Below, piece after piece: positions 1 through 64,000 of a stretch of DNA of 64,000 nucleotides (position 1 is the first letter of the stretch; each line of letters opens with the position of its first letter). The notes below the pieces were generated by a model. The model had not been told where the DNA came from. It did not search any database and saw only the letters and a list, made by a program, of their open reading frames with translations. The translations under genes and the position numbers were made by a program. This stretch comes from Burkholderiaceae bacterium (GTDB lineage: Bacteria > Pseudomonadota > Gammaproteobacteria > Burkholderiales > Burkholderiaceae_D), in NCBI GenBank assembly GCA_018261755.1, contig JAGTRJ010000004.1:1-64000 (forward strand), given 5' to 3'.

Positions 1-63
1 ATCAGGTCTTGCGCACTCAATCCGCGCTGTCGCTTACGCGATGCCGCATTCATTGGAACGACC

Positions 64-1149
64 ATGAAAAAGTTTAGCACAGCCGCCTTGATTCCCGCTC
101 TTGCTACCTCGTTCGCGCTGTTGTTTGCGCCTTCCGCGCTTGCAGCCGGCAAGGGCAAGTGCGAATTTCTGCAGAATGCGCCCGACAAGCACACCGTGGT
201 CAAGGGCGACACGCTGTGGGGCATTTCCGGCAAATTCCTTGAGCATCCGTGGTGCTGGCCGCAGGTGTGGGGCATGAACAAAGCGCAAATCAGGAATCCG
301 CACTGGATCTATCCGGGCCAGATCGTCTATCTCGACCGCGCCGCCGGCCGCCTACGTCTGGGCACGCCAGCCGGTTCGAGCGCTCCGCGCGAACCGCAGG
401 ACGTGCGCCTGTCACCGCGCATCCGCACCTCGCCGCTGGACAAGGATGCGGTGCCATCGATCCCGGCGAAGATAATTGAACCGTTCCTGACGAAGCCGCT
501 GATTGTCGATGAAAAGGAATTGAACGGCGCGCCGCGCATCGTCGCCACGCAGGAAGGCCGTGTCTATACCGGCAAGGGCGATCGCGTGTATGTGCGTGGC
601 GATTTGGGCGGGCATGAAGTATTCCAGGTATTCCGCCCCGGCGTGGCGCTGAAGGATCCGGTGGACAAGAAAGTCATCGGCTATGAAGCAGTGCATCTGG
701 GCACGATCAAACTAGCGCGCGAAGCGCAGGCGAACAATGAAGCCCATGCGTTCGCCGTGACCGAAGCGCTGCAGGAAATGGGCGTTGGCGACCGGCTGCA
801 ACCGATGCCGCCAACCGAAACCATCAACTATGTGCCGCATCCGCCGGAAAGCGAACTGGAAACCCGCGTGGTATCGATTTACGGCGGCGTGACCCATGCC
901 GGCCAGAACCAGACGGTGGCACTCAACAAGGGCAAGAATGCCGATATCGACGTCGGCACCGTGCTGACGCTGTACCGCACCGGCGAAACGATTGCCGACC
1001 GCACCGACAGCCAGCGCAAGGTCAAGCTGCCGGATGAAAAATACGGCACGCTGTTCGTGTTCCGCGTATTCGACCATGTGTCCTACGCGCTGATCATGGA
1101 AGTCACCGATTCGGTTCAGGTCGGCGACACCGCGCGCACGCCGGAATAA
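64..1149 (+). CDS. LysM domain envelope protein
   Basis: A 361-residue exported protein. Residues 1-28 form a signal peptide (basic MKK start, hydrophobic core, cleavage near ALAA). One LysM domain follows at about residues 43-91 (HTVVKGDTLWGISGKF through the YPGQIVYL ending), which in this family binds peptidoglycan glycan. The remaining 270 residues have no motif I can name. Position directly before dprA, 2 bp apart, is typical of Betaproteobacteria and suggests a small operon with it. Likely a periplasmic cell-wall-associated protein; its precise role is unknown. The N-terminus is complete because the ATG precedes a textbook signal sequence. Confidence 0.88.
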   Translation: MKKFSTAALIPALATSFALLFAPSALAAGKGKCEFLQNAPDKHTVVKGDTLWGISGKFLEHPWCWPQVWGMNKAQIRNPHWIYPGQIVYLDRAAGRLRLGTPAGSSAPREPQDVRLSPRIRTSPLDKDAVPSIPAKIIEPFLTKPLIVDEKELNGAPRIVATQEGRVYTGKGDRVYVRGDLGGHEVFQVFRPGVALKDPVDKKVIGYEAVHLGTIKLAREAQANNEAHAFAVTEALQEMGVGDRLQPMPPTETINYVPHPPESELETRVVSIYGGVTHAGQNQTVALNKGKNADIDVGTVLTLYRTGETIADRTDSQRKVKLPDEKYGTLFVFRVFDHVSYALIMEVTDSVQVGDTARTPE

Positions 1150-1151
1150 CG

Positions 1152-2282
1152 GTGACCCCGAGCGCGCCGGCTGACGAACTGACGGCCTGGCTGCGGCTGG
1201 AGCAGACCGAAGGCGTCGGTCCGGCGACGGCCAGGAAACTGCTGGCCGCGTTCGGCCTGCCGGAAAACATTTTCGCGGCCTCGCATGCCGCGCTATGCAA
1301 AGTCGTGCCGGAACGCATCGCGCAGGCACTCAAATCGCCACCTGCGGCCGGGATGCAGCAGCAAATCGAGCGCACGCTCGAATGGGCAGCGCAGCCGGAA
1401 AACCGGCTGCTGACGCTGGCCGACGACTATTACCCCAAAGCGCTGCTCGACATTCCCGACCCGCCGCTGTTGCTGTACGCAAAAGGCCGGGCCGAACTGC
1501 TGAACGCGCCGTCGCTGGCGATCGTCGGCAGCCGGCAGGCGAGCGCGCAGGGCGTGAAAAACGCCGAACACTTCGCCCGCGCAATGAGCCATGCCGGGCT
1601 GGCGATTGCATCCGGGCTGGCGCTCGGCATCGACGCCGCCGCGCACCGAGGCGGGCTGGATGGTGCAGGCTCGACCATCGCGGTCATCGGCACCGGGGCC
1701 GACATCGTCTACCCGGCCAGGAACAGAGAACTGGCGCACCGGATCGCGTTCGATGGCGGCTGCATCGTCAGTGAATGCCCGCTCGGCACGCCGGCGGTGG
1801 CGGCCAACTTCCCGCGCCGCAACCGCATCATCAGCGGAATGGCCAAAGGCGTGCTGGTGGTCGAAGCGGCGGCGCAATCCGGCTCGCTGATCACCGCCCG
1901 CATGGCGGCCGAACAGGGGCGCGAAGTGTTCGCGATTCCGGGTTCGATCCATTCGCCGCTGGCCAAGGGGTGCCACCAGCTGATCAAGCAGGGGGCGAAA
2001 CTGGTCGAATCGGCGCAGGACGTGCTGGAAGAACTACGGCTACTGCCCGCGCCGGCGAATGCCTCAACAGCCACATCCGCCGCCGCACCAGCTGAAGTAC
2101 CGGCCGATGCACCAGCCGCGCACCTGCTGGCCGCGATCGGCTTCGATGCCGCATCGGCCGACCAGCTGGCCGAACGCACCGGGCTGGACGCGGCGGCGCT
2201 GGCCGCGCTCTTGCTGATGCTCGAACTCGAAGGCCGGATTGAGCGCTTGCCCGACGGCAGTTACCGCCGGCTGGCCGGATAG
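1152..2282 (+). CDS. dprA: DNA processing protein DprA
   Basis: A 376-residue DprA/Smf protein, which loads RecA onto incoming single-stranded DNA during natural transformation. The Rossmann-like core shows VGSRQAS near residue 125, SGLALGIDAAAH near 154 and VIGTGADIVYPARN near 178. An alanine/proline-rich linker precedes a C-terminal winged-helix region (about 315-376). The start is a GTG 2 bp after the LysM gene stop, so the two are probably cotranscribed. The length is normal for the family. The pilin gene at 7.7 kb is compatible with a competence phenotype, though nothing here proves one. Confidence 0.95.
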   Translation: MTPSAPADELTAWLRLEQTEGVGPATARKLLAAFGLPENIFAASHAALCKVVPERIAQALKSPPAAGMQQQIERTLEWAAQPENRLLTLADDYYPKALLDIPDPPLLLYAKGRAELLNAPSLAIVGSRQASAQGVKNAEHFARAMSHAGLAIASGLALGIDAAAHRGGLDGAGSTIAVIGTGADIVYPARNRELAHRIAFDGGCIVSECPLGTPAVAANFPRRNRIISGMAKGVLVVEAAAQSGSLITARMAAEQGREVFAIPGSIHSPLAKGCHQLIKQGAKLVESAQDVLEELRLLPAPANASTATSAAAPAEVPADAPAAHLLAAIGFDAASADQLAERTGLDAAALAALLLMLELEGRIERLPDGSYRRLAG

Positions 2283-2358
2283 ACGCACACAGGGTTCAAG
2301 AAACAGCTCCAGCGGCTCCGGGCCGTTCGCGCACCGCTGCCGTTGCCAGCCGCCAGCG

Positions 2359-2436
2359 CAAAATAATACTCCATGGTGTATTTTAAAAATGCCTAGAAAA
2401 AATTGGCACAAAGCGAACTTTTTACCACATACCCCC
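2359..2436 (+). repeat. Intergenic repeat copy H (short form)
   Basis: Short copy of the dispersed element. It has an AATAATACTCC/GGTGTATTTT mini-palindrome at the left and ACCACATACCCCC at the right, with TTGGCACA between. It lies 76 bp after the dprA stop and before smg, and lacks the AACTGAC hairpin of the long copies. Confidence 0.75.
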
Positions 2437-2479
2437 ATGAAAAGCTGGAATTTCGCCCCTCGGGCGGCGCAAGCCCGGC

Positions 2480-2508
2480 TTGAACTGGCGGCAACATCCC
2501 TGTACAGT
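2480..2508 (+). promoter_or_regulatory. Sigma70 promoter of smg
   Basis: TTGAAC at 2480-2485, 17-bp spacer, TACAGT at 2503-2508. Only 7 bases separate the -10 box from the smg ATG, and no Shine-Dalgarno is visible, so the transcript may be leaderless. Confidence 0.55.
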
Positions 2509-2515
2509 AGCAACC

Positions 2516-2995
2516 ATGTTTGATGTCCTAGTCTATCTTTACGAGAATTATCACCACCCGGAAGTCTGCCCGGATCCGGTGGAGCTGGCCAAATCGCTGT
2601 CCGAAATCGGCTTCAAGGAAGCGGAGATCCGGGAGGCGCTGGCCTGGCTGACCGATCTGGCTGCGCGGACGCAAGGGTTTTCCAGCAGCAAGTCGGATGA
2701 ACGCGCGTTTCCGGCCAATGCGCATCGCGTCTATGCGCCGCAGGAATATACTGCGCTCGGCGTCGAGGCGATTGGCTTCATCGAGTCGTTGGTCAATTCG
2801 GGCGTGCTCAAGCCGATCGAACGCGAAATCGCCATCGAGCGCGCGCTGGCGACACAGGAATCGCCACTGACGCTGGAAAAATTGCGCATCGTCGTGCTGA
2901 TGGTGCTGTGGAGCCAGGGCGACGACCCGGATGCGCTGCTGCTCGACGCGCTGTTTCCGGACGATGACGGCGACGAACCGCGCCTGCCGCACTAG
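2516..2995 (+). CDS. smg: Smg family protein (DUF494)
   Basis: A 159-residue acidic protein starting MFDVLVYLYENY, the characteristic start of the Smg/DUF494 family. Smg is encoded next to dprA and a topoisomerase in many Beta- and Gammaproteobacteria; its biochemical role is not established. The chosen ATG at 2516 gives the family length; an in-frame extension upstream would run through the promoter. No ribosome binding site precedes the ATG, and the -10 box ends 7 bases before it. The gene ends with an acidic DDDGDEPRLPH tail, 159 bp before topB. Confidence 0.92.
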   Translation: MFDVLVYLYENYHHPEVCPDPVELAKSLSEIGFKEAEIREALAWLTDLAARTQGFSSSKSDERAFPANAHRVYAPQEYTALGVEAIGFIESLVNSGVLKPIEREIAIERALATQESPLTLEKLRIVVLMVLWSQGDDPDALLLDALFPDDDGDEPRLPH

Positions 2996-3070
2996 CCTGT
3001 TTCTGCTTGTTCCTGCCCGTTCTCGCCCCCATTTTCTTGCGTTTGCGCAACAGCGCTTTGCACAGGCCGC

Positions 3071-3098
3071 TTGCACGCGGCGCGAATTTGATTACACT
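3071..3098 (+). promoter_or_regulatory. Possible sigma70 promoter of topB
   Basis: TTGCAC at 3071-3076, 16-bp spacer, TACACT at 3093-3098, about 57 bp before the topB ATG. Read by eye only. Confidence 0.42.
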
Positions 3099-3154
3099 AT
3101 CCGCAATTTTGCCCATAAAACGTCGCTGCCCGACAGGCCGCACGGAAACTGAAT

Positions 3155-5872
3155 ATGTCGAAAACTCTCATCATCGCTGAAAAACCATCGGTCGCGAACG
3201 ACATCGCCAAATCGCTCGGCGGCTTCACCAAGCATGATGATTATTTCGAGTCGGACCAATATATATTGTCGTCGGCGGTCGGCCATCTGGTCGAGATTGC
3301 CGCGCCGGAAGAATATGAAGTCAAGCGCGGCAAGTGGACTTTCACCCACCTGCCCACCATTCCGCCGCACTTTGCGCTGAACCCGATCCAGAAAACCGAA
3401 TCGCGGCTGAAGCTGTTAAACAAGCTGATCAAGCGCAAGGATGTGTCCGAAATCATCAACGCCTGCGACGCCGGGCGCGAAGGCGAGCTGATTTTCCGCC
3501 TGATCGCGCAGCACGCGAAGGCGAAGCAGCCGATCAAGCGGCTGTGGCTGCAATCGATGACGCCGGGCGCGATCCGCGACGGTTTCACCAAGCTGCGTTC
3601 GGACGAAGAGATGCTGCCGCTGGCCGATGCCGCGCGCTGCCGCTCGGAAGCGGACTGGCTGATCGGCATCAACGGCACGCGCGCGATGACTGCGTTCAAC
3701 TCGAAGGAAGGCGGCTTTTACCTGACCACCGTCGGTCGGGTGCAGACGCCAACGCTGTCGATCGTGGTCGAGCGCGAAGAAGCCATCAAGCGCTTCATCT
3801 CGCGCGACTACTGGGAAGTCAAAGCCGAATTCGTCTGCGCCGGCGGCGTGTATGAAGGCCGCTGGTTCGATCCCAAATTCAAGAAAGACAATGCCGACAG
3901 CGAAAGACGCGCCGAGCGGCTGTGGAGCAAGACGGCGGCCGACACCATCGCCACCGCCTGCCGCGGCAAGCCCGGCGCCGTCAGCGAGGAATCGCGCCCG
4001 ACCACGTCGATGTCGCCGGCGCTGTTCGACCTCACCAGCTTGCAGCGCGAAGCGAACTCGCGCTTCGGCTTTTCGGCCAAGAACACGCTCGCGATTGCGC
4101 AGGCGCTGTACGAGCGGCACAAGGTGCTGACTTACCCGCGTACCGATTCGCGCCACCTGCCGGAAGACTACCTCGCGACCGCGCGCGAAACGCTGGAAGC
4201 GCTGAAGGAAAGCAACAACTACCAGCCATTTGCGGCGCAGATCCTGAACAAGCAATGGCTGAAACCGAACAAGCGCGTGTTCGACAACAGCAAGATTTCC
4301 GATCACTTCGCCATCATCCCGACCACGCAGGCGCCGAAGAACCTGTCCGAAGCCGAACAGCGGCTGTACGATCTGGTCACGCGCCGCTTCATGGCGGTGT
4401 TTTTCCCCGCGGCCGAATTCCAGGTCACGACCCGGATCACCGAAGTCTCCGGCCACCAGTTCAAGAGCGAAGGCCGGGTGATGACCAACCCCGGCTGGCT
4501 GGCGATCTACGGCAAGGAAGCGCTCGACAAGGACGCGGAAGGCAGCGGCGGCATCCTCGCGCCGGTGGCAAAGGATGAAAAAGTGCTGACCGACAAGGTG
4601 AACGCGAACGCGCTCGCCACCCGCCCGCCGGCGCGCTACACCGAAGCCACGCTGCTGACCGCGATGGAAGGCGCGGGCAAGCAGGTGGAAGAAGACGAAT
4701 TGCGTGAAGCGATGGCCGGCAAGGGGCTGGGCACGCCAGCCACCCGCGCCGCGATCATCGAAGGCTTGCTGACAGAAAAATACCTGCTGCGCGAAGGGCG
4801 CGAAATCCAGCCGACCGCGAAGGCATTCCAGTTGATGACGCTGCTGCACGGTCTGGGCGTGGATGAACTCACGCTGCCGGAGCTGACCGGAGAATGGGAG
4901 TACAAGCTGTCGCAGATGGAAAAAGGCCAGATCAGCCGCGACGAATTCATGCGTGAAATCGCGCAGATGGCGCAGGTGATCGTCAAGCGCGCGAAGGAAT
5001 ACGACGAAGACACAGTGCCGGGCGATTACGCCACGCTGGCCACGCCCTGCCCGAACTGCGGCGGCGTGGTGAAGGAAAACTACCGCCGCTTCGCCTGCAC
5101 CCAATGCGAATTTTCGATCAGCAAGATTCCCGGCAGCCGCCAGTTCGAGATTGCCGAAGTGGAGCAACTGCTGAAAGATCGCACCATCGGCCCATTGCAG
5201 GGCTTCCGTTCGAAAATGGGCCGGCCGTTCGCCGCCATCCTGAAGATCGTGCGCGACGAAGAACAAAACAACTACAAGCTCGAATTCGATTTCGGCCAGC
5301 CGCAGGAAGACGAAGACGGCGGCGAGCCGGTCGATTTCAGCACCCAGACGCCGCTTGGCGCCTGCCCGAAATGCGGCGCCAACGTGTATGAAATGGGGCT
5401 GGCCTACGTATGCGAAAAAACGGTGGCCAAACCGAAAGGCTGCGACTTCCGCAGCGGCCGCATCATCCTGCAGCAGGAAATCCTGCCGGCGCAGATGGCC
5501 AAACTGCTCAACGAAGGCAAGACCGACCTGCTGCCAGGCTTCATCTCGCAACGCACGCGCCGCCCGTTCAAGGCCTTCCTCGTGCGCGGCAAGGACGGCA
5601 AGGTCGGATTCGAATTCGAGGAACGCAAGGCAGGAGCGAAGGCTGCGACCAAAGCAGGAAGCAAAGCGGCAGCTAAAGCCGAAGACGCGGCAGACACAGT
5701 GGCAGAAACGGCGGTGAAGCCTGCGCGCAAGACGGCGGCCAAAACCGCCACCAAGGCAACAGCCGCCAAACCGGCTACGAAATCTGCCAGCGCCACGGCG
5801 AAAAAAACCACAGCGAAGAAAACCGCTGCGACCAAAAAACCAGCTGCAAAGAAAGCCACGGCGAAAGAGTGA
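3155..5872 (+). CDS. topB: DNA topoisomerase III
   Basis: A 905-residue type IA topoisomerase that decatenates and relaxes DNA by single-strand passage. The N-terminal TOPRIM domain opens with LIIAEKPSVA, and the metal-binding ACDAGREGELI follows near residue 105. The catalytic tyrosine is Y327 in LTYPRTDSR. Two zinc-ribbon-like segments follow: CPNC..FACTQC near residue 630, and CPKC..CEK with a later Cys near 735. Residues from about 823 to the end form a low-complexity Ala/Lys tail of AKKTTAKK-type repeats, like a histone H1 tail, probably giving non-specific DNA affinity. The core is of normal length, so the tail is an addition. Confidence 0.95.
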   Translation: MSKTLIIAEKPSVANDIAKSLGGFTKHDDYFESDQYILSSAVGHLVEIAAPEEYEVKRGKWTFTHLPTIPPHFALNPIQKTESRLKLLNKLIKRKDVSEIINACDAGREGELIFRLIAQHAKAKQPIKRLWLQSMTPGAIRDGFTKLRSDEEMLPLADAARCRSEADWLIGINGTRAMTAFNSKEGGFYLTTVGRVQTPTLSIVVEREEAIKRFISRDYWEVKAEFVCAGGVYEGRWFDPKFKKDNADSERRAERLWSKTAADTIATACRGKPGAVSEESRPTTSMSPALFDLTSLQREANSRFGFSAKNTLAIAQALYERHKVLTYPRTDSRHLPEDYLATARETLEALKESNNYQPFAAQILNKQWLKPNKRVFDNSKISDHFAIIPTTQAPKNLSEAEQRLYDLVTRRFMAVFFPAAEFQVTTRITEVSGHQFKSEGRVMTNPGWLAIYGKEALDKDAEGSGGILAPVAKDEKVLTDKVNANALATRPPARYTEATLLTAMEGAGKQVEEDELREAMAGKGLGTPATRAAIIEGLLTEKYLLREGREIQPTAKAFQLMTLLHGLGVDELTLPELTGEWEYKLSQMEKGQISRDEFMREIAQMAQVIVKRAKEYDEDTVPGDYATLATPCPNCGGVVKENYRRFACTQCEFSISKIPGSRQFEIAEVEQLLKDRTIGPLQGFRSKMGRPFAAILKIVRDEEQNNYKLEFDFGQPQEDEDGGEPVDFSTQTPLGACPKCGANVYEMGLAYVCEKTVAKPKGCDFRSGRIILQQEILPAQMAKLLNEGKTDLLPGFISQRTRRPFKAFLVRGKDGKVGFEFEERKAGAKAATKAGSKAAAKAEDAADTVAETAVKPARKTAAKTATKATAAKPATKSASATAKKTTAKKTAATKKPAAKKATAKE

Positions 5873-5919
5873 TGCCACGCGCCGCCAGCGGCGCGTTTCG
5901 CCCGAACTGCCGGCGGGGG

Positions 5920-6079
5920 CAAAAATGACTGCACCCCGCTGGCAATTTCGTTCAACAAGGCCAAAATAACTGACTCACACGCCATTTCCAGTCAGTTAGG
6001 CCAAAAAATATACTCCCGCCAGTATTTAAAAACAGCCAGCAAAACTGTGGCCAAGCGGCATGTTTTGGCTATATACCCC
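5920..6079 (+). repeat. Intergenic repeat copy A (long form)
   Basis: Long copy in the convergent gap between topB and galE. It holds an upstream module (AAAATGACTG..CTGGCAATTTCGTTCAA), a perfect 8-bp hairpin AACTGACT/AGTCAGTT with a 14-base loop, and the core ATACTCCCGCCAGTATTTAAAAA through GGCTATATACCCC, here quoted in parts. The rest of the gap (6080-6268) shows nothing recognisable. Confidence 0.8.
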
Positions 6080-6268
6080 ACTCATTTTGTGTCCATGCCG
6101 CAACCGGTTGTTGAATGGCTGCGGGGACAAATCACTATCGTCGCCCCAGCGCAAGCACTACGAGCGAGAACGTGCGTCGTCCTATCTGAAAGGTCTCAAG
6201 TCAAATACGCATAGCCTATTTTGAACCGATTCCGGAATGACCAAACCAGGCCAGAACCGCTGGCATCA

Positions 6269-7282
6269 TCAATATCCATCCGGATTCGTGCTCTGCCAGC
6301 GCCAGGCATCGCGGCACATGTCGTCCAGCGTCTTTTCGGTGCGCCAGCCAAGCAGCTTTTCCGCCAGCGCCGGATCGGCGTAGCAAGCTGGCACGTCGCC
6401 GGCGCGGCGCGGCGTGATTTGATGCGGAATCGTCCGGCCGCACGCAACCTCAAACGCGCGCAAAACTTCCAGCACGCTGTGCCCGCGGCCCGAACCGAGA
6501 TTCACGGTAAACCCCGCCGGCTGCGCGAACAGGCGCTCCAGCGCCGCCACATGGCCGCGCGCCAGATCCATCACGTGGATGTAATCACGCACGCCAGTGC
6601 CATCCGGCGTCGGATAATCGTTGCCGTACACTTGCAGCCGTTCGCGCCGGCCGACCGCCACCTGCGCGATGTATGGCATCAGGTTGTTCGGCACGCCCTT
6701 CGGGTGTTCGCCAATCAGGCCGCTCGGATGCGCGCCGACCGGGTTGAAATAGCGCAAAATCGCGCATTGCCAACTGGCATCGCTGCGCACCAGATCGCCC
6801 AGCATCTGCTCGATCACCAGTTTCGTCCGGCCATACGGGCTGGCCGCCGACAGCGGCGCGTTTTCCGCCACCGGCACGGTGGCCGGATCGCCATACACGG
6901 TGGCCGACGAACTGAAAACGAAACGGCGCACGCCGGCATCGGCCAGCGCCTGCAACAAGGTCTGCGTGCCGCCAATGTTGTTATCGAAATACAGCAGCGG
7001 CTTCGCCACCGATTCGCCCACCGCTTTCAGCCCGGCGAAATGGATCACCGCATCGACCCGATGCTGGCGCAGCACCGCATCCAGCGCGGCGCGGTCGCGC
7101 ACGTCGGCTTCGATGAAGGGCGCACTGTGGCCCGTGATTTGTTCCACGCGCTCGATGGCCACAGGCGAACTGTTGCTCAGATTATCGAGCGCCAGCACGC
7201 TGAAACCGGCTTGCAGCAACTCGACGCAAGTGTGCGAACCGATGTAACCGGCCGCGCCGGTCACGAGTATGGTGTTTGACAT
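6269..7282 (-). CDS. galE: UDP-glucose 4-epimerase
   Basis: A 337-residue short-chain dehydrogenase-type epimerase that interconverts UDP-glucose and UDP-galactose. The NAD-binding motif GAAGYIGSHT sits at residues 8-17. The catalytic triad region includes FSSSATVYG and the SPYGRTK (Tyr-x3-Lys) motif near residue 150. The start MSNTILVTGAAGYIG was chosen over a longer frame because GalE proteins begin within a few residues of the first beta strand. It is transcribed away from pilA; the two share a 400-bp gap. It could supply sugar nucleotides to the glycosyltransferases encoded further along, an inference from proximity only. Confidence 0.94.
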   Translation of the reverse strand: MSNTILVTGAAGYIGSHTCVELLQAGFSVLALDNLSNSSPVAIERVEQITGHSAPFIEADVRDRAALDAVLRQHRVDAVIHFAGLKAVGESVAKPLLYFDNNIGGTQTLLQALADAGVRRFVFSSSATVYGDPATVPVAENAPLSAASPYGRTKLVIEQMLGDLVRSDASWQCAILRYFNPVGAHPSGLIGEHPKGVPNNLMPYIAQVAVGRRERLQVYGNDYPTPDGTGVRDYIHVMDLARGHVAALERLFAQPAGFTVNLGSGRGHSVLEVLRAFEVACGRTIPHQITPRRAGDVPACYADPALAEKLLGWRTEKTLDDMCRDAWRWQSTNPDGY

Positions 7283-7613
7283 GGCATTCCCGTAAGCGCC
7301 CGCCACTCCACGGGCATCAATGCGCGCCATTCTGGCACAAACCGGAGCCATTCACGAATAGTTCCCGCCATTTGCAAGGAAACAACGCTTGTTTGACTTT
7401 ACGCACAAGAACGCGACCCGCCATCACATTTTCATGCATCACGCATTATGCTCATATTGTCAGCCGATGCTCAATGGCCATGCATGGCATTTCGCTGTTT
7501 CAGCTCAGGCGGCTGCCAACAATTGGTGACAAATTTCGTCAACCGGACTGTTCTGATAGCCAAAAAACGTCAACAATCTGCCGTTTTACCTCGCCAAAGG
7601 CCTGAAATTGAAA

Positions 7614-7628
7614 TGGCATGAATTGTGC
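7614..7628 (+). promoter_or_regulatory. Sigma54 promoter of pilA
   Basis: TGGCATG-AATT-GTGC gives the invariant GG and GC elements with exactly ten bases between them, matching the RpoN -24/-12 consensus TGGCACG-N4-TTGC at 13 of 15 positions if the spacer is free. It lies 53 bp before the pilA ATG. Pilin genes of this class are known RpoN/PilSR targets in Pseudomonas. The rest of the 7283-7681 gap shows no other feature. Confidence 0.7.
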
Positions 7629-7681
7629 GTAACAGGCATCGAGCAGATCCTCTGCTGTATACCTACCGATAGGAGAGCAAC

Positions 7682-8188
7682 ATGAAAGCACGTCAAATGA
7701 AACACGCCGTCCAGCGCGGCTTCACGCTGATCGAATTGATGATCGTGGTTGCGATCATCGGTATTCTGGCCGCTGTGGCGCTGCCGCAGTACCAGAACTA
7801 CACCACTCGCGCGAAGATTTCGGAAGTCGTACTGGCGGCATCTGCCTGCCGTACCAGCATCACCGAGACCGTCCAGTCCACACAGAACTCCACTCTGCCG
7901 GCTGCTGGCTCCTGGGGTTGCGAAGTCGCTTCCACGTCCGGCACCAAATATGTTCTCTCAGTCGACACGACTAATGCTGGCGTGATCACGGTCACCACCA
8001 CTGCCGACACTTCGCTGCCGTCCGATGCACGCAGCGCAACCATCACGCTGACCCCGTACTTGGATACGGCCCTGACCTCCGCACTGACCAATACCAGCGT
8101 CGGCACTCAGATCGCTGGCTGGAAGTGCACCCCGGGAACGACTGGCACTGCAATGCCGACCAAATACCTGCCTGGTTCGTGCAAATAA
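7682..8188 (+). CDS. pilA: Type IV major pilin PilA
   Basis: A 168-residue prepilin. The leader of 13 residues ends in glycine, then the mature protein begins [17 protein letters not shown] with Glu at mature position 5 (residue 18), the prepilin peptidase and assembly signature. The mature part carries four cysteines (56, 80, 149, 167); C149 to C167 would close a C-terminal disulfide loop as in other type IVa pilins. The sequence is very rich in Ser/Thr. It is preceded by AGGAGA and a sigma54-type promoter, and followed by a strong bidirectional terminator. The adjacent convergent glycosylation-like operon suggests a modified pilin; that link is inferred. Confidence 0.95.
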
Positions 8189-8208
8189 TCGCCAAACCTG
8201 AGCTGGAT

Positions 8209-8239
8209 AAAAAAAACCCCGCACATGCGGGGTTTTTTT
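8209..8239. terminator. Bidirectional terminator after pilA
   Basis: A-run, stem CCCCGC/GCGGGG with loop ACAT, then a T-run. It can end pilA on the plus strand and the convergent membrane-protein operon on the minus strand. Confidence 0.9.
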
Positions 8240-8265
8240 ATTTCGTCTGCTCCCAATCCAAGCGC

Positions 8266-10236
8266 TCAGCGCTGCCACGCCATCTGCCCGCAATCCAGTT
8301 TAACTTCACCGCGTTCAAACGCCGACACAGTGCCAAGAACCCGTACAGGACTGCGCGGACGCTTCAGCACGATGTGATCTTCGTCATCAATGCCAATCCA
8401 CAGGTCCGTATTCATGTCGCTGCGTTCCCAAGCATTATTGCTGCGAAAGACAGCGGGGCTGGTCGCGGCAAATTTTGCCGGACATGTTTGCTGCACCTTG
8501 TCCAGAATGGCTGCTGCGCGAGTGCGCGCGCGCTCAATTTCGGGGTCAATCGACGCTGGCTTCAAACCACAGGACATGATCTTTTCATAGAGCTCGGATT
8601 CCGGAACCTGTTCTGGCTGCACGCCTGAGGCGAAATGCACATTCAGCAAAGGCCGGTGTTCGATCGGCAGGCAATCCGTTTCATCAATGCGCAAGCCGAA
8701 CTGGTTTAATTGCTTGTTGCGCATGCCATAATAAATTTTCCGCAAATTGTCCGACGAGCCAATCGGCAACTCATATTCAAAAATTACCCGTGTCCTGCCT
8801 CGATATTCGTCCAGCAAACGCTGCAGCCGTTGGCCGCCAGGCGTGGTTAGCGAGAGCGAGTTTTGCCCGACAATGTTCACGAAACGCGAATCGGAATGGT
8901 AAAACACCGCCAGAAAGGCATTGCTCAACACATTCATGCTGAGCGAAAGATGTGGTTCGGCTGTCAGTTTCTGCGGGATAATCAGCTTGAACCATGGGCC
9001 GTCCCAATCCAGCGCCACATTGAAACGACGCTTGCCGGCGTAATAGACTTGCACCATCTGCACGGCCAGCAGCAGCACCAAGATCAGTTTCACATATCGC
9101 AATGGCAGCAGACGCCACAGCAAGACGCCGCACCCCGGCCCAATCAGCAATAGCAATGGAATCAGGTAACGCCCGTTTGAGGATACCAGCGCCCAGAGCA
9201 GCCAACCGACGGCAATATATGCCACAAATACCGTCTGGCTCCCCGACAACGCCTTCGCCCCCAGCCATTCATGCACGACCGACACATGTTTTAGCACCGC
9301 AACAAGCACCAGCGACGCACACGCGGCGAAAAACACGGCAAAGCGCATATCCGGCGCAATGATTTCCGCATACACCCAGGCAACCGGATCAACCATCCGG
9401 AATGGCAGTGTCATCACGTCTGTCAGCGATTCTGGCAAAAACCTCGCATGCTGATGATTCGCCGCAATGAAATCCGGCGAACGGAATACTTTGTTCAAGA
9501 GCGGGAAAAACGGATTGCCGAATTCCCGGTACAAGATCCAGCACCAGTGCCCCGCCGTCAGCAGCCCACCGATAAGGCCACTGGCACCCAGTACCGCGAA
9601 AAATTTCACCCGCCGCTGCAAATGCAAACCCGGCAGAAAACCGAAAACACATGCAGCCAGTGCGAATGGCGCATTCGTCAGTTTCATGCCGGTCGCGGCG
9701 CCCAGCAAAATACCCGCGACAAAAGTGTAAAGGAGCAGCCTTTCCGGTTCATCCCCCCCCTTGAGCAGTAACAGCACCGCCGCCAGCACGAACACCGACA
9801 AACTGATATCGGCATATGACGCGCCAAGCTCCATCAGGAACAGTACGCTGAATGTTCCCAGCAACAGACACAACAACGCCAACACCCAGCGCCCCAGCGG
9901 CGAGTCATTGGGCACATGCATGACTCGCTTGCATATGGCCCAAAGAAAAAACAGGTTTAGCGCGTGAAATGTCGCCAGCACAGAGCCGATGACCAGACTA
10001 TGCCAACCCGCTTTCACCATCAAGTAAAACGGCACATAAGGCAGGGGATTCAAATAACTCTGGAAACTGCCTGCCATGAAATCCTTGCCAATCAGGCCAT
10101 TCAGGTATGCATGCGGCCCATACAGGTAGTAATTGCGCAAATCCCAGTTGTAATCCGCGCCGGCATACCACGATAACGCCAGGCACAATGCCAGACTTGC
10201 GGTATAAACCACCCCATCAAGAATTTTCTTGTTCAT
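8266..10236 (-). CDS. GT-C-like polytopic membrane protein, copy 1
   Basis: A 656-residue protein with about ten or more hydrophobic segments in its first 420 residues and a soluble, presumably periplasmic, C-terminal domain of about 230 residues. The first loop contains D28-Y-N-W-D32, an acidic cluster placed as in GT-C glycosyltransferases that use lipid-linked sugars. It closely matches the next gene upstream along most of its length, so the pair is a tandem duplication. The C-terminal domain of both copies keeps cysteines (DETDC, SCG, QQTC, and one near the end). It is the last gene of a five-gene minus-strand operon with GtrA- and GtrB-like proteins. I recognise no specific family; role in transferring a sugar to pilin or lipopolysaccharide is inferred. 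Confidence 0.72.
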   Translation of the reverse strand: MNKKILDGVVYTASLALCLALSWYAGADYNWDLRNYYLYGPHAYLNGLIGKDFMAGSFQSYLNPLPYVPFYLMVKAGWHSLVIGSVLATFHALNLFFLWAICKRVMHVPNDSPLGRWVLALLCLLLGTFSVLFLMELGASYADISLSVFVLAAVLLLLKGGDEPERLLLYTFVAGILLGAATGMKLTNAPFALAACVFGFLPGLHLQRRVKFFAVLGASGLIGGLLTAGHWCWILYREFGNPFFPLLNKVFRSPDFIAANHQHARFLPESLTDVMTLPFRMVDPVAWVYAEIIAPDMRFAVFFAACASLVLVAVLKHVSVVHEWLGAKALSGSQTVFVAYIAVGWLLWALVSSNGRYLIPLLLLIGPGCGVLLWRLLPLRYVKLILVLLLAVQMVQVYYAGKRRFNVALDWDGPWFKLIIPQKLTAEPHLSLSMNVLSNAFLAVFYHSDSRFVNIVGQNSLSLTTPGGQRLQRLLDEYRGRTRVIFEYELPIGSSDNLRKIYYGMRNKQLNQFGLRIDETDCLPIEHRPLLNVHFASGVQPEQVPESELYEKIMSCGLKPASIDPEIERARTRAAAILDKVQQTCPAKFAATSPAVFRSNNAWERSDMNTDLWIGIDDEDHIVLKRPRSPVRVLGTVSAFERGEVKLDCGQMAWQR

Positions 10237-10276
10237 TGTCTATCTGCGCGAAGAATATACAAATCATCAGTGGATT

Positions 10277-12253
10277 CTACTGTGAAGACCCTTGCCAGGA
10301 CTTGTACAGCGACAAGCAATCGATCCCGGCCTCGCCTCGCTCGAAGGCATCCCGCGAAGCAATAACGTATCCCGGTTTTCCTGAAAATTGCGCATAAATA
10401 TATTCCCGATCCACGCGCAGCCAAATCTCGGTGTTCAAATCAAAACGTGCCCAAGCATGTCGGTCTCGAAACACCACCGGACTGGTTGCCGTGAACCTTG
10501 ACGGGCAGGCTTGCTGCACTTTGTCCATGGTCATGGCAGCATGTATCCGATCGCGTTCGATCGCCTGATCGACCGATACAGGTTTGACGCCGCAGGAAAC
10601 AATCTTGACCGAGCGCTCCGCATCCGTCAGCGGCCGACCCGAGACATTGCCTGGCGGCAGATCCATCGGCACGCCGGTATGCACAAATGAAATGCAATCC
10701 GTTTCATCAAGGCGCAAGCCAAAACGATTTAACTGCATGTTGCGCATGGCTTGATATTTCTCGCTTATTTCACCGGACACCATTTCATTCTCAAACACCA
10801 CCCTTGTCCGACCACGGTATTCCTCCAGCAGCCGACGCAAGCGCTGTCCACCAGAGGCATCCAAATCCAGCGAATACTGCCCGACGATATTCACAAAACG
10901 CGAATCCGGATGATAAAACGCGACCAGAAACGCATCCGGTTGGACCCCCATGCTGAGCGACAGATGCGGTTCATTTTTCAGCTTTGCCGGAATCTCCAGT
11001 TCGAACCAGGCACCGTTCCATGGGCGCGCCACGCTGAAGCGTGTGCGCCCCGTGTAATGAAATTGCACCAATTGGAGTCCAATCAGCAACACCAGCGTCA
11101 GCATCGCAAGGCGCTGCGGCAGCAAGCGGTTGAGAACGGCACCGCACCCGACGCCAATCAGCAGGGTCAACGGCATCAGATAACGACCATTCGAAAACAT
11201 CACCATCCAGATCAGCCAGCCGACAGCGATATAGGCCACGAATGCCATCTGGCTGGCGGTAAACCCAACGGCATCTAACCTCTCTCTCAATGCTGGCCAC
11301 CATTTTTTCAGCGACACAAGCAATACCAGCAATGCGCCAACACCAAAAAATATGGCGAAGCGCATCTCCGGAGCAGACAGTTCCGTATAAATCCAACTGT
11401 AAGTTTCGATAATGCGAAATGGCAGTGTTAATGCGTCGCCCAGCGATTCCGGCAAAAAGCGCTCATGGCGGTGCGACACCGAAATAAAATCCGGCGAGCG
11501 GAACACGCCATTGAAAAACGGAAAAATCGGGTTGCCGAATTCGCGGTACAACAACCAGCACCAGTGACCTGTTGCCAGCAAACCGCCAGCGATGCCGCCC
11601 ACAATGAGGCTGACGAAGAAACGGAAGCGGCGCATCCATTGCATTCCAGGCAAAAAACCAAACACGCAGGCAGCCACTGCGAACGGCGCATTCGTCAATT
11701 TCAGCCCAGCGCCTATTCCCAGCAGAACACCACCGGCGAGCGCATAGCGCATCAGGCGTGCGGGTTCATCTGTTCCCATTATCAGCAGCAGCACACCAGC
11801 CAGCACAAATACCGACGTGCTGACATCGACATAGGTTGATCCGACTTCGACCAGAAATAACGTGTTGGCCACACTCAACAGCAGGCAAAGCAGCGCCAGA
11901 AAATACCGGCTGCGCGGCGCGCCTTCGGCTGCATTCATCATGCGCTTGCAGATCGGCCACAGCAGAAATAAATTCAGTGCATGAAACGCCGCCAGCAGCA
12001 ACCCGATTATCAGGCTATGCCAGCCGGCTTTCACCATCAGATAAAACGGCACGTAAGGCAGCGGATTCAGGTAGCTCTGAAAACTGGCGCCCATGAATTC
12101 CGTGCCAAGCTGGCCATTCAGATAAACATGCGGCGCATACAGGTAGTAATTGAACAGATCCCAGTTGTAATCACGCCCGGCATACCAGGTAAAAACCATG
12201 CAAAACGCGAGGCTGGCGGCATAAACCGCCCAATCAACTATCTTCTGGTTCAT
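10277..12253 (-). CDS. GT-C-like polytopic membrane protein, copy 2
   Basis: A 658-residue paralogue of the downstream gene, with the same D28-YNW-D32 first-loop motif, the same SYLNPLPYVPFYLM segment and the same soluble C-terminal domain. The start at 12253 overlaps the gtrA-like stop as ATGA, and it gives an N-terminus collinear with the other copy (MNQK versus MNKK). An upstream in-frame extension is therefore rejected. The ATGA overlap implies translational coupling to the flippase-like gene, fitting a three-component Gtr-type system: GtrB charges the lipid, GtrA flips it, and a GT-C enzyme transfers the sugar outside the membrane. Substrate and acceptor are unknown. Confidence 0.72.
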   Translation of the reverse strand: MNQKIVDWAVYAASLAFCMVFTWYAGRDYNWDLFNYYLYAPHVYLNGQLGTEFMGASFQSYLNPLPYVPFYLMVKAGWHSLIIGLLLAAFHALNLFLLWPICKRMMNAAEGAPRSRYFLALLCLLLSVANTLFLVEVGSTYVDVSTSVFVLAGVLLLIMGTDEPARLMRYALAGGVLLGIGAGLKLTNAPFAVAACVFGFLPGMQWMRRFRFFVSLIVGGIAGGLLATGHWCWLLYREFGNPIFPFFNGVFRSPDFISVSHRHERFLPESLGDALTLPFRIIETYSWIYTELSAPEMRFAIFFGVGALLVLLVSLKKWWPALRERLDAVGFTASQMAFVAYIAVGWLIWMVMFSNGRYLMPLTLLIGVGCGAVLNRLLPQRLAMLTLVLLIGLQLVQFHYTGRTRFSVARPWNGAWFELEIPAKLKNEPHLSLSMGVQPDAFLVAFYHPDSRFVNIVGQYSLDLDASGGQRLRRLLEEYRGRTRVVFENEMVSGEISEKYQAMRNMQLNRFGLRLDETDCISFVHTGVPMDLPPGNVSGRPLTDAERSVKIVSCGVKPVSVDQAIERDRIHAAMTMDKVQQACPSRFTATSPVVFRDRHAWARFDLNTEIWLRVDREYIYAQFSGKPGYVIASRDAFERGEAGIDCLSLYKSWQGSSQ

Positions 12254-12645
12254 GATCGGCCAGTAAAAACGAATCTCCGAAGCAATGTGTAGTTGAGCAC
12301 AGGCACGATGACGCAGGTGACGAAAAACCCCAGTACCGGCATGAAACCGAGCACTGTATTGAACAACCACGGAAGAAAGGTGTATAGCAACAAGCCAAGC
12401 AACGAGGACGCGATGAAACGCGGGAACTCCACTCGCCGCGACCCGGTGGATTCAAACGTCAGCCAGCGGTGCCCGAGATATACCAGCGGCACGATCAGCA
12501 TGAAGGCAATGAAACCGCTAGTGGCAGAAGACAGGCCGCTTGCTTCCAGCCATATGCCAACAGCCATGTATGCCAGCGAAGTTACACCGCCAACCAGCAG
12601 ATAGAAAAACAGGCGTCGCCATTGCGCTGGAATGCGTTTGAACAT
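12250..12645 (-). CDS. GtrA-like flippase
   Basis: A 131-residue protein with four predicted membrane helices, N-terminal KRIPAQWRRLFFYLLVGG and C-terminal YTLLRRFVF, the layout of the GtrA family (PF04138). Members are thought to flip undecaprenyl-phosphate-linked sugars across the inner membrane. It lies 22 bp after the GtrB-like gene and overlaps the GT-C-like gene by ATGA. The family is diverse, so the sugar cannot be named. Confidence 0.85.
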   Translation of the reverse strand: MFKRIPAQWRRLFFYLLVGGVTSLAYMAVGIWLEASGLSSATSGFIAFMLIVPLVYLGHRWLTFESTGSRRVEFPRFIASSLLGLLLYTFLPWLFNTVLGFMPVLGFFVTCVIVPVLNYTLLRRFVFTGRS

Positions 12646-12667
12646 GCCTCGCTGCCTCAGCGGATTG

Positions 12668-13831
12668 TCATGTGCGCTCGCCCTTGGTCGGCAACGTCAG
12701 GAAACCGATAATCAGCGAAGTCATCAGCGTGATGCCACCAACCAGCATCAACACCATTGAGAGGCTAATCTGCCGCAGCAGATCACCCGGGGTCAGAGCC
12801 CCGAATCCCGCCGCGCCCCACTCGGACAGGGCAAGAAAGCCCGGTATCAGCCCTGCCAGTGCCAGCAGCAAACCGCTGGCGCCGCCAAGTTCCAGCACCG
12901 GCGATTTCCGCAGCCGCTCCAGCACCGCATACTTTTGCAGCAGCCCTTCGCGAATGCCGAACATCTGGATGACGATGCCAATGGATACCGCCAGATAGCC
13001 AAGCACCAGCCCGGTGCCGGCGAAAAACAGTGTATGGACATCGAACGTAACCGCGCCGGCCTTGATTGGCCCCAGCAGCAACGCGAAATAAGCCACCAGA
13101 CTGACCGCTGACAGCACCAGCCCCGGGATGATGAACAGCCAGCGCGGGCAAAACAGCAGCATGAAGCGCAAATGACGCCAGCCATCGCGCCACGGGCGCA
13201 GGTGCGGCGGACGTGAGCGCCCATCCTTCGACAGCGTGGTCGGCACTTCGGCGATTTTCATGCCGAACAGGTTGGCCTTGATGACCATTTCGGATGCGTA
13301 TTCCATGCCGGTGGTACGCAAATCCATCCGCAGGAAGGCATCCTTCGTGAAGGCGCGCAAGCCGCAATGAAAATCCTGTGCCGGGCAGTGAAACAGCAAA
13401 CGGCCAATCCAGGTCAGCACCGGATTGCCGATATAGCGGTTTTTCCACGGCATTGCGCCAGGAGCGATACCGCCGCGAAACCGGTTGCCCATCACCAATT
13501 CATAGCCTTCACCCAGCTTTTCCACGAACGCGTCAAGACGGCTGAAATCGTAGGAATCGTCCGAATCCCCCATGATGATCCATTTGCCGGCCGCTTCCAC
13601 GCTGCCGCGAAACAGTGCCGCGCCGTAACCGCGCTCCTTGACCGGCACAACCCTCGCGCCCAAAGAACGTGCGATGTCTTGCGAACCGTCGGTGCTACCG
13701 TTATCCGCGATCAACACTTCCGCCTCTATGCCTGACTGCTTAATCCAGCGATTAGCCTTTTCGATGCAGATACCCAGCGTTTCCGCTTCATTCAGGCAAG
13801 GCATCAGGATGGTCAGTTGAATCCCTGCCAT
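12668..13831 (-). CDS. GtrB-like family 2 glycosyltransferase
   Basis: A 387-residue membrane-anchored GT2 enzyme resembling dolichyl-phosphate mannose synthase and GtrB. The N-terminal GT-A domain shows LTILMPCLNEAE at residues 6-17, ADNGSTDGS near 42 and the metal-binding GDSDDSYD near 92. The C-terminal third contains about four hydrophobic helices. Such enzymes move a sugar from a nucleotide donor to undecaprenyl phosphate on the cytoplasmic face. It starts 3 bp after the methyltransferase stop, so the genes are cotranscribed. Confidence 0.88.
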   Translation of the reverse strand: MAGIQLTILMPCLNEAETLGICIEKANRWIKQSGIEAEVLIADNGSTDGSQDIARSLGARVVPVKERGYGAALFRGSVEAAGKWIIMGDSDDSYDFSRLDAFVEKLGEGYELVMGNRFRGGIAPGAMPWKNRYIGNPVLTWIGRLLFHCPAQDFHCGLRAFTKDAFLRMDLRTTGMEYASEMVIKANLFGMKIAEVPTTLSKDGRSRPPHLRPWRDGWRHLRFMLLFCPRWLFIIPGLVLSAVSLVAYFALLLGPIKAGAVTFDVHTLFFAGTGLVLGYLAVSIGIVIQMFGIREGLLQKYAVLERLRKSPVLELGGASGLLLALAGLIPGFLALSEWGAAGFGALTPGDLLRQISLSMVLMLVGGITLMTSLIIGFLTLPTKGERT

Positions 13832-13834
13832 ACG

Positions 13835-14473
13835 TTACCTCTTTTCAAGTAAGTGAAGGCAATGCAGCGTTCCACCAAAAACGAGGTCGAACGGCATCGG
13901 GTAGATTGCAAGCTTCCGGCTATGCTGAACGCTGCGCAATCCAGCTTGTTCAAAGGCGGCATCCCAACCCGAAGAAGACAGATAGTTATACGGCAAAACC
14001 ACGCCGTGCGCCCGGTTCCCCACCCAGTCCATGAATCTGAGCATCACCCGGTCATATGCGCTGTCGCATACATGATCCTTGATGACCACCCATTTGCTGG
14101 CCACGCGCGCGCATTCCCGCAGCACTGCCACCGGATCATCGCAGTGATGCAGCACATCGACCGTCATCACCACATCGATCGAATCATCGTCAAAAGGCAA
14201 CCGTGTGCCATCGTATTCTGCAACCGGAATGAAGGTTTTGGGCCGCACGAAAACGTCCACACCCGAAACGGCCAATTCAGGTCGAAACCGGCTGACAGCC
14301 AGCGCCATTTCCCCACTGCCGGCACCAACATCCAGCAAGGTGCTTGCTCCCATGGGAATGATTTCGGCAATTAAGCTGGACAAGCGTCGAACCCGCCGGT
14401 TCATTACCAGCGATCTGTGCGCCAGTATCGCTGCATTCTCGTCATGCTGCGTTAATTTCGGGTCGCTATCCAT
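13835..14473 (-). CDS. Class I SAM-dependent methyltransferase
   Basis: A 212-residue protein with the SAM-binding motif LLDVGAGSGEMA near residue 50, an acidic post-motif (GVDVF) and TVDVLHHCDDP, typical of class I small-molecule methyltransferases. It is the first gene of the glycosylation-like operon, so it may methylate a sugar, an inference from context. The start MDSDPKLTQHD was chosen because the longer in-frame extension reads like non-coding sequence; its ribosome binding site is weak, so the start is uncertain. Upstream is a 570-bp AT-rich gap. Confidence 0.72.
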   Translation of the reverse strand: MDSDPKLTQHDENAAILAHRSLVMNRRVRRLSSLIAEIIPMGASTLLDVGAGSGEMALAVSRFRPELAVSGVDVFVRPKTFIPVAEYDGTRLPFDDDSIDVVMTVDVLHHCDDPVAVLRECARVASKWVVIKDHVCDSAYDRVMLRFMDWVGNRAHGVVLPYNYLSSSGWDAAFEQAGLRSVQHSRKLAIYPMPFDLVFGGTLHCLHLLEKR

Positions 14474-14639
14474 GTTTTCTTTTATTGTAATAACCGTAGC
14501 GGCAAGCCAGCAAAGTGGTTGCTTGCCGTCAATGACAGCTAACAACCCTATCCAATCCATGCCACTGCGTCAAGAATATCGACGGCGTATGTTGTTTGTA
14601 TATCGCGGCCGGCATTTTTCATCAAATTGCAACAATCCT

Positions 14640-14870
14640 GTTATTTAGAATATTCAGAACAAATCTGTGGATAACTTTGTGAATAAACGGAATCTTTTTT
14701 CTATTTGGCAATGGACTCTATCTCAAGCATTTTTGAAGAAACATGCATGAAATAATTTTCCATATTATTTTCAACAGCTTACAAGCCACTTGTCATAAAT
14801 GACATATTAATTACATAAATCACTAATTTCACCAAACTGTGGATAGATGGCTTTGTTAACAGGCAAGATA
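14640..14870. other. AT-rich intergenic region with DnaA-box-like motifs
   Basis: The 14474-15040 gap between the glycosylation operon and xseA is divergent and markedly AT-rich. It contains TGTGGATAA (14666-14674, a perfect DnaA box complement), TGTGAATAA (14678-14686) and TGTGGATAG (14838-14846), all in one orientation. It also has a 14-bp palindrome TGTCATAAATGACA (14791-14804). It must hold the promoters of both flanking operons. No replication gene is nearby, so I do not call an origin. Confidence 0.45.
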
Positions 14871-15040
14871 ACCAGAATTCCCTTCGGTCAACCCGCAACC
14901 AGCATCGCTGGGCAGCACTTGCCATTGTTCTCATTCATCTTGCCTGCACCGGAACGATGCGCGTACCATCGTTGTTCTGTCCATGTCCGATTCCGGCCTC
15001 TCGTTCTGGCCGTTGACCGCACGTTATAGTGAATTTTTGC

Positions 15041-16408
15041 ATGATTGCATCTGACCCATCCTCTCCGCTGGCATCTGCATCGATTGTTCCCGTTTCGAAG
15101 CTGAACCAGGCCGTTGCGCGCCTGCTCGAACGCAGTTTTCCGCTGACCTGGATTTCGGGCGAAATCTCGAATTTCACCCGCGCCGCATCCGGCCACTGGT
15201 ATTTCACGTTGAAGGATGACGCGGCACAGGTGCGCGCGGTGATGTTCCGCTCGCGCGCGCAACTGGCCGGCTTCATGCCGCGCGAGGGCGACCGGGTCGA
15301 AGTGCGCGCGCTGGTCACGCTGTATGCGCCGCGCGGCGATTTCCAGCTCAATGTGGAAGCGATCCGCCGCTCCGGCGCGGGCAATCTGTATGAAGCCTTC
15401 CTGCGGCTGAAGGAAAAGCTCACGGCCGAAAGCTTGTTCGATGCCGCGCGCAAGCGCGAGCTGCCGGTTTTCCCGCGCGCCATCGGCATCGTCACCAGCC
15501 CGCAGGCAGCCGCTTTGCACGACGTGCTGACCGCGCTGGCGCGCCGCGCGCCGCATGTGCGCGTGATCGTTTATCCGACGCCAGTGCAAGGCGATGGCGC
15601 GGCGCTGAAAATCGCGCAAACGATTGCGACCGCCTCGCGCCGGGCCGAGTGCGATCTGCTGCTGCTGTGCCGTGGCGGCGGCAGCATCGAGGATTTGTGG
15701 GCGTTCAACGAGGAGCCGGTGGCGCGCGCGCTGGCCGCCTGTTCGATGCCGGTGATTGCCGGCGTCGGACATGAAACCGATGTGACGATTGCCGATTTCG
15801 CCGCCGACCTGCGCGCGCCGACGCCAACCGCGGCGGCCGAACTGGCCACCCGGCCGCGGGCAGACTGGCTGATGGCGCTGGAAACGCAGGCCAGCCGCCT
15901 GCAACGTGCGATGACGCGGCGCATGGCCGATGCCGCGCAATCGGTGGACTGGCTGTCGCGCCGGCTGATCAGCCCCTCAGCCTACATCGGCCGCGAACAG
16001 CTGCAACTGCAGTCGCTGTCAACCCGGCTGACGCATGCCGCGCGCGCGCCGGTAACAGGCTCGCGCCACGCGCTGCTGCATCTGCATACGCGGCTGACAG
16101 CGCAGTTGCCCGACACGGACACGCCGCGTGCCGCGCTGGCGGAGCAGGCGCGCCGGTTTGGCCATGCGATGTCAGCCGGCATCGGCGGGCAGCGGCAGGC
16201 GCTGACGTCGCTGGCGGCACAACTGGAACTGCTGAACCCGCAGCGCACGCTGGAACGCGGCTATGCCATCGTCACCGGCGCGGATGGCCAAATCGTGCGC
16301 TCGCCGGCGCAACTGCACGCTGGCGATGCGGTTGGGGTGCAACTGGCGCAAGGCAGCGCGCAGCTTGAACTGGCGCGGGTGAAAGCAACAATGGAAGCAA
16401 AAAACTGA
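15041..16408 (+). CDS. xseA: Exodeoxyribonuclease VII large subunit
   Basis: A 455-residue XseA. With XseB it degrades single-stranded DNA to oligonucleotides. An N-terminal OB-fold ([13 protein letters not shown], about residues 30-110) binds DNA. The catalytic domain contains [13 protein letters not shown] near 150, [16 protein letters not shown] near 205 and [16 protein letters not shown] near 240. The C-terminal [14 protein letters not shown] segment is also conserved. The start is the ATG at 15041 rather than a GTG 12 bases upstream; either would leave the OB-fold intact. Length is normal. Confidence 0.95.
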
Positions 16409-16437
16409 GCCGGGCCAGCGGCGCCTCAGGAATTCCA

Positions 16438-16597
16438 GGGGTATATAGTCAAAACCAGTCGCCGGGCCACGATTTTGCTGGCTTTTTTCAAATACTGGCA
16501 GGAGTATATTTTTCAGCCTAACTGACTCAAACGGCGAATCCAGTCAGTTATTTTTGGCTTATTGAACGAAATTGCCAGCAGGGTCAGTTATTTTTCC
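16438..16597 (-). repeat. Intergenic repeat copy B (long form)
   Basis: Complete long copy, reversed relative to copy A, in the convergent gap between xseA and the dadA-like gene. Hairpin arms AACTGACT/AGTCAGTT are present with a different loop. The upstream module GCTGGCAATTTCGTTCAA is nearly identical to copy A. Confidence 0.8.
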
Positions 16598-16668
16598 GAT
16601 GCCCGGATGCCGTTCGACAATCGCGCAGCCACTGTCGCGCCGATCGTCACAGCAACCGGGCCGGCAGC

Positions 16669-17937
16669 CTACAGCCCTGTGAAGGCGAAATTCACTTCCG
16701 GCCGCTTGCCGGAAACGATGTCGGCTATCGCGCGGCCGGAGCCGCAGCCCATGGTCCAGCCGAGCGTGCCGTGGCCGACGTTGAGGAACAGGTTGCCTAT
16801 TTTCGAACGCCCGATGTACGGGATGTTCGATGGCGTCATCGGCCGCAAGCCGCTCCAGTAGTTCGGCTGATCCCAGTCGCAGGCATCGGGGAACATTTCG
16901 CGCGCACGGATTTTGAGCTGTTCGCACCGCACCATGTTAAGTTCGCGCCCGTAACCGTTCATTTCCGCCGTACCACCGACGCGCAGCCTGTCGCCCAGGC
17001 GAGCGAACACCAGTTTCTTGGCCACGTCGATCAGCGACACATACGGCGCCGCATCCGGCTTCAGCACCGGGAACGTGGCCGAGTAACCTTTGGCCGGATA
17101 AATCATCAGCTTGATGCCCAGCTGCTTCAGGAACGGCGTGGCGAAGCTGCCCATCGACACCACGAACGCATCCGCCTGCAGCACCTGATACTTGCCGCTG
17201 GCATCGATCACTTCAACCCCGGTGATCTTCGCGGCCGAGCCGGCGCCTTCGGTCAGCAGGCGCGTGGCGGTGGTGCTGTAGCGGAATTCGACCCCCGCTT
17301 CGGCCGCCTTTTGCGCCAGCCCGACGGTGAAGTTGTGCGCATCGCCGGTTTCATCGGTCGGCGTGTAGTCGCCGCCCACGATCTTGTCCTTGATCGGCGC
17401 CAGCGACGGTTCGAGCCGGATGACTTCATCGGTGGAAATCATGTGGCGCGGACAGCCGAGCGAAGTCATCAGCTGCGCACCCTTGGACGATGCTTCGAAA
17501 TCCTGCCGGTCGGTGAAAAAGTGCATGATGCCGCGCGTCAGGCAATCGTATTCGATGCCGGTTTCAGCCCGCACCGCCTGCACGGTCTTGAGGCTGAAAT
17601 CGGCCATCGCCAGGCATTGGCGGATGTTGTACGCGGTACGTGCAGCCGTGCATTCACGCAGAAAACGTACACCCCACTCCCATTGCAGCCACTCCGGCCG
17701 AAAGCGGTACAGCAGCGGCGCATCTTCCTGCCCAAGCCATTTCAGCACTTTCATCGGCGCCGACGGATTTGACCACGGTTCCGAATGCGAAACCGAAATC
17801 TGGCAGCCGTTGGCGAAGGAGGTTTCCTGCGCCGACCCCGGCTGACGCTCGATGACTGTAACGTCATGCCCTGATTTATTCAAAAACCAGGCTGAAGTCG
17901 TGCCAAGAATCCCCGAACCCAATACGATGACTTTCAC
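16669..17937 (-). CDS. dadA: D-amino acid dehydrogenase (DadA-like)
   Basis: A 422-residue FAD-dependent oxidoreductase. The dinucleotide motif VLGSGILGTTSAWFL is at residues 4-18. Other DadA hallmarks are ANGCQISVSHSEPWSNP, WQWEWGVRFL, GLRPMTPSNIPYIG and a C-terminal GHGTLGWTMGCGSG that contacts FAD. DadA oxidises D-amino acids to 2-oxo acids and passes electrons to the membrane. The start is a GTG (KVIVLGSG) with GGGGA at proper spacing; longer readings are not supported. No alanine racemase gene lies alongside, so the physiological substrate is unproven. Confidence 0.9.
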   Translation of the reverse strand: MKVIVLGSGILGTTSAWFLNKSGHDVTVIERQPGSAQETSFANGCQISVSHSEPWSNPSAPMKVLKWLGQEDAPLLYRFRPEWLQWEWGVRFLRECTAARTAYNIRQCLAMADFSLKTVQAVRAETGIEYDCLTRGIMHFFTDRQDFEASSKGAQLMTSLGCPRHMISTDEVIRLEPSLAPIKDKIVGGDYTPTDETGDAHNFTVGLAQKAAEAGVEFRYSTTATRLLTEGAGSAAKITGVEVIDASGKYQVLQADAFVVSMGSFATPFLKQLGIKLMIYPAKGYSATFPVLKPDAAPYVSLIDVAKKLVFARLGDRLRVGGTAEMNGYGRELNMVRCEQLKIRAREMFPDACDWDQPNYWSGLRPMTPSNIPYIGRSKIGNLFLNVGHGTLGWTMGCGSGRAIADIVSGKRPEVNFAFTGL

Positions 17938-17989
17938 AATTTTCCCCGTTGTTGTTAGAGTAGTTCTGTAATCAGTAACCTGCGCCGAA

Positions 17990-18370
17990 TCACTTCCTTG
18001 CCTGCAGTCGCGCAATCTCCTGCGCAATGGCGCGTGCGACGATGTCGGCCAGCGTGGCTTGCAAGCCGCGCCGGATTTCGACGGTCAATTCCTCGCTCAC
18101 CTTTTGCAGCACCTCGGCCAGCCCGTCCTTCACCCGGTGTTCCAGCACGAAATCAATCCGCCCCTGCATCTGGCGCAATACGCGCTCGTTCAGCACGCGT
18201 TCGATCTGCGCCCATTCCTCGCTGGCCGATTCCGCGCTGGCGGCGGCGGCCAGCCCGGCCGGATGGCCCGTCTTCACGTCATCCGACGGGCGTGCCGGCG
18301 GCTTCGGCGGCGGCGCGTCAAGCACCTGCGTCAGGACTGGAATGCTGGCGTCGGATGCAGGAATATTCAT
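17990..18370 (-). CDS. DUF2486-like protein, holC partner
   Basis: A 126-residue protein. The first half is Pro/Ala-rich and likely disordered. The second half (about residues 60-126) is helical and charged: EEWAQIERVLNERVLRQ, then QKVSEELTVEIRRGL. In Burkholderiales a DUF2486-type protein of this kind follows holC. The start at 18370 overlaps the holC stop as ATGA, which points to translational coupling. Function is unknown; association with the polymerase III chi subunit or with DNA is only a context guess. Confidence 0.75.
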   Translation of the reverse strand: MNIPASDASIPVLTQVLDAPPPKPPARPSDDVKTGHPAGLAAAASAESASEEWAQIERVLNERVLRQMQGRIDFVLEHRVKDGLAEVLQKVSEELTVEIRRGLQATLADIVARAIAQEIARLQARK

Positions 18371-18798
18371 GGCTGGCTCATGTCGTGGTGGGACAAAGGA
18401 TAGCCGCGCTGACGATAATGGGCGTAACGCTGGCGCCCGGCATCGACCTCGCCGGCTTCGGTCGAAACAATTTCGATCATCCGGCCGAATTGCGCAAAGT
18501 GCGCCGGCACCGCGCCCGACAGGTTGATCAGGATGTCGTGATGCGGCAATTCGCTCTGGTCGCTGTCGGTCAGAATCACTGGCGACTGCGCGGCAACCGG
18601 CTCGTTCACCTCGGCGTGCGGCAGGAAATCCTGCGCTGAAAAAGTCCACAGCGCCTGATCAAGCGCCGACAACTGGCGCCGATCCTGCGTCAGGATCACG
18701 ATGCGGCTGTCGGCCGCCTGCGCACGCGCCTTGCGCACCAGACGGCAGATATGTCCGATCCGGTCGGCGACATGGGTGTGGAAATCAATCTGCGTCAT
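18367..18798 (-). CDS. holC: DNA polymerase III chi subunit
   Basis: A 143-residue HolC: MTQIDFHTHV start, then CRLVRKARAQ and RIVILTQDRRQLSALDQALWTF, the family's conserved segments. Chi links the clamp loader to single-strand-binding protein. pepA usually lies upstream in this order; here a glutaredoxin-like gene does. The stop overlaps the following DUF2486-like start. Confidence 0.93.
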   Translation of the reverse strand: MTQIDFHTHVADRIGHICRLVRKARAQAADSRIVILTQDRRQLSALDQALWTFSAQDFLPHAEVNEPVAAQSPVILTDSDQSELPHHDILINLSGAVPAHFAQFGRMIEIVSTEAGEVDAGRQRYAHYRQRGYPLSHHDMSQP

Positions 18799-18813
18799 CG
18801 CTGCTGCCGCTCC

Positions 18814-19416
18814 TCAGAAGCGGAATCCCGGCGTCGCATTGCCGTTGGTTGGCTGTGGACTGCGCGGCTGACGGACTGGCGGCTTTTCGGCTTCCGCCGC
18901 TTTTTCGACTGGCGGCGCGGCGGATTGCGGCGGCGCGTAACGGTAATTCGCCGGCAGCTGGCTGGTTTCCGGATAACCGGCTGCGGTCAGCGCCGCATCC
19001 CAGCTGCCCGCCTCGAAACCGGCCTGCGAATTGCGGCCCACGGTCAGAAACGGCAGACGGCCATCGCCACCAGCCTGCTTCATTCGCTCGGCATCGGCAC
19101 TGTTATTGATGGTTTTTTCGACAAACGGAATGCCGCGGTTCTTCAGCAGCGTGCGCCCTTCGTCGCACGCGCCGCAACCGCTGGCGGAATACAACGTGAC
19201 CGGGTTGTTCTTCACCGCCTGCGACAGCGAATACGTCAGCCCGCCGTCATCGCCGCGCCCGGCAACCTTTTTCTTTTGCGCCTTGACCGAGGCCGGCGGC
19301 GGTTGATCGCTGTAGGTCACGCGGCCGGAGGAATCAACCCAGCGGTACATCTGTGCCTGCGCGCCAGCGGTAACAGCGGTAAACAGCAAAAACAGGACTA
19401 GCCATCTGGTTTTCAT
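18814..19416 (-). CDS. Exported DUF4124-glutaredoxin fusion protein
   Basis: A 200-residue protein. Residues 1-21 are a signal peptide (WLVLFLLFTAVTAGAQA). A DUF4124-type segment follows (MYRWVDSSGRVTYSDQPPP). A glutaredoxin-like domain starts near residue 72 (VTLYSASGCGACDEG) with a CxxC active site C-G-A-C, and LPFLTVG provides the cis-proline region. The tail is Pro-rich. It should act in the periplasm as a thiol-disulfide protein; partner unknown. This domain pairing is common in Betaproteobacteria. Confidence 0.82.
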   Translation of the reverse strand: MKTRWLVLFLLFTAVTAGAQAQMYRWVDSSGRVTYSDQPPPASVKAQKKKVAGRGDDGGLTYSLSQAVKNNPVTLYSASGCGACDEGRTLLKNRGIPFVEKTINNSADAERMKQAGGDGRLPFLTVGRNSQAGFEAGSWDAALTAAGYPETSQLPANYRYAPPQSAAPPVEKAAEAEKPPVRQPRSPQPTNGNATPGFRF

Positions 19417-19450
19417 CTTGCCCCCTTCCTGTTCTTCAAACCATCACCTT

Positions 19451-21508
19451 TCAAGCAACCATGCCATTATGCCGCAACAAGGCGTCGATTTCCGGTTCCC
19501 GTCCGCGAAATGCGACAAAAGATTCCATCGCCGGACGCGAACCGCCAACCGCAAGAATTTCGCGCAAAAACCGCGCGCCAACTTCAGCCGACAGAATGTT
19601 GCCGCCGGCATCATGCGCTTCCTCGAACGCGCCGTAGGCGTCGGCCGACAGCACTTCGGCCCATTTGTAGCTGTAATAGCCAGCCGCATAGCCGCCGGCA
19701 AAAATATGGCTGAACGAATGCAGGAAGCGGTTGAATGGCGGCGGCACCACGACCGCGAAACGCCGCCGCACATCTTCCAGCACGGAAGAAAACGGTTCGC
19801 TGCCATTCGGATCGTAATCGCAGTGCAGATGCATGTCGGTCAGCGAGAATTCGATCTGGCGCAGCATTTGCAGGCCGGACTGGAAATTCTTCGCCGCCAG
19901 CATTTTGTCGAACAGCTCGCGCGGTAACGGCGCGCCGGTATCGGCATGGGCCGTCATGTGTTGCAGCACATCCCATTCCCAGCAGAAATTTTCCATGAAT
20001 TGCGACGGCAGCTCGACCGCATCCCACTCGACGCCGGAAATGCCCGATACCGCCAGTTCATCCACCTGCGTCAGCATGTGATGCAGGCCGTGGCCGAATT
20101 CATGGAACAGCGTGATCACGTCGTCGTGCGTGAACAGCGCCGGACGCCGCTGCCCATCCTTTTCCACCGGCTCGGAAAAATTGCATATCAGGTAGGCGGC
20201 CGGTGTCTGCACGCCATCGGCCAGCTTGTGGCGACCGCGCGCATCGTCCATCCACGCGCCGCTGCGCTTGCCGTTCCTGGCATACAGATCGAGATAGAAC
20301 TGGCCCACCAGCTGCCCTTCCCGCTCGATGCGGAAGAATTTCACATCCTTGTGCCACACGGGCGCGGCGTCGGGCAGGATGCGCACCGAAAACAGCGCCT
20401 CAATTGCACGGAACAGGCCGTCAACCACTTGCGGCTCAGGGAAATACTGCTTCACTTCCTGTTCGGAAAACGCATAACGCTTTTCGCGCAGTTTTTCCGA
20501 TGCATACGGGATGTCCCACGCTTCAAGCGTGGCAAGACCGAGTTCTTCGCTGGCGAACGCGCGCAGTTCCGCCATATCCTTTTCGGCAAACGGCCGCGCG
20601 CGCGCAGCCAGATCCTCGAGGAATCCGATCACTTGCTGCGGGCTTTGCGCCATCTTCGGCACCAGCGACACTTCGGCATAATTGCGGTAGCCGAGCAGCG
20701 CAGCTTCATCTCTGCGCAAGCGCAGCAGCGAACCGATATTCTGCGTATTGTCCCAATCCGCTTTATCGCCCAGTTCGGACGCGCGAGTGACATACGCACG
20801 ATACATCCGCTCGCGCAGCGCGCGATTGTCGGCATACTGCATCAGCGGATAGTACGACGGGAAATGCAGCGTGAACTTGTAACCTTCCTTGCCATCGCGC
20901 TCGGCCGCGGCGCGCGCCAGCTGCAGCGCATCGTCCGGCAAACCGGCCAGTTCATCCTCGTTTTCGATCAACAGACCGAATTCGTTGGTGGCATCAAGCA
21001 CGTTTTCCGAAAAGCGCGTACCGAGCGCAGCCAGATCTTCCTGAATGTCGGCAAACTGTTTCTTTTGCTCGTCCGGCAATTCGGCACCGCCGAGGCGGAA
21101 GTCGCGCAACGCATTGTCAACGATCTTTTGCCGCACAGCGCTGAACTGCTCGAATCCGGCGCCGGATTTCAGCGCCTTGTATTTGTCGAACAGCGCCAGA
21201 TTCTGCGACAGCGCGGTCCAGAACTCGGTCACCTTCGGCAGGTTTTCATTGTAGACAGCGCGCAGTTCAGGCGTATCCGCGACCGAATTCAGATGACTGA
21301 CGACGCCCCACGCGCGCGCCAGTCGTTCGGTGGCATCTTCCAGCGGAACGATGAAATCGTTCCAGCTCACCTGCGCCATCGGCGCTTCCAGCCGCGTGAC
21401 CACGGCGCGTGCATCGTTCAGCAGCGATTCAATCGCCGGCGTGACATGTTCAGGCGCAATCACGTCAAATCGCGGCAGACCGGAAAAATCGAGCAGGGGA
21501 TTTTGCAT
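19451..21508 (-). CDS. prlC: Oligopeptidase A
   Basis: A 685-residue M3-family zinc metallopeptidase that degrades short peptides, including cleaved signal peptides, in the cytoplasm. The zinc motif is in LFHEFGHGLHHML near residue 465, with the downstream glutamate in the VEWDAVELPSQFMENF segment. The N-terminal start MQNPLLDFSGLPRFD matches the family. Length is normal (about 680). It lies 69 bp after folD on the same strand and may be cotranscribed. Confidence 0.95.
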   Translation of the reverse strand: MQNPLLDFSGLPRFDVIAPEHVTPAIESLLNDARAVVTRLEAPMAQVSWNDFIVPLEDATERLARAWGVVSHLNSVADTPELRAVYNENLPKVTEFWTALSQNLALFDKYKALKSGAGFEQFSAVRQKIVDNALRDFRLGGAELPDEQKKQFADIQEDLAALGTRFSENVLDATNEFGLLIENEDELAGLPDDALQLARAAAERDGKEGYKFTLHFPSYYPLMQYADNRALRERMYRAYVTRASELGDKADWDNTQNIGSLLRLRRDEAALLGYRNYAEVSLVPKMAQSPQQVIGFLEDLAARARPFAEKDMAELRAFASEELGLATLEAWDIPYASEKLREKRYAFSEQEVKQYFPEPQVVDGLFRAIEALFSVRILPDAAPVWHKDVKFFRIEREGQLVGQFYLDLYARNGKRSGAWMDDARGRHKLADGVQTPAAYLICNFSEPVEKDGQRRPALFTHDDVITLFHEFGHGLHHMLTQVDELAVSGISGVEWDAVELPSQFMENFCWEWDVLQHMTAHADTGAPLPRELFDKMLAAKNFQSGLQMLRQIEFSLTDMHLHCDYDPNGSEPFSSVLEDVRRRFAVVVPPPFNRFLHSFSHIFAGGYAAGYYSYKWAEVLSADAYGAFEEAHDAGGNILSAEVGARFLREILAVGGSRPAMESFVAFRGREPEIDALLRHNGMVA

Positions 21509-21577
21509 GTGTACTCCACTCAGGAAGCGGTTGACGATTGCTGCGCCGGGGGCCTGGCGCCCCCGGGTGATGCGGGT

Positions 21578-22444
21578 TTATTGCTGCTGACGCGCCTTCA
21601 GCCGGCGCTCGGCAGCCTCGATCGTGTTCACCAGCAGCATCGTGATCGTCATCGGACCAACGCCGCCTGGCACCGGCGTAATGTAACCGGCCACATCCTT
21701 GGCGTTGGCAAAATCGACATCACTGTACAGCTTGCCATTCTCGTCGCGCTCGACGCCAACGTCAATCACGACCGCCCCGGGTTTGATCATGTCAGCCGTG
21801 ATGATGTTGCGACGGCCGGTGGCGGCGATCAGGATATCGGCCAGACGGGTATGGAACGCCAGATCACGGGTCTTGGAATTGCAAATGGTGATGGTGGCGC
21901 CGGCCTGCAGCAGCAGCATCGCCATCGGCTTGCCGACAATGTTCGACGCGCCGACCACGACCGCATGCGCGCCGCGCAGCGGATAGTTGATTGACTCCAG
22001 CATTTTCATCACGCCATACGGGGTGCATGGGCGAATTACCGGATGGCCGACCATCAGGTTGCCTGAGTTGACCACGCTGAAGCAATCCATGTCCTTTTCC
22101 GGATCGATGGCTTCGATCACCTTGCGCTCGTCAATGTGATCCGGAATCGGCAACTGCACCAGAATGCCGTGAATCTTCGGGTCCTTATTCAGCGCGTCAA
22201 TCCGCTCCAGCAAGGCGGCTTCGGTGAAATCGGCATCGTACTTTTCCAGCACCGAATAGATGCCATTGGCGTTGCATGCCTTTTCCTTGTTCATTACATA
22301 CACCATTGATGCCGCGCTATCACCCACCAGAATGACAGCCAGGCCCGGCTGTTCGCCCTGAGCCGTGAGTTCGGCCGCACGTTTCGCGATGTCTTCGCGA
22401 ATCGATTGCGCCAGAAGATTTCCGTTAATAATTTGAGCGCTCAT
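21578..22444 (-). CDS. folD: Bifunctional methylenetetrahydrofolate dehydrogenase/cyclohydrolase
   Basis: A 288-residue FolD, converting methylene- to formyl-tetrahydrofolate using NADP. Motifs include [18 protein letters not shown] near residue 45, [13 protein letters not shown] near 93, and the cofactor site [21 protein letters not shown] near 165 (quoted in part). [12 protein letters not shown] lies near the end. The start MSAQIINGN was preferred to an ATG five codons upstream, because FolD proteins begin at this point. Confidence 0.95.
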
Positions 22445-22552
22445 GTTATACGTCAACAAAACGAGTAAAAAACAGGATTATAAGTTCTGGCAGCCGGATC
22501 CGCTGGAAATTGCCTGATTTCGCCACACATTTCAGCCAATTTGATCATGTAA

Positions 22553-22567
22553 TTTCATATTATGAAA
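22553..22567. promoter_or_regulatory. Palindrome upstream of aceE
   Basis: TTTCATA-T-TATGAAA, perfect 7-bp arms with one central base, in the 22445-22770 gap between folD and aceE. A possible operator for either divergent gene; it does not resemble the E. coli PdhR box. Nothing else is evident in this gap. Confidence 0.35.
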
Positions 22568-22770
22568 AGCAGCATCACATTTTGCAATGCACGTTTTTTC
22601 GCAATCGAATACACTGGCCAAACTTCGACCTACCAGCGAAGCCGATGGCCAGCGTGGGCTAGCGCGTGCTTTGACCGAAAGCCGCCGGAATAATCCATTC
22701 CCCACGACGGCCTCTTCCAATAACAAAATCAGCCCCATATCAGGTGGCGAAGATCAACGGGAGACACACA

Positions 22771-25470
22771 ATGTCCGAACAGCTTGACCAGATTTTGGCT
22801 GCCGCCGGCAGCGATCCAGATATCCAGGAAACCAGGGAATGGCTCGACGCGCTTGAGTCGGTGCTTGAAAACGAAGGCCCTGAACGCGCGCATTACCTGA
22901 TGGAACGACTGGTTGATCTGGCGCGAAGGCGCGGCGCGCATATCCCGTTTTCCAGCAATACCGCTTACGTCAACACAATTCCGCCTGAGCAGGAGCAGCG
23001 CTCGCCCGGCAACATCGAGATCGAGGAACGGCTGCGCTCCTGGATGCGCTGGAACGCAATGGCGATGGTGGTGCGCGCGAACCGCCACGACGGCGATCTC
23101 GGCGGCCACATTTCCAGCTTCACTTCGCTGGCGACGATGTTCGGCACCGGCTTCAACCATTTCTGGCATGCGCCATCGGAAAACCACGGCGGCGATCTGG
23201 TCTATTTTCAGGGGCATTCGTCGCCCGGCATTTACGCCCGCGCCTTTTTCGAAGGCCGCATCAGCGAAAACCAGTTGATCAACTTCCGCCAGGAAGTCGA
23301 TGGCAACGGCCTGTCGTCGTACCCGCACCCGAAACTGATGCCGGATTTCTGGCAATTCCCGACCGTGTCGATGGGCCTGGGCCCGATCACGGCGATCTAT
23401 CAGGCGCGTTTCCTGAAATACCTGCATGCGCGCGGCATTGCCGATACATCCAACCGCAAGGTATGGGTGTTCTGCGGCGATGGCGAGATGGATGAGCCGG
23501 AATCGATGGGCGCGATCGGCATGGCCACGCGCGAAAAGCTCGACAATCTGGTGTTCGTGATCAACTGCAACCTGCAACGCCTGGACGGCCCGGTGCGCGG
23601 CAACGGCAAGGTGATTCAGGAACTGGAATCGGATTTCCGCGGTTCCGGCTGGAATGTGGTGAAAGTCATCTGGGGCTCGAACTGGGATCCGCTGCTGGAA
23701 AAAGACCAGGACGGCATCCTGAAACAAGTGATGATGGAAACCGTCGATGGCGAATACCAGAATTACAAGGCAAAAAACGGCGCCTATGTGCGCGAGCATT
23801 TCTTCGGCAAGCATCCGAAACTGCTGGAAATGGTGTCGCACATGTCCGATGATGATCTGTGGCACCTGACTCGCGGCGGCCACGATCCGCACAAGGTGTT
23901 TGCCGCATTCAAGGTGGCGCAGGAACACAAGGGCCAGCCGACGGTGCTTTTGATCAAGACCATCAAGGGCTTCGGCATGGGCGAATCGGGTGAATCGCGT
24001 AATACCGCGCACCAGACCAAGAAGCTGGACAATGAAACCCTGCGCCGAATGCGCGACCGTTTTGCGGTGCCGATTCCGGATGAGGATCTGGACACCGATG
24101 AAATCCCGTTCTTCAAACCGGCCGAGGATTCGCCGGAAATGGTTTACCTGCATGAACGTCGCCAGACGCTCGGCGGCTACCTGCCGCAGCGCCGCATGAA
24201 AGCAGACGAACAGTTGCCGGTGCCGCCGCTGTCCGCATTCCAGGCCGTGCTCGATCCGACCGCCGAAGGCCGCGAAACCTCGACCACACAGGCATTCGTG
24301 CGCATCATCAACACGTTGTTGCGCGACCAGAATCTGGGCCAGCGCGTGGTACCGATCATGGTCGATGAGTCGCGCACCTTCGGCATGGAAGGCCTGTTCC
24401 GCCAGATCGGCATCTGGAGCCAGCAGGGCCAGTTGTACGAACCGGTCGATATCGATCAGGTGATGTACTACCGCGAAGACAAGAGGGGCCAGATCCTGCA
24501 GGATGGCATCAACGAAGCTGGCGGCATCAGTTCGTGGATTGCCGCCGCGACTTCGTATTCGACCAACAACCGCATCATGCTGCCGTTCTTCACCTTCTAC
24601 TCGATGTTCGGCCTGCAGCGGGTGGGCGATCTGGTGTGGGCGGCGGGTGACATGCGCGCGCGCGGTTTCCTGATGGGCGGAACCGCCGGCCGCACGACGC
24701 TGAATGGCGAAGGCTTGCAGCATGAGGATGGCCACAGCCACATCCTCGCCTCGACCATCCCGAACTGCCGCCCGTACGACCCGACCTTCGCGCACGAACT
24801 GGCGGTAATCGTGCAGGATGGCATCAAGCGCATGGTCGAGGATCAGGAAGACGTGTTCTACTACATCACGATCATGAACGAGAGCTATCCGCAGCCGGGC
24901 ATCAAGCCGGGTCAGGAGGAAGCAATCCTGAAAGGGCTGTATCTGCTGCGCGAAGGCGGCCAGACCAAGCATCGGGTGCAATTGCTCGGTTCCGGCACCA
25001 TCCTGCGCGAAGTTATCGCCGCCGCCGATCTGCTGCAGGCGGACTGGGGCATCGCGGCCGACGTGTGGTCGGCACCGTCGTTCACCATCGCCGCGCGCGA
25101 AGGCCAGGATGCCGAACGCTGGAACCTGCTGCATCCGACCGACGAACCGCGCGTGCCTTACGTCACGCAATGCCTGGACGCGAGCAGCGGCCCGATCGTC
25201 GCCTCGACCGATTACATGCGCTCGTTCGCCGAACAGATCCGCGCCTTCATCCCGAAAGGCCGCAGCTACAACGTGCTGGGCACCGACGGCTTCGGCCGTT
25301 CCGACAGCCGCAGCAAGCTGCGCGAATTCTTCGAGGTCAACCGACACTATGTGGCCATTGCAGCACTGAAAGGACTGGCCGACGAAGGCGCGATCTCGCG
25401 CTCGGTGGTGCAGCAGGCGATTGCGAAATACGGCATCGACGTCAACAAGATCAATCCGGTGCTGGCGTAA
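22771..25470 (+). CDS. aceE: Pyruvate dehydrogenase E1 component
   Basis: An 899-residue homodimeric E1 that decarboxylates pyruvate using thiamine diphosphate and hands acetyl to the E2 lipoyl arm. The ThDP-binding motif begins at VFCGDGEMDEPES near residue 235 and ends with NCNLQRLDGPVRGNG. HISSFTSLATMFGTGFNHF near residue 112 and the C-terminal FGRSDSR segment are also typical. The ATG at 22771 follows GGGAGA; an upstream in-frame GTG is rejected. It heads the operon aceE-aceF-lpd with short gaps of 12 and 17 bp. Confidence 0.96.
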   Translation: MSEQLDQILAAAGSDPDIQETREWLDALESVLENEGPERAHYLMERLVDLARRRGAHIPFSSNTAYVNTIPPEQEQRSPGNIEIEERLRSWMRWNAMAMVVRANRHDGDLGGHISSFTSLATMFGTGFNHFWHAPSENHGGDLVYFQGHSSPGIYARAFFEGRISENQLINFRQEVDGNGLSSYPHPKLMPDFWQFPTVSMGLGPITAIYQARFLKYLHARGIADTSNRKVWVFCGDGEMDEPESMGAIGMATREKLDNLVFVINCNLQRLDGPVRGNGKVIQELESDFRGSGWNVVKVIWGSNWDPLLEKDQDGILKQVMMETVDGEYQNYKAKNGAYVREHFFGKHPKLLEMVSHMSDDDLWHLTRGGHDPHKVFAAFKVAQEHKGQPTVLLIKTIKGFGMGESGESRNTAHQTKKLDNETLRRMRDRFAVPIPDEDLDTDEIPFFKPAEDSPEMVYLHERRQTLGGYLPQRRMKADEQLPVPPLSAFQAVLDPTAEGRETSTTQAFVRIINTLLRDQNLGQRVVPIMVDESRTFGMEGLFRQIGIWSQQGQLYEPVDIDQVMYYREDKRGQILQDGINEAGGISSWIAAATSYSTNNRIMLPFFTFYSMFGLQRVGDLVWAAGDMRARGFLMGGTAGRTTLNGEGLQHEDGHSHILASTIPNCRPYDPTFAHELAVIVQDGIKRMVEDQEDVFYYITIMNESYPQPGIKPGQEEAILKGLYLLREGGQTKHRVQLLGSGTILREVIAAADLLQADWGIAADVWSAPSFTIAAREGQDAERWNLLHPTDEPRVPYVTQCLDASSGPIVASTDYMRSFAEQIRAFIPKGRSYNVLGTDGFGRSDSRSKLREFFEVNRHYVAIAALKGLADEGAISRSVVQQAIAKYGIDVNKINPVLA

Positions 25471-25482
25471 AGGAGTGAGACG

Positions 25483-26805
25483 ATGAACATGATTGAAGTG
25501 AAAGTGCCGGACATCGGCGATTTCAAGGATGTCGAAGTGATCGAGGTGCTGGTCAAGCCCGGCGACATGGTGACCGTTGATCAGTCGCTGATCACGGTCG
25601 AATCCGACAAGGCCAGCATGGAAATCCCGTCCAGCCACGCCGGCATCGTCAAGGAAATGAAAGCCAAACTCGGCGACAAGGTGTCCGAAGGTTCGCTGGT
25701 GCTGCTGCTCGACAGCGATGCCAGCGCAGCGGAGCCGGTTGCCGCACCTGTCGCCACGCCTGCCACCACACCGGTCACTACATCCATCGCGGCGCCGGTC
25801 GTGATTGCCGTGCCCGCGCCCGTGCAAACCGCACCGGCTCCGTCAGCCCCAGTGCCGCCGCCAGCCGCCGGCAAGGCGCATGCATCGCCATCGGTACGCA
25901 AATATGCGCGCGAACTGGGGGTCGATCTGTCGCTGGTAGACGGCTCTGGCGCTAAGGGCCGGATTACGCATGAAGACGTGCAATCCTTCGTCAAGGGCGT
26001 GATGAGCGGCGCGAACGTGCTGGCCTCGTCCGCGGCCGCCGTGCCGGCATCATCATCCGGCAGCGGATTGAACCTGCTGCCGTGGCCATCGCTCGATTTT
26101 TCCAAGTTCGGCCCGACCGAATTGCTGCCGCTGTCGCGCATCAAGAAGATGAGCGGCCCGAACCTGCATCGCAACTGGGTCATGATTCCGCATGTGACGC
26201 AATACGAGCAGACCGACGTGACCGATCTCGAAGCCTTCCGCGTGGCGTCGAACGATTCGCTGAAGAAGGATGGCGTGCGACTGACGATGCTCGCGTTCGT
26301 GATCAAGGCCGTGGTCACGGTGCTGAAGCGCTACCCGGATTTCAATGCCTCGCTGGACGAATCCGGCGACAACCTGATCATCAAGAATTACTGGAACATC
26401 GGTTTCGCCGCCGATACCGTGCACGGGCTGGTGGTGCCGGTGGTGAAGGATGCGGACAAGAAAGGCGTGGTCGAAATCGCACAGGAAATGGGCGACCTGT
26501 CGAAGCTGGCACGCGAAGGCAAGCTCGGCCCGTCCGACATGCAAGGCGCGAGCTTCACCATCACCTCGCTCGGCGGCATCGGCGGCACCTATTTCACGCC
26601 GCTGATCAATGCGCCTGAGGTGGCGATCCTCGGCCTGTCGCGGCTGTCGATGCAACCGGTGTGGAATGGCAAGGAATTTGTGCCAAGACTGATTTTGCCG
26701 CTGTCACTGTCGTATGATCACCGTGTCATCGACGGCGCTCAGGGCACGCGCTTCACCACCTACCTGGCGGAAGTGCTGGCCGACATGCGCAAGATCATTT
26801 TGTAA
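25483..26805 (+). CDS. aceF: Pyruvate dehydrogenase E2, dihydrolipoyl acetyltransferase
   Basis: A 440-residue E2. One lipoyl domain (residues 1-80) carries the attachment lysine K43 in VESDKASMEIP. A long Ala/Pro/Thr linker follows. The E1/E3-binding domain is at about 130-165 (SPSVRKYARELGVDL, GRITHEDV). The catalytic domain ends with the active-site histidine in SYDHRVIDGAQG. Only one lipoyl domain is present, versus three in E. coli, which fits the Neisseria/Ralstonia type in which E3 also carries a lipoyl domain. Confidence 0.96.
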   Translation: MNMIEVKVPDIGDFKDVEVIEVLVKPGDMVTVDQSLITVESDKASMEIPSSHAGIVKEMKAKLGDKVSEGSLVLLLDSDASAAEPVAAPVATPATTPVTTSIAAPVVIAVPAPVQTAPAPSAPVPPPAAGKAHASPSVRKYARELGVDLSLVDGSGAKGRITHEDVQSFVKGVMSGANVLASSAAAVPASSSGSGLNLLPWPSLDFSKFGPTELLPLSRIKKMSGPNLHRNWVMIPHVTQYEQTDVTDLEAFRVASNDSLKKDGVRLTMLAFVIKAVVTVLKRYPDFNASLDESGDNLIIKNYWNIGFAADTVHGLVVPVVKDADKKGVVEIAQEMGDLSKLAREGKLGPSDMQGASFTITSLGGIGGTYFTPLINAPEVAILGLSRLSMQPVWNGKEFVPRLILPLSLSYDHRVIDGAQGTRFTTYLAEVLADMRKIIL

Positions 26806-26822
26806 ATTCCGGAGAGAATGCC

Positions 26823-28571
26823 ATGAGCATCATCGAAATCAAGGTTCCAGACATCGGAGATTTCAAGAATGTCGAAATCATCGAAATCCTGGTCAAGGCG
26901 GGCGATGCGATCAAGCTGGATCAGTCGCTGGTCACGGTCGAATCGGACAAGGCCAGCATGGAAATCCCCGCCAGCCATGCCGGCACCATCGTTGAAATGA
27001 AATGCGGGCTGGGCGACAAGGTATCCGAAGGCTCGGTTCTGCTGATGCTCGATACCGCCGAATCTGTCACCCAATCTGCCGCGACCACCGCTACGGCTGC
27101 TCCCACAGCCGCAGCCGTAGCGGCCGAAGCGCCGGTAACCGTCAGCTTCACCGGCGAAGCCGACATCGAGTGCGATGCGCTGGTGCTCGGCGGCGGCCCA
27201 GGCGGCTACACCGCCGCCTTCCGCGCGGCCGACCTCGGGCAAAACGTGGTCATCGTCGAACGCTATGGCGCGCTCGGCGGCGTCTGCCTGAACGTTGGCT
27301 GCATTCCGTCAAAGGCGCTGCTGCACGCGGCGAAAGTCATCACCGAAGCGGAAGAAATGTCGCATTGCGGCATCCAGCTTGGCCAGCCGCAAATCGACCT
27401 CGAACAATTGCGCGGCTGGAAATCCGGCATCGTCAAGAAACTGACCGGCGGTCTGGCCGGGCTGGCGAAGGCGCGCAAGGTGCAGGTGCTGCAGGGCGTG
27501 GGCGAATTCTCGTCGCCGAACACGCTGACGGTCGAAACCGATGGCGGCACGCAAGTCGTACGCTTCAGGCATGCTGTCATCGCCGCCGGTTCGGCAGCGG
27601 TGCACATCCCCGGCTTCCCTGCTGGCCACCCGGCGCTGATCGATTCCACCGGCGCGCTCGAACTGCGCAAGATTCCGAAACGGATGCTGGTCATCGGCGG
27701 CGGCATCATCGGGCTGGAGATGGCATGCGTGTACGATGCGCTTGGCGCGAAGGTCACGGTGGTCGAATTCGCCGACGGTCTGATTCCAGCCGCCGACCGC
27801 GACGTGGTGCGGCCGCTGCAACGCCGGATCGAAAAACGGTATGAAGCGATTTACCTGAACACTAAAGTGACCCGGCTGGAAGCGAATGGCGACGAACTGC
27901 TGGCAACCTTCGAAGGCAAGGGAGCGCCGGTCGAGCCGCAAAGCTACGACCTGGTGCTGCTGGCGGTCGGCCGCCGGCCGAATGGAAAACAGGTCGGCGC
28001 GGAAAAGGCTGGCGTGTTCGTGAACGAACGCGGCTTCATCCCGGTCAACAGGCAGCAACAGACGAACGTGCCTCACATTTTCGCCATCGGCGACATCTGC
28101 GGCGATCCGATGCTGGCGCACAAGGCCAGCTACGAAGGCAAGATCGCGGCCGAGGTGATTGCCGGCCACAAGGCGGCGTTCGATGCGCACACCATCCCGT
28201 CGGTCGCCTATACCGATCCGGAAATCGCGTGGATGGGGCTGACTGAAAGCGAGGCCAAGGCCAAGGGCATCGCCTTCGAAAAAGCCAGCTTCCCGTGGGC
28301 CGCCTCCGGCCGCGCGCAGGCAATGGGGCGCGATGAAGGCATGACCAAGCTGCTGTGGGAACCCGGCAGCCGGCGCATCCTCGGCGCCGGCATCGTCGGC
28401 GTGAATGCGGGCGAACTGCTGGCGGAAACGGTGCTGGCGTTCGAAATGGGCGCCGACCTCGACGACATTGCACATACCATGCACGCGCATCCGTCGCTGT
28501 CGGAAACGCCGATGTTTGCGGCTGAAATGGGGCTGGGCAGCATCACCGATTTGTACCTGCCGAAAAAGTAG
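26823..28571 (+). CDS. lpdA: Dihydrolipoamide dehydrogenase with N-terminal lipoyl domain
   Basis: A 582-residue E3, about 110 residues longer than ordinary Lpd. The extra part is an N-terminal lipoyl domain (1-80, lysine K43 in VESDKASMEIP) very similar to that of the preceding E2, then an Ala/Thr linker. The FAD domain begins CDALVLGGGPGGYTAAF near 119. The redox disulfide is in GGVCLNVGCIPSK. The NAD motif is VIGGGIIGLEMA, and the C-terminal catalytic region has HAHPSLSE. Lipoyl-E3 fusions are known in Neisseria and Ralstonia. A strong terminator follows. Confidence 0.96.
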   Translation: MSIIEIKVPDIGDFKNVEIIEILVKAGDAIKLDQSLVTVESDKASMEIPASHAGTIVEMKCGLGDKVSEGSVLLMLDTAESVTQSAATTATAAPTAAAVAAEAPVTVSFTGEADIECDALVLGGGPGGYTAAFRAADLGQNVVIVERYGALGGVCLNVGCIPSKALLHAAKVITEAEEMSHCGIQLGQPQIDLEQLRGWKSGIVKKLTGGLAGLAKARKVQVLQGVGEFSSPNTLTVETDGGTQVVRFRHAVIAAGSAAVHIPGFPAGHPALIDSTGALELRKIPKRMLVIGGGIIGLEMACVYDALGAKVTVVEFADGLIPAADRDVVRPLQRRIEKRYEAIYLNTKVTRLEANGDELLATFEGKGAPVEPQSYDLVLLAVGRRPNGKQVGAEKAGVFVNERGFIPVNRQQQTNVPHIFAIGDICGDPMLAHKASYEGKIAAEVIAGHKAAFDAHTIPSVAYTDPEIAWMGLTESEAKAKGIAFEKASFPWAASGRAQAMGRDEGMTKLLWEPGSRRILGAGIVGVNAGELLAETVLAFEMGADLDDIAHTMHAHPSLSETPMFAAEMGLGSITDLYLPKK

Positions 28572-28595
28572 TCCGGCGACGCATTGCATCAAATG

Positions 28596-28625
28596 AAAAA
28601 CGGGGGCATGCCCCCGTTTTCTATT
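28596..28625. terminator. Terminator after lpdA
   Basis: AAAAACGGGGGCATGCCCCCGTTTT-type hairpin: stem CGGGGG/CCCCCG with a minimal AT loop, flanked by A and T runs, 24 bp after the lpdA stop. It can also serve the convergent small Trp-rich gene, whose stop it overlaps. Confidence 0.9.
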
Positions 28626-28845
28626 TCTTGTTATCGAACGTCCTTTTCATCCGATCCTTGCGCGCCTGCTCCAGCGATTCATCCGCCCGCCGCCGATCCA
28701 GCCCCAGCATTTTTTCGCCAAACTCGAACCACAGGAATGCCACTGCGAACAGGCCGACAATCCACCACCAGGACAGATTGGCAAAAAAACCGACCTCGAA
28801 ATAACGCAGCGCGCACAGCGCGACGATGAGAATGATCAAAACCAT
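28621..28845 (-). CDS. Small Trp-rich membrane protein (TIGR04438-like)
   Basis: A 74-residue protein with two hydrophobic segments: residues 1-17, and 25-44 (WWWIVGLFAVAFLWFEF). A charged tail follows (DRRRADESLEQARKDRMKR). The Trp triplet and length match the small Trp-rich protein family of Betaproteobacteria. Function unknown. Convergent with lpdA. Confidence 0.8.
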   Translation of the reverse strand: MVLIILIVALCALRYFEVGFFANLSWWWIVGLFAVAFLWFEFGEKMLGLDRRRADESLEQARKDRMKRTFDNKK

Positions 28846-28962
28846 GCAAGCCCCCTGCGATGAAATACGTCCCGATGTACGCCCGCTGTTTTACACCGGC
28901 ATACGATAACACAGAGCCGTTCCTGCCTATGGCCATTTTTCAGCCGCCATCCAGTCCGCCAA

Positions 28963-29082
28963 GGCAAAAATAACTGACTGAAATGAACGGCAGGTCAGTA
29001 AGGCCGAAAAATATACTCACCCCAGTACATAAAAACCGCCTCAGAATATGTGGCCCAGCGCATTCATTTGACCACATACCCC
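28963..29082 (+). repeat. Intergenic repeat copy C (long form)
   Basis: Long copy 31 bp downstream of the CYTH stop, opposite in sense to that gene. The hairpin is ACTGAC/GTCAGT, and the core is more diverged (CCCCAGTACATAAAAACCGCC). The right end CCACATACCCC is intact. Confidence 0.75.
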
Positions 29083-29113
29083 GTCAATTCCGAGCAAAAC
29101 CTGCCACACAGCA

Positions 29114-29581
29114 TTACTTCCATTGCCGAAAAGGATGCCTAACTAGGCTGGCATTCGCATAGCGCCCATCTTGCGTCACTTCATCGCCGACCCATTCCGG
29201 CCTGGCGAATGGCTGCGTCTCGGATGCCAGTTCGATTTCCGCCACCACCAGCCCGGCATTCTCGCCCAGGAATTCATCCACTTCCCACGTCATCCCCTGA
29301 TGCTCGATCCGGTGGCGGTATTTTTCTATCAACGGCTGTTCGCACAGGCGATCAAGCATCGCCTGTGCATCTGCCAGCGGGATCGGGTATTCCCATTCGC
29401 TGCGTGTCGGGCCAACATTACGTCCCTTGATGGTCAAGGTCGCCGATTCGCCTTCGATCCGGACGCGCACGACCCGATCCGGCTCGGAAGAAAGAAAGCC
29501 CTGCCGCAACAGCGTGCGCGGCCCGGCCGACCGCCAGCCATCGCCGCGCACCAGAAATTTCCGTTCGATTTCCAATCCCAT
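29114..29581 (-). CDS. CYTH domain protein
   Basis: A 155-residue CYTH (triphosphate tunnel metalloenzyme) protein. The ExExK signature is in MGLEIERKFLV at the N-terminus. Further tunnel residues include VRVRIEGESATLTIK, EWEYPI, RHRIEHQGMTWEVDEF and GLVVAEIEL. Bacterial single-domain CYTH proteins of this size generally act as inorganic triphosphatases; adenylate cyclase activity is the less likely alternative. The start has an AGGAGG at good spacing. It is transcribed away from the tRNA gene. Confidence 0.9.
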   Translation of the reverse strand: MGLEIERKFLVRGDGWRSAGPRTLLRQGFLSSEPDRVVRVRIEGESATLTIKGRNVGPTRSEWEYPIPLADAQAMLDRLCEQPLIEKYRHRIEHQGMTWEVDEFLGENAGLVVAEIELASETQPFARPEWVGDEVTQDGRYANASLVRHPFRQWK

Positions 29582-29724
29582 GCATCCTCCTGAATCATTG
29601 ACCGCGCGCAATACGTTCGCACAGGAAAATCCGCGATTCGCCTCAATGCCTGGCATTAAAAATTGCGCCCGTGAATTGTAATGCCGCCAGCAGCAAATCG
29701 CGCCCGAATTACCACCTGCTCTGC

Positions 29725-29730
29725 TATAAT
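29725..29730 (+). promoter_or_regulatory. -10 box of tRNA-Pro
   Basis: Perfect TATAAT ending 11 bases before the tRNA 5' end. The -35 region is not clear. Confidence 0.6.
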
Positions 29731-29741
29731 TGTCAGTTCGT

Positions 29742-29818
29742 CGGGGCGTAGCGCAGCCTGGTAGCGCACCTGCATGGGGTGCAGGGGGTCGTGAGTTCGA
29801 ATCCCACCGTCCCGACCA
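29742..29818 (+). tRNA. tRNA-Pro (GGG)
   Basis: A 77-nt gene. The acceptor stem is CGGGGCG paired with CGTCCCG, discriminator A, and CCA is encoded. The anticodon arm is CCTGC/GCAGG with loop ATGGGGT, giving anticodon GGG, which reads CCC. The T-loop is GTTCGAATC. A degenerate copy of its 3' 40 bases occurs at 34145-34184, marking it as an integration site. Confidence 0.95.
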
Positions 29819-29826
29819 ATAAAATC

Positions 29827-29866
29827 AACGGGTTAGCGAAATTTAACGCTGCCCGTTTTTCTTTTT
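29827..29866 (+). terminator. Terminator after tRNA-Pro
   Basis: AACGGG-TTAGCG stem pairing with CGCTG-CCCGTT, loop AAATTTAA, followed by a T-rich run. The following stretch 29870-30231 is AT-rich and shows no gene. Confidence 0.8.
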
Positions 29867-30231
29867 CAGGTGTTCGTGTTCGAATCCTGTCCGAAATATC
29901 AGCTTAACTTACTCCATATGAGTGATTAAAAGTTTCTGGCGCTTGATGCACGCAGAGGTCGACCGTGATCTGCTCTCCGTGCCAAGTAGATTCATAGAGT
30001 CATCAACGTCTTAAAACTCAGTCATTGCCACACGGTCAATAAGTCAGTAAATTATTTCTTTGTTTTTGGAAGTAAAAGTTTGGCCTATTGTGAGATGTAT
30101 TTCCAAAGTGCGGGTAACCGCCAGAATTTAAACAGCATTACCTGGTGGGCGAGGTCGGAACATTACTTCAAATGACTCAATACACATAACGTGAAGAATG
30201 TTCCGAACAAACACCGCCTAGCAGGCAACAA

Positions 30232-30996
30232 GTGACAAGAGAACAAAAACATACGCGGATTAGAGTTCTGTCAGACCTGCATTTGAACAATAAAGGTTGG
30301 CAAGCCCCTTCAGTGCCCGCAGACATTGTTATTCTCGCTGGGGACATTTCCAATGGTGCTGCAGGTCTGCATTGGGCACGACAAGCTTTTCAGGACACCC
30401 CTATTGTCTATGTGTCAGGTAACCAAGAACTGTACGGCCATAATGTCGATCAGCTGCTACCTGAAATGCGCACGCTGGCGCGTCAATTAGGAATCCATTT
30501 CCTGGAGCAGGATATAGCAAGCTTTAACGGATTGCGGATTCTTGGAACAACGTTATGGACCGATTTTGATCTTTTTGGTCAAAGCGCAAGATGGCTTTCC
30601 CTCAACAGGCATAGACGTGATGCTCCACCTGACCGCAAGGACATTCGCACCCAATATGGCGTTGTAACGCCTCTTCTGAAGCTTAGATGGCATGACACTG
30701 CTGTGGCATGGCTGAGAAATGAGCTTCAAAAAAATTTCGACGGTCAAACAGTGGTTGTTACGCACCATGTTCCGACAATTCGTGGTTTGCCGGATCGATA
30801 TATAGACGATTTGTCCTCAGCTGCCTTTGCATCCAATCTTGACTGGATGTTGCCGTTCGCTGACCTTTGGGTTTGCGGACATACGCATACGGCGGCAGAC
30901 TTCCAAGCAGGTAGATGTCGCGTTGTAATAAACCCGAGGGGCAGAACGTTAAGTGGAAATAACGGGTTTGATCCTGAACTGGTCATCCGGGTTTAG
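30232..30996 (+). CDS. Calcineurin-like metallophosphoesterase
   Basis: A 254-residue metallophosphoesterase with ordered metal-site motifs: SDLHL near residue 14, LAGDISNG near 36, SGNQELYG near 63, VTHHVP near 177 and CGHTHTAAD near 216. The third motif is normally GNHE; here Gln replaces the catalytic-site His, which may alter activity. The start is GTG with a weak AGG upstream. It is the first gene of the tRNA-Pro island. Base composition is clearly AT-richer than in the housekeeping genes, consistent with horizontal origin. Substrate unknown. Confidence 0.85.
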   Translation: MTREQKHTRIRVLSDLHLNNKGWQAPSVPADIVILAGDISNGAAGLHWARQAFQDTPIVYVSGNQELYGHNVDQLLPEMRTLARQLGIHFLEQDIASFNGLRILGTTLWTDFDLFGQSARWLSLNRHRRDAPPDRKDIRTQYGVVTPLLKLRWHDTAVAWLRNELQKNFDGQTVVVTHHVPTIRGLPDRYIDDLSSAAFASNLDWMLPFADLWVCGHTHTAADFQAGRCRVVINPRGRTLSGNNGFDPELVIRV

Positions 30997-31207
30997 CGTA
31001 TTAATGCCAGCCCTCTCGCTTCAAATAGCACTAAAACGGCCACAGATCACCATTAAAAGCGACACAGAATCATCTATTATATTTTGTGCTGCAATGGCGC
31101 ATTAAACGAAGGCCAAACAAAAGGAGTGGGATGTCTGACACTTAATCTTAGATATATCAGGTTTTGCCTTGTACTCTAAATTTGAATAAACGATACGGAG
31201 AGACGGA

Positions 31208-31843
31208 ATGAGAAAAATAAAATGGCTAATGACGGGTTTGGCCTTTGTGTCGGTCACAGCTACGGCACAATCTGCCAATTTTGACGGAGTGCATCTGGGT
31301 TTGGGAGTGGCAGTGATTCAGCCTACTGTTCGTTACACTGATGCTGATGGTAGTCTATTAAAATGGGAAAAAACCACAGCCATGCCCGAAATTGATCTTT
31401 CATACCATAAAGCTTTAAATAACAAATTTTTGCTAGGCATAGGCATTAACGCAAATTTTGGCAAAAGACTGGATTTAGGAACTGAGTCTGAAGATTATGG
31501 GCGAGTTAGCGCATGGATGAGTCGGCATTATTCTATCTACATCCAACCGACTTATGTGTTAAACAACTCCACGGCTGCATTTGCCAAGTTGGCCTACCAT
31601 TCCGCAAGAGTGAACGCTGTAGGACAACCAGGGGCAGATTGGATTCCCGACCGTTTTAGAGCACATGGTATTGGATACAGTCTGGGTGCCGTGAAAAATA
31701 TTGATAAGAATTTTTATATCCAGGGCGAGCTTCAATATGTCAAGTATAGTGACAGAAATTTTGTGAACGAATACGACTTTCACTGGAAATTCAATCAAAG
31801 AACAGTCGGGGCCATTTTTAGTGTTGGATATAAATTCCAATAA
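31208..31843 (+). CDS. Outer-membrane beta-barrel protein
   Basis: A 211-residue protein with a signal peptide (residues 1-22, ending AQSA). Alternating hydrophobic/aromatic strands suit a small barrel: VHLGLGVAVIQPTVRY, FLLGIGINANF, YSIYIQPTYVL, FAKLAYHSARV, YIQGELQYVKYS and VGAIFSVGYKF. Probably an eight-stranded opacity/OmpA-like barrel, though the last residue is Gln rather than the usual Phe. GGAGAGACGG precedes the ATG. It lies in the island and is AT-rich. No specific function can be given. The following gap (31844-32266) contains no convincing gene. Confidence 0.72.
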   Translation: MRKIKWLMTGLAFVSVTATAQSANFDGVHLGLGVAVIQPTVRYTDADGSLLKWEKTTAMPEIDLSYHKALNNKFLLGIGINANFGKRLDLGTESEDYGRVSAWMSRHYSIYIQPTYVLNNSTAAFAKLAYHSARVNAVGQPGADWIPDRFRAHGIGYSLGAVKNIDKNFYIQGELQYVKYSDRNFVNEYDFHWKFNQRTVGAIFSVGYKFQ

Positions 31844-32266
31844 AAATTGTGGCAGCCCTAAATGCGCTCTATAAACCTATTTGAAGCATAAGGGCTGCTT
31901 CAATTTATTTTCGCCGTGCAAAGCCTTGCGGCAAAACTCTAGGCAAGGTGGCTATAGGTCTCATACCAGACCATATCTACTAATTAGACAATATCCGGTT
32001 CGGCCGAGTTGCTGTCGTTGTCTAAACGCACTGAATGACCGCTCCGAGCTGGCACCGCCGCGGCATAGAGCTTCCGCAATTGGCCGATTACCGCCTGTTA
32101 GTCGCATTACTTAACGGTCTGCTTTGGATCGTGAGCAGACATTTGCAGTTCGTAAAAATGGGCGATTTACCCGGCATAGCCTCAAATTGTTGGTATAAAT
32201 TGGTTGTAACTTGGCAAAACCACGTCCCCATTGATTTTTCTAGATGGATTGGATTCCGACTCCCGT

Positions 32267-33895
32267 TCAAGGAGTCGTGCAGCTAAAGCTTGCAGCAGAA
32301 TTCACGTCGCCTGTGCCGTTATATCGTGGATACTGCGGATGCCGACAAACCGGCAACGTGCGCAGCACAGACCCTGTCGATTTATCGCGCTTGTTGTACA
32401 CCAGTTGTTCCGGCGCCCGATTGTTTTCAACCCAGTTTGTGATGGCATCGAACCAATTTACGTCCGTCAACTTCTCGCCATCTGTGTGACTTCCGCCGGG
32501 AACGACAAAGAAACGGGTGTGGTTTGACGGATCCGTCAGGCCCAGTCCGGCAGTCATGCCAATCATTGTGGAATAATTTCTGACGTGATCATTAAACGAT
32601 GTCAGGTTGTCGGATCCGTCGTGCCAGGAGATCAATTTCCGGCCGGACGCAATGTAGGCGGCCACCCGGCTTTTATCTGGAGCCGCGCCGATGGTGCGCA
32701 TTCCGTATTGAAAAATCGGGTAATCATGATTCAGGTTGAACGACTGCTGCTTTGCCAACTCGCTAAACCATGACGGATCGCCCGTTGCCAGCACGGCATT
32801 CCCGCCGCCCAGCACGCCAAAATACACGACGTGCGGATACCAGTCCGTCCAGTTATAGCCCGAATAGACCGTTGTGTCATCCGCAAGCTTTATATCCGAA
32901 GTCACGGCTTTAACCGTCTGCACTTGTTCTGCGGTCAAGCATTTCGCCGGATCCGAATCCGCGGTCGGTTGACCGCACTGCAACGAGCCCACATCGAAAT
33001 GGCACGCAGACTGGTTGGCAATCATTCCGTCGGTCACGCCGTCAAGTGCATCGCACGCGGCAATGGCAGCCGCAGTAACAGCTTGCCACTGCGTTGCGGA
33101 AGGCATCGCCGTCGTCCCGTTGCGGGAACCCAAATTCATCCAACCCACCGTCTGGCCCGTGACGTCCATGCCCATGCAACCCGAAACGATCCCGTCATAT
33201 TCGTCAGGCCAGCGATCTGCGGCCATATAAGCATTTCGTCCACCGTTGGAGCAACCATTGAAATACGTCCGCTCTGGAAATTTTCCATAGAATATTTTTG
33301 CCAATTCCTTCGCCAGCTTGCGCGTCGTTTCAAGCGCCTTATATGCATAGTCTTCGGCTGACGCGACACCCTCTTTCGTTCCGTCGGCCCACACCAGTGG
33401 CGCCGCCTGCGACGGAACGGATGAACGATTCCCGCCATTTGACGCGGCATACACAGAAAGCCCGTCCTTCAGGGCGATATTCATGCTGGCGATCGCGCCG
33501 GTCGCTGCATCCGTTGTGATTGCAGACGTAATCTTTCCATCGAGCCCGCCTCCGCCTTGCTGCCAAAGCCTACCGGACCAATTCGCCGGAAGATCGATCT
33601 CCATGTCCAGATAGGGAGACCGGGTTGCGCTCACCTGGCAGAAAGCGGGATAGCCTGCCGAAGCGTCGTACCACCGGGTCGATGTAATGGTCACGTCGTC
33701 TATGGTTGTGCCATTCAGACTGGCGCAGCTTGCCGCGAGCCGCGTCGGATTGGTCGAGAAGCTGCCGCCTCCGCAGCCCGCCATCAACAACGAGCCGATA
33801 AGCGCAGCGCCTCGCATCAACCGAACTGTCCAATGCCTAGCGAGCCGGGCGGTTTCAAGGTCATTAATGATGTTCGATGATTTCATGGCTTTCAT
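32267..33895 (-). CDS. Tannase/feruloyl esterase family lipoprotein
   Basis: A protein of about 542 residues of the tannase family (PF07519), hydrolases of aromatic esters. The nucleophile motif is NGCSNGGRNAYM, replacing the commoner GCSTGGR but keeping the serine. DVNWFDAITNWVENNRAP and the H in GGSHTDGE fit the C-terminal catalytic region. A lipobox (LLMAGC) lies near the N-terminus, so it is probably surface or periplasmic. The start is uncertain: ATGs at 33895, 33886 and 33817 are all possible; the last gives a short canonical lipoprotein signal. It occupies the far end of the tRNA-Pro island. Confidence 0.78.
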   Translation of the reverse strand: MKAMKSSNIINDLETARLARHWTVRLMRGAALIGSLLMAGCGGGSFSTNPTRLAASCASLNGTTIDDVTITSTRWYDASAGYPAFCQVSATRSPYLDMEIDLPANWSGRLWQQGGGGLDGKITSAITTDAATGAIASMNIALKDGLSVYAASNGGNRSSVPSQAAPLVWADGTKEGVASAEDYAYKALETTRKLAKELAKIFYGKFPERTYFNGCSNGGRNAYMAADRWPDEYDGIVSGCMGMDVTGQTVGWMNLGSRNGTTAMPSATQWQAVTAAAIAACDALDGVTDGMIANQSACHFDVGSLQCGQPTADSDPAKCLTAEQVQTVKAVTSDIKLADDTTVYSGYNWTDWYPHVVYFGVLGGGNAVLATGDPSWFSELAKQQSFNLNHDYPIFQYGMRTIGAAPDKSRVAAYIASGRKLISWHDGSDNLTSFNDHVRNYSTMIGMTAGLGLTDPSNHTRFFVVPGGSHTDGEKLTDVNWFDAITNWVENNRAPEQLVYNKRDKSTGSVLRTLPVCRHPQYPRYNGTGDVNSAASFSCTTP

Positions 33896-34144
33896 GAGGA
33901 AAATGGTTCCAGACTCACTATACAATCGCCGTAGAAAAAGCGCTATGAGAAAACTGTGGTCCGCCCCTTATTGTACCCGCCAGATATGCGTATGAGAGTC
34001 GTGGTATCAATAGACTATTTTTCGCGCAGGTCGCCGCCACAAACACCGCAGGATCTTTCTGTGCACAACTGCATCAATCTGCGACTGCCAACGTATGGCA
34101 GCTTTCTTCCGTGGGAATTTGAAAAAGAAAAGCAAGAAGATGTC

Positions 34145-34184
34145 GTGCAGGGGGTAGTGAGTTTGAATCCAACCGTCCCGACCA
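34145..34184 (+). repeat. Degenerate attachment-site copy of tRNA-Pro 3' end
   Basis: Forty bases matching 29779-29818 with three differences, ending in the same CCCGACCA. There is no 5' half, so it is not a tRNA gene. It marks the right boundary of the island. Confidence 0.8.
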
Positions 34185-34196
34185 GAACAGTCATGC

Positions 34197-34235
34197 AAGG
34201 GTTGGTGATAGCATTCACCAACCCTTTTCTTTTTT
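34197..34235 (+). terminator. Terminator beside the tRNA remnant
   Basis: Perfect 12-bp stem AAGGGTTGGTGA/TCACCAACCCTT, loop TAGCAT, then a T-rich run. Its position right after the remnant suggests it was the tRNA's original terminator before insertion. Confidence 0.88.
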
Positions 34236-34245
34236 GTCCCGACGC

Positions 34246-35466
34246 ATGACTTCCAGCCAGACTGGTAATGCGCCGCTCATCCTGTTCGGCGCATTCGATC
34301 GCCATAACTTCGGCGACCTGCTGTTTCCGCATGTTGCCGCGGCACTTCTGCCGGGCAAGAATCTGCTGTTCGCCGGACTAGCGGAACGCGATTTACGCGC
34401 GTATGGCGGCCATCGCGTGGCTTCGCTGGCCAGCGTGCTGGCCGAATTCAATCACCAGCCAGTTGACCTGATGCACGTCGGCGGAGAAATCCTGACCTGT
34501 AGCGCGTGGGAAGCGGCGGCGATGCTGCTGCCGCCGGAAAATGCGCAGCTAACCATCGCGCGGCTCGATGCCAGACCGCACGAAAGGCAAGCGTGGGCGC
34601 GGCAAGTGCTGGCAACGGATGCAATGGCGCCGTATTGCCTCTCGCGTGCGCGCTGGCCGCAAATCAAGCGCGTGGTTTTCAATGCCGTTGGCGGCGTTGC
34701 GCTGGATGGCTTGCCTGACGACATGCGCGCGGAAATCTTTGCCAGCCTGAATGCGGCCGATGCCGTTGGCGTGCGCGAGCGACAAACGCTGGCACATCTG
34801 TCGGCGGCGGACATCGCTGCGCGGCTGATGCCAGATCCGGCGGTGATGGTGGCCGAACTGTTTGCTGCGCATATCCTGCAGCGTGGCAAACAGCATGAAG
34901 TGGCGCGAATTCAGCAACGATTCGAGCACGGCTATCTCGCGCTGCAGTTCAGCGCCGATTTCGGCGACGATGCAACCCTGTCGGCAATTGCCGCACAGCT
35001 TGATCAAGCGTCGGCGGAAAGCGGGTTGGGAATCGTATTCTTCCGCGCCGGCGCCGCGCCGTGGCACGACGAACTGGGCGTTTACCGACGCTGTGCAGAA
35101 CGCATGAAAATCAAGCAGACGGCGATTTTCGATTCGCTCGATCTTTGGGACATTTGCGCGCTGATTGCAGCCAGCCGCGGCTTTTGCGGCAGCAGCCTGC
35201 ACGGCCGCATCGTCGCCACCGCGTTTGCCTTGCCGCGCGTCAGCCTGCTGCGCGATGCCTTCGCCGGTCACCGCAACAAGCAGGCAGCGTATGCCGCCAC
35301 CTGGGAACCGCGGACGATTGCCGGCATCACCGGAACGAGCCATCTGGCACAACATCTGTCACAGGCGTTGACAACCAGTCGGACGCTGTTGCAACAGACG
35401 GCCGACCGGCTGGCCGCCGATTATCGACAAAGATTCAACACGTTGCGTGCAGCGCTGTCAGGCTGA
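34246..35466 (+). CDS. Polysaccharide pyruvyl transferase family protein
   Basis: A 406-residue protein of the pyruvyl transferase family (PF04230). The N-terminal PLILFGAFDRHNFGDLLFP is the expected first strand and loop, and the late motif RGFCGSSLHGRIVATAFALP near residue 315 is the family hallmark (quoted in part). Members transfer ketal pyruvate to polysaccharide sugars. The ATG at 34246 lies only 10 bases after a terminator T-run, with no visible ribosome binding site; a TTG at 34234 is an alternative. How it is transcribed is therefore unclear. No polysaccharide cluster adjoins it. Confidence 0.78.
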   Translation: MTSSQTGNAPLILFGAFDRHNFGDLLFPHVAAALLPGKNLLFAGLAERDLRAYGGHRVASLASVLAEFNHQPVDLMHVGGEILTCSAWEAAAMLLPPENAQLTIARLDARPHERQAWARQVLATDAMAPYCLSRARWPQIKRVVFNAVGGVALDGLPDDMRAEIFASLNAADAVGVRERQTLAHLSAADIAARLMPDPAVMVAELFAAHILQRGKQHEVARIQQRFEHGYLALQFSADFGDDATLSAIAAQLDQASAESGLGIVFFRAGAAPWHDELGVYRRCAERMKIKQTAIFDSLDLWDICALIAASRGFCGSSLHGRIVATAFALPRVSLLRDAFAGHRNKQAAYAATWEPRTIAGITGTSHLAQHLSQALTTSRTLLQQTADRLAADYRQRFNTLRAALSG

Positions 35467-35716
35467 AGCGGGCCGGCAACATTACGGCAGGTATTTCAAC
35501 TTCAGTTTTTTCAGCATTTGCTGAAGTTCCTCATGGCGCCCCGACCCAATATCCGGATTTCACAACCATGAACTTGCACGTCAATAATTACATCGCCTCG
35601 CCACTGTGCTTCAGTGAAATCTGAATCCCGGCACAAAAAATTTCTAACCGTCTGGATGCCGCCTGAACGGCAAGCCACGGTTTTACTCGCTTGACGCCTG
35701 GCGAAGGCACAACGTC

Positions 35717-35755
35717 CATATGCGAATTCATAAACTGAATGATTGTTCATAAAAT
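35717..35755. promoter_or_regulatory. TetR operator upstream of aldo/keto reductase
   Basis: CATATGCGAAT, four variable bases, then AAACTGAAT.ATT.TTCATA. The same arrangement occurs at 37589-37627 over the TetR start. Inner arms TGAA/TTCA are at 35736-35749. It lies 85 bp before the reductase ATG, in the 35467-35840 gap, which holds no other feature. Confidence 0.7.
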
Positions 35756-35840
35756 GTCGTGACGTTATCCGCAATACCGGCGCGCTAACTGCACGCAACC
35801 ATGCTCTCGAACCATCTTTACCGTGAAATGGGAAAAACGC

Positions 35841-36746
35841 ATGTCGAACATCACGAACATCACACAACGCACGACGACCTACCGTTTGGGCGATCGCATT
35901 GTGAATCGTCTGGGCTATGGGGCAATGCAACTTTGCGGGCCGGGTGCTTTTGGCCCGCCTTCGGACCCAGATAAGGCGCGTGCCGTTTTGCAGGCAGCCG
36001 TGGCCGGCGGAATCAACCACATTGACACCTCCGACTACTATGGCCCGCACGTGACCAACCACCTGATTCGGCAATCACTCGCGCCGTATCAGGACGACCT
36101 GGTCATAGTCACCAAGGTCGGCGCCAAACGCGGGGCGGATGGCTCATGGCATCCTGCGCTTTCGGCGGCAGAATTGACGCAAGCCGTGCACGACAATTTG
36201 CGCCACCTTGGGCTGGAAGCGCTGGATGTCGTGAACCTGCGCAGCATGTTTGGCATGCTGGGGCCGATGGAGGGATCACTGGAACAACCGCTCTCGGTGC
36301 TGGCCGAATTGCGGCAACAAGGATTGGTGCGCCATATCGGCTTGAGCAATGTCACGGCTACCCAAATCCGGGAAGCGCGCCAGATCGTTCCGATTGTCTG
36401 TGTGCAAAACCTGTATAACCTGGCGCACCGCAGTGACGATGCATTGATTGATGCGCTCGCCCAGGACGGGATTGCTTATGTACCCTATTTTCCGCTTGGC
36501 GGCTTCAACCCGCTGCAATCAGCCATTCTGACTTATGCCGCACAGTGGCTCGACGTCACCACCATGCAAGTCGCCCTGGCCTGGTTACTGCATCGCGCTC
36601 CCAACATCCTGCCCATTCCAGGCACCTCTTCTCCGCCCCATTTGCAGGAAAACATCGCGGCCGCAACACTCGAACTGCCGGAGGATGTGCTAGCCTACCT
36701 GGATGGCATTGCCAGCGCTGAACCACAGGACTCGTCCTCAGCTTGA
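35841..36746 (+). CDS. Aldo/keto reductase
   Basis: A 301-residue NADPH-dependent aldo/keto reductase. Catalytic-site motifs: INHIDTSDYYGPH near residue 62 (Asp and Tyr), VIVTKVG near 90 (Lys), the position after GLEALDVVNLRSM near 130, and IGLSNVTATQI near 176. The cofactor region is LPIPGTSSPPHLQEN near 260. At the usual His position the sequence reads VVNLRSM, so the catalytic His appears to be replaced by Asn or a neighbour. The start MSNITN was chosen with GGGAAAA upstream. An operator matching that of the nearby TetR gene implies control by it. Confidence 0.88.
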   Translation: MSNITNITQRTTTYRLGDRIVNRLGYGAMQLCGPGAFGPPSDPDKARAVLQAAVAGGINHIDTSDYYGPHVTNHLIRQSLAPYQDDLVIVTKVGAKRGADGSWHPALSAAELTQAVHDNLRHLGLEALDVVNLRSMFGMLGPMEGSLEQPLSVLAELRQQGLVRHIGLSNVTATQIREARQIVPIVCVQNLYNLAHRSDDALIDALAQDGIAYVPYFPLGGFNPLQSAILTYAAQWLDVTTMQVALAWLLHRAPNILPIPGTSSPPHLQENIAAATLELPEDVLAYLDGIASAEPQDSSSA

Positions 36747-36946
36747 AGCAAAACGCAAGACCATGGCATTCGTTCTGGCATGCAACATTGACCTGATACC
36801 AGCACTCCTGCCGCATGTATCCGGGCCAAAACAGCAATACTTTCATGGTCCACATCGGGCGTGAAGTTCCTTCGCTTCTGCTCGACTTGCCGGCCAATGC
36901 CATCGACAAGGATTTCCGCCCACTTACCGCGCCTGGCGGTATTGCT

Positions 36947-37591
36947 TCACGGTGCGCCGCGTTCCCGCGCCACTGCCTGCAGGTAGCCGCGGCACAGCGT
37001 CAGCAGCTGGCTGCGTAGCACGTTGAGCCTCCTTTCCTGCATTCCCAATTCGAACACCGCCCTCGTGGTGCCATTCATAGCAGTCAGCAGGGTAAATGAG
37101 ACATCCGGCAAATCATCGAACTGCGCATCGGTCGCGCTGGCCAGCATCGCAGTGCAGGCGTCTTGCAACTGGCTGGCTGTGCTGATGCGCAACTCGTCTG
37201 TATCCAGTTCTGCCGCGATTTTGTATAGTGCGCGCGACAAATCGGGGTTGCGGATCTTGATGTCGATAAACGCATTCACCATTCCCTCGGCCATTACCGC
37301 CATGGATGCGTTGCGCAACTGTCTGCATGCCGCATCAAATCCGCTCACAAATTCGGTTAAATGCTGCTGAATCACGGCATACAGCAAAGCCCGCTTGTGC
37401 GGAAAATACTGGTACATGGTGCCAACCGATACCCCGGCCCGCTCGGCCACGCGGGTCGTTGTCAGCCGATGCTCGCCATCTGTCAGCAAAACCTGAACGG
37501 TGGCTTTGAAAATGGCATCCACCGTCACTTCCGATCTGGCTTGGCGCGGCGTCTTTCTTGGCTTGAGAGCTTCAGGGTGATCAATATTCAT
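36947..37591 (-). CDS. TetR family transcriptional regulator
   Basis: A 214-residue regulator. The DNA-binding helix-turn-helix is at about residues 25-70: IFKATVQVLL, RLTTTRVAERAGVSVGTMYQYFPHK (quoted as known family hallmark, in parts). The rest is a helical ligand-binding and dimer domain with no identifiable ligand. A strong palindromic operator overlaps its own start codon, so it is probably autorepressed, and the same motif stands before the aldo/keto reductase. Divergent to the TRAP solute-binding gene. The gap 36747-36946 toward the reductase shows no gene. Confidence 0.9.
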   Translation of the reverse strand: MNIDHPEALKPRKTPRQARSEVTVDAIFKATVQVLLTDGEHRLTTTRVAERAGVSVGTMYQYFPHKRALLYAVIQQHLTEFVSGFDAACRQLRNASMAVMAEGMVNAFIDIKIRNPDLSRALYKIAAELDTDELRISTASQLQDACTAMLASATDAQFDDLPDVSFTLLTAMNGTTRAVFELGMQERRLNVLRSQLLTLCRGYLQAVARERGAP

Positions 37592-37627
37592 ATGCGAATC
37601 TGGAAACTGAATAATTATTCATATAAT
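37589..37627. promoter_or_regulatory. TetR operator over its own start and TRAP gene promoter
   Basis: CATATGCGAAT....AAACTGAATAATTATTCATA; it includes a perfect 14-bp palindrome TGAATAATTATTCA at 37608-37621. It overlaps the TetR ATG and lies 85 bp before the divergent TRAP-type gene, so it can control both. Confidence 0.72.
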
Positions 37628-37711
37628 ACAACGACTGCCATCGCTACCGCTAAAACCGATTCGCTGCCACGAATACATTTCAGATTACCCCCACCTTTTG
37701 AAGGAAACGCA

Positions 37712-38780
37712 ATGCCTGCCCTATCCTCGCGCATCAAGCTTCTGTTAATAACAATCGCTACATTCTTGCTGCCCACCGCGGCTTCGGCGCAAAAAGTGCT
37801 GCGCTACTCCGACCATGAACCTCTGGGCGGAATGCGCACCAAGTTCATCAAGGAAGTGTTTTTTACGGCCATAGAACAAGAATCACAGGGCCGTCTTAAA
37901 ATACAGGACCACTGGGGCGGCAAGGTTGCCGGCGCCTATGATGCCTTGCGCATCGCCGGGGAAGGCAACGCTGCCGACATGAGCATCGTCGTTCCCGAAT
38001 ACACGGCCAAGGAACTGCCTTTGCACCAGATTTTCAAAAGTTTCCCCACCGGGCCTAGCGGCAACAGGCAGCTCGACTTTTTCCGGCGCGTGTACGCCGA
38101 AGTGCCGGAGTTCGCCGCGGAACTGGAAAAAAAACAACGTGGTGCCCGCATTCATCGGCACCGGATACCCGGTTGCCTTTTTCAGTACCGAGCCACTGCG
38201 TGGCCTGGATGATATCCGCGGACAGAAATGGCGCTCGGCCAGTTTCTGGCACCGTGATTTCCTGCGCAACGCCAGCGCCACCCCTGTTTCGATGCCATGG
38301 AGCGTAGAAATCGTCAACGCTCTGCGCGCCAACAGCTTGAACGGCCTGATGGTCAACGTGGATAGCGGCTACATGCTCAAGGTGCATGAAGTCGCGCCCC
38401 ATGTCCTGCTATCGAAGGAACTGTGGCTGGGGCACGTTTATTTGCTGGTCATGAACCGCGACACCTGGAACGCGTTGGCGCCAGCCGATCGGGATGCGAT
38501 CCAACGCGCAGCCGAGCGCGCCTACCGCACCCTGGGCCAGGTGATGGATAGCAGCTTCGATGAGCAAGTGGCGACCTTGAAGCAACATGGCGCTACCGTC
38601 CGCATTCTGAAGGCAGCCGAAGTGCATGACTGGCAAACGGCCACCCGGCATCAGAAAGTTCAGGCTGACTGGGCAAAGAAACAGGAAGAGCAAGGCGGAA
38701 AAATGGTCGCAGCCGTGCTGGCAAAAGTCAGCGCCATCCTGCGTGAAAGCATGCCGCCAGCGCCGCACGCAGCGGAGTAA
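37712..38780 (+). pseudogene. Frameshifted TRAP transporter solute-binding protein (DctP family)
   Basis: The reading frame starts at 37712 with a signal peptide (LLLITIATFLLPTAASA) and DctP-like sequence (VLRYSDHEPLGGMRTKF). It is broken at a run of eight A at 38127-38134. With seven A the protein reads through (ELEKNNVVPAFIGTGYPVAFF..) and continues to 38780 with conserved KWRSASFWHRDF and GLMVNVDSGYML segments, giving about 355 residues. The first frame alone ends at 38212. It could be a true pseudogene, a sequencing error, or a slippage-expressed gene. No DctQ/DctM permease genes are adjacent, so it is an orphan binding protein. The TetR operator lies just upstream. Confidence 0.8.
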
Positions 38781-38881
38781 CCAGGCTGACCGGTGCTGGC
38801 AACCCTCTGTTCCGGGCAAAGCGGAGCAAAGGGGAAGCAAAAGGCGCGATAATGGCCCATCGCCCTCACCCAAGGCATGGC

Positions 38882-39340
38882 ATGAAAACCGGAATCCCTG
38901 GCCGACTGCTCGTCGCGACCCAGTTTGCGCTCATAGGGCTGATACTCGTCAACTGGCAGCCGGCATACAGCTTGTCATGGCCGGGAATGGTGGCGCTGGC
39001 AGCCGGTGCCGCGCTTGGTATCTGGACGCTGTTTTTCAACCGCATCGGCAATTTCAATATCCGGCCCGAACCAAAACCGGGCAGCCATCTAATCACCAAC
39101 GGCCCTTACCGCACCGTCAGGCATCCGATGTATACCGCCGTCCTTCTGCTGTGCGCGGCGCCGGCGCTATCCGTTGGCACGCTGTACCAGGCAGCGTGCT
39201 GGCTGCTCCTGCTGGCGGTACTGTGGAAGAAATCGTCGGTCGAGGAGGATTTGTTGCGGCAGCAGTATCCGGACTATGCCGCCTATGCGGCCACGGCTGG
39301 ACGTTTTTTGCCGCGTATGAACCTCAGCCGCAAAAAATAA
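38882..39340 (+). CDS. Isoprenylcysteine carboxyl methyltransferase family membrane protein
   Basis: A 152-residue membrane protein with four hydrophobic segments. The conserved motif GPYRTVRHPMYTA near residue 77, followed by EEDLLRQQYPDYAAYA near 120, is diagnostic of the ICMT/PEMT-type membrane methyltransferases. Bacterial members have mostly unknown substrates. The ATG at 38882 starts just before the first helix. It is convergent with the MFS gene 4 bp away. Confidence 0.82.
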   Translation: MKTGIPGRLLVATQFALIGLILVNWQPAYSLSWPGMVALAAGAALGIWTLFFNRIGNFNIRPEPKPGSHLITNGPYRTVRHPMYTAVLLLCAAPALSVGTLYQAACWLLLLAVLWKKSSVEEDLLRQQYPDYAAYAATAGRFLPRMNLSRKK

Positions 39341-39344
39341 GGCG

Positions 39345-40961
39345 TTACCAGAACAGCGGCTGTTCGCGCAGATGGCCGCCGATGTAATGCGTGACTTTCG
39401 GCGGCCGTTCACCGATGTGGAAGGCGCGTGCCTTCTTGTAGATGTGCTTGTCGGAGGCGATTTCGCGCTCATGCTGGCGCAGGTGTTCAAGCCAGGATTC
39501 AATCATGAAGCACTCGACCACCTTGCCCGGCTCCTCGGAATCGGTGAACATTTCCCACATGAATGCGCCATCGCGCCGGCGCAGGCGGCGCACCTGATGC
39601 AGTGCATGGGTAAACTCTTTCAACTTGTCCGGTTCGATGATGTATTCGATCATCACCATTACTGGCCCGCGATCCATCTCGCTCTCGTCACGGAAATGCG
39701 GCGTGGTCCAGTGCACTGTCGGCGTCAGGTCTAGCACTTCCAGTTGGCCAATGCGGAATTCCCAGGTCGCCGCCATGCCAACCATTGCGCCGATGGCCGC
39801 AAGCGTGAGCGACATCGGGATGCCGATCCAGGATGCAACCTGGCCCCAGATCGCGCTGCCGACCGCCATCCCGCCCATGAATACCACCCAGAAGAATGCC
39901 AGCCCACGCGCGCGCACCCAGGCCGGCAAAGCCACCTGCGCCGCTGCCATCGACGATGAAATCACGCTGATCCACGCCATGCCGGAAAAGAACATGGCCG
40001 CGATGCCGGCCGCAATGCTGCCGCTGTGCGCCAGTACCAGCATGGCGCCGGCAAACAGCGCGGTCGAGCCGCGCAACAGCTTGTCGCGCGATATCCGCAG
40101 CCGCAGATGCGGCAGCACGAAAGCGCCGGCAATGGCGCCCGTGCCAAGCGCGGCCAGAAACAGGCCGTAAGTGTCTGCGCCGCCACCGAGGCCATGCCGC
40201 ACCAAGAGCGGAATCAGCGCCCAGGAAGCGCTGGCAAAAATCACAAAGGCGCCAACCCGTACCAGAATTGTGCGCAATTCCGGCGCATTGCGCGCATAGC
40301 GCATGCCGGCGCGCAATGCGCCCACCAGACGCTCAGCCGGCAGTTCGCCGTCAGTCGTCTTCCGGTGCCAGCCATACAGCGCGACGATAACTGCGCCGAA
40401 GGAAATGGCATTGAGCACGAATACCACCCCCGGGCCGGTCGCGGCGATGATCAAGCCTGCCAGCGCCGGGCCGACCGCGCGCGACACATTGACCCCGACC
40501 GAATTCAGGCTGACCGCGCCCTGTATTTCTTCGCGCGGCACCAGTTCGGGGATAATCGCGCCCCAGGCCGGCATCATCATGCCGGAACCGATACCAAGCG
40601 CAAACGTGAATACCAGCAATATCGTGGCATTGGCGGCGCCAGTCAGCGTGAACAGGCCAAGGAATCCGGCTGCCAGCCCCATCCAGATCTGGGTTGCGAT
40701 CAAATAGGTGCGGCGGTCTAGGATGTCGGCCAGCGCGCCCGCCGGCAGGGCCAGCAGAAAAACGGGGAAGGTCGTGGCCGCCTGCACCAGCGCCACCATC
40801 AGCGGGTCGGGCGCGAGCGAGGTCATCAGCCAGCCGGCGCCGACTTCATGCATCCAGGTGCCGACATTGGAAAACAGCGACGCAATCCAGATCTTGCGGA
40901 AGATCGGATGGCGCAGAGGCCACCAGAGCGCGGTGTTGGCGATTGGTCTTGGCTTCGTCAT
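39345..40961 (-). CDS. MFS exporter with C-terminal ABM-like domain
   Basis: A 538-residue protein. Residues 1-410 are a 12-helix MFS permease of the MFS_3/EntS-like type (PF05977), with FRKIWIASLFSNVGTWMH at the start and the loop PAGALADILDRRTYL. Residues 425-538 form a soluble tail resembling an antibiotic-biosynthesis-monooxygenase (ABM) fold (MIEYIIEPDKLKEF, FMIESWLEHLRQHER). The fusion is recurrent in this transporter family. It is likely a drug or siderophore exporter; substrate unknown. The ATG at 40961 lacks a good ribosome binding site. Divergent from the nitroreductase. Confidence 0.83.
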   Translation of the reverse strand: MTKPRPIANTALWWPLRHPIFRKIWIASLFSNVGTWMHEVGAGWLMTSLAPDPLMVALVQAATTFPVFLLALPAGALADILDRRTYLIATQIWMGLAAGFLGLFTLTGAANATILLVFTFALGIGSGMMMPAWGAIIPELVPREEIQGAVSLNSVGVNVSRAVGPALAGLIIAATGPGVVFVLNAISFGAVIVALYGWHRKTTDGELPAERLVGALRAGMRYARNAPELRTILVRVGAFVIFASASWALIPLLVRHGLGGGADTYGLFLAALGTGAIAGAFVLPHLRLRISRDKLLRGSTALFAGAMLVLAHSGSIAAGIAAMFFSGMAWISVISSSMAAAQVALPAWVRARGLAFFWVVFMGGMAVGSAIWGQVASWIGIPMSLTLAAIGAMVGMAATWEFRIGQLEVLDLTPTVHWTTPHFRDESEMDRGPVMVMIEYIIEPDKLKEFTHALHQVRRLRRRDGAFMWEMFTDSEEPGKVVECFMIESWLEHLRQHEREIASDKHIYKKARAFHIGERPPKVTHYIGGHLREQPLFW

Positions 40962-41051
40962 GCAGTCTGGCAAACGCGTGAATTGAATGCTTGCAAGTGG
41001 CTCGCGGCTTATAATGCGATGAGTTCCATTTTACCTTCTGGAGATGACAGA

Positions 41052-41792
41052 ATGAACGCCGCCATGCAAGTTTTGCTCGCCCACCGCAGCTATCGCGATT
41101 TTACCGACCAGCCCGTCAGCGATGCCGATCTCGATGCGATCATCGAGGCGGCCCAGCGCGCGCCCTCGTCCATCCATGCGCAAGTCACGTCGCTGATCGT
41201 GGTGCGCGATCCGGCCAAACGGGCAAAAATTGCCGAAATCGCCGGCAATCAGCCGTGGATTGCGAAAGCGCCGGTGTTCATCTGCCTGGTGGCCGATTTC
41301 GCCAAGACCAATGCGGCGGTCGAATTCGCCGGCGAAAAACAGGTGATCCATGAAAGCCTGGAAGGCTTCGCCGCCGGCGCGATCGATGCCGGCCTGGTGC
41401 TGATGACGCTCACTACCGCCGCGCGCGCAATGGGGCTGGGCGCGGTGATGATTGGCGGCATCAGAAACGATCCGCAGGCGATGATCGACCTGCTCGGCCT
41501 GCCGCCGCTAACCTTCCCGTTCATCGGCTGCTGCATCGGTCACTTTGCTTCCGAACCGCCGCTGAAACCGCGCCTGCCGGTGAAAACGTTCCGCCACGAC
41601 GAGCAATGGCATGGCGTGCCGGACCAGGCGACGATGGAAGCCTACAACGCGGAACTGATGGGATACTGGAATTCGATCGGCCGGCCGGATGGCTTGCCGT
41701 GGACGGACAATACCGCCAAGCGCTACAGGCAGGTCTATTTCCCCAAGACCAAGGTGGTGGCAACCAAGCAGGGCTTCACCGTTGACAAATGA
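41052..41792 (+). CDS. NADPH-dependent nitroreductase (NfsA-like)
   Basis: A 246-residue flavoprotein of the nitroreductase superfamily, FRP/NfsA branch: LLAHRSYRDFTDQPV at the N-terminus (FMN phosphate contacts), AAQRAPSSIHAQ near 34, GLVLMTLTTAARAMGLGAVMIGGIRN near 115-140 (given in part) and a C-terminal arm NTAKRYRQVYFPKT. It would reduce nitroaromatics, quinones or flavins with NADPH. The start has GGAGA 8 bases upstream; an ATG 33 bases earlier is less likely. Confidence 0.88.
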   Translation: MNAAMQVLLAHRSYRDFTDQPVSDADLDAIIEAAQRAPSSIHAQVTSLIVVRDPAKRAKIAEIAGNQPWIAKAPVFICLVADFAKTNAAVEFAGEKQVIHESLEGFAAGAIDAGLVLMTLTTAARAMGLGAVMIGGIRNDPQAMIDLLGLPPLTFPFIGCCIGHFASEPPLKPRLPVKTFRHDEQWHGVPDQATMEAYNAELMGYWNSIGRPDGLPWTDNTAKRYRQVYFPKTKVVATKQGFTVDK

Positions 41793-41814
41793 GGGTGTGA
41801 ACCACCGTCGCAAG

Positions 41815-41893
41815 GCGAAATAATACTGGTGGGGGTATATTAAAACAGCCGCGGGATATCCGGCCCAGTGGCGTTGTTTGTTCATATACCCCC
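41815..41893 (+). repeat. Intergenic repeat copy D (short form)
   Basis: Short copy between the nitroreductase and flgP-like genes: AATAATACTGGTGGGGGTATATT mini-palindrome in two halves, GGCCCAGTGGC centre and CATATACCCCC end. No AACTGAC hairpin. Confidence 0.75.
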
Positions 41894-41935
41894 AAGCATT
41901 CAACATCGTCGCTTGCGCCTGCGCAAAGCATTTTC

Positions 41936-41962
41936 TAAAGAAAGCTGCCATGCTGCCGTTGA
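41936..41962 (+). promoter_or_regulatory. FliA (sigma28) promoter of flgP-flgT
   Basis: TAAAGAAA, exactly 11 bases, then GCCGTTGA, against the FliA consensus TAAAGTTT-N11-GCCGATAA. It lies about 100 bp before the lipoprotein ATG. The match in both boxes with correct spacing supports flagellar regulation. Confidence 0.68.
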
Positions 41963-42063
41963 ATCAACGGTGTCACTGCTCGTCCGCCCCGGCGCGAAGT
42001 GAAAAGCCGGCAGCGCCGTTCGGGCAGAATTGCTGTTCTTTATCCACTTCGCCCAATACCAAC

Positions 42064-42606
42064 ATGAAAAAAACTGCCGCGATCCTGATGGGTGCCTGCA
42101 TTGTCGCCCTGTCCGGCTGCCAGACAGTCGGCTCCTCCGAATATCCCACTGACACCCAGGCCATCGCGCCGCGCGTGGTCAAAATCACCGCTGTCGGCCA
42201 TGGCGCCACCAGTTCGTTCGACGCCTACTCTACCGGCCAGAAAAGGCTGATGGCGATGCGCGCGTCGAAACTCGATGCCTATCGCTCGCTGGCGGAGCAA
42301 GTCTATGGCATCCGCCTGACCGGCAACACCACTGTCGGCGCGATGATGGTGCAAAACGACAGCTTCCGAGTGTATATCGACACCACGCTGCGCGGCGCGC
42401 GCGTCCAGTCGATCACGCCGATGGCCGATGGCAATTACGAAACCGTGGTCGAAATGGACTTCGATGAAGCGCTGGCACGCGAATTCGCCGCACGCCAGCC
42501 AGCCGCAAAATCGGTTTCCGCTGCCGGCATGACTTCCGGCCACATGCTCAGGGGAATGAGCGGTCCTGGCCCGGCTTACGGTACCACGTTCTATTATGCG
42601 GAATAA
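42064..42606 (+). CDS. flgP: FlgP-like LPP20 family lipoprotein
   Basis: A 180-residue lipoprotein: signal MKKTAAILMGACIVALSGC with lipobox LSGC. An LPP20-type domain follows, with the conserved RLMAMRASKLDAYRSLAEQV helix near residue 60 and YGIRLTGNTTVG. FlgP forms an outer-membrane-associated ring around the flagellar motor in Vibrio and Campylobacter. The following gene is FlgT-like and overlaps by 11 bp, and a FliA-type promoter precedes the pair, so flagellar function is well supported. Other flagellar genes are outside the window. Confidence 0.8.
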   Translation: MKKTAAILMGACIVALSGCQTVGSSEYPTDTQAIAPRVVKITAVGHGATSSFDAYSTGQKRLMAMRASKLDAYRSLAEQVYGIRLTGNTTVGAMMVQNDSFRVYIDTTLRGARVQSITPMADGNYETVVEMDFDEALAREFAARQPAAKSVSAAGMTSGHMLRGMSGPGPAYGTTFYYAE

Positions 42607-43789
42607 GCTCGGCCGGTTCGCTGTCCTGGTTTCAGCCTGCGCAGCCGCCGCTTTGCTGACGCTGCCGGCGGCTGCACAGGCGGAGCCGGTTGAAATCGAA
42701 GGCATCGCGCAGATAACGGATGCCGGCATCGAACAGGCAAGGCAGGAAGCGATCGGCAAGGCGCTCAAGCGTGCAACCGAACTCGGTGGCATCACGCTTG
42801 AATCATCCGAACGAGTGTCGCCATCCGGCGAACGGCTGGAAAGCAGCCGCCTGCGCGCGGCCGACGCACCGCCGGAATACGCGATCGTGCATGAACGGGT
42901 CGAGGGCAAGCGCGTGCATGTGCGGCTGCGTTTTGAAAACCTGAATGCGCCAAATGAACGCGCCGCGATGCCGTCGTACAAGAAAAAGATCGTCGTCACT
43001 TCATTTGCGTCACAGACCCCGGCGCAAACCGATACCAGCTACCGCGATTTCGCCAACGAACTGATGTTCCGGCTGGAAAAATCGAACCATGTGCTCGCCC
43101 GCTTTTCCGAATACGCTGTTCCGGCCGCGAGCAGCGGCGAAACCGAACGTGCCATCCGCATGGCAGTGCGGCGGATTGCCGCCAGATACGACAGCCAGTT
43201 CGTCGTTTCAGGCGAAGTGCTGGAAAGCCAGTCGCCGGGCAAATTCCTGTGGCTCGGCAAACACGGGCACGGCAAGCGGCAGTTCGAGGTTCGCGTGGCC
43301 GTGTATGACGGGCTGACCGGCACGAAACTGATGCAGCACCGGATAGACCGTTTCGTCGATAATTCGGGCGAAGTCGGCAGCGACAAGCCTTTCGGCTCCA
43401 GCGATTTCTATGCCACCGAATATGGCGCGAAGGTCAGGGAAACCATCGAGGCCACCGCAGCCTCGATACTGAAGGGGATCGAAAACATCCCGTTCACCGC
43501 GCGCGTGGTGCGCACAAGCGGCAACCGGATCTACATTGACGCCGGCGCCACCTCGCTAATTGCACCGGGCGACAACCTGGTTTCGTATCGCGCGCAGAGC
43601 GAATGGGAAGCGGCCGACGTGCATTCGCACTACGAACCGCCGGTGGCTGAATCGCCGTTCGCATCGCTCACCATCACGCAAGTCTATCCGCTGTTTTCAA
43701 TCGGCGAACTGCGCGCGAACCAGAAGGGCGTCAAGGTTCAGCCGGGCGATCTGGTGCGGTTCGACCACAAGAAAAACAAGGAAGAATAA
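42596..43789 (+). CDS. flgT: FlgT-like flagellar assembly protein
   Basis: A 397-residue exported protein (signal peptide to about residue 29, ending AQA). The N-terminal domain (EIEGIAQITDAGIEQARQEAIGKALK, about 30-110, quoted in two parts in the family) resembles the LPP20/FlgT-N fold. The middle domain at about 120-270 (KKIVVTSF, FANELMFRLEKS) and a C-terminal SH3-like domain (SLIAPGDNLV, GVKVQPGDLVRF) follow. This matches FlgT, the H-ring protein of Vibrio sodium-driven motors. It overlaps flgP by 11 bp, so they are translationally coupled. Confidence 0.78.
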   Translation: MRNKLGRFAVLVSACAAAALLTLPAAAQAEPVEIEGIAQITDAGIEQARQEAIGKALKRATELGGITLESSERVSPSGERLESSRLRAADAPPEYAIVHERVEGKRVHVRLRFENLNAPNERAAMPSYKKKIVVTSFASQTPAQTDTSYRDFANELMFRLEKSNHVLARFSEYAVPAASSGETERAIRMAVRRIAARYDSQFVVSGEVLESQSPGKFLWLGKHGHGKRQFEVRVAVYDGLTGTKLMQHRIDRFVDNSGEVGSDKPFGSSDFYATEYGAKVRETIEATAASILKGIENIPFTARVVRTSGNRIYIDAGATSLIAPGDNLVSYRAQSEWEAADVHSHYEPPVAESPFASLTITQVYPLFSIGELRANQKGVKVQPGDLVRFDHKKNKEE

Positions 43790-43813
43790 TCCGCCATTAC
43801 GAAAGCAAACATC

Positions 43814-44080
43814 ATGAAAAAACTGCTGATATTGCTCGTCGTTTCGATTGTCAGCCTGTCCTCGCTGGCACCGGCCCATGCGGCCAAACGCAAGGCCAAA
43901 GCCAAGCCGAAAGCAACGCGGCTGGAAAAGAAAGTGGATGCGCTGGCGAAAAACCAGCAGCGACTGGTTGCGCAGCAGGATCGGCAGGCAGGCGCGATTG
44001 AAGGCCTGCAGCAACAGCATCAAGCGAATGCCGCTGTCAGCAAGGGGAAATTCGAATCGATCCCCTACTCCTATCCCTGA
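43814..44080 (+). CDS. Small exported coiled-coil protein
   Basis: An 88-residue protein with a signal peptide (KLLILLVVSIVSLSSLAPAHA), a Lys/Ala-rich stretch and then a heptad-like coiled coil (RLEKKVDALAKNQQRLVAQQ). It follows flgT by 24 bp and is likely in the same operon, so a flagellar or envelope role is possible. I do not recognise the family. Confidence 0.65.
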   Translation: MKKLLILLVVSIVSLSSLAPAHAAKRKAKAKPKATRLEKKVDALAKNQQRLVAQQDRQAGAIEGLQQQHQANAAVSKGKFESIPYSYP

Positions 44081-44092
44081 ATGAATCATCTT

Positions 44093-44127
44093 GGGGCGGT
44101 GCGCAACAGCGTTGACGCAACCGCCCC
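44093..44127. terminator. Hairpin after the flgP-flgT operon
   Basis: GGGGCGGT pairs with ACCGCCCC across a 19-base loop, 13 bp after the stop. There is no T-run, so it may be a processing or stabilising hairpin rather than an intrinsic terminator. Confidence 0.45.
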
Positions 44128-44211
44128 GAGTGCTGGCTGGACTAGAGCGAACCTGGCGCGGCCACGGGAGCGCTGAAGAATAGGTGAGCGATGAGATACA
44201 TTCAGTGTTTC

Positions 44212-44781
44212 CTAGATATGCAGCCAAGCCAGCGCGCCCAGCACAATGCCAATCCCGCCGACACCGAGCGACGCATACTGCATCCACAGCTTGCGCGTCA
44301 GCAAGGCAATCGCGGCCAGCGCAATCGCGACCTGGATGGCGGTGGTCGATTGCGCCCAGCGGTGGTGCTCATGCATCCGGCCATCGGAACGCTTGTCCCA
44401 CTCGGCTGAGGCCGCTTCCAGCTTCTCGGCTTCCAGCTTGATTTCAGCCTTTTCCACCTTGTAGCGGTCAACCTCGGCCTTGTACTTGGCCGGATCGGCT
44501 CCTGGCAACACCATCGCCAGTTCGGCCAGGTTCTGCTTGCTCGATTTCGCCTGATAGTAATTCCACTGGTTCGAGGCTTCGGTTTTCTTGATGGCGGCAT
44601 TGTTCTTGAACATCGCCGCATCCGCCTGCGTGGCGCCGCCCATGTAGCCGAACAGCGCGCCGATGGTGGCCAGAATGGCGGTCATGACCGCAATCTTGCT
44701 GGCGAACGAATCGCTGCCGTGCGCCGCGTGTTCGAGTTCGTGGTCATGCGGGCCGTGAACGTGAAAACCATGATCGGACAT
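44212..44781 (-). CDS. DUF4337 family membrane protein
   Basis: A 189-residue protein: His-rich N-terminus (HGFHVHGPHDHELEH), a first helix (IAVMTAILATIGALFGYMGG, residues 32-51), a charged coiled-coil middle and two C-terminal helices. This is the DUF4337 layout; function is unknown. The start MSDHGFHV has AAGGAG upstream. Confidence 0.82.
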   Translation of the reverse strand: MSDHGFHVHGPHDHELEHAAHGSDSFASKIAVMTAILATIGALFGYMGGATQADAAMFKNNAAIKKTEASNQWNYYQAKSSKQNLAELAMVLPGADPAKYKAEVDRYKVEKAEIKLEAEKLEAASAEWDKRSDGRMHEHHRWAQSTTAIQVAIALAAIALLTRKLWMQYASLGVGGIGIVLGALAWLHI

Positions 44782-44865
44782 ATCAACTCCTTCAAACTGA
44801 ATGAATAAGAAAACGGTTCGGACTAGCGTCGAATCCGGAAAAATCAAGCGCCCTGTAAAGATGGC

Positions 44866-46671
44866 CTAGTGCCGGCGCGTAACGCGGTTGCGTATCGGCG
44901 AGGCAAGCTGCGGCCGCGACTTGAAATAATCGACCAGCACGTCGAGGTCGTTGCCGCCCTCCTGCCGGTTCTTGCCTTCGGCGAACAGCCGGAAATTATC
45001 GCCGCCAGAAGCGAGGTAGCTGACCGTGGTCACGCGGTAAATCCGGTTCGGCTCAAGCGGCTTGCCGTTCAGTTTGACCGAACCGGCAACCACCCGCTTG
45101 CCCTTGCCTGGCGCCGCGCCTTCCGGCTGGCTGGCATCCCACGCATAACTGAAGCCATTCGACACCGACAGGATGCGCCCGCCCTTCGGCTGCGGCTGCT
45201 CCCACTGCTGTTCCAGCAGACGCACGATCTGCTGCCCGCTCAAATCCATCGTCACCATGTAATTGCCGAACGGATGCACCTGATACAGCAGGCCGTAAGT
45301 CACCTGCCCGCTCTCCGGTTCGAGGCTGCGGCGCAGCCCGCCCGGATTGATGAACGCGATTTCAGCCGGCTTGCTGCCATAGGCGGCGTTCGAAGTCGCC
45401 GCCAGATAGGCATCGGCCACCACGTCGCCGAGCGTGCTTTCGCCCGCCTTGTTCTGCTTGCGCTTTAACGGCGCATCAATCGCGCCAACCACCACCTCGG
45501 TCCGCTTGGCCACCAGCGATGCATACCTGCCCACCAGCGCCTCCTGGGCCGCATCCTGCGGCAGCGCGCGGTATCCGGCCGGCATCGGCACGGGCTTGCC
45601 ATCGTCATTGGTGGCAACATCGCGGTTCACCGCAACATGCGTCTGCGCCACCTTGCGCACCACCTTGCGCTGCGCCGGGTCGATGGTCAGATCGATCTTG
45701 GTCGCCATCCGGCCATAGCGGCCAGCCTGCGTCATCAATTTGCCATCCGGCCGCGTGCAGACGTATTCCTCGTGCGTGTGGCCGGTCACCACCACATCGA
45801 CCGCCGGATCGAAACGGTCGACGATGGCAATCGCCTCGCCGCTGAAACCGGGACAGGATTGGTTGTTGATATGCTTCGCCTCGGTCGCCGCGCCCTGATG
45901 CATCAGCACCACGATGGCCGCCACGCCCTGCTGCCGCAATTCCGGCACCAGCCGGTTGACCGTCGCAGCCTCGTCCGCGAATTGCAGCCCGACCACGCCC
46001 GCCGGCGAAACCACCGACGCCGCCTCCTTCAGCGTCACGCCGATGATGCCGAGCTTGACCCCGCCGATGGTTTTCACCGCATACGGCGCAAACAGCGTGC
46101 CGCCGCTTTGGCCGTCGATCACGTTCGCCGCCAGATAGCGGAATTTCGCGCCCTCGAATTTGCCATCGTTCATGCAGGTATCGACGCCGACGATACCGCG
46201 CGTGCCATCGGCCGATGGCGGAAAGCAGCCGCCGTTTTGCAGCCGCAGCAATTCGTCGCGGCCGTGATCGAACTCATGGTTGCCGACGGTCGAGAATTCC
46301 AGCCCGAGCAGGTTCAGTGCATCGATGCTCGGCTCGTCATGGAACAGGCCGGACACCAGTGGCGACGCGCTGACCAGATCGCCGCCGCCAACGACCACCG
46401 TATTGGCCGGGTTCTGTGCCTTCAACTGTTGCACCAGCGTCGCCAGATGCGCCACGCCGCCGGCCGACAACTGCGTCACTTCGCCGGTGCGCGGATCCTT
46501 GACCGCGACTGGCATCGCCGGCGGTTGCAGATTGCCGTGGAAATCGTTGAAGCTGACCACCGACACCGTCACCGGCGCTGATGGCGGCGACTCGATGCTG
46601 GCGCAAGAGGCAAGCAAAACGCTAGTGGCAAGCGCCAGCAGGCGCGCGAAGGACCGCATGAACGGCGACAT
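44866..46671 (-). CDS. Bifunctional metallophosphatase/5'-nucleotidase lipoprotein
   Basis: A 601-residue exported enzyme with a lipobox (VLLASC, Cys near residue 23). The N-terminal calcineurin-like domain shows SFNDFHGNLQPP, VVGGGDLVSASPL, STVGNHEFDHG and VVTGHTHEEYV, a complete metal-binding set. The C-terminal 5'-nucleotidase domain has FINPGGLRRSLE, YQVHPFGNYMV and the tail region GGDNFRLFAEGKN. It hydrolyses extracellular nucleotides or related phosphate esters in the periplasm. GGGAG precedes the ATG. Divergent from ybhB. Confidence 0.92.
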   Translation of the reverse strand: MSPFMRSFARLLALATSVLLASCASIESPPSAPVTVSVVSFNDFHGNLQPPAMPVAVKDPRTGEVTQLSAGGVAHLATLVQQLKAQNPANTVVVGGGDLVSASPLVSGLFHDEPSIDALNLLGLEFSTVGNHEFDHGRDELLRLQNGGCFPPSADGTRGIVGVDTCMNDGKFEGAKFRYLAANVIDGQSGGTLFAPYAVKTIGGVKLGIIGVTLKEAASVVSPAGVVGLQFADEAATVNRLVPELRQQGVAAIVVLMHQGAATEAKHINNQSCPGFSGEAIAIVDRFDPAVDVVVTGHTHEEYVCTRPDGKLMTQAGRYGRMATKIDLTIDPAQRKVVRKVAQTHVAVNRDVATNDDGKPVPMPAGYRALPQDAAQEALVGRYASLVAKRTEVVVGAIDAPLKRKQNKAGESTLGDVVADAYLAATSNAAYGSKPAEIAFINPGGLRRSLEPESGQVTYGLLYQVHPFGNYMVTMDLSGQQIVRLLEQQWEQPQPKGGRILSVSNGFSYAWDASQPEGAAPGKGKRVVAGSVKLNGKPLEPNRIYRVTTVSYLASGGDNFRLFAEGKNRQEGGNDLDVLVDYFKSRPQLASPIRNRVTRRH

Positions 46672-46805
46672 GTGAACTCCCGGTATTGGTTCTGAATGGC
46701 CGCATTATGCCGCAAGCGGTTGTGTTTTTGCTTGTTGCTGTGCCAATATTCAGCCATCCGTCATCCGCCGCAACCAACGCCATCCCAATTCGCCCAAGGA
46801 GCCTC

Positions 46806-47282
46806 ATGAGCCTGACCATCACCTCCCCGGAATTCAAGCACAACCAGACGATGCCGGCGCAATACACCTGCGAAGGCGACAACATCTCACCGCCGCTGGC
46901 ATGGAATGCGCCGCCGGCCGGCACCCAAAGCCTGGTGCTGATTGTCGATGACCCGGATGCGCCCGATCCGGACGCGCCGAAAATGACCTGGGTACACTGG
47001 GTGCTGTACAACCTGCCGCCGGTAGCCGGCAGCCTGCCGGCCGGGATGCAGGAGTTCGAACTGCCGGGCAAAACGCTGGTCGGCACCAACGACCGCAAGA
47101 ATGTCGGCTACAACGGCCCCTGCCCGCCGGTTGGCACGCACCGCTATTTCCACAAGCTGTACGCGCTCGATACCGTGCTGCCGGATCTGCATGCGCCAAC
47201 CAAGGCCGAGGTGCTGCGACACATCGACGGCCATGTGCTGGCGGAAGCCGAGCTGATCGGGCTGTACCGGCTGACGAAATAA
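46806..47282 (+). CDS. YbhB/YbcL family PEBP-like protein
   Basis: A 158-residue phosphatidylethanolamine-binding-protein homologue: LTITSPEFKHNQTMPAQYTCEGDN start, LVLIVDDPDAPDP near 44 and HRYFHKLYALD near 117, family marks of YbhB/YbcL (given in fragments). No signal peptide, so cytoplasmic. AAGGAG precedes the ATG; in-frame sequence upstream is not coding. Ligand unknown. Confidence 0.9.
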   Translation: MSLTITSPEFKHNQTMPAQYTCEGDNISPPLAWNAPPAGTQSLVLIVDDPDAPDPDAPKMTWVHWVLYNLPPVAGSLPAGMQEFELPGKTLVGTNDRKNVGYNGPCPPVGTHRYFHKLYALDTVLPDLHAPTKAEVLRHIDGHVLAEAELIGLYRLTK

Positions 47283-47293
47283 CCCCAAACGCA

Positions 47294-47412
47294 GGGGTAT
47301 ACAACCAAAACCATGTGCCGGGCCACAATTTTAGTGGCTGTTTTTAAATACTGCCAGGAGTATATTTTTCAGCCCAACTGACCGGAAGCAACATTCCGGT
47401 CAGTTATTTTCC
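47294..47412 (-). repeat. Intergenic repeat copy E (long form)
   Basis: Reversed long copy in the convergent gap between ybhB and lon, 11 bp after the ybhB stop. Its hairpin is the strongest of all: AACTGACCGGAA/TTCCGGTCAGTT, 12 perfect pairs with a 6-base loop. Confidence 0.82.
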
Positions 47413-47437
47413 GCCCTCACCCCGACCCGCACAACAT

Positions 47438-49837
47438 TCAGCCCTGCTTGCGCGGCCGAGGCTTCGTCCGCGGGCCGACCGCCAGCGCAGCATTCACCGC
47501 CTGCTCGACCGTATCGAGCCAGACGAACTGCAGCTGGCTGCGCGCGTCTTCCGGAATGTCTTCCAGATCCTTCTTGTTGCGCCGTGGCAGCATCACGGTG
47601 GTAATGCCGGCACGCAAGGCCGCCAGCACCTTTTCCTTGATGCCGCCGACCGGCAGCACCAGCCCGCGCAGGCTGATTTCACCGGTCATCGCGTGCGCTG
47701 CCGACACCGGCCGGTCGGTCATCAGCGAGGCCAGCGCCATGAACATCGCCACGCCGGCGCTCGGCCCATCCTTCGGGATCGCGCCCGCCGGCACATGGAC
47801 GTGGATGTCGTGCTTGTCGAACATGGCCGGCTCGATGCCAAGTTCGGTCGAATGCGCCTTCACCAGCGTCATCGCCGCCTGCGCGCTTTCCTTCATCACG
47901 TCACCCAGCTGGCCAGTCAGGATCAGCTTGCCATTGCCCGGCACGCGGCTGGCCTCGATGAACAGGATGTCACCGCCAACCGGCGTCCACGCCAGCCCGG
48001 TGGCCACGCCCGGCAGGCTGGCGCGCAGCGCCAGTTCGCCCTCGAAACGCGAACCGCCGAGTATGGCTTGCAAATCTCGCAGGTCGATTTTCACCTTGCT
48101 GGCTGCACCTTCGGCAATCCGCATCGCCGCATGGCGCAGCGTGCTGCCAATTTCGCGCTCCAGATTGCGCACACCCGCTTCGCGCGTGTAGCCGCCGATG
48201 ATTTCGCGCAAGGCCTTGTCGGTGATCGTGCATTGCTTGGCCGTCAGTCCGTTGGCTTCGAGCTGTCGCGTGACCAGATAGCGGCGCGCAATCTGCATCT
48301 TTTCTTCCTCGGTATAACCCGGCAGTTCGATAATTTCCATCCGGTCGCGCAACGGGCCGGGAATCGTTTCCAGCATGTTGGCGGTGCAGATGAACAGCAC
48401 ACGCGACAAGTCGAACGGCACCGCGAGGTAATTGTCGCGGAACGACACGTTCTGTTCCGGATCGAGCACTTCCAGCAGCGCCGCCGATGGATCGCCGTGC
48501 ACGCCGCCGCCCATCTTGTCCACTTCATCCAGCAGCATCACGCAATTCCTCGCGCCCGCCTTCTTGATCGCCTGGATGATGTTGCCCGGCAGCGCGCCGA
48601 TGTAGGTGCGACGGTGGCCGCGCACTTCGGCTTCGTCATGCACGCCGCCGAGGCTGACGCGCACGAACTCGCGCCCGGTGGCCTTAGCGATGCTTTGTCC
48701 GAGCGAGGTCTTGCCGACGCCCGGCGGCCCGGCAAAGCACAGGATCGGGCTTTTGCCCTGCGGATTGAGTTTGCGCACCGCCAGATATTCCAGGATGCGG
48801 CGCTTGACCTTTTCCAGCCCGTAATGGTCTTCATCCAGAATCTTGCGCGCGGCGGCAATGTCGATCCTGTCCTGCGTTTTGATTTCCCACGGCAGTTCGG
48901 TCAACCAGTCGAGATAGGCGCGCAGCATCGGGTATTCGGCCGACGATTCGGACATCCGCTCCAGCCGCTTCAGTTCCTTTTTCGCGTGCGTCAGCACTTC
49001 ATCCGGCATGTTCGCGCCGTCAATCGCCTTCGCGATTTCGGCCGTTTCGCTTTCTTCCTCGTCCGTTTCGCCCAGCTGTTTCTGGATGGTTTTCATCTGC
49101 TCGCGCAGCAAGGCTTCGCGCTGACGGCCAGTCAGCCGCTCCTTGGTCTGCTGGTCGATATCGCGGCTGATACGCAGCACTTCGATCCGGTGCGTCAACA
49201 GCGCCAGCACCTTGTCCAGCCGCTCGCGCAAATCGAGCGTCGCCAGCACATCCTGTTTTTCCGCCGGTTTCAAATCGATCAGCCCGGCAATGAAATCCGC
49301 CATCATCGACGGTGACGTGATGCTCTGCACCGAAGTGGCCAGTTCTTCCGGCACCTGCGGAATCAGCGTGATGATTTCCGCCGCCCGCTGCTTGATCTGC
49401 ACCATGCGCGCCTCGATTTCCGGCGCACTGCCCGGCTGTTCGTCGAAACGCTCGACCCGCGCCGCCAGAAACGGATATCCGTCGATGAATTCGGTCACGC
49501 GAAAACGCTGCTCGCCCTGGCAGACCACATGGTGCGCGCCATCCGGCGTGGTCACGTAACGCAGGATATCGACTGCGGTGCCGATCGGGTACAGGTCATC
49601 CGCCGCCGGCGTGGCCGTTTCCGGATCGCGCTGCAGCAGGATGCCGACCTGCCGTTCGCTGCGGATCGCTTCCTGTGCCGCCGCGACCGAGCCTTCGCGC
49701 CCGACCGTGACCGGTACCACCAGCCCCGGGAACACCACCAGATTGCGCACCGGAATGATGATCAGCGCATCTTCGGGCAAATCCGATTTGCCCGCCAGCA
49801 TCTCATTGATGTCGTTGTTTTGCTGTTCGGTATTCAT
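47438..49837 (-). CDS. lon: ATP-dependent protease Lon
   Basis: A 799-residue Lon. The N-terminal substrate domain opens IIPVRNLVVFPGLVVPV. The AAA+ module has Walker A GPPGVGKTSLG and Walker B MLLDEVDKM. The protease domain carries the Ser-Lys dyad in KDGPSAGVAMF and GGIKEKVLAAL. The start MNTEQQNN follows AGGAGG. It lies 10 bp after hsp20, so the two form a heat-shock operon; this may be an additional lon, since the clpPX-linked copy is normally elsewhere. Confidence 0.95.
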   Translation of the reverse strand: MNTEQQNNDINEMLAGKSDLPEDALIIIPVRNLVVFPGLVVPVTVGREGSVAAAQEAIRSERQVGILLQRDPETATPAADDLYPIGTAVDILRYVTTPDGAHHVVCQGEQRFRVTEFIDGYPFLAARVERFDEQPGSAPEIEARMVQIKQRAAEIITLIPQVPEELATSVQSITSPSMMADFIAGLIDLKPAEKQDVLATLDLRERLDKVLALLTHRIEVLRISRDIDQQTKERLTGRQREALLREQMKTIQKQLGETDEEESETAEIAKAIDGANMPDEVLTHAKKELKRLERMSESSAEYPMLRAYLDWLTELPWEIKTQDRIDIAAARKILDEDHYGLEKVKRRILEYLAVRKLNPQGKSPILCFAGPPGVGKTSLGQSIAKATGREFVRVSLGGVHDEAEVRGHRRTYIGALPGNIIQAIKKAGARNCVMLLDEVDKMGGGVHGDPSAALLEVLDPEQNVSFRDNYLAVPFDLSRVLFICTANMLETIPGPLRDRMEIIELPGYTEEEKMQIARRYLVTRQLEANGLTAKQCTITDKALREIIGGYTREAGVRNLEREIGSTLRHAAMRIAEGAASKVKIDLRDLQAILGGSRFEGELALRASLPGVATGLAWTPVGGDILFIEASRVPGNGKLILTGQLGDVMKESAQAAMTLVKAHSTELGIEPAMFDKHDIHVHVPAGAIPKDGPSAGVAMFMALASLMTDRPVSAAHAMTGEISLRGLVLPVGGIKEKVLAALRAGITTVMLPRRNKKDLEDIPEDARSQLQFVWLDTVEQAVNAALAVGPRTKPRPRKQG

Positions 49838-49847
49838 GCCATCCTCC

Positions 49848-50252
49848 TCAGGCCAGCTTGCGCAGTACCAGCCGCAGGCAACCGTTGTCCAGCGTCCGTT
49901 CGCCAATGTCGAAATGGCCTGGCGGCAAATCGATACGCCGCTCGAACCGCCCGTAGGGAATTTCCAGCCGCCGGATGGCCACACCATGCGGCGCCGGCAT
50001 CGGCCGCTCGCCCACGACATACAGCGTGCCGCCATCGATCACGATTTCAACCTCGTCCGGGTTCACGCCCGGCAGCGCCACCAGAATTTTCAAGGCTCGG
50101 CTGGTTTCGAACACATCCGCCGGCGGTTCCCAGGTCGGGCCGTGTTCGCTGCGCCGGCCAGGATGAAAAAATTGCCGGTACAGCCGGTCTGAACGCTCCA
50201 TCATTTCCAGCGCTCTGGCCCACATGGTTCTGCCCGGTTCGCGAAATGTCAT
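49848..50252 (-). CDS. Small heat shock protein Hsp20
   Basis: A 134-residue alpha-crystallin-type chaperone. The crystallin domain spans about residues 45-134 ([21 protein letters not shown], in parts; [33 protein letters not shown]). The ATG at 50252 has GGGAGG six bases upstream; two upstream ATGs are in frame but worse placed. It binds unfolding proteins and sits directly before lon, a chaperone-protease pair. A sigma32-like promoter precedes it. Confidence 0.88.
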
Positions 50253-50315
50253 TGCCATCCTCCCGTCAGGTTGCTGCATCGTTGGTTTGCGGCCTCAGTC
50301 AGTATCACACAGGTC

Positions 50316-50343
50316 ATATGGGGCAGTTTGCGCAAAAACAAAG
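50316..50343 (-). promoter_or_regulatory. Sigma32-like promoter of hsp20-lon
   Basis: On the minus strand: CTTTGT, 14-base spacer, CCCCATAT, which matches the heat-shock -10 consensus CCCCATNT fully and the -35 only partly. It lies about 60 bp before the hsp20 start. Confidence 0.58.
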
Positions 50344-50396
50344 CTCCTCTGTCGCAAAAAATGCGTCAGCGGAAAATTTCCCTGCGCCGCACGCTA

Positions 50397-50402
50397 TATA
50401 AT
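50397..50402 (+). promoter_or_regulatory. -10 box of psd
   Basis: TATAAT, 36 bp before the psd start codon; the -35 box is unclear. Confidence 0.4.
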
Positions 50403-50438
50403 GGTGCTTTGCATGAACCGTTTCTGACCGGAGTCATA

Positions 50439-51080
50439 TTGAATAACTACCCGCACCCCATCATCGCCCGCGAAGGCTGGCCTTTCCTGGGCATTGCCGT
50501 CGTGCTTGCCGTTGCAGCAACCTGGTTCTGTGGATGGTGGTCTGTGCCGCTGTGGGTTATCGCACTGTTCGTGCTGCAGTTTTTCCGTGACCCGCCGCGC
50601 GTGGTGCCGTTCAGCCCGAAAGCCGTGCTGAGCCCGGCTGACGGCCGCATCGTCGTGGTCGAAAAAACGCAAGATGAATTCACCGGCCGCGAAGCGCTCA
50701 AAATCAGCGTGTTCATGAACGTGTTCAATGTCCACTCAAACCGCTTCCCGGTTGACGGCAAGGTCGAGGCGGTGCAGTATTTTCCAGGCAAGTTCGTGAA
50801 CGCCGATCTGGACAAGGCATCGACCGAAAACGAGCGCAACGCAGTCGCCATCACCGCCAGCAATGGCGAAAGCGTAACTTGCGTGCAGGTCGCCGGCCTG
50901 ATCGCGCGCCGCATCCTGTGTTACGTGCAGCCCGGCGACAGCCTGAAGCGCGGCCAGCGCTACGGCTTCATCCGTTTCGGTTCGCGGGTCGATGTCTACC
51001 TGCCGCTGACGGCGACGCCGAAAGTGGCGGTCGGCGACAAAGTGCGCGCCACTGAAACCATCCTGGCCGAATTTGCATAA
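50439..51080 (+). CDS. psd: Phosphatidylserine decarboxylase (short, archaeal-type)
   Basis: A 213-residue pyruvoyl-dependent decarboxylase that makes phosphatidylethanolamine. [15 protein letters not shown] at the N-terminus and two helices anchor it. [16 protein letters not shown] near residue 90 and [11 protein letters not shown] near the end are conserved; self-cleavage is expected at the Gly-Ser of FGS to create the pyruvoyl group. The start is a TTG with CCGGAG upstream, giving the exact family N-terminus. pssA follows 47 bp later and supplies its substrate. Confidence 0.92.
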
Positions 51081-51127
51081 CAAACCGTCTTAACCATGTC
51101 GCGCAAACCCAGCTCGAGGAGGCTAGC

Positions 51128-51952
51128 ATGAACCAGCCGGCACCCGACAAACCAGAATCCGACAATATCGTCGTTGTGCCGCTGCGCCCTTCGCTGCGCC
51201 GGCGCAGCGTCTATCTGCTGCCGAATGCCTTCACCACCGCCGCGCTGTTCTGCGGTTTTTTCGCCATCGTGATGGCGATGAACCATCGCTTCGACAGCGC
51301 CGCCATCGCCATTTTCATCGCGATGATCCTCGACAGCCTCGATGGCCGGGTCGCCCGCCTGACCAACACGCAAAGCGAATTTGGCGCGCAGTACGACAGC
51401 CTGTCCGACATGGTGTCGTTCGGCGTCGCGCCGGCGCTGGTGATTTATGAATGGACGCTCAAAGGCATGGGCAAGCTCGGCTGGATGGCCGCCTTCGTCT
51501 ACTGCACCGGCGCGGCGCTGCGTCTGGCGCGCTTCAACACCAACCTCAAGGTGGTCGATAAACGCTACTTCCAGGGCTTGCCCAGCCCAGCGGCGGCGGC
51601 CATTGTCGCCGGTTTCGTGCTGATGATGGATGACCTGCAGTTGCCCGCCACCGGATTTACCTGGGTGGCGTGGGTGCTGACGCTGTTTTCCGGGCTGACG
51701 ATGGTCACCAACGTGCCGTTCTACAGCTTCAAGACGGTCAACATCCACAAGCCGGTGCCGTATGCCGCCATCATCCTGCTGGCGCTGGTGCTGGTATTCA
51801 TCGCGATCGATCCGCCGAAAGTGCTGTTCAGCCTGTTCCTGCTGTTCGGCCTCTCCGGCTATGCGGTCTATCTGTGGCGACTGCTCAAGGGCAAGCCGGT
51901 CAGCATCGTCGAAACCAAAACCGGACCGTGCGACGATCAGCCGCAACAGTAA
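51128..51952 (+). CDS. pssA: CDP-diacylglycerol-serine O-phosphatidyltransferase
   Basis: A 274-residue integral membrane enzyme producing phosphatidylserine from CDP-diacylglycerol and serine. The CDP-alcohol phosphotransferase signature DGRVARL.....FGAQYDSLSD lies near residue 75, with about eight hydrophobic helices around it. The AGGAGG ribosome binding site is clear. The adjacent psd uses its product, so the pair forms the phosphatidylethanolamine pathway. Confidence 0.94.
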   Translation: MNQPAPDKPESDNIVVVPLRPSLRRRSVYLLPNAFTTAALFCGFFAIVMAMNHRFDSAAIAIFIAMILDSLDGRVARLTNTQSEFGAQYDSLSDMVSFGVAPALVIYEWTLKGMGKLGWMAAFVYCTGAALRLARFNTNLKVVDKRYFQGLPSPAAAAIVAGFVLMMDDLQLPATGFTWVAWVLTLFSGLTMVTNVPFYSFKTVNIHKPVPYAAIILLALVLVFIAIDPPKVLFSLFLLFGLSGYAVYLWRLLKGKPVSIVETKTGPCDDQPQQ

Positions 51953-52024
51953 ACAAACTAGCGACGAATTGGGGCGCGAGGAATCGGGTGCAAAAGAAAT
52001 CGGGGCAAGCCGCCGCGTCCCCAT

Positions 52025-52183
52025 CAAATAACTGCCCCCCACTGGCAAGCCCATTCAATCAGGCCAAAAATAACTGACCTAAATGAACAACGGGTCAGTA
52101 AGGCCAAAAAATATACTCCGACCAGTATTTAAAAACCGCCAGCAAAAATGTGGCCCAGCACCATGTTTTGGCTACATACCCCC
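52025..52183 (+). repeat. Intergenic repeat copy F (long form)
   Basis: Complete long copy in the convergent gap between pssA and leuA. It has the upstream module, hairpin ACTGACC/GGTCAGT, and the core with CCAGTATTTAAAAACCGCC in parts and GGCTACATACCCCC. Confidence 0.8.
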
Positions 52184-52304
52184 ACACGCTCAGGACTCTG
52201 AGTGATTTGCAGTAGGTAAATTTCCCGTTTGATATGTTTCCAGCACTCGCTATGGATGAAGTGCAAGCAGCTGGGTTGTCGCTGCTCATCCGCTTGCGAC
52301 GCTG

Positions 52305-52484
52305 CCGCTGGCGGGGAGCCCAAAGCGGATCAGAAACAAAAGTTGTCTGAGCGCAGCGAGTTTCTTTTGTTTCCCGCTTTGGGCTTCTCGTCAGCGGGGA
52401 ATTCAGCGGCGTTGCGGTCGCCTTTTTTGGCCTACCTTTTTTGGCGACGCAAAAAAGGTAGGTAGCCGCCGGGCTACCCCCGGC
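52305..52484. repeat. Cluster of inverted repeats before leuA end
   Basis: The non-coding stretch 52184-52586 holds three hairpins. A long imperfect one at 52305-52397 has arms of 38 and 34 bases, including AGCCCAAAGCGG/CCGCTTTGGGCT and GAAACAAAAG/CTTTTGTTTC. A perfect 11-bp one is CTACCTTTTTT/AAAAAAGGTAG (52432-52461). A GCCGGG/CCCGGC one lies at 52468-52484. No gene is evident. Confidence 0.6.
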
Positions 52485-52586
52485 AAGCCCGCAGAGCTGT
52501 AAATACCAACTTCTTGCCAACGCCATACGCTTGCGCAAAGCGCCTCGATGCCGCCCGCTAGCACATGTTGCCGCGCCCCAAAATGC

Positions 52587-52613
52587 AAAAAGGCCGGCAA
52601 TGCCGGCCTTTTC
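52587..52613. terminator. Terminator after leuA
   Basis: AAAAGGCCGGCA-atgcc-style hairpin: stem AAGGCCGGCA paired with TGCCGGCCTT, flanked by A and T runs, 26 bp after the leuA stop. Confidence 0.88.
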
Positions 52614-52638
52614 TCAGTCCTGACAACGGAAGCTTTGT

Positions 52639-54351
52639 TTACCCTGCTTGCCCGGAAGCGCTGCCGAGCATATCGAGCAGGTAACGACGCTTGGCATCGT
52701 CCGCGCTCGCGATGGCATGGTTCAGGCCGCTGAAGACGGCCAGAATCGATGCCGTCAGGATGTTGGCGTGAATCCCGACGCCATAAAAGCTGCCTTCCAG
52801 CCCATTGAGCGTAACTTCAACGTAGGCCACCGCCTTGGCATCGGCTCCCTTGCCCATCGCATGTTCCTCGAACGATTGCACCCGCAGCGGCAGGCCAAAG
52901 GCAGCCACCGCGGCATCGATCGGACCGTTGCCCACGCCGCTGAGCTGGCGTTCAGCACCATCAACGGCGACATTCAGGCGCACGCCTTGCGCATCGTCCT
53001 GATCGAACACGCGATAGCTCTGGTAGGCAATGGTCGGGTGGGCGGTAAGGTAGGTCTGCTGAAACAGGTTCCACAGCGTTTCGCCCGTGGCCTCGCCACC
53101 GTGTTCATCGGTCCATTCCTGCACGATGCGGCTGAATTCAATCTGCATCCGGCGCGGCATCACGATGCCGTAATTGGCTTCGAGAATGAAGGCAACGCCG
53201 CCCTTGCCAGACTGGCTGTTGACCCGGATCACGGAATCGTAGCTGCGCCCGATGTCGGTCGGATCGAACGGCAGGTAAGGCACGTTCCACAATTCGCCAT
53301 CGCGCTTGGCCAACCCCTTCTTGATCGCATCCTGATGGGTGCCGGAGAAGGCGGTAAACACGAAATCGCCGACATACGGGTGACGCGGATTGATCGGCAT
53401 CTGGGTGCAGTATTCCGCCGTGCGCGCGACTTCGTTCATGTCCGAAAAATCCAGCCCCGGCGCAATGCCGGCGGTGTACATGTTCATCGCGAGCGTGATC
53501 AGATCGACGTTGCCGGTGCGCTCGCCATTGCCGAACAGGCAGCCCTCGACCCGTTCCGCGCCGGCAAGCAGCCCAAGCTCGGCCGCCGCAACCGCGCAGC
53601 CGCGATCATTGTGCGGGTGCAGACTGATGATGACCGAATCGCGCTTGGCGAGGTTGCGGTGGATCCATTCGATCTGGTCGGCATAAACGTTCGGCGAAGC
53701 CATTTCGATGGTGGCGGGCAGGTTCAGGATCACCTTGTTCTCGGGCGTGCCGCCCCAGGTATCGACCACCGCATCGCACAGGCGCTTGGCGAAATCCATG
53801 TCGGAACCGCTGAAGGTTTCCAGGCTGTATTGCAACACCCATTCGGTTTGCGGGTAGCGGGCGGTCGATGTCTTGCAGAACTTCACCGCTTCGCACGCCA
53901 TATCGATCACCTGCTCCTCTTTCATGCCATAGACGATGTCGAGGAACGGCGGCGAGGAGGCGTTGTACAGATGGATAATGGCGCGTTTTGCGCCGCCGAG
54001 CGAATCGACTGTGCGCGCGATCAACTCCTGCCGCGCCGGCGCGAGGCAGCCAATCGTGACATCAGCCGGAATGTGATTGCCTTCGATCAGGCTGCGCACG
54101 AAGTCAAAGTCGGTCTGCGACGCGGACGAGTAGGCCACCTCGATTTCCTTGAAACCGATGTCGACCAGGAGCTTGAACATGCGCATTTTGCGTTCGCCGT
54201 CCATCGGTTCGAGCAATGCCTGATTACCGTCGCGCAAATCCGAACTGACGAAAACGGGCGCCTGGGTCAGCACCTTGTCCGGCCAGGTACGGTCAGGCAA
54301 TGGAACGCCGCGAAACGGACGATATTTCTTGGAAGGGTCTTTGAGCATCAT
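52639..54351 (-). CDS. leuA: 2-isopropylmalate synthase, long form
   Basis: A 570-residue enzyme catalysing the first committed step of leucine synthesis from 2-oxoisovalerate and acetyl-CoA. The TIM-barrel start motif is VSSDLRDGNQALLEPM near residue 33. The metal-binding HPHNDRGCAVAAAELG lies near 245, with GCLFGNGERTGNVDL soon after. The regulatory LeuA-dimer domain (GVRLNVAVDGAERQLSG, then LEGSFYGVGIHANIL) follows. MMLKDPSKKYRPF is the family start, with GGAGA upstream. A separate leader peptide and promoter lie 240-370 bp upstream. Confidence 0.95.
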   Translation of the reverse strand: MMLKDPSKKYRPFRGVPLPDRTWPDKVLTQAPVFVSSDLRDGNQALLEPMDGERKMRMFKLLVDIGFKEIEVAYSSASQTDFDFVRSLIEGNHIPADVTIGCLAPARQELIARTVDSLGGAKRAIIHLYNASSPPFLDIVYGMKEEQVIDMACEAVKFCKTSTARYPQTEWVLQYSLETFSGSDMDFAKRLCDAVVDTWGGTPENKVILNLPATIEMASPNVYADQIEWIHRNLAKRDSVIISLHPHNDRGCAVAAAELGLLAGAERVEGCLFGNGERTGNVDLITLAMNMYTAGIAPGLDFSDMNEVARTAEYCTQMPINPRHPYVGDFVFTAFSGTHQDAIKKGLAKRDGELWNVPYLPFDPTDIGRSYDSVIRVNSQSGKGGVAFILEANYGIVMPRRMQIEFSRIVQEWTDEHGGEATGETLWNLFQQTYLTAHPTIAYQSYRVFDQDDAQGVRLNVAVDGAERQLSGVGNGPIDAAVAAFGLPLRVQSFEEHAMGKGADAKAVAYVEVTLNGLEGSFYGVGIHANILTASILAVFSGLNHAIASADDAKRRYLLDMLGSASGQAG

Positions 54352-54594
54352 GGTGTGGTCTCCGATTGCGATTTTTAACAGGTCGTTGCGGCGACATCGC
54401 TGGAAAATGAAAGGTTGCCGGACTGTCGCTTGCTCAAGGCCCGGCACCCGCATCGCAGTCGTAGCGGGCTGGTAGAGCGAAGGGTGTATCGGCATCGGTT
54501 CATGATGATTAACTCCGGCATGGAAATATCACAAGGCGTCCATCGGCTGGTCGCAAACTGATTCGGATTGTGGGAATAGGGAATCTAGCGCGCT

Positions 54595-54681
54595 TTAGCG
54601 AGCTAGTAGCAGGAACGGTAGCAAGCCGCAGATCGGGCTGCTGTTCAATGCGGCAACAGGAATTTGGAGGTTCTGATACAT
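54595..54681 (-). CDS. leuL: Candidate leucine leader peptide
   Basis: A 28-codon frame (ATG to TAA) ending GLLPFLLLAR, with codons TTG CTA CCG TTC CTG CTA CTA; CTA is rare in this GC-rich genome. It starts 8 bases after a strong -10 box, so it would be translated from a nearly leaderless RNA. It lies 243 bp before leuA on the same strand. A short hairpin TAGCTCGC/GCGCGCTA overlaps its end (54585-54604), but no classic T-run terminator follows, so the mechanism of attenuation is unproven. Confidence 0.55.
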   Translation of the reverse strand: MYQNLQIPVAALNSSPICGLLPFLLLAR

Positions 54682-54689
54682 ACGACCAA

Positions 54690-54718
54690 ACTATAAGCCT
54701 ATTCTGAAAAACGCGCAA
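54690..54718 (-). promoter_or_regulatory. Sigma70 promoter of the leu leader-leuA transcript
   Basis: On the minus strand TTGCGC (54713-54718), 17-bp spacer, TATAGT (54690-54695). The 54352-54822 gap holds this promoter and the leader, nothing else evident. Confidence 0.65.
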
Positions 54719-54822
54719 CCAACCCCACGGCTTGCGAGAGCGAATCGTCCCCTCTGCTGCTGCCCATTTGATACCGCAACCAGCCCGGCCATCAACCCCG
54801 CTCCGGCCCGATTCATCGCTGC

Positions 54823-55245
54823 TCACGGCTTGAGCAAACGGATCGAGCACGGATAACGATACACCGTGTTCGGCCCCGACTGGATGGCGGCCACGATGCA
54901 CAGGATCACGTTGGCCACGTACAGCAGCCACCACAGCAAAATGCCGATCAGCACAAAGGCCAGAATGAAACAGACGATGCCGCCAAGGATGACCGTAATC
55001 TGCCAGTTCAGGGCTTCGCGCGCGTTGTCCTGCAGGCATCCCGGCTCATCCTTGACCAGAAGAAATACAATCAGCGAAGGAATGAAACCAAAGAAAATAC
55101 CCCCTAGATGCGCAATCAGAATGTAAAGCTTGCTGGCATCCGACGAGGAAATCACCGGGTTGCCAGTCGCCCCGACCTTGCTGCCGCATTTGCTGCAGAA
55201 AGCAGCGTTTTCCGGCAATTCATTCCCGCATGAAACACAAAACAT
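54823..55245 (-). CDS. DUF4870 family membrane protein with zinc ribbon
   Basis: A 140-residue protein. A zinc ribbon (MFCVSCGNELP, then AFCSKCGSKVG) occupies the first 27 residues. Three hydrophobic segments follow (LYILIAHLGGIFFGFIPSLI; TVILGGIVCFILAFVLIGIL; YVANVILCIVAAIQ), with NAREALNWQI between the first two, the DUF4870 mark. GGAGAG precedes the ATG. Function unknown. Confidence 0.85.
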   Translation of the reverse strand: MFCVSCGNELPENAAFCSKCGSKVGATGNPVISSSDASKLYILIAHLGGIFFGFIPSLIVFLLVKDEPGCLQDNAREALNWQITVILGGIVCFILAFVLIGILLWWLLYVANVILCIVAAIQSGPNTVYRYPCSIRLLKP

Positions 55246-55419
55246 ACGTGCTCTCCAATTTAAACGATGCGCGACAGGATTGGGCCACACTGCCGCCAGC
55301 CTTTGGGGCAACGCGGAAATGGTTGCGCGGGTGATGCCGCATTACCCGGCCATCCACTCAGATTCCTGCGCTCAGGGCGCCTTGCAACTCATCCCACGCA
55401 TCTATACCGTCAACGCCTC

Positions 55420-55941
55420 CTAGCGCCCCCGGCCACCCCGGCCGCTACGGCTACTCTCGCCCGGGTCGAACATCGGATCGCGCCCGTTCTGCATCTCCCG
55501 CACCACGCCAGCGCGGTCGAAATGCACATGCATCAGCGAATCCCAGACCCCGCCTTCCTTGTAGCGATACGACCAGACTTCGAGCTGGCGCAATGGCAGC
55601 CAGTCGGTTTCGGCCGGATGCCCGAACATGCGCTGGATGTCGGCCTTGCTGGTCACGCCAACCTTGACGGTCGCGAATTTCTCGACCGTCAGCACCTGCT
55701 CCCACGATACCAGCCGGCCATCCGGGCCGAGCTTGACCATGTGCGTCGTCTGCCCCCACGGCCCCTGCGGGTATTCGAGCAATTGTCCATCCGCCACCGG
55801 ATAGCGTCCGGCCGGCTGGCCCAGCTTCGCAATCACTTCCTGCTCGGAAATGCCGGATCGCAGATTGTCGGATGAAAAAGTGACGCAGGCTGTCAGCGAA
55901 AACGCCAGCAGCAGCGAAAGAACGGGTTTGACCATTTTCAT
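55420..55941 (-). CDS. BamE/OmlA-like lipoprotein
   Basis: A 173-residue protein with a lipobox (SLTAC, Cys near 19). The SmpA/OmlA-like fold has two repeats: ISEQEVIAKLGQPAGRYP near 32, and VTSKADIQRMFGHPAETDW near 98. The tail is Gly/Arg-rich. True BamE is shorter, so this may be a relative rather than the BAM subunit. Start MKMVKPV has AAGGGGA upstream. Confidence 0.75.
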   Translation of the reverse strand: MKMVKPVLSLLLAFSLTACVTFSSDNLRSGISEQEVIAKLGQPAGRYPVADGQLLEYPQGPWGQTTHMVKLGPDGRLVSWEQVLTVEKFATVKVGVTSKADIQRMFGHPAETDWLPLRQLEVWSYRYKEGGVWDSLMHVHFDRAGVVREMQNGRDPMFDPGESSRSGRGGRGR

Positions 55942-55986
55942 GCGTATCCCCTTGCGCCGGCACAGGCGCATTGCCTGCCACGGCAA

Positions 55987-56015
55987 TTGAATGGAAAAGA
56001 GTTTTGCGCTATACT
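55987..56015 (+). promoter_or_regulatory. Sigma70 promoter of rpsO
   Basis: TTGAAT, 17-bp spacer, TATACT, about 88 bp before the rpsO ATG; the leader includes a GGCCTGATTCGGCC hairpin. Confidence 0.6.
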
Positions 56016-56103
56016 GCGCGCTTGGCCTGATTCGGCCATGTCTTTTTGATAATCACGGTGCATGGGGTCGCGACTCCACACACCGCATGTGAAAGGTAAT
56101 TAT

Positions 56104-56373
56104 ATGTCTATTGCAAAAGAAGCCAAAGCGGCCATCGTGGCCGACAATGCGCGCGGCGCCAACGACACAGGCTCCCCGGAAGTTCAAGTCGCATTGCTGA
56201 CCGCCCGCATCAACGATCTGAATTCGCACTTCAAGACCCACGCGAAAGATCACCACTCGCGTCGCGGCCTGATCATGATGGTCAACCGCCGCCGTAGTCT
56301 GCTGACCTACCTGCGCAACAAGGATTTGAACCGCTATCGCGATCTGATTGCCAAGCTCGGCCTGCGCAAGTAA
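56104..56373 (+). CDS. rpsO: 30S ribosomal protein S15
   Basis: An 89-residue S15 that binds 16S rRNA early in 30S assembly. [37 protein letters not shown] and LLTYLRN are diagnostic. It is followed by a terminator-like hairpin and pnp, the conserved rpsO-pnp order. S15 usually represses its own translation through its leader. Confidence 0.97.
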
Positions 56374-56410
56374 GCCTTTGCGCCAACCGATTCAGGCTGA
56401 TATGCAAAAT

Positions 56411-56443
56411 TGCCTGCGCCAGATATCTGACGCGGGCTTTTTT
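56411..56443 (+). terminator. Terminator/attenuator between rpsO and pnp
   Basis: Imperfect hairpin GCCTGCGCCAGA/TCTGACGCGGGC followed by TTTTTT. Partial read-through would let pnp share the rpsO promoter. Confidence 0.7.
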
Positions 56444-56557
56444 GCTATTTGCAGGCTTTGAAATTTGCAGTTTCCAAGCAGCAAAGCGGCATACGCCGCT
56501 GTAACGAGGTGAACGACAGCGCCTGAAAATCTGTCGGCTAACAAGAAAGGAACACCC

Positions 56558-58684
56558 ATGTTTAACAAAGTCACCAAAACCTTCCAGTACGGCCAGCACC
56601 AGGTCACGCTTGAGACCGGCGAAATTGCCCGCCAATCCACCGGTGCCGTGCTCGTGTCGATGGACGACACCGTCGTGCTGGCTACTGTCGTGGCGCAGAA
56701 AAACACCCGCCCCGGCCAGGACTTTTTCCCGCTGACCGTTGATTACATTGAAAAAACATACGCCGCCGGCAAGATTCCGGGCGGCTTCTTCAAGCGCGAA
56801 GGTCGTCCGTCCGAAAAGGAAATTCTCACTTCCCGCCTGATTGACCGCCCGATCCGCCCGCTGTTTCCGGAAGGCTACTACAACGAAGTGCAGGTCATCA
56901 TTCACGTACTGTCGGTCAACCCGGAAATCGATCCGGACATCCCGGCGATGATCGGCGCTTCTGCCGCGCTGTGCATTGCCGGTATCCCGTTCAATGGCCC
57001 GCTTGGCGCCGCGCGCGTCGGCTATGACAATGGCCAGTACATCCTGAACCCGACCACGACGCAATTGAAAACGTCGAGCATGGATCTGGTCGTCGCCGGC
57101 ACGGAACAGGCGGTGCTGATGGTCGAATCCGAAGCGCAGGAACTGTCCGAAGACATCATGCTGGGTGCGGTGGTTTATGGTCACGAGCAGATGCAGGTCG
57201 TGGTTAATGCGATCCACGATCTGGTCGAAGAAGGCGGCAAGCCGGAATGGGACTGGCAGCCAGCGCCGAAGAACGAAGCACTGATCGCCGCCGTGACCGC
57301 CGTCGCGCAGCCGCTGCTGGAAGAAGCGTACCAGACGCGCCAGAAGCAGGCTCGCACCGACAAGCTGCGCGCCGCGACCGCCACCGTGCTGGCCACGCTG
57401 ACTGAGCAGGCCGCCGCCGCTGGCGTCGCCACGCCGGATTCGGTCGAAGTCGGCAACATCCTGTTCGACATGGAAGCGAAGATCGTCCGTTCGCAAATCC
57501 TGAACGGCGAACCGCGCATCGACGGCCGCGACACCCGCACCGTGCGCCCGATCACGATCCGTTCCAGCGTGCTGCCGCGCACGCACGGTTCGGCGCTGTT
57601 CACCCGCGGTGAAACGCAGGCACTGGTGGTGGCCACCCTCGGCACCGCGCGCGACAGTCAGAAAATCGATGCGCTGATGGGCGAATTCACCGACAGCTTC
57701 ATGCTGCATTACAACATGCCGCCGTTCGCCACCGGCGAAACCGGCCGCGTTGGTTCGCCGAAACGGCGCGAAGTCGGCCACGGCCGTCTGGCCAAGCGCG
57801 CGCTGGCAGCGGTGCTGCCGTCCGCGGACGAGTTCAGCTATTCGATGCGTCTGGTATCAGAAATCACCGAATCGAACGGTTCATCCTCAATGGCATCGGT
57901 CTGCGGCGGTTCGCTCGCACTGATGGATGCCGGCGTGCCGATCAAGGCGCACGTTGCCGGCATCGCGATGGGCCTGATCAAGGAAGGCGGCAAGTTTGCC
58001 GTGCTGACCGACATTCTGGGCGATGAAGACCATCTCGGCGACATGGACTTCAAGGTCGCCGGCACCGCCAACGGCGTGACCGCACTGCAGATGGACATCA
58101 AGATTCAAGGCATCACCAAGGAAATCATGCAGGTGGCGCTGGCACAGGCGAAGGAAGGCCGCGTGCATATCCTGGGCAAGATGCAGGATGCAATGCCGAA
58201 CTCCAAGTCCGAGCTGTCGAACTTCGCGCCGCGCCTGATCACCATCAAGATCAACCCGGAAAAAATCCGCGACGTGATCGGCAAGGGCGGCGCTGTCATC
58301 CGTGCGCTGACCGAAGAAACCGGCACGCAGATCGATATCACCGACGAAGGCGTCGTCACCATCGCGTCTGTCGATGGCAAGGCGGGCGAAGAAGCGAAAC
58401 GCCGCATCGAGGAGCTGACGGCGATGGTCGAAATCGGCAAGATCTACGAGGGCACCGTGCTGAAACTGCTGGATTTCGGCGCCATCGTGCAAATCCTGCC
58501 GGGCAAGGACGGCTTGCTGCACATCAGCCAAATTGCCAACGAGCGCGTGAACGAAGTCAAGGACTACCTGCAGGAAGGCCAGACGGTTCGCGTCAAAGTG
58601 CTGGAAACCGACGATCGCGGCCGCGTGAAGCTGTCGATGAAAGCGGCTGCAGCAGAGCAGGCAACCGAAACCGCGGCACAATAA
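56558..58684 (+). CDS. pnp: Polynucleotide phosphorylase
   Basis: A 708-residue PNPase, the 3'-5' phosphorolytic exoribonuclease of mRNA decay. Two RNase PH domains are present ([19 protein letters not shown] at the start; [15 protein letters not shown] and [17 protein letters not shown] in the second). The KH domain is near residue 555 ([20 protein letters not shown]) and the S1 domain near 625-695 ([28 protein letters not shown]). AAGGAA precedes the ATG. Length is normal. Confidence 0.97.
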
Positions 58685-58754
58685 TCAGCCAACCTGACCT
58701 TGGCGCATCGATTTGATGCCCAAGGTCAATTCCTTGTGTTGAAGTTGTCGTTAC

Positions 58755-58792
58755 AATCTCACCCGCGCCATGATGGACGGGTGAGATTTTTT
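58755..58792 (+). terminator. Terminator after pnp
   Basis: Perfect stem AATCTCACCCG/CGGGTGAGATT with a 12-base loop and a T-run. A second hairpin (CCTTGG..CCAAGG) lies just upstream at about 58699-58727. Confidence 0.85.
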
Positions 58793-58830
58793 GCATAACG
58801 CCTGGCGCCTTCTCACGAAAAAAAACAATC

Positions 58831-59811
58831 ATGCGAGCAATAGAAATCATCCCGGATGGCGCCAACAGCGTTTTGCGGGCCTGCGAACGCGCCATCCCCA
58901 CACCCGGTGCCGGCGAAGTCCTGCTCCGCGTTCATGCGGCCGGCATCAACCGGCCAGACGTGCTGCAACGCATCGGCCGCTATCGGGTGCCCGATGGCGT
59001 GACCGACATCCCCGGCCTGGAAGTGGCCGGCGAAATCATCGGCGGCGATCTAGGCCACGGCGGATTCAAGCTGGGCGACATGGTGTGCGCGCTGCTGCAG
59101 GGCGGCGGCTATGCCGAATACTGCACCGCGCCGGTGGCGCAATGCCTGCCGATCCCGAAGGGCTTGAACGCCATTCAGGCCGCGTCATTGCCGGAAACCT
59201 ATTTCACCGTCTGGAGCAACGTGTTCGACCGTGGCCGCCTCTCTCCGGGAGAAACTTTCCTTGTGCAGGGCGGCACGTCCGGCATCGGCGTGGCGGCGAT
59301 CCAGATTGCCACCGCACGCGGCCACCGCGTGTTCGCCACAGCGCGCACAGAAGAAAAATGCCGTGCGTGCGAAGCGCTCGGCGCGGTGCGCGGCATCAGG
59401 TACACCGACGAGGATTTTGGCGAAATAGTGATGTCGCACACCAATGGCCGAGGCGTGGATGTGATTCTCGACATCATGGGCGGCAGCTACCTGCCGCGTG
59501 AAATCAACTGTCTGGCCGATGATGGCCGACTGGTGTTGATTGCGCTGCTCGATGGCCGCCGTGGCACGCTCGATATGGGCCAGGTGCTGCACCGCCGGCT
59601 GACGGTCACCGGCTCGACCCTGCGTCCTCGTCCGGTCGAATTCAAGGCGGCGATTGCGCAAAGCCTGTTGCGCGAAGTCTGGCCGATGCTGGAATCCGGC
59701 CAGGTCAAGCCCGTCATTTACCAGACTTTTCCGCTCGAACAGGCCGGCGAAGCACATGCGCTGATGGAATCAAGCATGCATGTCGGCAAAATCATCCTGC
59801 AAGTCGCCTGA
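58831..59811 (+). CDS. NAD(P)H quinone oxidoreductase (PIG3-like MDR family)
   Basis: A 326-residue zinc-free medium-chain dehydrogenase/reductase: HAAGINRPDVLQRIGRY near residue 31, the nucleotide-binding VQGGTSGIGVAAIQIA near 145 and GRGVDVILDIMGGSY near 206. It would reduce quinones with NADPH. It follows pnp, as in other Burkholderiales. The last base of its stop begins repeat copy G. Confidence 0.9.
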   Translation: MRAIEIIPDGANSVLRACERAIPTPGAGEVLLRVHAAGINRPDVLQRIGRYRVPDGVTDIPGLEVAGEIIGGDLGHGGFKLGDMVCALLQGGGYAEYCTAPVAQCLPIPKGLNAIQAASLPETYFTVWSNVFDRGRLSPGETFLVQGGTSGIGVAAIQIATARGHRVFATARTEEKCRACEALGAVRGIRYTDEDFGEIVMSHTNGRGVDVILDIMGGSYLPREINCLADDGRLVLIALLDGRRGTLDMGQVLHRRLTVTGSTLRPRPVEFKAAIAQSLLREVWPMLESGQVKPVIYQTFPLEQAGEAHALMESSMHVGKIILQVA

Positions 59812-59884
59812 AAATACTCCCACGGGTATTTCTAAACTACTCCGGAAATAGTGGCGCAACGGCGGTATTTCACCACATACCCCC
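59811..59884 (+). repeat. Intergenic repeat copy G (short form)
   Basis: Short copy filling the convergent gap between the quinone oxidoreductase and fbp: AATACTCCCACGGGTATT palindrome, GTGGCGCAA centre, CACCACATACCCCC end. It begins on the last base of the upstream stop codon. Confidence 0.75.
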
Positions 59885-59893
59885 GGCTTTCTT

Positions 59894-60895
59894 TCATTCC
59901 TGATGGTAGCTGGTGACGCGTTCGACTTCATCCTTCGAGCCGAGAAATACCGCCACCCGCTGGTGCAGTTTTTCCGGCTGCAAATCAAGAATCCGCTGGT
60001 GGCCATTAGTGGCCGCGCCGCCCGCCTGCTCGACGATGAAGGCGATCGGATTCGCCTCGTACATCAGCCGCAGCTTGCCCGGCTTGTCCGGTTCGCGCTT
60101 GTCAGCCGGATACATGAAGATGCCGCCGCGGCTCAATACGCGATGCACGTCGGTCACCATTGACGCAATCCAGCGCATGTTGAAATCCTTGCCGCGCGGA
60201 CCGGTCGTGCCAGCCACCAGTTCGTCGATATAGCGCGTGACCGGCGGATACCAGTGGCGCACATTGGAAGTATTGATCGCGAATTCCCTGGTTTCATTCG
60301 GAATTCTGATATCGCGCGCGGTCAGCTTCCACGCGCCCATTTCACGATCGAGCGTGAAGCAGGCAACGCCGTGGCCGCAGGTCAGCACCAGAATCGTCTG
60401 CGGGCCATACAAGGCATAGCCGGCCGCCACCTGCTTCGCGCCCGGCTGCAGGAAATCCTGCTCGCTCGGCGCAGCCATTCCTTCCGGCGCCTTCAGCACG
60501 GAAAAGATCGTGCCGATCGACGAGTTCACGTCGATGTTGCTCGAGCCGTCGAGCGGATCGAACAGCAGCAGGTATTCGCCCATCGGATAGCGGTTTGGAA
60601 TCGGATGGATGGTTTCCATTTCCTCGGATGCCATTGCCGCCAGATGCCCGCCCCACTCGTTCGCTTCCAGCAGGATTTCATTCGAGATCACGTCCAGCTT
60701 CTTTTGCACTTCGCCCTGCACGTTCTCGCTGCCGGCGCTGCCAAGCACACCCGCGAGCGCGCCCTTGCCGACCGCATGACCGATGCTCTTGCAGGCGCGC
60801 GCCACCACTTCGAGCAGCAGCCGCAATTCGGATGGCACGTTGCCATGCTGGCGCTGTTCTTCCACCAGGAACTGGGTCAGGCCGATACGTTTCAT
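59894..60895 (-). CDS. fbp: Fructose-1,6-bisphosphatase class I
   Basis: A 333-residue FBPase of gluconeogenesis. The metal/phosphate motif [13 protein letters not shown] near residue 112 is complete, and the C-terminal [19 protein letters not shown] is typical. The N-terminus [12 protein letters not shown] matches bacterial class I enzymes. It lies 47 bp after pepN's stop on the same strand. Confidence 0.95.
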
Positions 60896-60942
60896 GTTTC
60901 TCCCATCTATTGTTTCGGATTGTTGTTGCTACCGGATTGCAA

Positions 60943-63603
60943 TCATTCCGCCAGCGATTTCGATACCACTTCGCGCACGTCGCGCGACAGTTTTTTCGCC
61001 TTCGCCACCAGCTGCAGCGCCTTTTTCATTTTCTGCTGCAGCGCCGGCGTGAATTTGCGCCAGCGATCGAGCGTACGCGCCAGCCGCGCGGCGACCTGCG
61101 GATTCAAGGCATTGAGCGCAATCACCTGCTCGGCCCAGAATGCATAGCCGCTGCCGTCCGCCGCGTGGAATTGCGCCGGGTTGCCGTTGCAGAAACTGAA
61201 GATCAGGCTGCGCGCCCGGTTCGGATTCGACAGCGTGAAGGCCGGGTGCTGCATCAGCTTGCGCACCGCCGCCACGTCGGTCAACGGCGATGCCGCCTGC
61301 AGCGCGAACCATTTGTCGATCACCAGTGCTTCCTGCGCAAATTCACGATAGAACTGGCGCAGCGCCTTGTCCGCCGCCTTTTTCGCCACCGGCGTATCGG
61401 CATTCACCAGCACCGCCAGCGCGGCCGCATGATCAGTCATGTTGCCGGCGGTATCGAATTGCACCTGCGCCAGTTGCGCGGTGGTATCGTCCGGCCACGC
61501 GAGCAGATAAGCCAGCGCCAGGTTTTTCAGGCTGCGCTTGCCGGCAGAGACCGCATCCGGCTGATACGCGCCCTTGATCAGGCAGGCTTCGTAGGCAGAC
61601 AGGAATTCGGCCTTCAGCGCCTGTGCCAGCGATACGCGCATGAACTGCCGCGCCGCATGGATCGCGGCCGGATCGACTTCTTCCATCTGTTCTGCAATCA
61701 CGGCTTCGGACGGCAGCGTCAGCGCCAGCTCGCGGAAAGCCGGATCGAGCGATGCATCGGTCAGCGTCGCGCGCAGCGCATCGATTACCATCGGATCAAG
61801 TTCCAGCGGCTCGCCATTCTTCACCGCTGCCGTCAGCGCCAGCAGGCGGCGCATCATCAGCCTCTGCCCCGCTTCCCAGCGGTTGAAATGATCGCTGTCG
61901 TGCGCCAGCAGGTGCGCCAGTTCGGCATCGGTGTAGTCGTATTCGACCACCACCGGCGCAGAGAAATTGCGCAGCAGCGACAGCACTGGCTTTTCGTTCA
62001 CTTGGGTGAAGGTGAAGGTCTGCTTCGCCTTCGTCAGTTCCAGCATCGCGCTGCCGCCAGAAATCGCTTTTTCATCCAGATGCAGCGGCATATCCTGACC
62101 GTCAGCGCCAACCAGCCCGAGCGCAAACGGAATGTGGAACGGCTGTTTCTTCGGCTGCCCCGGCGTCGGAGCGCACGATTGCGCCAATGTCAGCGTCAGT
62201 GTTTTCGCCTTTGCGCTGTAGCGCGTGCTGACATGCACGCGCGGCGTGCCAGCCTGACTGTACCAGCGTTCGAACTGCTTCAGGTCGCGCCCATTCGCAT
62301 CGGCCATCGCAGCGCGGAAATCATCGCAGGTAACCGCCTGTCCGTCGTGACGTGCAAAGTACAGATCCATCCCCTTGCGGAAACCGTCGATGCCCAGCAG
62401 CGTCTGGTACATGCGCACCACTTCCGCCCCTTTTTCATACACGGTGACGGTGTAGAAATTGTTGATCTCGACGAACGAATCGGGCCGCACCGGATGCGCC
62501 ATCGGGCCGGCATCTTCCGGGAACTGCATCTGACGCAGCGTGCGCACATCCTCGATGCGTTTGACCGCACGGCCGGACGACGTGCCCACCATGTCGGCCG
62601 AAAATTCCTGATCGCGGAATACCGTCAGCCCTTCCTTCAGCGACAACTGGAACCAGTCGCGGCAGGTGACGCGGTTGCCGGTCCAATTGTGGAAGTATTC
62701 ATGCCCGACCACCGCTTCAATGTTGGTGTAATCGACGTCGGTCGCGATCTTCGGGTTGGCCAGCACGAACTTGGTGTTGAAGATGTTCAGACCCTTGTTT
62801 TCCATCGCGCCCATGTTGAAATCGCCCACGGCGACGATCATGAAACGCTCCAGATCAAGTTCCAGCCCGTAGCGCAATTCATCCCAGCGGATGCTATTAA
62901 TCAGCGAATCCATCGCGTGCTGGGTCTTGTCGAGATTGCCCTTTTCGACCCAGACCTGCAGCAGCGCGCGACGGCCGGATTTCAGCCTGATTTTTTCTTC
63001 CTGACAAACGAGTTTGCCCGCCACCAGCGCGAACAGGTAAGCCGGCTTGTTGAACGGATCTTCCCACTTGGCGTAATGGCGACCACCGGGCAATTTGCCC
63101 TGTTCGATCAGGTTGCCGTTGGACAGCAGCACCGGATATTTTTTCCGGTCGGCACGCAGCATTACGGTAAAACGCGTCAGCACGTCCGGCCGGTCAGGGA
63201 AGAACGTAATCTTGCGGAATCCCTCTGCTTCGCACTGGGTAAAGAAGTTGCCGTTCGACACATACAGCCCCATCAACGACGTGTTCTGCGCCGGATGGAT
63301 CACGGTTTCGATTTCCAGCGTGGCGATGTCGGGCGCGTTGAAAATGCGCAGGTTGCCGTCTTCCAGCCGCCACGCATCCCTGCCCAGCGTGACGCCATTC
63401 ATCCGCAATTGCGCCAGCTTCAGGTCATTGCCGTACAACAGAATGTCGCGCGCCTTGCTGCCCTCGCGACGGATCAGCGTCATCTGGTTCGCGACGTGGG
63501 TTTCATCCGGAGCGAGATCAAAACCGAGATCGATGAAATCGACCAGGAAATCCGGCTGCTGGTAATCCTTGCGGTAAACCGCCTGGGCGAGTGTGTTTGG
63601 CAT
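60943..63603 (-). CDS. pepN: Aminopeptidase N
   Basis: An 886-residue M1 zinc aminopeptidase. Exopeptidase motif GAMENKGLNIF near residue 260, zinc site VVGHEYFHNWTGNRV near 293 and a downstream Glu in LKEGLTVFRDQEFS. The C-terminal DUF3458-type domains complete the E. coli-like length. The ATG at 63603 is preferred; a TTG two codons upstream is possible. It trims N-terminal residues from peptides in the cytoplasm. Confidence 0.95.
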   Translation of the reverse strand: MPNTLAQAVYRKDYQQPDFLVDFIDLGFDLAPDETHVANQMTLIRREGSKARDILLYGNDLKLAQLRMNGVTLGRDAWRLEDGNLRIFNAPDIATLEIETVIHPAQNTSLMGLYVSNGNFFTQCEAEGFRKITFFPDRPDVLTRFTVMLRADRKKYPVLLSNGNLIEQGKLPGGRHYAKWEDPFNKPAYLFALVAGKLVCQEEKIRLKSGRRALLQVWVEKGNLDKTQHAMDSLINSIRWDELRYGLELDLERFMIVAVGDFNMGAMENKGLNIFNTKFVLANPKIATDVDYTNIEAVVGHEYFHNWTGNRVTCRDWFQLSLKEGLTVFRDQEFSADMVGTSSGRAVKRIEDVRTLRQMQFPEDAGPMAHPVRPDSFVEINNFYTVTVYEKGAEVVRMYQTLLGIDGFRKGMDLYFARHDGQAVTCDDFRAAMADANGRDLKQFERWYSQAGTPRVHVSTRYSAKAKTLTLTLAQSCAPTPGQPKKQPFHIPFALGLVGADGQDMPLHLDEKAISGGSAMLELTKAKQTFTFTQVNEKPVLSLLRNFSAPVVVEYDYTDAELAHLLAHDSDHFNRWEAGQRLMMRRLLALTAAVKNGEPLELDPMVIDALRATLTDASLDPAFRELALTLPSEAVIAEQMEEVDPAAIHAARQFMRVSLAQALKAEFLSAYEACLIKGAYQPDAVSAGKRSLKNLALAYLLAWPDDTTAQLAQVQFDTAGNMTDHAAALAVLVNADTPVAKKAADKALRQFYREFAQEALVIDKWFALQAASPLTDVAAVRKLMQHPAFTLSNPNRARSLIFSFCNGNPAQFHAADGSGYAFWAEQVIALNALNPQVAARLARTLDRWRKFTPALQQKMKKALQLVAKAKKLSRDVREVVSKSLAE

Positions 63604-63647
63604 GGACAATCCGTTCGTCAGTTATTGTTACAGACCGCTGGCAGAGA

Positions 63648-64000
63648 TCAGACGTGGCCGATCACCGGATGCGGTTGGTACGACGCTTCCAGCGTGGCGA
63701 TTTCCTCGGCGCTCAGGCGGACGCTGATCGCGCCCAGTGCCTGCTCCAGCTGCGGCAGCTTGGACGCGCCAACAATCGGCGCCGTCACGCCCTTGTGCAG
63801 CAGCCACGCATACGCGATCTGCGCATTGCTGACGCCCTTCTTCTCCGCCAGCGCCGTCAGCGCATCGACCACCGCGAAATCGGCTTCGTTGTAGTAGTAG
63901 CGCAATGCCAGGTCGTCAGTCTTCGCGCGCGACGTGGCCGAATTGTTTGCGCTCACGTCCTTGTCTTCCGGCTTGCGGTTGCCGGCGAGGAAGCCGCGCG
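63648..64000 (-). CDS. Aldo/keto reductase, C-terminal part
   Basis: Open to the window edge; only the last 117 residues are present. The frame reads RGFLAGNRKPEDKD before a GTG, so the true start lies beyond the window. ISNAQIAYAWLLHKG-type sequence and APIVGASKLPQLEQAL, the NADP-binding end of aldo/keto reductases, identify the family. Ends 44 bp before pepN. Confidence 0.85.
   Translation of the reverse strand, partial: RGFLAGNRKPEDKDVSANNSATSRAKTDDLALRYYYNEADFAVVDALTALAEKKGVSNAQIAYAWLLHKGVTAPIVGASKLPQLEQALGAISVRLSAEEIATLEASYQPHPVIGHV

Follow-up and report, generated by a model that had tools for sequence, protein, structure and literature searches.

A family of individually conserved ~90-bp intergenic DNA sites in a Burkholderiaceae bacterium and its relatives, putative docking sites for a protein assembly

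Introduction

The dispersed sites that are known to organize bacterial chromosomes, such as matS, Noc sites, KOPS, and parS, are 8–16 bp long. How bacterial chromosomes come to have topological domains of ~10 kb is unsettled, and we know of no sequence-coded, genome-wide boundary with a spacing of ~10 kb. Other dispersed sequences include DNA-uptake motifs (10–30 bp, approximately one per kb), of which DUS come in lineage dialects, and the TGRYC-like motif at which DNA gyrase cuts. In the available part of PMC3733652, REPs are defined as palindromes of 20–40 bp, one end of which bears a GTAG or CGTC tag, and are reported to favour convergent and unidirectional gene pairs. For gyrase of E. coli, the available part of PMC6379681 describes a motif of ~130 bp that is symmetric and degenerate and shows a GC periodicity of 10.75 bp.

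Here, we describe a family of DNA sites represented by eight copies in a 64-kb window (the whole stretch of DNA that was analyzed) of the 2.43 Mb genome of a Burkholderiaceae bacterium (G000). Comparisons involved two other species of the source genus (g1), referred to as G001 and G002, the genus of Herminiimonas sp. CN (g13), and Undibacterium (g49). Like matS, Noc sites, KOPS, and parS, which bind proteins, these sites are dispersed, under selection, and lineage-specific, with protein binding being putative in the present case. They differ from those systems by their length of ~90 bp, by three or more conserved blocks set at constant distances, and by their frequency of about one per 12 kb.

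Results

A model built from the sequences of the eight window copies alone (E ≤ 1) matched precisely these eight copies and nothing else in the window, the eight matches being due to construction; each lies at the coordinates given by the initial annotation, which had also correctly counted three short and five long forms. When the whole G000 genome was scanned with the same model, at least 150 matches were obtained, well beyond the original eight, and the worst E-value among the matches listed was 9e-13. A strict pattern, ATAC-N8-GTAT-N45..50-ATACCCC, yielded 188 matches in the 2.43 Mb genome and none in a reversed control. Extrapolation gave a total of ~207 copies, which bears out the suggestion that the genome could hold hundreds; their mean density corresponded to one site per 12 kb, nearly always between genes.

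A column profile of 156 copies showed fixed spacing and a core that is conserved across 70 bases. Asymmetric and of fixed length, the site consists of an A-tract, ATACT-N7-GTAT, A-tracts, a genus-specific centre, a T-tract, ATACCCC, and an AT-tract; a distance of 63 bp, or six helical turns, separates the two ATAC motifs in its commonest form. For the left palindrome, initially written as ATACTCC..GRGTAT, ATACT-N7-GTAT is the better form. The number of elements stood, while their extent had to be revised: an A-tract at the left end and a short AT tract, ~4–8 bases right of CCCC, are parts of the site, and what makes the long copies longer is a distinct module on the left that contains the inverted repeat AACTGAC..GTCAGT and is present in 90 of 145 copies. 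Tandem doublets of sites, ~150–170 bp apart, also occur. The strongest AT/GC period of the site was 19.5–20 bp; conserved intrinsic curvature was not supported in wedge-model calculations, which gave a small effect in g1 and none in g13. Information content amounted to 104 bits over 86 columns, a figure biased upward because the copies were gathered with a model of the first eight, whereas ~14.6 bits are required for specifying about 190 sites.

Within the window, site 1, a short form (2356..2444, + strand; core from ATAC to CCCC at 2366-2435), lies between tandem predicted genes and has a syntenic copy in G001 that is degraded but recognizable. Site 2 (6000..6088, +; core 6010-6079), whose left module (5966..5999, +) contains the inverted repeat AACTGAC..GTCAGTT, site 3 (16429..16517, −; core 16438-16507; left module 16518..16551, −), site 6 (47285..47373, −; core 47294-47363; left module 47375..47407, −), and site 7 (52103..52191, +; core 52113-52182; left module 52070..52101, +) each lie between convergent predicted genes and have a syntenic G001 copy; that of site 3 has a core two bases shorter and that of site 6 has the module too. 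Site 4 (29003..29091, +; core 29013-29082) carries a left module at 28970..29001 (+). The remaining short forms, both with syntenic G001 copies, are site 5 (41813..41901, +; core 41823-41892), between tandem predicted genes, and site 8 (59804..59892, +; core 59814-59883), in whose footprint a predicted gene (58831-59811) stops, with a convergent gene (59894-60895) next to it.

Short distances between sites were scarce. In the 19 G000 contigs with a complete list (106 sites), 4.8% of gaps were below 3 kb versus 21.5% expected, and 0 of 5000 simulations gave a value as low; for unmerged gaps, the corresponding values were 8.0 and 24.5%. Regularity was modest, with a coefficient of variation (CV) of gaps of 0.73 versus 0.89 expected over all 19 contigs (P 0.01). 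A smaller subset of eight long contigs gave a stronger result than the full set (CV 0.59 versus 0.89; gaps below 3 kb 1.5% versus 22%). In genome G014, 3.8% of gaps were below 3 kb versus 11.9% expected (P 0.002), with a marginally low CV (0.85 versus 0.97, P 0.07). Most sites followed the 3' end of a gene, in both orientations, and those between tandem genes showed no strand bias (38 on the same strand, 34 on the opposite one). Divergent regions were avoided in g1; in g13, they were not (7 of 51 sites versus 32 of 286 in the background).

All 54 placeable G001 copies have a syntenic partner in G000, a count that is biased in that the G000 stretches compared were chosen around copies. The seven window copies compared (sites 1-3 and 5-8) were picked without reference to G001, and all seven have a syntenic G001 copy. 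Across 51 G000-G001 ortholog pairs, 24 near-invariant columns differed by 1.3% and 29 variable columns by 42%, and 34 of the 51 pairs showed zero difference over 27 conserved columns. At variable columns, paralogs differed by 0.584 versus 0.580 predicted by independence, indicating that the copies are not mainly recent duplicates; nearest paralogs were slightly closer than simulated, so that some later copying is possible. The sites are old and each of them is maintained individually. Purifying selection at individual sites and a non-random spacing, in which short gaps are scarce and regularity is otherwise modest, are features to be expected of sites for a chromosome-organizing protein. The status of the sites as a family of conserved DNA sites is well supported.

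The scan of related Oxalobacteraceae that had been advised revealed relatives of the site in G001 and in two further genera, g13 and Undibacterium, and a model trained solely on g13 recovered the g1 and g49 sites. No site was found in 182 of 195 sampled genomes of the family, nor in G002; its absence from this third species of the same genus indicates that the function would be dispensable or replaceable. The centre contains TGGCC in G000 and is TGCGG in most g13 copies. Undibacterium copies have either AAAA or TTTT as the tract preceding ATACCCC. One G000 site that was searched against plasmid and phage collections had no match at E 0.01, and Rfam gave no match over a site at the gathering threshold in the window or at E ≤ 1 in eight loci. 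The single viral-contig match (L259) carries one g13-type copy. The initial annotation recognized no named family, a view shared by a literature search that returned no description of these sites (subscription journals lay largely outside its coverage) and by their departure from REPs as defined.

Between genera, most site positions differed, and gene adjacency showed no excess of shared positions over control genes: of the genes next to a site in other genera, 9 of 91 matched a G000 gene that also adjoins a site, as did 11 of 184 non-adjacent controls, and among genes with any match the counts were 9 of 23 and 11 of 29. Comparison of g13 with g1 yielded 11 distinct pairs, eight at the same gene end (seven agreeing in orientation) and three at other ends (none agreeing). 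In our reading, the eight same-end pairs represent six distinct loci, five of which agree in orientation. In three of the agreeing loci, the site lies 19/20, 3/5, and 33/33 bases from the stop in the two genera; the remaining two have distances of 57/72 (16/169 when measured from the opposite flank) and 44/119, and the locus with disagreeing orientation has 75/134. The three g49-g1 pairs included none at the same gene end and no g49-g13 pairs were found; further cross-genus pairs exist in a set that kept solely orientation-agreeing ones and therefore provides no test. With P values of 0.035 for 7/8 and 0.11 for 5/6, the agreement is weak by number alone; it suggests that about five loci may have retained a site across genera, the centre following the dialect of the respective genus.

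Discussion

We propose, with a probability of roughly 0.45, that these sites are docking sites for a putative protein assembly with a chromosome-organizing role, acting on the chromosome as a whole. Each element would be a ~90-bp double-stranded docking site for a sequence-specific assembly that reads ATACT-N7-GTAT and ATACCCC at the two ends and the genus-specific centre in the middle, with AT tracts between and around these blocks. The ~200 sites, seldom less than 3 kb apart, would delimit chromosome units and may serve in anchoring, insulation, or control of transcription-driven supercoiling. Selection would keep the site at each locus, while its centre would drift with the binding specificity of the protein. 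A more far-reaching and clearly more tentative proposal is that the sites represent a new class of boundary or anchor element, in which a multi-part assembly with a ~90-bp footprint at ~200 spaced gene ends would set domains of ~10 kb and its recognition sequence would have been altered at one site after another, without relocation, as the genera of Oxalobacteraceae diverged.

The location behind stops and the avoidance of divergent regions by g1 sites would also suit a sequence-specific roadblock or terminator, perhaps one that ends transcription from both sides. The left module forms an inverted repeat, one strand of which bears a T-run; in G000, a terminator-like signal was found for 32 of 80 genes reading the T-run strand versus 12 of 83 reading the other strand; in g13, whose profile is without the left module, these counts were 9 of 25 and 8 of 34. 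Genes entering the site on its + strand, moreover, have few other terminators (12 of 83, compared with 35 of 150 among genes lacking a site; P 0.13). However, a GC hairpin followed by a T-run is absent from the core, which also shows no clear covariation; such a signal occurs on one strand of the left module in part of the copies. Of 145 copies, 55 lack this module, whose occurrence between tandem genes is independent of orientation (21/39 and 17/32), and scarcity of gaps below 3 kb would not be expected of terminators, which makes this explanation unlikely.

Also unlikely is a REP-like or MITE-like mobile repeat without host function, moved by a transposase (RAYT or other); the initial annotation had hinted at the REP-like form with a transposase partner. 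High copy number, intergenic position, modular long and short forms, tandem doublets, patchy distribution among genomes, and nearest paralogs a little closer than simulated all fit such a repeat, as does placement behind genes, which REPs share according to the available part of PMC3733652. The sole Y1 transposase match in G000 (C19:31644-31979) lies 0.84 kb from a site. Against mobility, the 54 placeable G001 copies are syntenic, with the bias stated above, and near-invariant columns are fixed while variable ones diverge by 42%; copies stay in place and are conserved per site, instead of spreading and decaying. In the 156-copy column profile, the ends carry neither a GTAG nor a CGTC tag, and ATACT and ATACCCC run in the same sense, without the matching inverted termini of a MITE. 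The REP-associated transposase that had been put forward as a partner showed no link in distribution. PF01797 (Y1_Tnp) matches, in which RAYT and IS200 types are pooled, occurred in 17 of 18 genomes tested irrespective of sites, including two in the site-free G002, and hence gave no co-occurrence signal in support of RAYT as partner. The sites thus resemble REP/BIME elements as dispersed, intergenic, modular composites in hundreds of copies, and differ from them in their ~90 bp, the missing tag, the lack of a detected transposase link or clear base-pair covariation, and their individual conservation and rarity at close distance.

A counterpart of BIME-2, in which strong sites for DNA gyrase (or topoisomerase IV) separate transcription units, would account for the 3' and convergent placement in g1, the alternating AT and GC tracts, and the indifference to orientation, and the G000 centre TGGCC fits a TGRYC-like motif. 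The TGCGG centre of most g13 copies does not, and this mismatch, together with an AT/GC period of ~20 bp, lowered our estimate of this explanation, which we consider distinctly unlikely. The site is asymmetric, with base-specific invariant blocks and a centre that varies between genera, and thus lacks the ~130 bp symmetric form and 10.75 bp period given for strong sites in the available part of PMC6379681.

A DNA-uptake (transformation) sequence sustained by biased uptake appears quite improbable. Many copies in both orientations, lineage dialects, scarce short gaps, and AT tracts beside the core, which recall USS and DUS, are in its favour, but a ~90-bp site of 104 bits is several times longer and, at one per 12 kb, about ten times sparser than uptake motifs, and so long a motif would hardly re-arise elsewhere through point mutation.

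The palindromic look of ATACT..AGTAT and of the centre (GCCA..TGGC or CCGCA..TGCGG) would suit a structured RNA or single-strand hairpin element, and among 16 copies of the 69-base type from Undibacterium some arms seem to co-vary by eye (weakly; best 0.69 versus 0.47 and 0.62 versus 0.42 expected, at two neighbouring pairs). Such an element is nevertheless very improbable: pair statistics on 55 copies from g13 revealed no compensatory changes (best z 2.8, no stacked-pair run), RNAalifold returned no structure for 150/156 G000 cores, strand preference was lacking, no Rfam match overlapped a site, and AAAA and TTTT replace each other before ATACCCC in Undibacterium. The g13 pair statistics and RNAalifold led us to reject the hairpins that the centre and the region near ATACCCC had seemed to form. 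The ATAC/GTAT pairs never vary and thus give no testimony on covariation.

For the docking-site reading, the conserved sites, ~200 per genome, form a computable map which, together with lineage dialects and with G002 as a natural knock-out, makes the idea of domain boundaries directly testable, and the site sequence could be used as bait for the predicted partner protein. Whatever their function, individually conserved sites of ~100 bits that are seldom close together are unlike what would be expected for dispersed repeats.

Architecture and copy number of the intergenic element

The eight intergenic elements reported in the initial annotation were all present in the window (2359-2436, 5920-6079, 16438-16597, 28963-29082, 41815-41893, 47294-47412, 52025-52183 and 59811-59884). 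These copies were aligned with each other, and the consensus of the approximately 90-bp site was then widened to 156 copies from the source genome (G000). In these 156 copies, the core, constant in length, consisted, in order, of an A-tract, TATACT, a variable G/C-rich stretch, GTAT, TTW, an A-tract, GCCA, a further A-tract, GTGGCC, a variable stretch, TTTT, ATATACCCC and, 4 bases further, a short AT tract. Seven columns were invariant across this set, whereas positions beside them, such as the loop and the bases preceding TTTT, varied almost freely. When a relaxed pattern (68–72 bases allowed from ATAC to the last C) was applied to G000 stretches sampled around copies, core length was exactly 70 in 140 of 143 distinct copies. 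The information content of the site was approximately 104 bits, with fewer than 15 bits being enough to locate it.

Long copies carried a separate additional module on the left, with the inverted repeat AACTGAC..GTCAGT (90 of 145 copies checked). At the second site, a segment of approximately 40 bp flanking this module on the left (window 5920-5960) occurred in G000 and was missing from the same locus (compared stretch L361) of G001, another species of the same genus (g1) taken as isolate CTSoil_108. Outer modules may therefore turn over faster than the core.

When a sequence-only model built from the eight copies (R1) was run on the whole G000 genome (2,431,025 bases), it gave at least 150 matches, with a worst E-value among those listed of 9e-13. 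The strict pattern ATAC-N8-GTAT-N45..50-ATACCCC yielded 188 matches in G000 and its reversed control none. The family reported in the initial annotation is real and extends beyond the eight copies listed there. In 19 contigs with a complete strict-pattern list, adding the R1 matches brought the total to 106 sites over 1.24 Mb or, by extrapolation, approximately 207 for the whole genome.

Distribution among genomes

Among 40 genomes, R1 matched G001 (at least 112) and, weakly, G014 (7; taken as MAG Glaciimonas sp. KJC.1), with no match in G002, a 99% complete genome of the same genus as G000. Scanned singly, G014 yielded at least 150 copies (worst E-value among the matches listed 5.9e-9). The strict pattern occurred at least once in 36 of 392 family genomes: 188 times in G000, 157 times in G001, 30, 25, 57 and 84 times in the four genomes searched from g13 (the genus of Herminiimonas sp. 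CN), 1–6 times apiece in 14 genomes of g49 (taken as Undibacterium), and as lone matches, taken as chance, in 16 genomes from five other genera. A second model (R2), built from 55 g13 copies only and applied under stricter filters (E ≤ 1e-4), gave matches for 13 of 195 family genomes, each of them belonging to g1, g13 or g49; G002 again had no match. Trained without g1 copies, R2 still matched G000 and G001 at least 22 times each. The scan of related Oxalobacteraceae that had been proposed thus found the family in genomes of these three genera.

An order-wide scan was positive for G000, G050 and G080 among 13 genomes of the same family and, across 386 genomes from other families, gave a single isolated match. 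At least 71 stretches matched in a named sequence collection; among the matches listed, 70 came from records of Oxalobacteraceae or Burkholderiaceae, and the remaining one, a Flavobacterium record, looks like chance. One g13-type site was found on an IMG/VR viral contig (L259, 11860-11929), beside a gene that by eye resembles a thermonuclease; by the same judgement, the contig has the look of a temperate phage.

Maintenance of sites at individual loci

Beside the available G000 stretches, 54 of 60 distinct G001 copies could be placed and 6 could not. All 54 had a G000 counterpart at the matching position and with identical orientation, a proportion biased upward because the stretches had been picked around copies. 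In an unbiased check, each of the seven window copies compared (all but that at 28963) had a syntenic G001 copy, of which one was degraded and one two bases shorter. In 51 gap-free G000/G001 pairs, the share of cells that differed was 1.3% over the 24 columns at least 95% conserved among paralogs and 42% over the 29 columns less than 70% conserved; 34 pairs showed zero differences over 27 conserved columns. At variable columns, divergence between paralogs was close to that of independent draws (0.584 vs 0.580), although nearest paralogs lay slightly closer than in simulations (median 0.27 vs 0.32), which leaves room for some later duplication. Tandem doublets, 146–172 bases apart, also occurred.

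Site centres differed by genus: GCCA..TGGC for g1, CGCA..TGCGG for most g13 copies, and different sequences again for g49. Most sites were not common to different genera. At approximately five loci, a g1 site and a g13 site followed the same gene and shared their orientation, each with the centre of its own genus, and stop-to-site distances were nearly equal at three (19 and 20, 3 and 5, and 33 and 33 bases). Some sites persist between genera with the centre changed to the local dialect. Orientations disagreed at one further locus, and orientation agreement at shared loci is weak by count alone.

Placement and spacing

Placement counts are approximate, as gene prediction relied on a simple codon-usage script. 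Among the 144 G000 copies flanked by 700 bases on each side, 61 lay between convergent, 72 between tandem and 5 between divergent genes; 5 overlapped a predicted gene beyond a few bases and 1 was without one flank. Relative to the 49 adjacent gene pairs of the window (10 convergent, 30 tandem, 9 divergent), convergent placement was enriched (P 0.003) and divergent placement depleted (P 0.002). Convergent enrichment was also observed in g13 (12/51 vs 34/286, P 0.04), where divergent depletion was not seen (7/51 vs 32/286). Placement in g49 was tandem in 25 of 29 cases.

With doublets less than 400 bases apart counted once, the mean gap in the 19 G000 contigs was 11.7 kb, with a CV of 0.73 and 4.8% of gaps below 3 kb. 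Uniform placement predicted a CV of 0.89 (P 0.01) and 21.5% of such gaps (0 of 5000 simulations as low as observed); placement at non-divergent gene ends only predicted 0.89 (P 0.01) and 22% (0 of 2000). Without merging, the CV was 0.76 and 8.0% of gaps were below 3 kb, vs 24.5% (0 of 5000) and 22.2% (P 0.0005) expected. A subset of eight long contigs looked more regular (CV 0.59). For the best-scoring sites of G014, 3.8% of gaps were below 3 kb vs 11.9% expected (P 0.002), with a CV of only 0.85 vs 0.97 (P 0.07). Sites are therefore rarely near one another; strict periodicity was not evident.

Other features of the window

A second dispersed repeat, approximately 204 bp long and containing an inverted repeat, was observed at 52286-52489; G002 carried at least 10 near-full copies (75–90% identity). 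Copies lay approximately 95–130 bases from a site at several loci of G000 and at one of g13 (L035, L052, L105, L277), all in stretches chosen around sites. A tRNA gene had its 3′ half (29742-29827) repeated (83%) at 34140-34193, 4.4 kb away, as at an integrated island; a tannase/feruloyl esterase family protein, a phosphoesterase and a beta-barrel protein were encoded in between. Two tandem open frames on the reverse strand (8266-10236 and 10277-12370; 656 and 697 aa) were 74–84% alike in DNA over several stretches, and a Pfam search with both gave no match at E 1e-5.

Interpretation

The evidence favours a DNA site over an RNA element. No compensatory helix was found in 55 g13 copies, RNAalifold gave no structure for 150 of 156 G000 cores, 16 Undibacterium copies showed at best two weakly covarying pairs, and no Rfam match overlapped a site in the window (gathering threshold) or in eight loci (E ≤ 1). 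The tract preceding ATACCCC was AAAA in some Undibacterium copies and TTTT in others. Between tandem genes, sites ran along the gene direction in 38 cases and opposite in 34 in G000 (72 and 57 in the three genera pooled, P 0.22).

REPs resemble the family in copy number and placement, but are tagged 20–40 bp palindromes, the GTAG type being accompanied by a transposase (PMC3733652); the sites do not fit this definition, and the initial annotation had likewise set them apart from REPs. No partner protein was found: Y1-type transposases (RAYT and IS200 types pooled) do not track the distribution of the sites, which gives no support to the REP-associated transposase partner that the initial annotation had proposed looking for. 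The sole PF01797 (Y1 transposase) match in G000 (contig C19, 31644-31979) lies 0.84 kb from a site (30735-30804), which may be chance at one site every 12 kb. Gyrase sites are 130 bp, symmetric and degenerate (PMC6379681), a definition that does not cover the sites. The literature searched contained no description of the family; a paper beyond that coverage could exist.

An asymmetric double-stranded site with at least three base-specific blocks at fixed spacing and approximately 104 bits, held locus by locus, rarely less than 3 kb from its neighbour and without strand preference, is most plausibly a docking site for a putative protein assembly that would act on the whole chromosome. To the more general claim of a protein-bound DNA site under selection we assign a probability of roughly 0.85. 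Judged from sequence, the family would belong to the broad kind of dispersed chromosomal protein-binding sites, binding being putative. The likeliest role, at slightly less than even odds, would be to organise the chromosome by anchoring, insulating or controlling supercoils where genes end.

Follow-up and report, generated by a model that had tools for sequence, protein, structure and literature searches.

The window analysed here is a stretch of 64,000 nucleotides (Burkholderiaceae bacterium, GenBank assembly GCA_018261755.1, contig JAGTRJ010000004.1) and is part of a 2.4-Mb draft genome. At the locus under study a single tRNA was called by ARAGORN and Rfam (RF00005), an intact tRNA-Pro(GGG) on the forward strand (29742–29818), which forms the left boundary (attL side) of a 4.3-kb interval closed on the right by a non-functional copy of the 3′ part of the same gene (34140–34184, forward strand; attR side). 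According to the initial annotation, the 3′ 40 bases of the tRNA recur at 34145–34184 with three changes, and this repeat was recovered exactly: 37 of the 40 bases are identical in direct orientation, compared with 24/40 for the best 40-mer match in 100 shuffles of the interval, and the changes fall at gene positions 49 (C>A), 57 (C>T) and 64 (C>A). The start of the copy at 34145 had to be moved, since the homology extends to 34140 in the anticodon loop (ATGtcGTGCA...), with two extra changes in the anticodon and an overall identity of 40/45. Across the genome, the comparably strong tRNA-Pro-like places are confined to the tRNA itself and a tRNA-Pro(TGG) on another contig, and no further tRNA copy scored above shuffles in 34185–39345.

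The left junction segment directly 3′ of the intact tRNA (29819–29912, forward strand) carries the family motif ATAAAATCAA after the CCA and then a hairpin, and is about 98% identical to the sibling contig L010. If integration took the course that is usual at tRNA genes, this segment would have come with the element. A terminator lies here at 29827–29857 (-15.4 kcal/mol), followed at 29867–29888 (forward strand) by a possible, weak remnant of another tRNA T-arm (CAGGTGTTCGTGTTCGAATCC), which was matched by 0 of 200 shuffles of a 142-bp stretch and by 4 of 200 when the whole interval was shuffled. On the other side, beyond the distal copy, a 12-pair terminator hairpin is found at 34197–34226 (forward strand, -20.7 kcal/mol). 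The initial annotation took this hairpin for the original terminator of the tRNA, displaced by insertion; the perfect hairpin is indeed present, and we infer that it is probably the original one, but the intact tRNA has a terminator of its own at 29827–29857. In L010, the right join falls inside this hairpin, of which the loop and 3′ arm are kept; neither the 5′ arm nor the tRNA copy is present. Since the sibling keeps half of the hairpin, the hairpin and the boundary that it marks most likely existed before the window and L010 split.

The G+C content across 29913–34144 is 49.4%, against 59% for the window, which bears out the earlier description of AT-richer DNA, though the composition is uneven across the three genes; the metallophosphoesterase, barrel and tannase-type genes named in that description were confirmed by their Pfam families. 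The first encodes a calcineurin-like metallophosphoesterase of 254 aa (30232–30996, forward strand, G+C 48.5%; PF00149/PF12850, Metallophos), which is the only PHROGs family match in the interval (phrog_1649) and has no match in the sibling genome G001. The second encodes an outer-membrane beta-barrel protein of 211 aa (31208–31843, forward strand, G+C 41.9%; PF13505, OMP_b-brl), whose relatives within the bacterial family occur in one genus only, at 36–38%. After a non-coding or degenerate interval with no open frame matching Pfam (31844–32266) follows a gene for a tannase/feruloyl esterase-family protein of 552 aa (32267–33925, reverse strand, G+C 55.9%; PF07519, E=1e-79), absent in both G001 and G002. 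Judging from its family name, this enzyme would fit the use of plant phenolic esters, and the cargo genes may still be expressed. Visual inspection had suggested an IS5-like transposase at 31.9–32.3 kb, but Pfam lent it no support and it was dropped.

Next to the distal copy lies a 53-aa fragment of a LysR regulator (33980–34138, forward strand), truncated at both ends and 62% identical to residues 164–216, in the middle of a 309-aa LysR protein. Homology to plasmid-borne LysR genes stops at 34138–34141, and the tRNA copy starts at 34140. When all six frames of the intergenic pieces were searched with Pfam for what might be left of an integrase or a transposase, this fragment gave the only signal, a weak one (E 0.066), which was later confirmed through DNA similarity. 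When the DNA of the interval was compared with plasmids, the only matches were to the LysR fragment and to part of the tannase gene; no similarity to phages was found.

The claim that no integrase remains was upheld, as neither Pfam searches of the intergenic pieces nor tblastn with ten integrases of the family gave a credible match in the interval. No excisionase, relaxase or phage structural genes are left within it. Weak tblastn matches of several related integrase queries at 33617–33715 (best E 0.011) lie inside the tannase gene on the opposite strand and were set aside as chance.

The same site was then compared with two other species of the genus, L010/G001 and G002. L010/G001 has in common with the window the CYTH gene, the tRNA and the 94 bp 3′ of it at the left junction, and a right flank with pyruvyl transferase, ICMT-like and MFS genes; the first of these three is a polysaccharide pyruvyl transferase-family gene in the window (34234–35466, forward strand; PF04230), with 74% amino acid identity in L010. 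Between the junctions L010/G001 holds 7.2 kb of different DNA with a DUF2939 gene and type I hsdR, hsdS and hsdM. The latter form a complete type I restriction-modification set (L010 1644–7822) at the same tRNA-Pro site. In G002, the CYTH gene and tRNA-Pro are followed 0.5 kb on by the MFS gene, without the cargo and without the pyruvyl transferase gene. The content of this site thus varies within the genus, and no relative was seen to carry the same genes without island boundaries. An exact empty site, in which the tRNA would run straight into the displaced terminator (in the order tRNA-Pro, GAACAGTCATGCAAGGGTTGGTGA...ACCAACCCTT, pyruvyl transferase gene), was not found in the two other species, G002 also being without the right-hand gene; the comparison succeeded in another genus, as described below. 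In Tolumonas (L024), a tRNA-Pro(GGG) lies 3.2 kb before a pyruvyl transferase gene, but the intervening DNA is unrelated and this candidate was set aside.

A second variable spot was observed to the right of the island. The block at 35471–38883 (aldo/keto reductase, TetR and TRAP-like genes) is absent in L010, where the pyruvyl transferase and ICMT-like genes stand about 0.2 kb apart at the corresponding place. Within this block, similar sequences at 35717–35755 and 37591–37628 (CATATGCGAAT....AAACTGAATnATTnTTCATA) lie on either side of the aldo/keto reductase and TetR genes and are likely operators of this TetR. The TRAP-type solute-binding gene (37717–38780) apparently runs in two frames, near an A run at ~38130, and appears to be a frameshift pseudogene or a sequencing error.

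Across the bacterial family, a truncated 3′ copy of tRNA-Pro(GGG) was found in 13 genomes, that of the window and 12 others (G088, G100, G133, G218, G373, G388, G166, G016, G079, G070, G161 and G026). Most of these copies start at the anticodon loop and run past the CCA into ATARAATCAA. In seven of the 13 (G088, G100, G133, G218, G388, G070 and G161), an integrase gene points away from the copy, with its start ~85–215 bp distant; four of these genes were assigned by Pfam (Arm-DNA-bind_3, Phage_int_M, Phage_integrase) and three by similarity to those four. A different integrase adjoins the copy in G079, an integrase adjoins the intact tRNA in G028 and G014, and the element of G133 carries a TrwC relaxase. 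The exact empty site was found between two genomes of one genus, G127 being that of a 38-kb island in G088. Their left flanks agree at 93% over 1.5 kb, through 13 bp past the tRNA, and from inside the tRNA onward G127 corresponds to the DNA right of the distal copy of G088, 38 kb away. The terminator GGCCAATC...GATTGGCC stands directly after the tRNA in G127 and beyond the distal copy in G088, so that the displacement of a terminator is seen directly in this pair.

When the distal copies were compared base by base, gene position 49 was found to be A in 8 of the 13, and C in all 34 distinct intact tRNA-Pro(GGG) sequences; exact matches to the A type occurred in six places among 392 genomes, none of them a full tRNA. 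This comparison is of a small sample, with the A and C types coming from different searches and the genomes not being independent. Because independent decay would hardly produce the same A, it may represent the allele found in the attP of a widespread clade of integrases, a reading that we hold to be evenly balanced. If so, the crossover would have occurred 3′ of position 49, on the T-arm side, even though the anticodon loop is where the repeat starts; the T-loop C>T, the T-stem C>A and the two anticodon changes of the window's copy would be decay.

Taken together, the decayed island at tRNA-Pro(GGG) proposed in the initial annotation is supported by its boundaries, its cargo, the differing content of the siblings, the integrases of the family and the G127/G088 pair. 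Very probably, a mobile element was inserted into the 3′ part of tRNA-Pro(GGG) by a tyrosine integrase and has since decayed to a relic resembling a cis-mobilizable element; we infer that the window's segment entered by the integration reaction of the family. The original element would have been a prophage, an ICE, an IME or a satellite, among which its type is no longer distinguishable. The tRNA sequence carried in its attP would have begun at the anticodon loop and ended shortly beyond the CCA, leaving the gene whole at the left; the 3′ part and terminator that had belonged to the host would have been displaced to the right end, now 34140–34226. During decay the integrase and transfer genes would have been lost, with the metallophosphoesterase, barrel and tannase genes left as cargo and the LysR fragment touching the right copy. 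The loss of the integrase probably removed the right end of the element, since in the relatives the integrase lies close to the right end, on its inner side, at the place that the cut LysR gene occupies in the window. Such a relic would be unable to move by itself. The bases just 3′ of the CCA of the distal copy (GAACAGTCA) fit the family motif ATARAATCAA poorly, which would count against integration. So would the lack of any integrase, excisionase, relaxase or phage structural gene in the interval, and that of an exact empty site in the two other species of the genus.

Counting against a single island is the nearly host-like composition of the tannase gene, and the pieces may have arrived separately. 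We give about an even chance to a site built up in layers, in which the interval would be the debris of several successive insertions and deletions and its cargo would have been exchanged, while the left junction and the right flank were both conserved. The widely different G+C of the three genes, the LysR fragment cut at both ends and the weak second T-arm remnant at 29867 all fit such a history, as do L010, which agrees with the window in the 94 bp at the left and in the right flank but in nothing between them, and G002, which is without both the cargo and the right-flank gene. Against it, a single distal copy is detectable as far as 39345 and no internal att copy lies between the genes. This history is compatible with the insertion and decay of a mobile element, and refines it.

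It is very unlikely that the segment is still mobile, with both att copies usable and excision achieved by an integrase supplied in trans from an incoming element. The att-flanked elements without integration and transfer genes of their own described in PMC5704250 offer a precedent, many elements of the family have att sites of the matching type, and the attL side of the window is intact; however, 5 of the 45 bases of the distal copy are changed, its outer flank has diverged, and none of the three strongest integrase loci of the genome, as compared, matches the Arm-DNA-bind integrases found at tRNA-Pro(GGG). Least credible of all is a local duplication of the tRNA around ordinary host genes, which finds a parallel in one genome of the family, G065 (L152 1575–4530), where a tRNA-Pro 3′ repeat extends into the duplicated end of the flanking TetR gene, looks more like a segmental duplication than an att scar and was set aside; the repeat of the window goes no further than the tRNA and adjoins a truncated gene, the genes between are missing from the siblings and equivalent half-tRNA copies elsewhere adjoin integrases.

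The segment left by the insertion and decay of a mobile element can be placed among known systems. Like the tRNA/tmRNA islands of Islander, which are recognized by a regenerated tRNA gene and its displaced fragment (PMC4383910), the segment has its two ends marked by an intact tRNA and a displaced 3′ fragment in the correct, direct orientation, and among the relatives the site is differently occupied in L010 and the cargo is absent in G002. Unlike those islands, it has no integrase gene between its ends, for which the Islander filter tests, and it is therefore a relic and not an intact island. As in the cis-mobilizable element (CIME; Pavlovic et al. 2004), as PMC5704250 defines it, the segment has lost the integration and transfer genes. 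Its left end is intact, and it differs in its right att copy, which is damaged (40/45) and has a diverged outer flank. tRNA-Pro is a described site of Burkholderia islands and PhiE125-like prophages (GI6b, GI9c and phage PhiE125; PMC2612704), but that set includes intact prophages, and what the window holds, in a different bacterium, is a small relic that lacks phage structural genes. For general biology, the segment is a further relic of a known kind of tRNA island, an ordinary event.

For the family, tRNA-Pro(GGG) is an integration hotspot, occupied by restriction genes in the sibling and by metabolic and surface cargo in the window, and elsewhere by relaxase-bearing elements or a 38-kb island. 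The half-tRNA scar and the displaced terminator stay readable after the integrase has been lost, and the A that recurs in the distal copies may help to locate the crossover. If the A at position 49 is indeed an attP allele, the scar of a decayed island would by itself be enough to tell which integrase clade the island belonged to.
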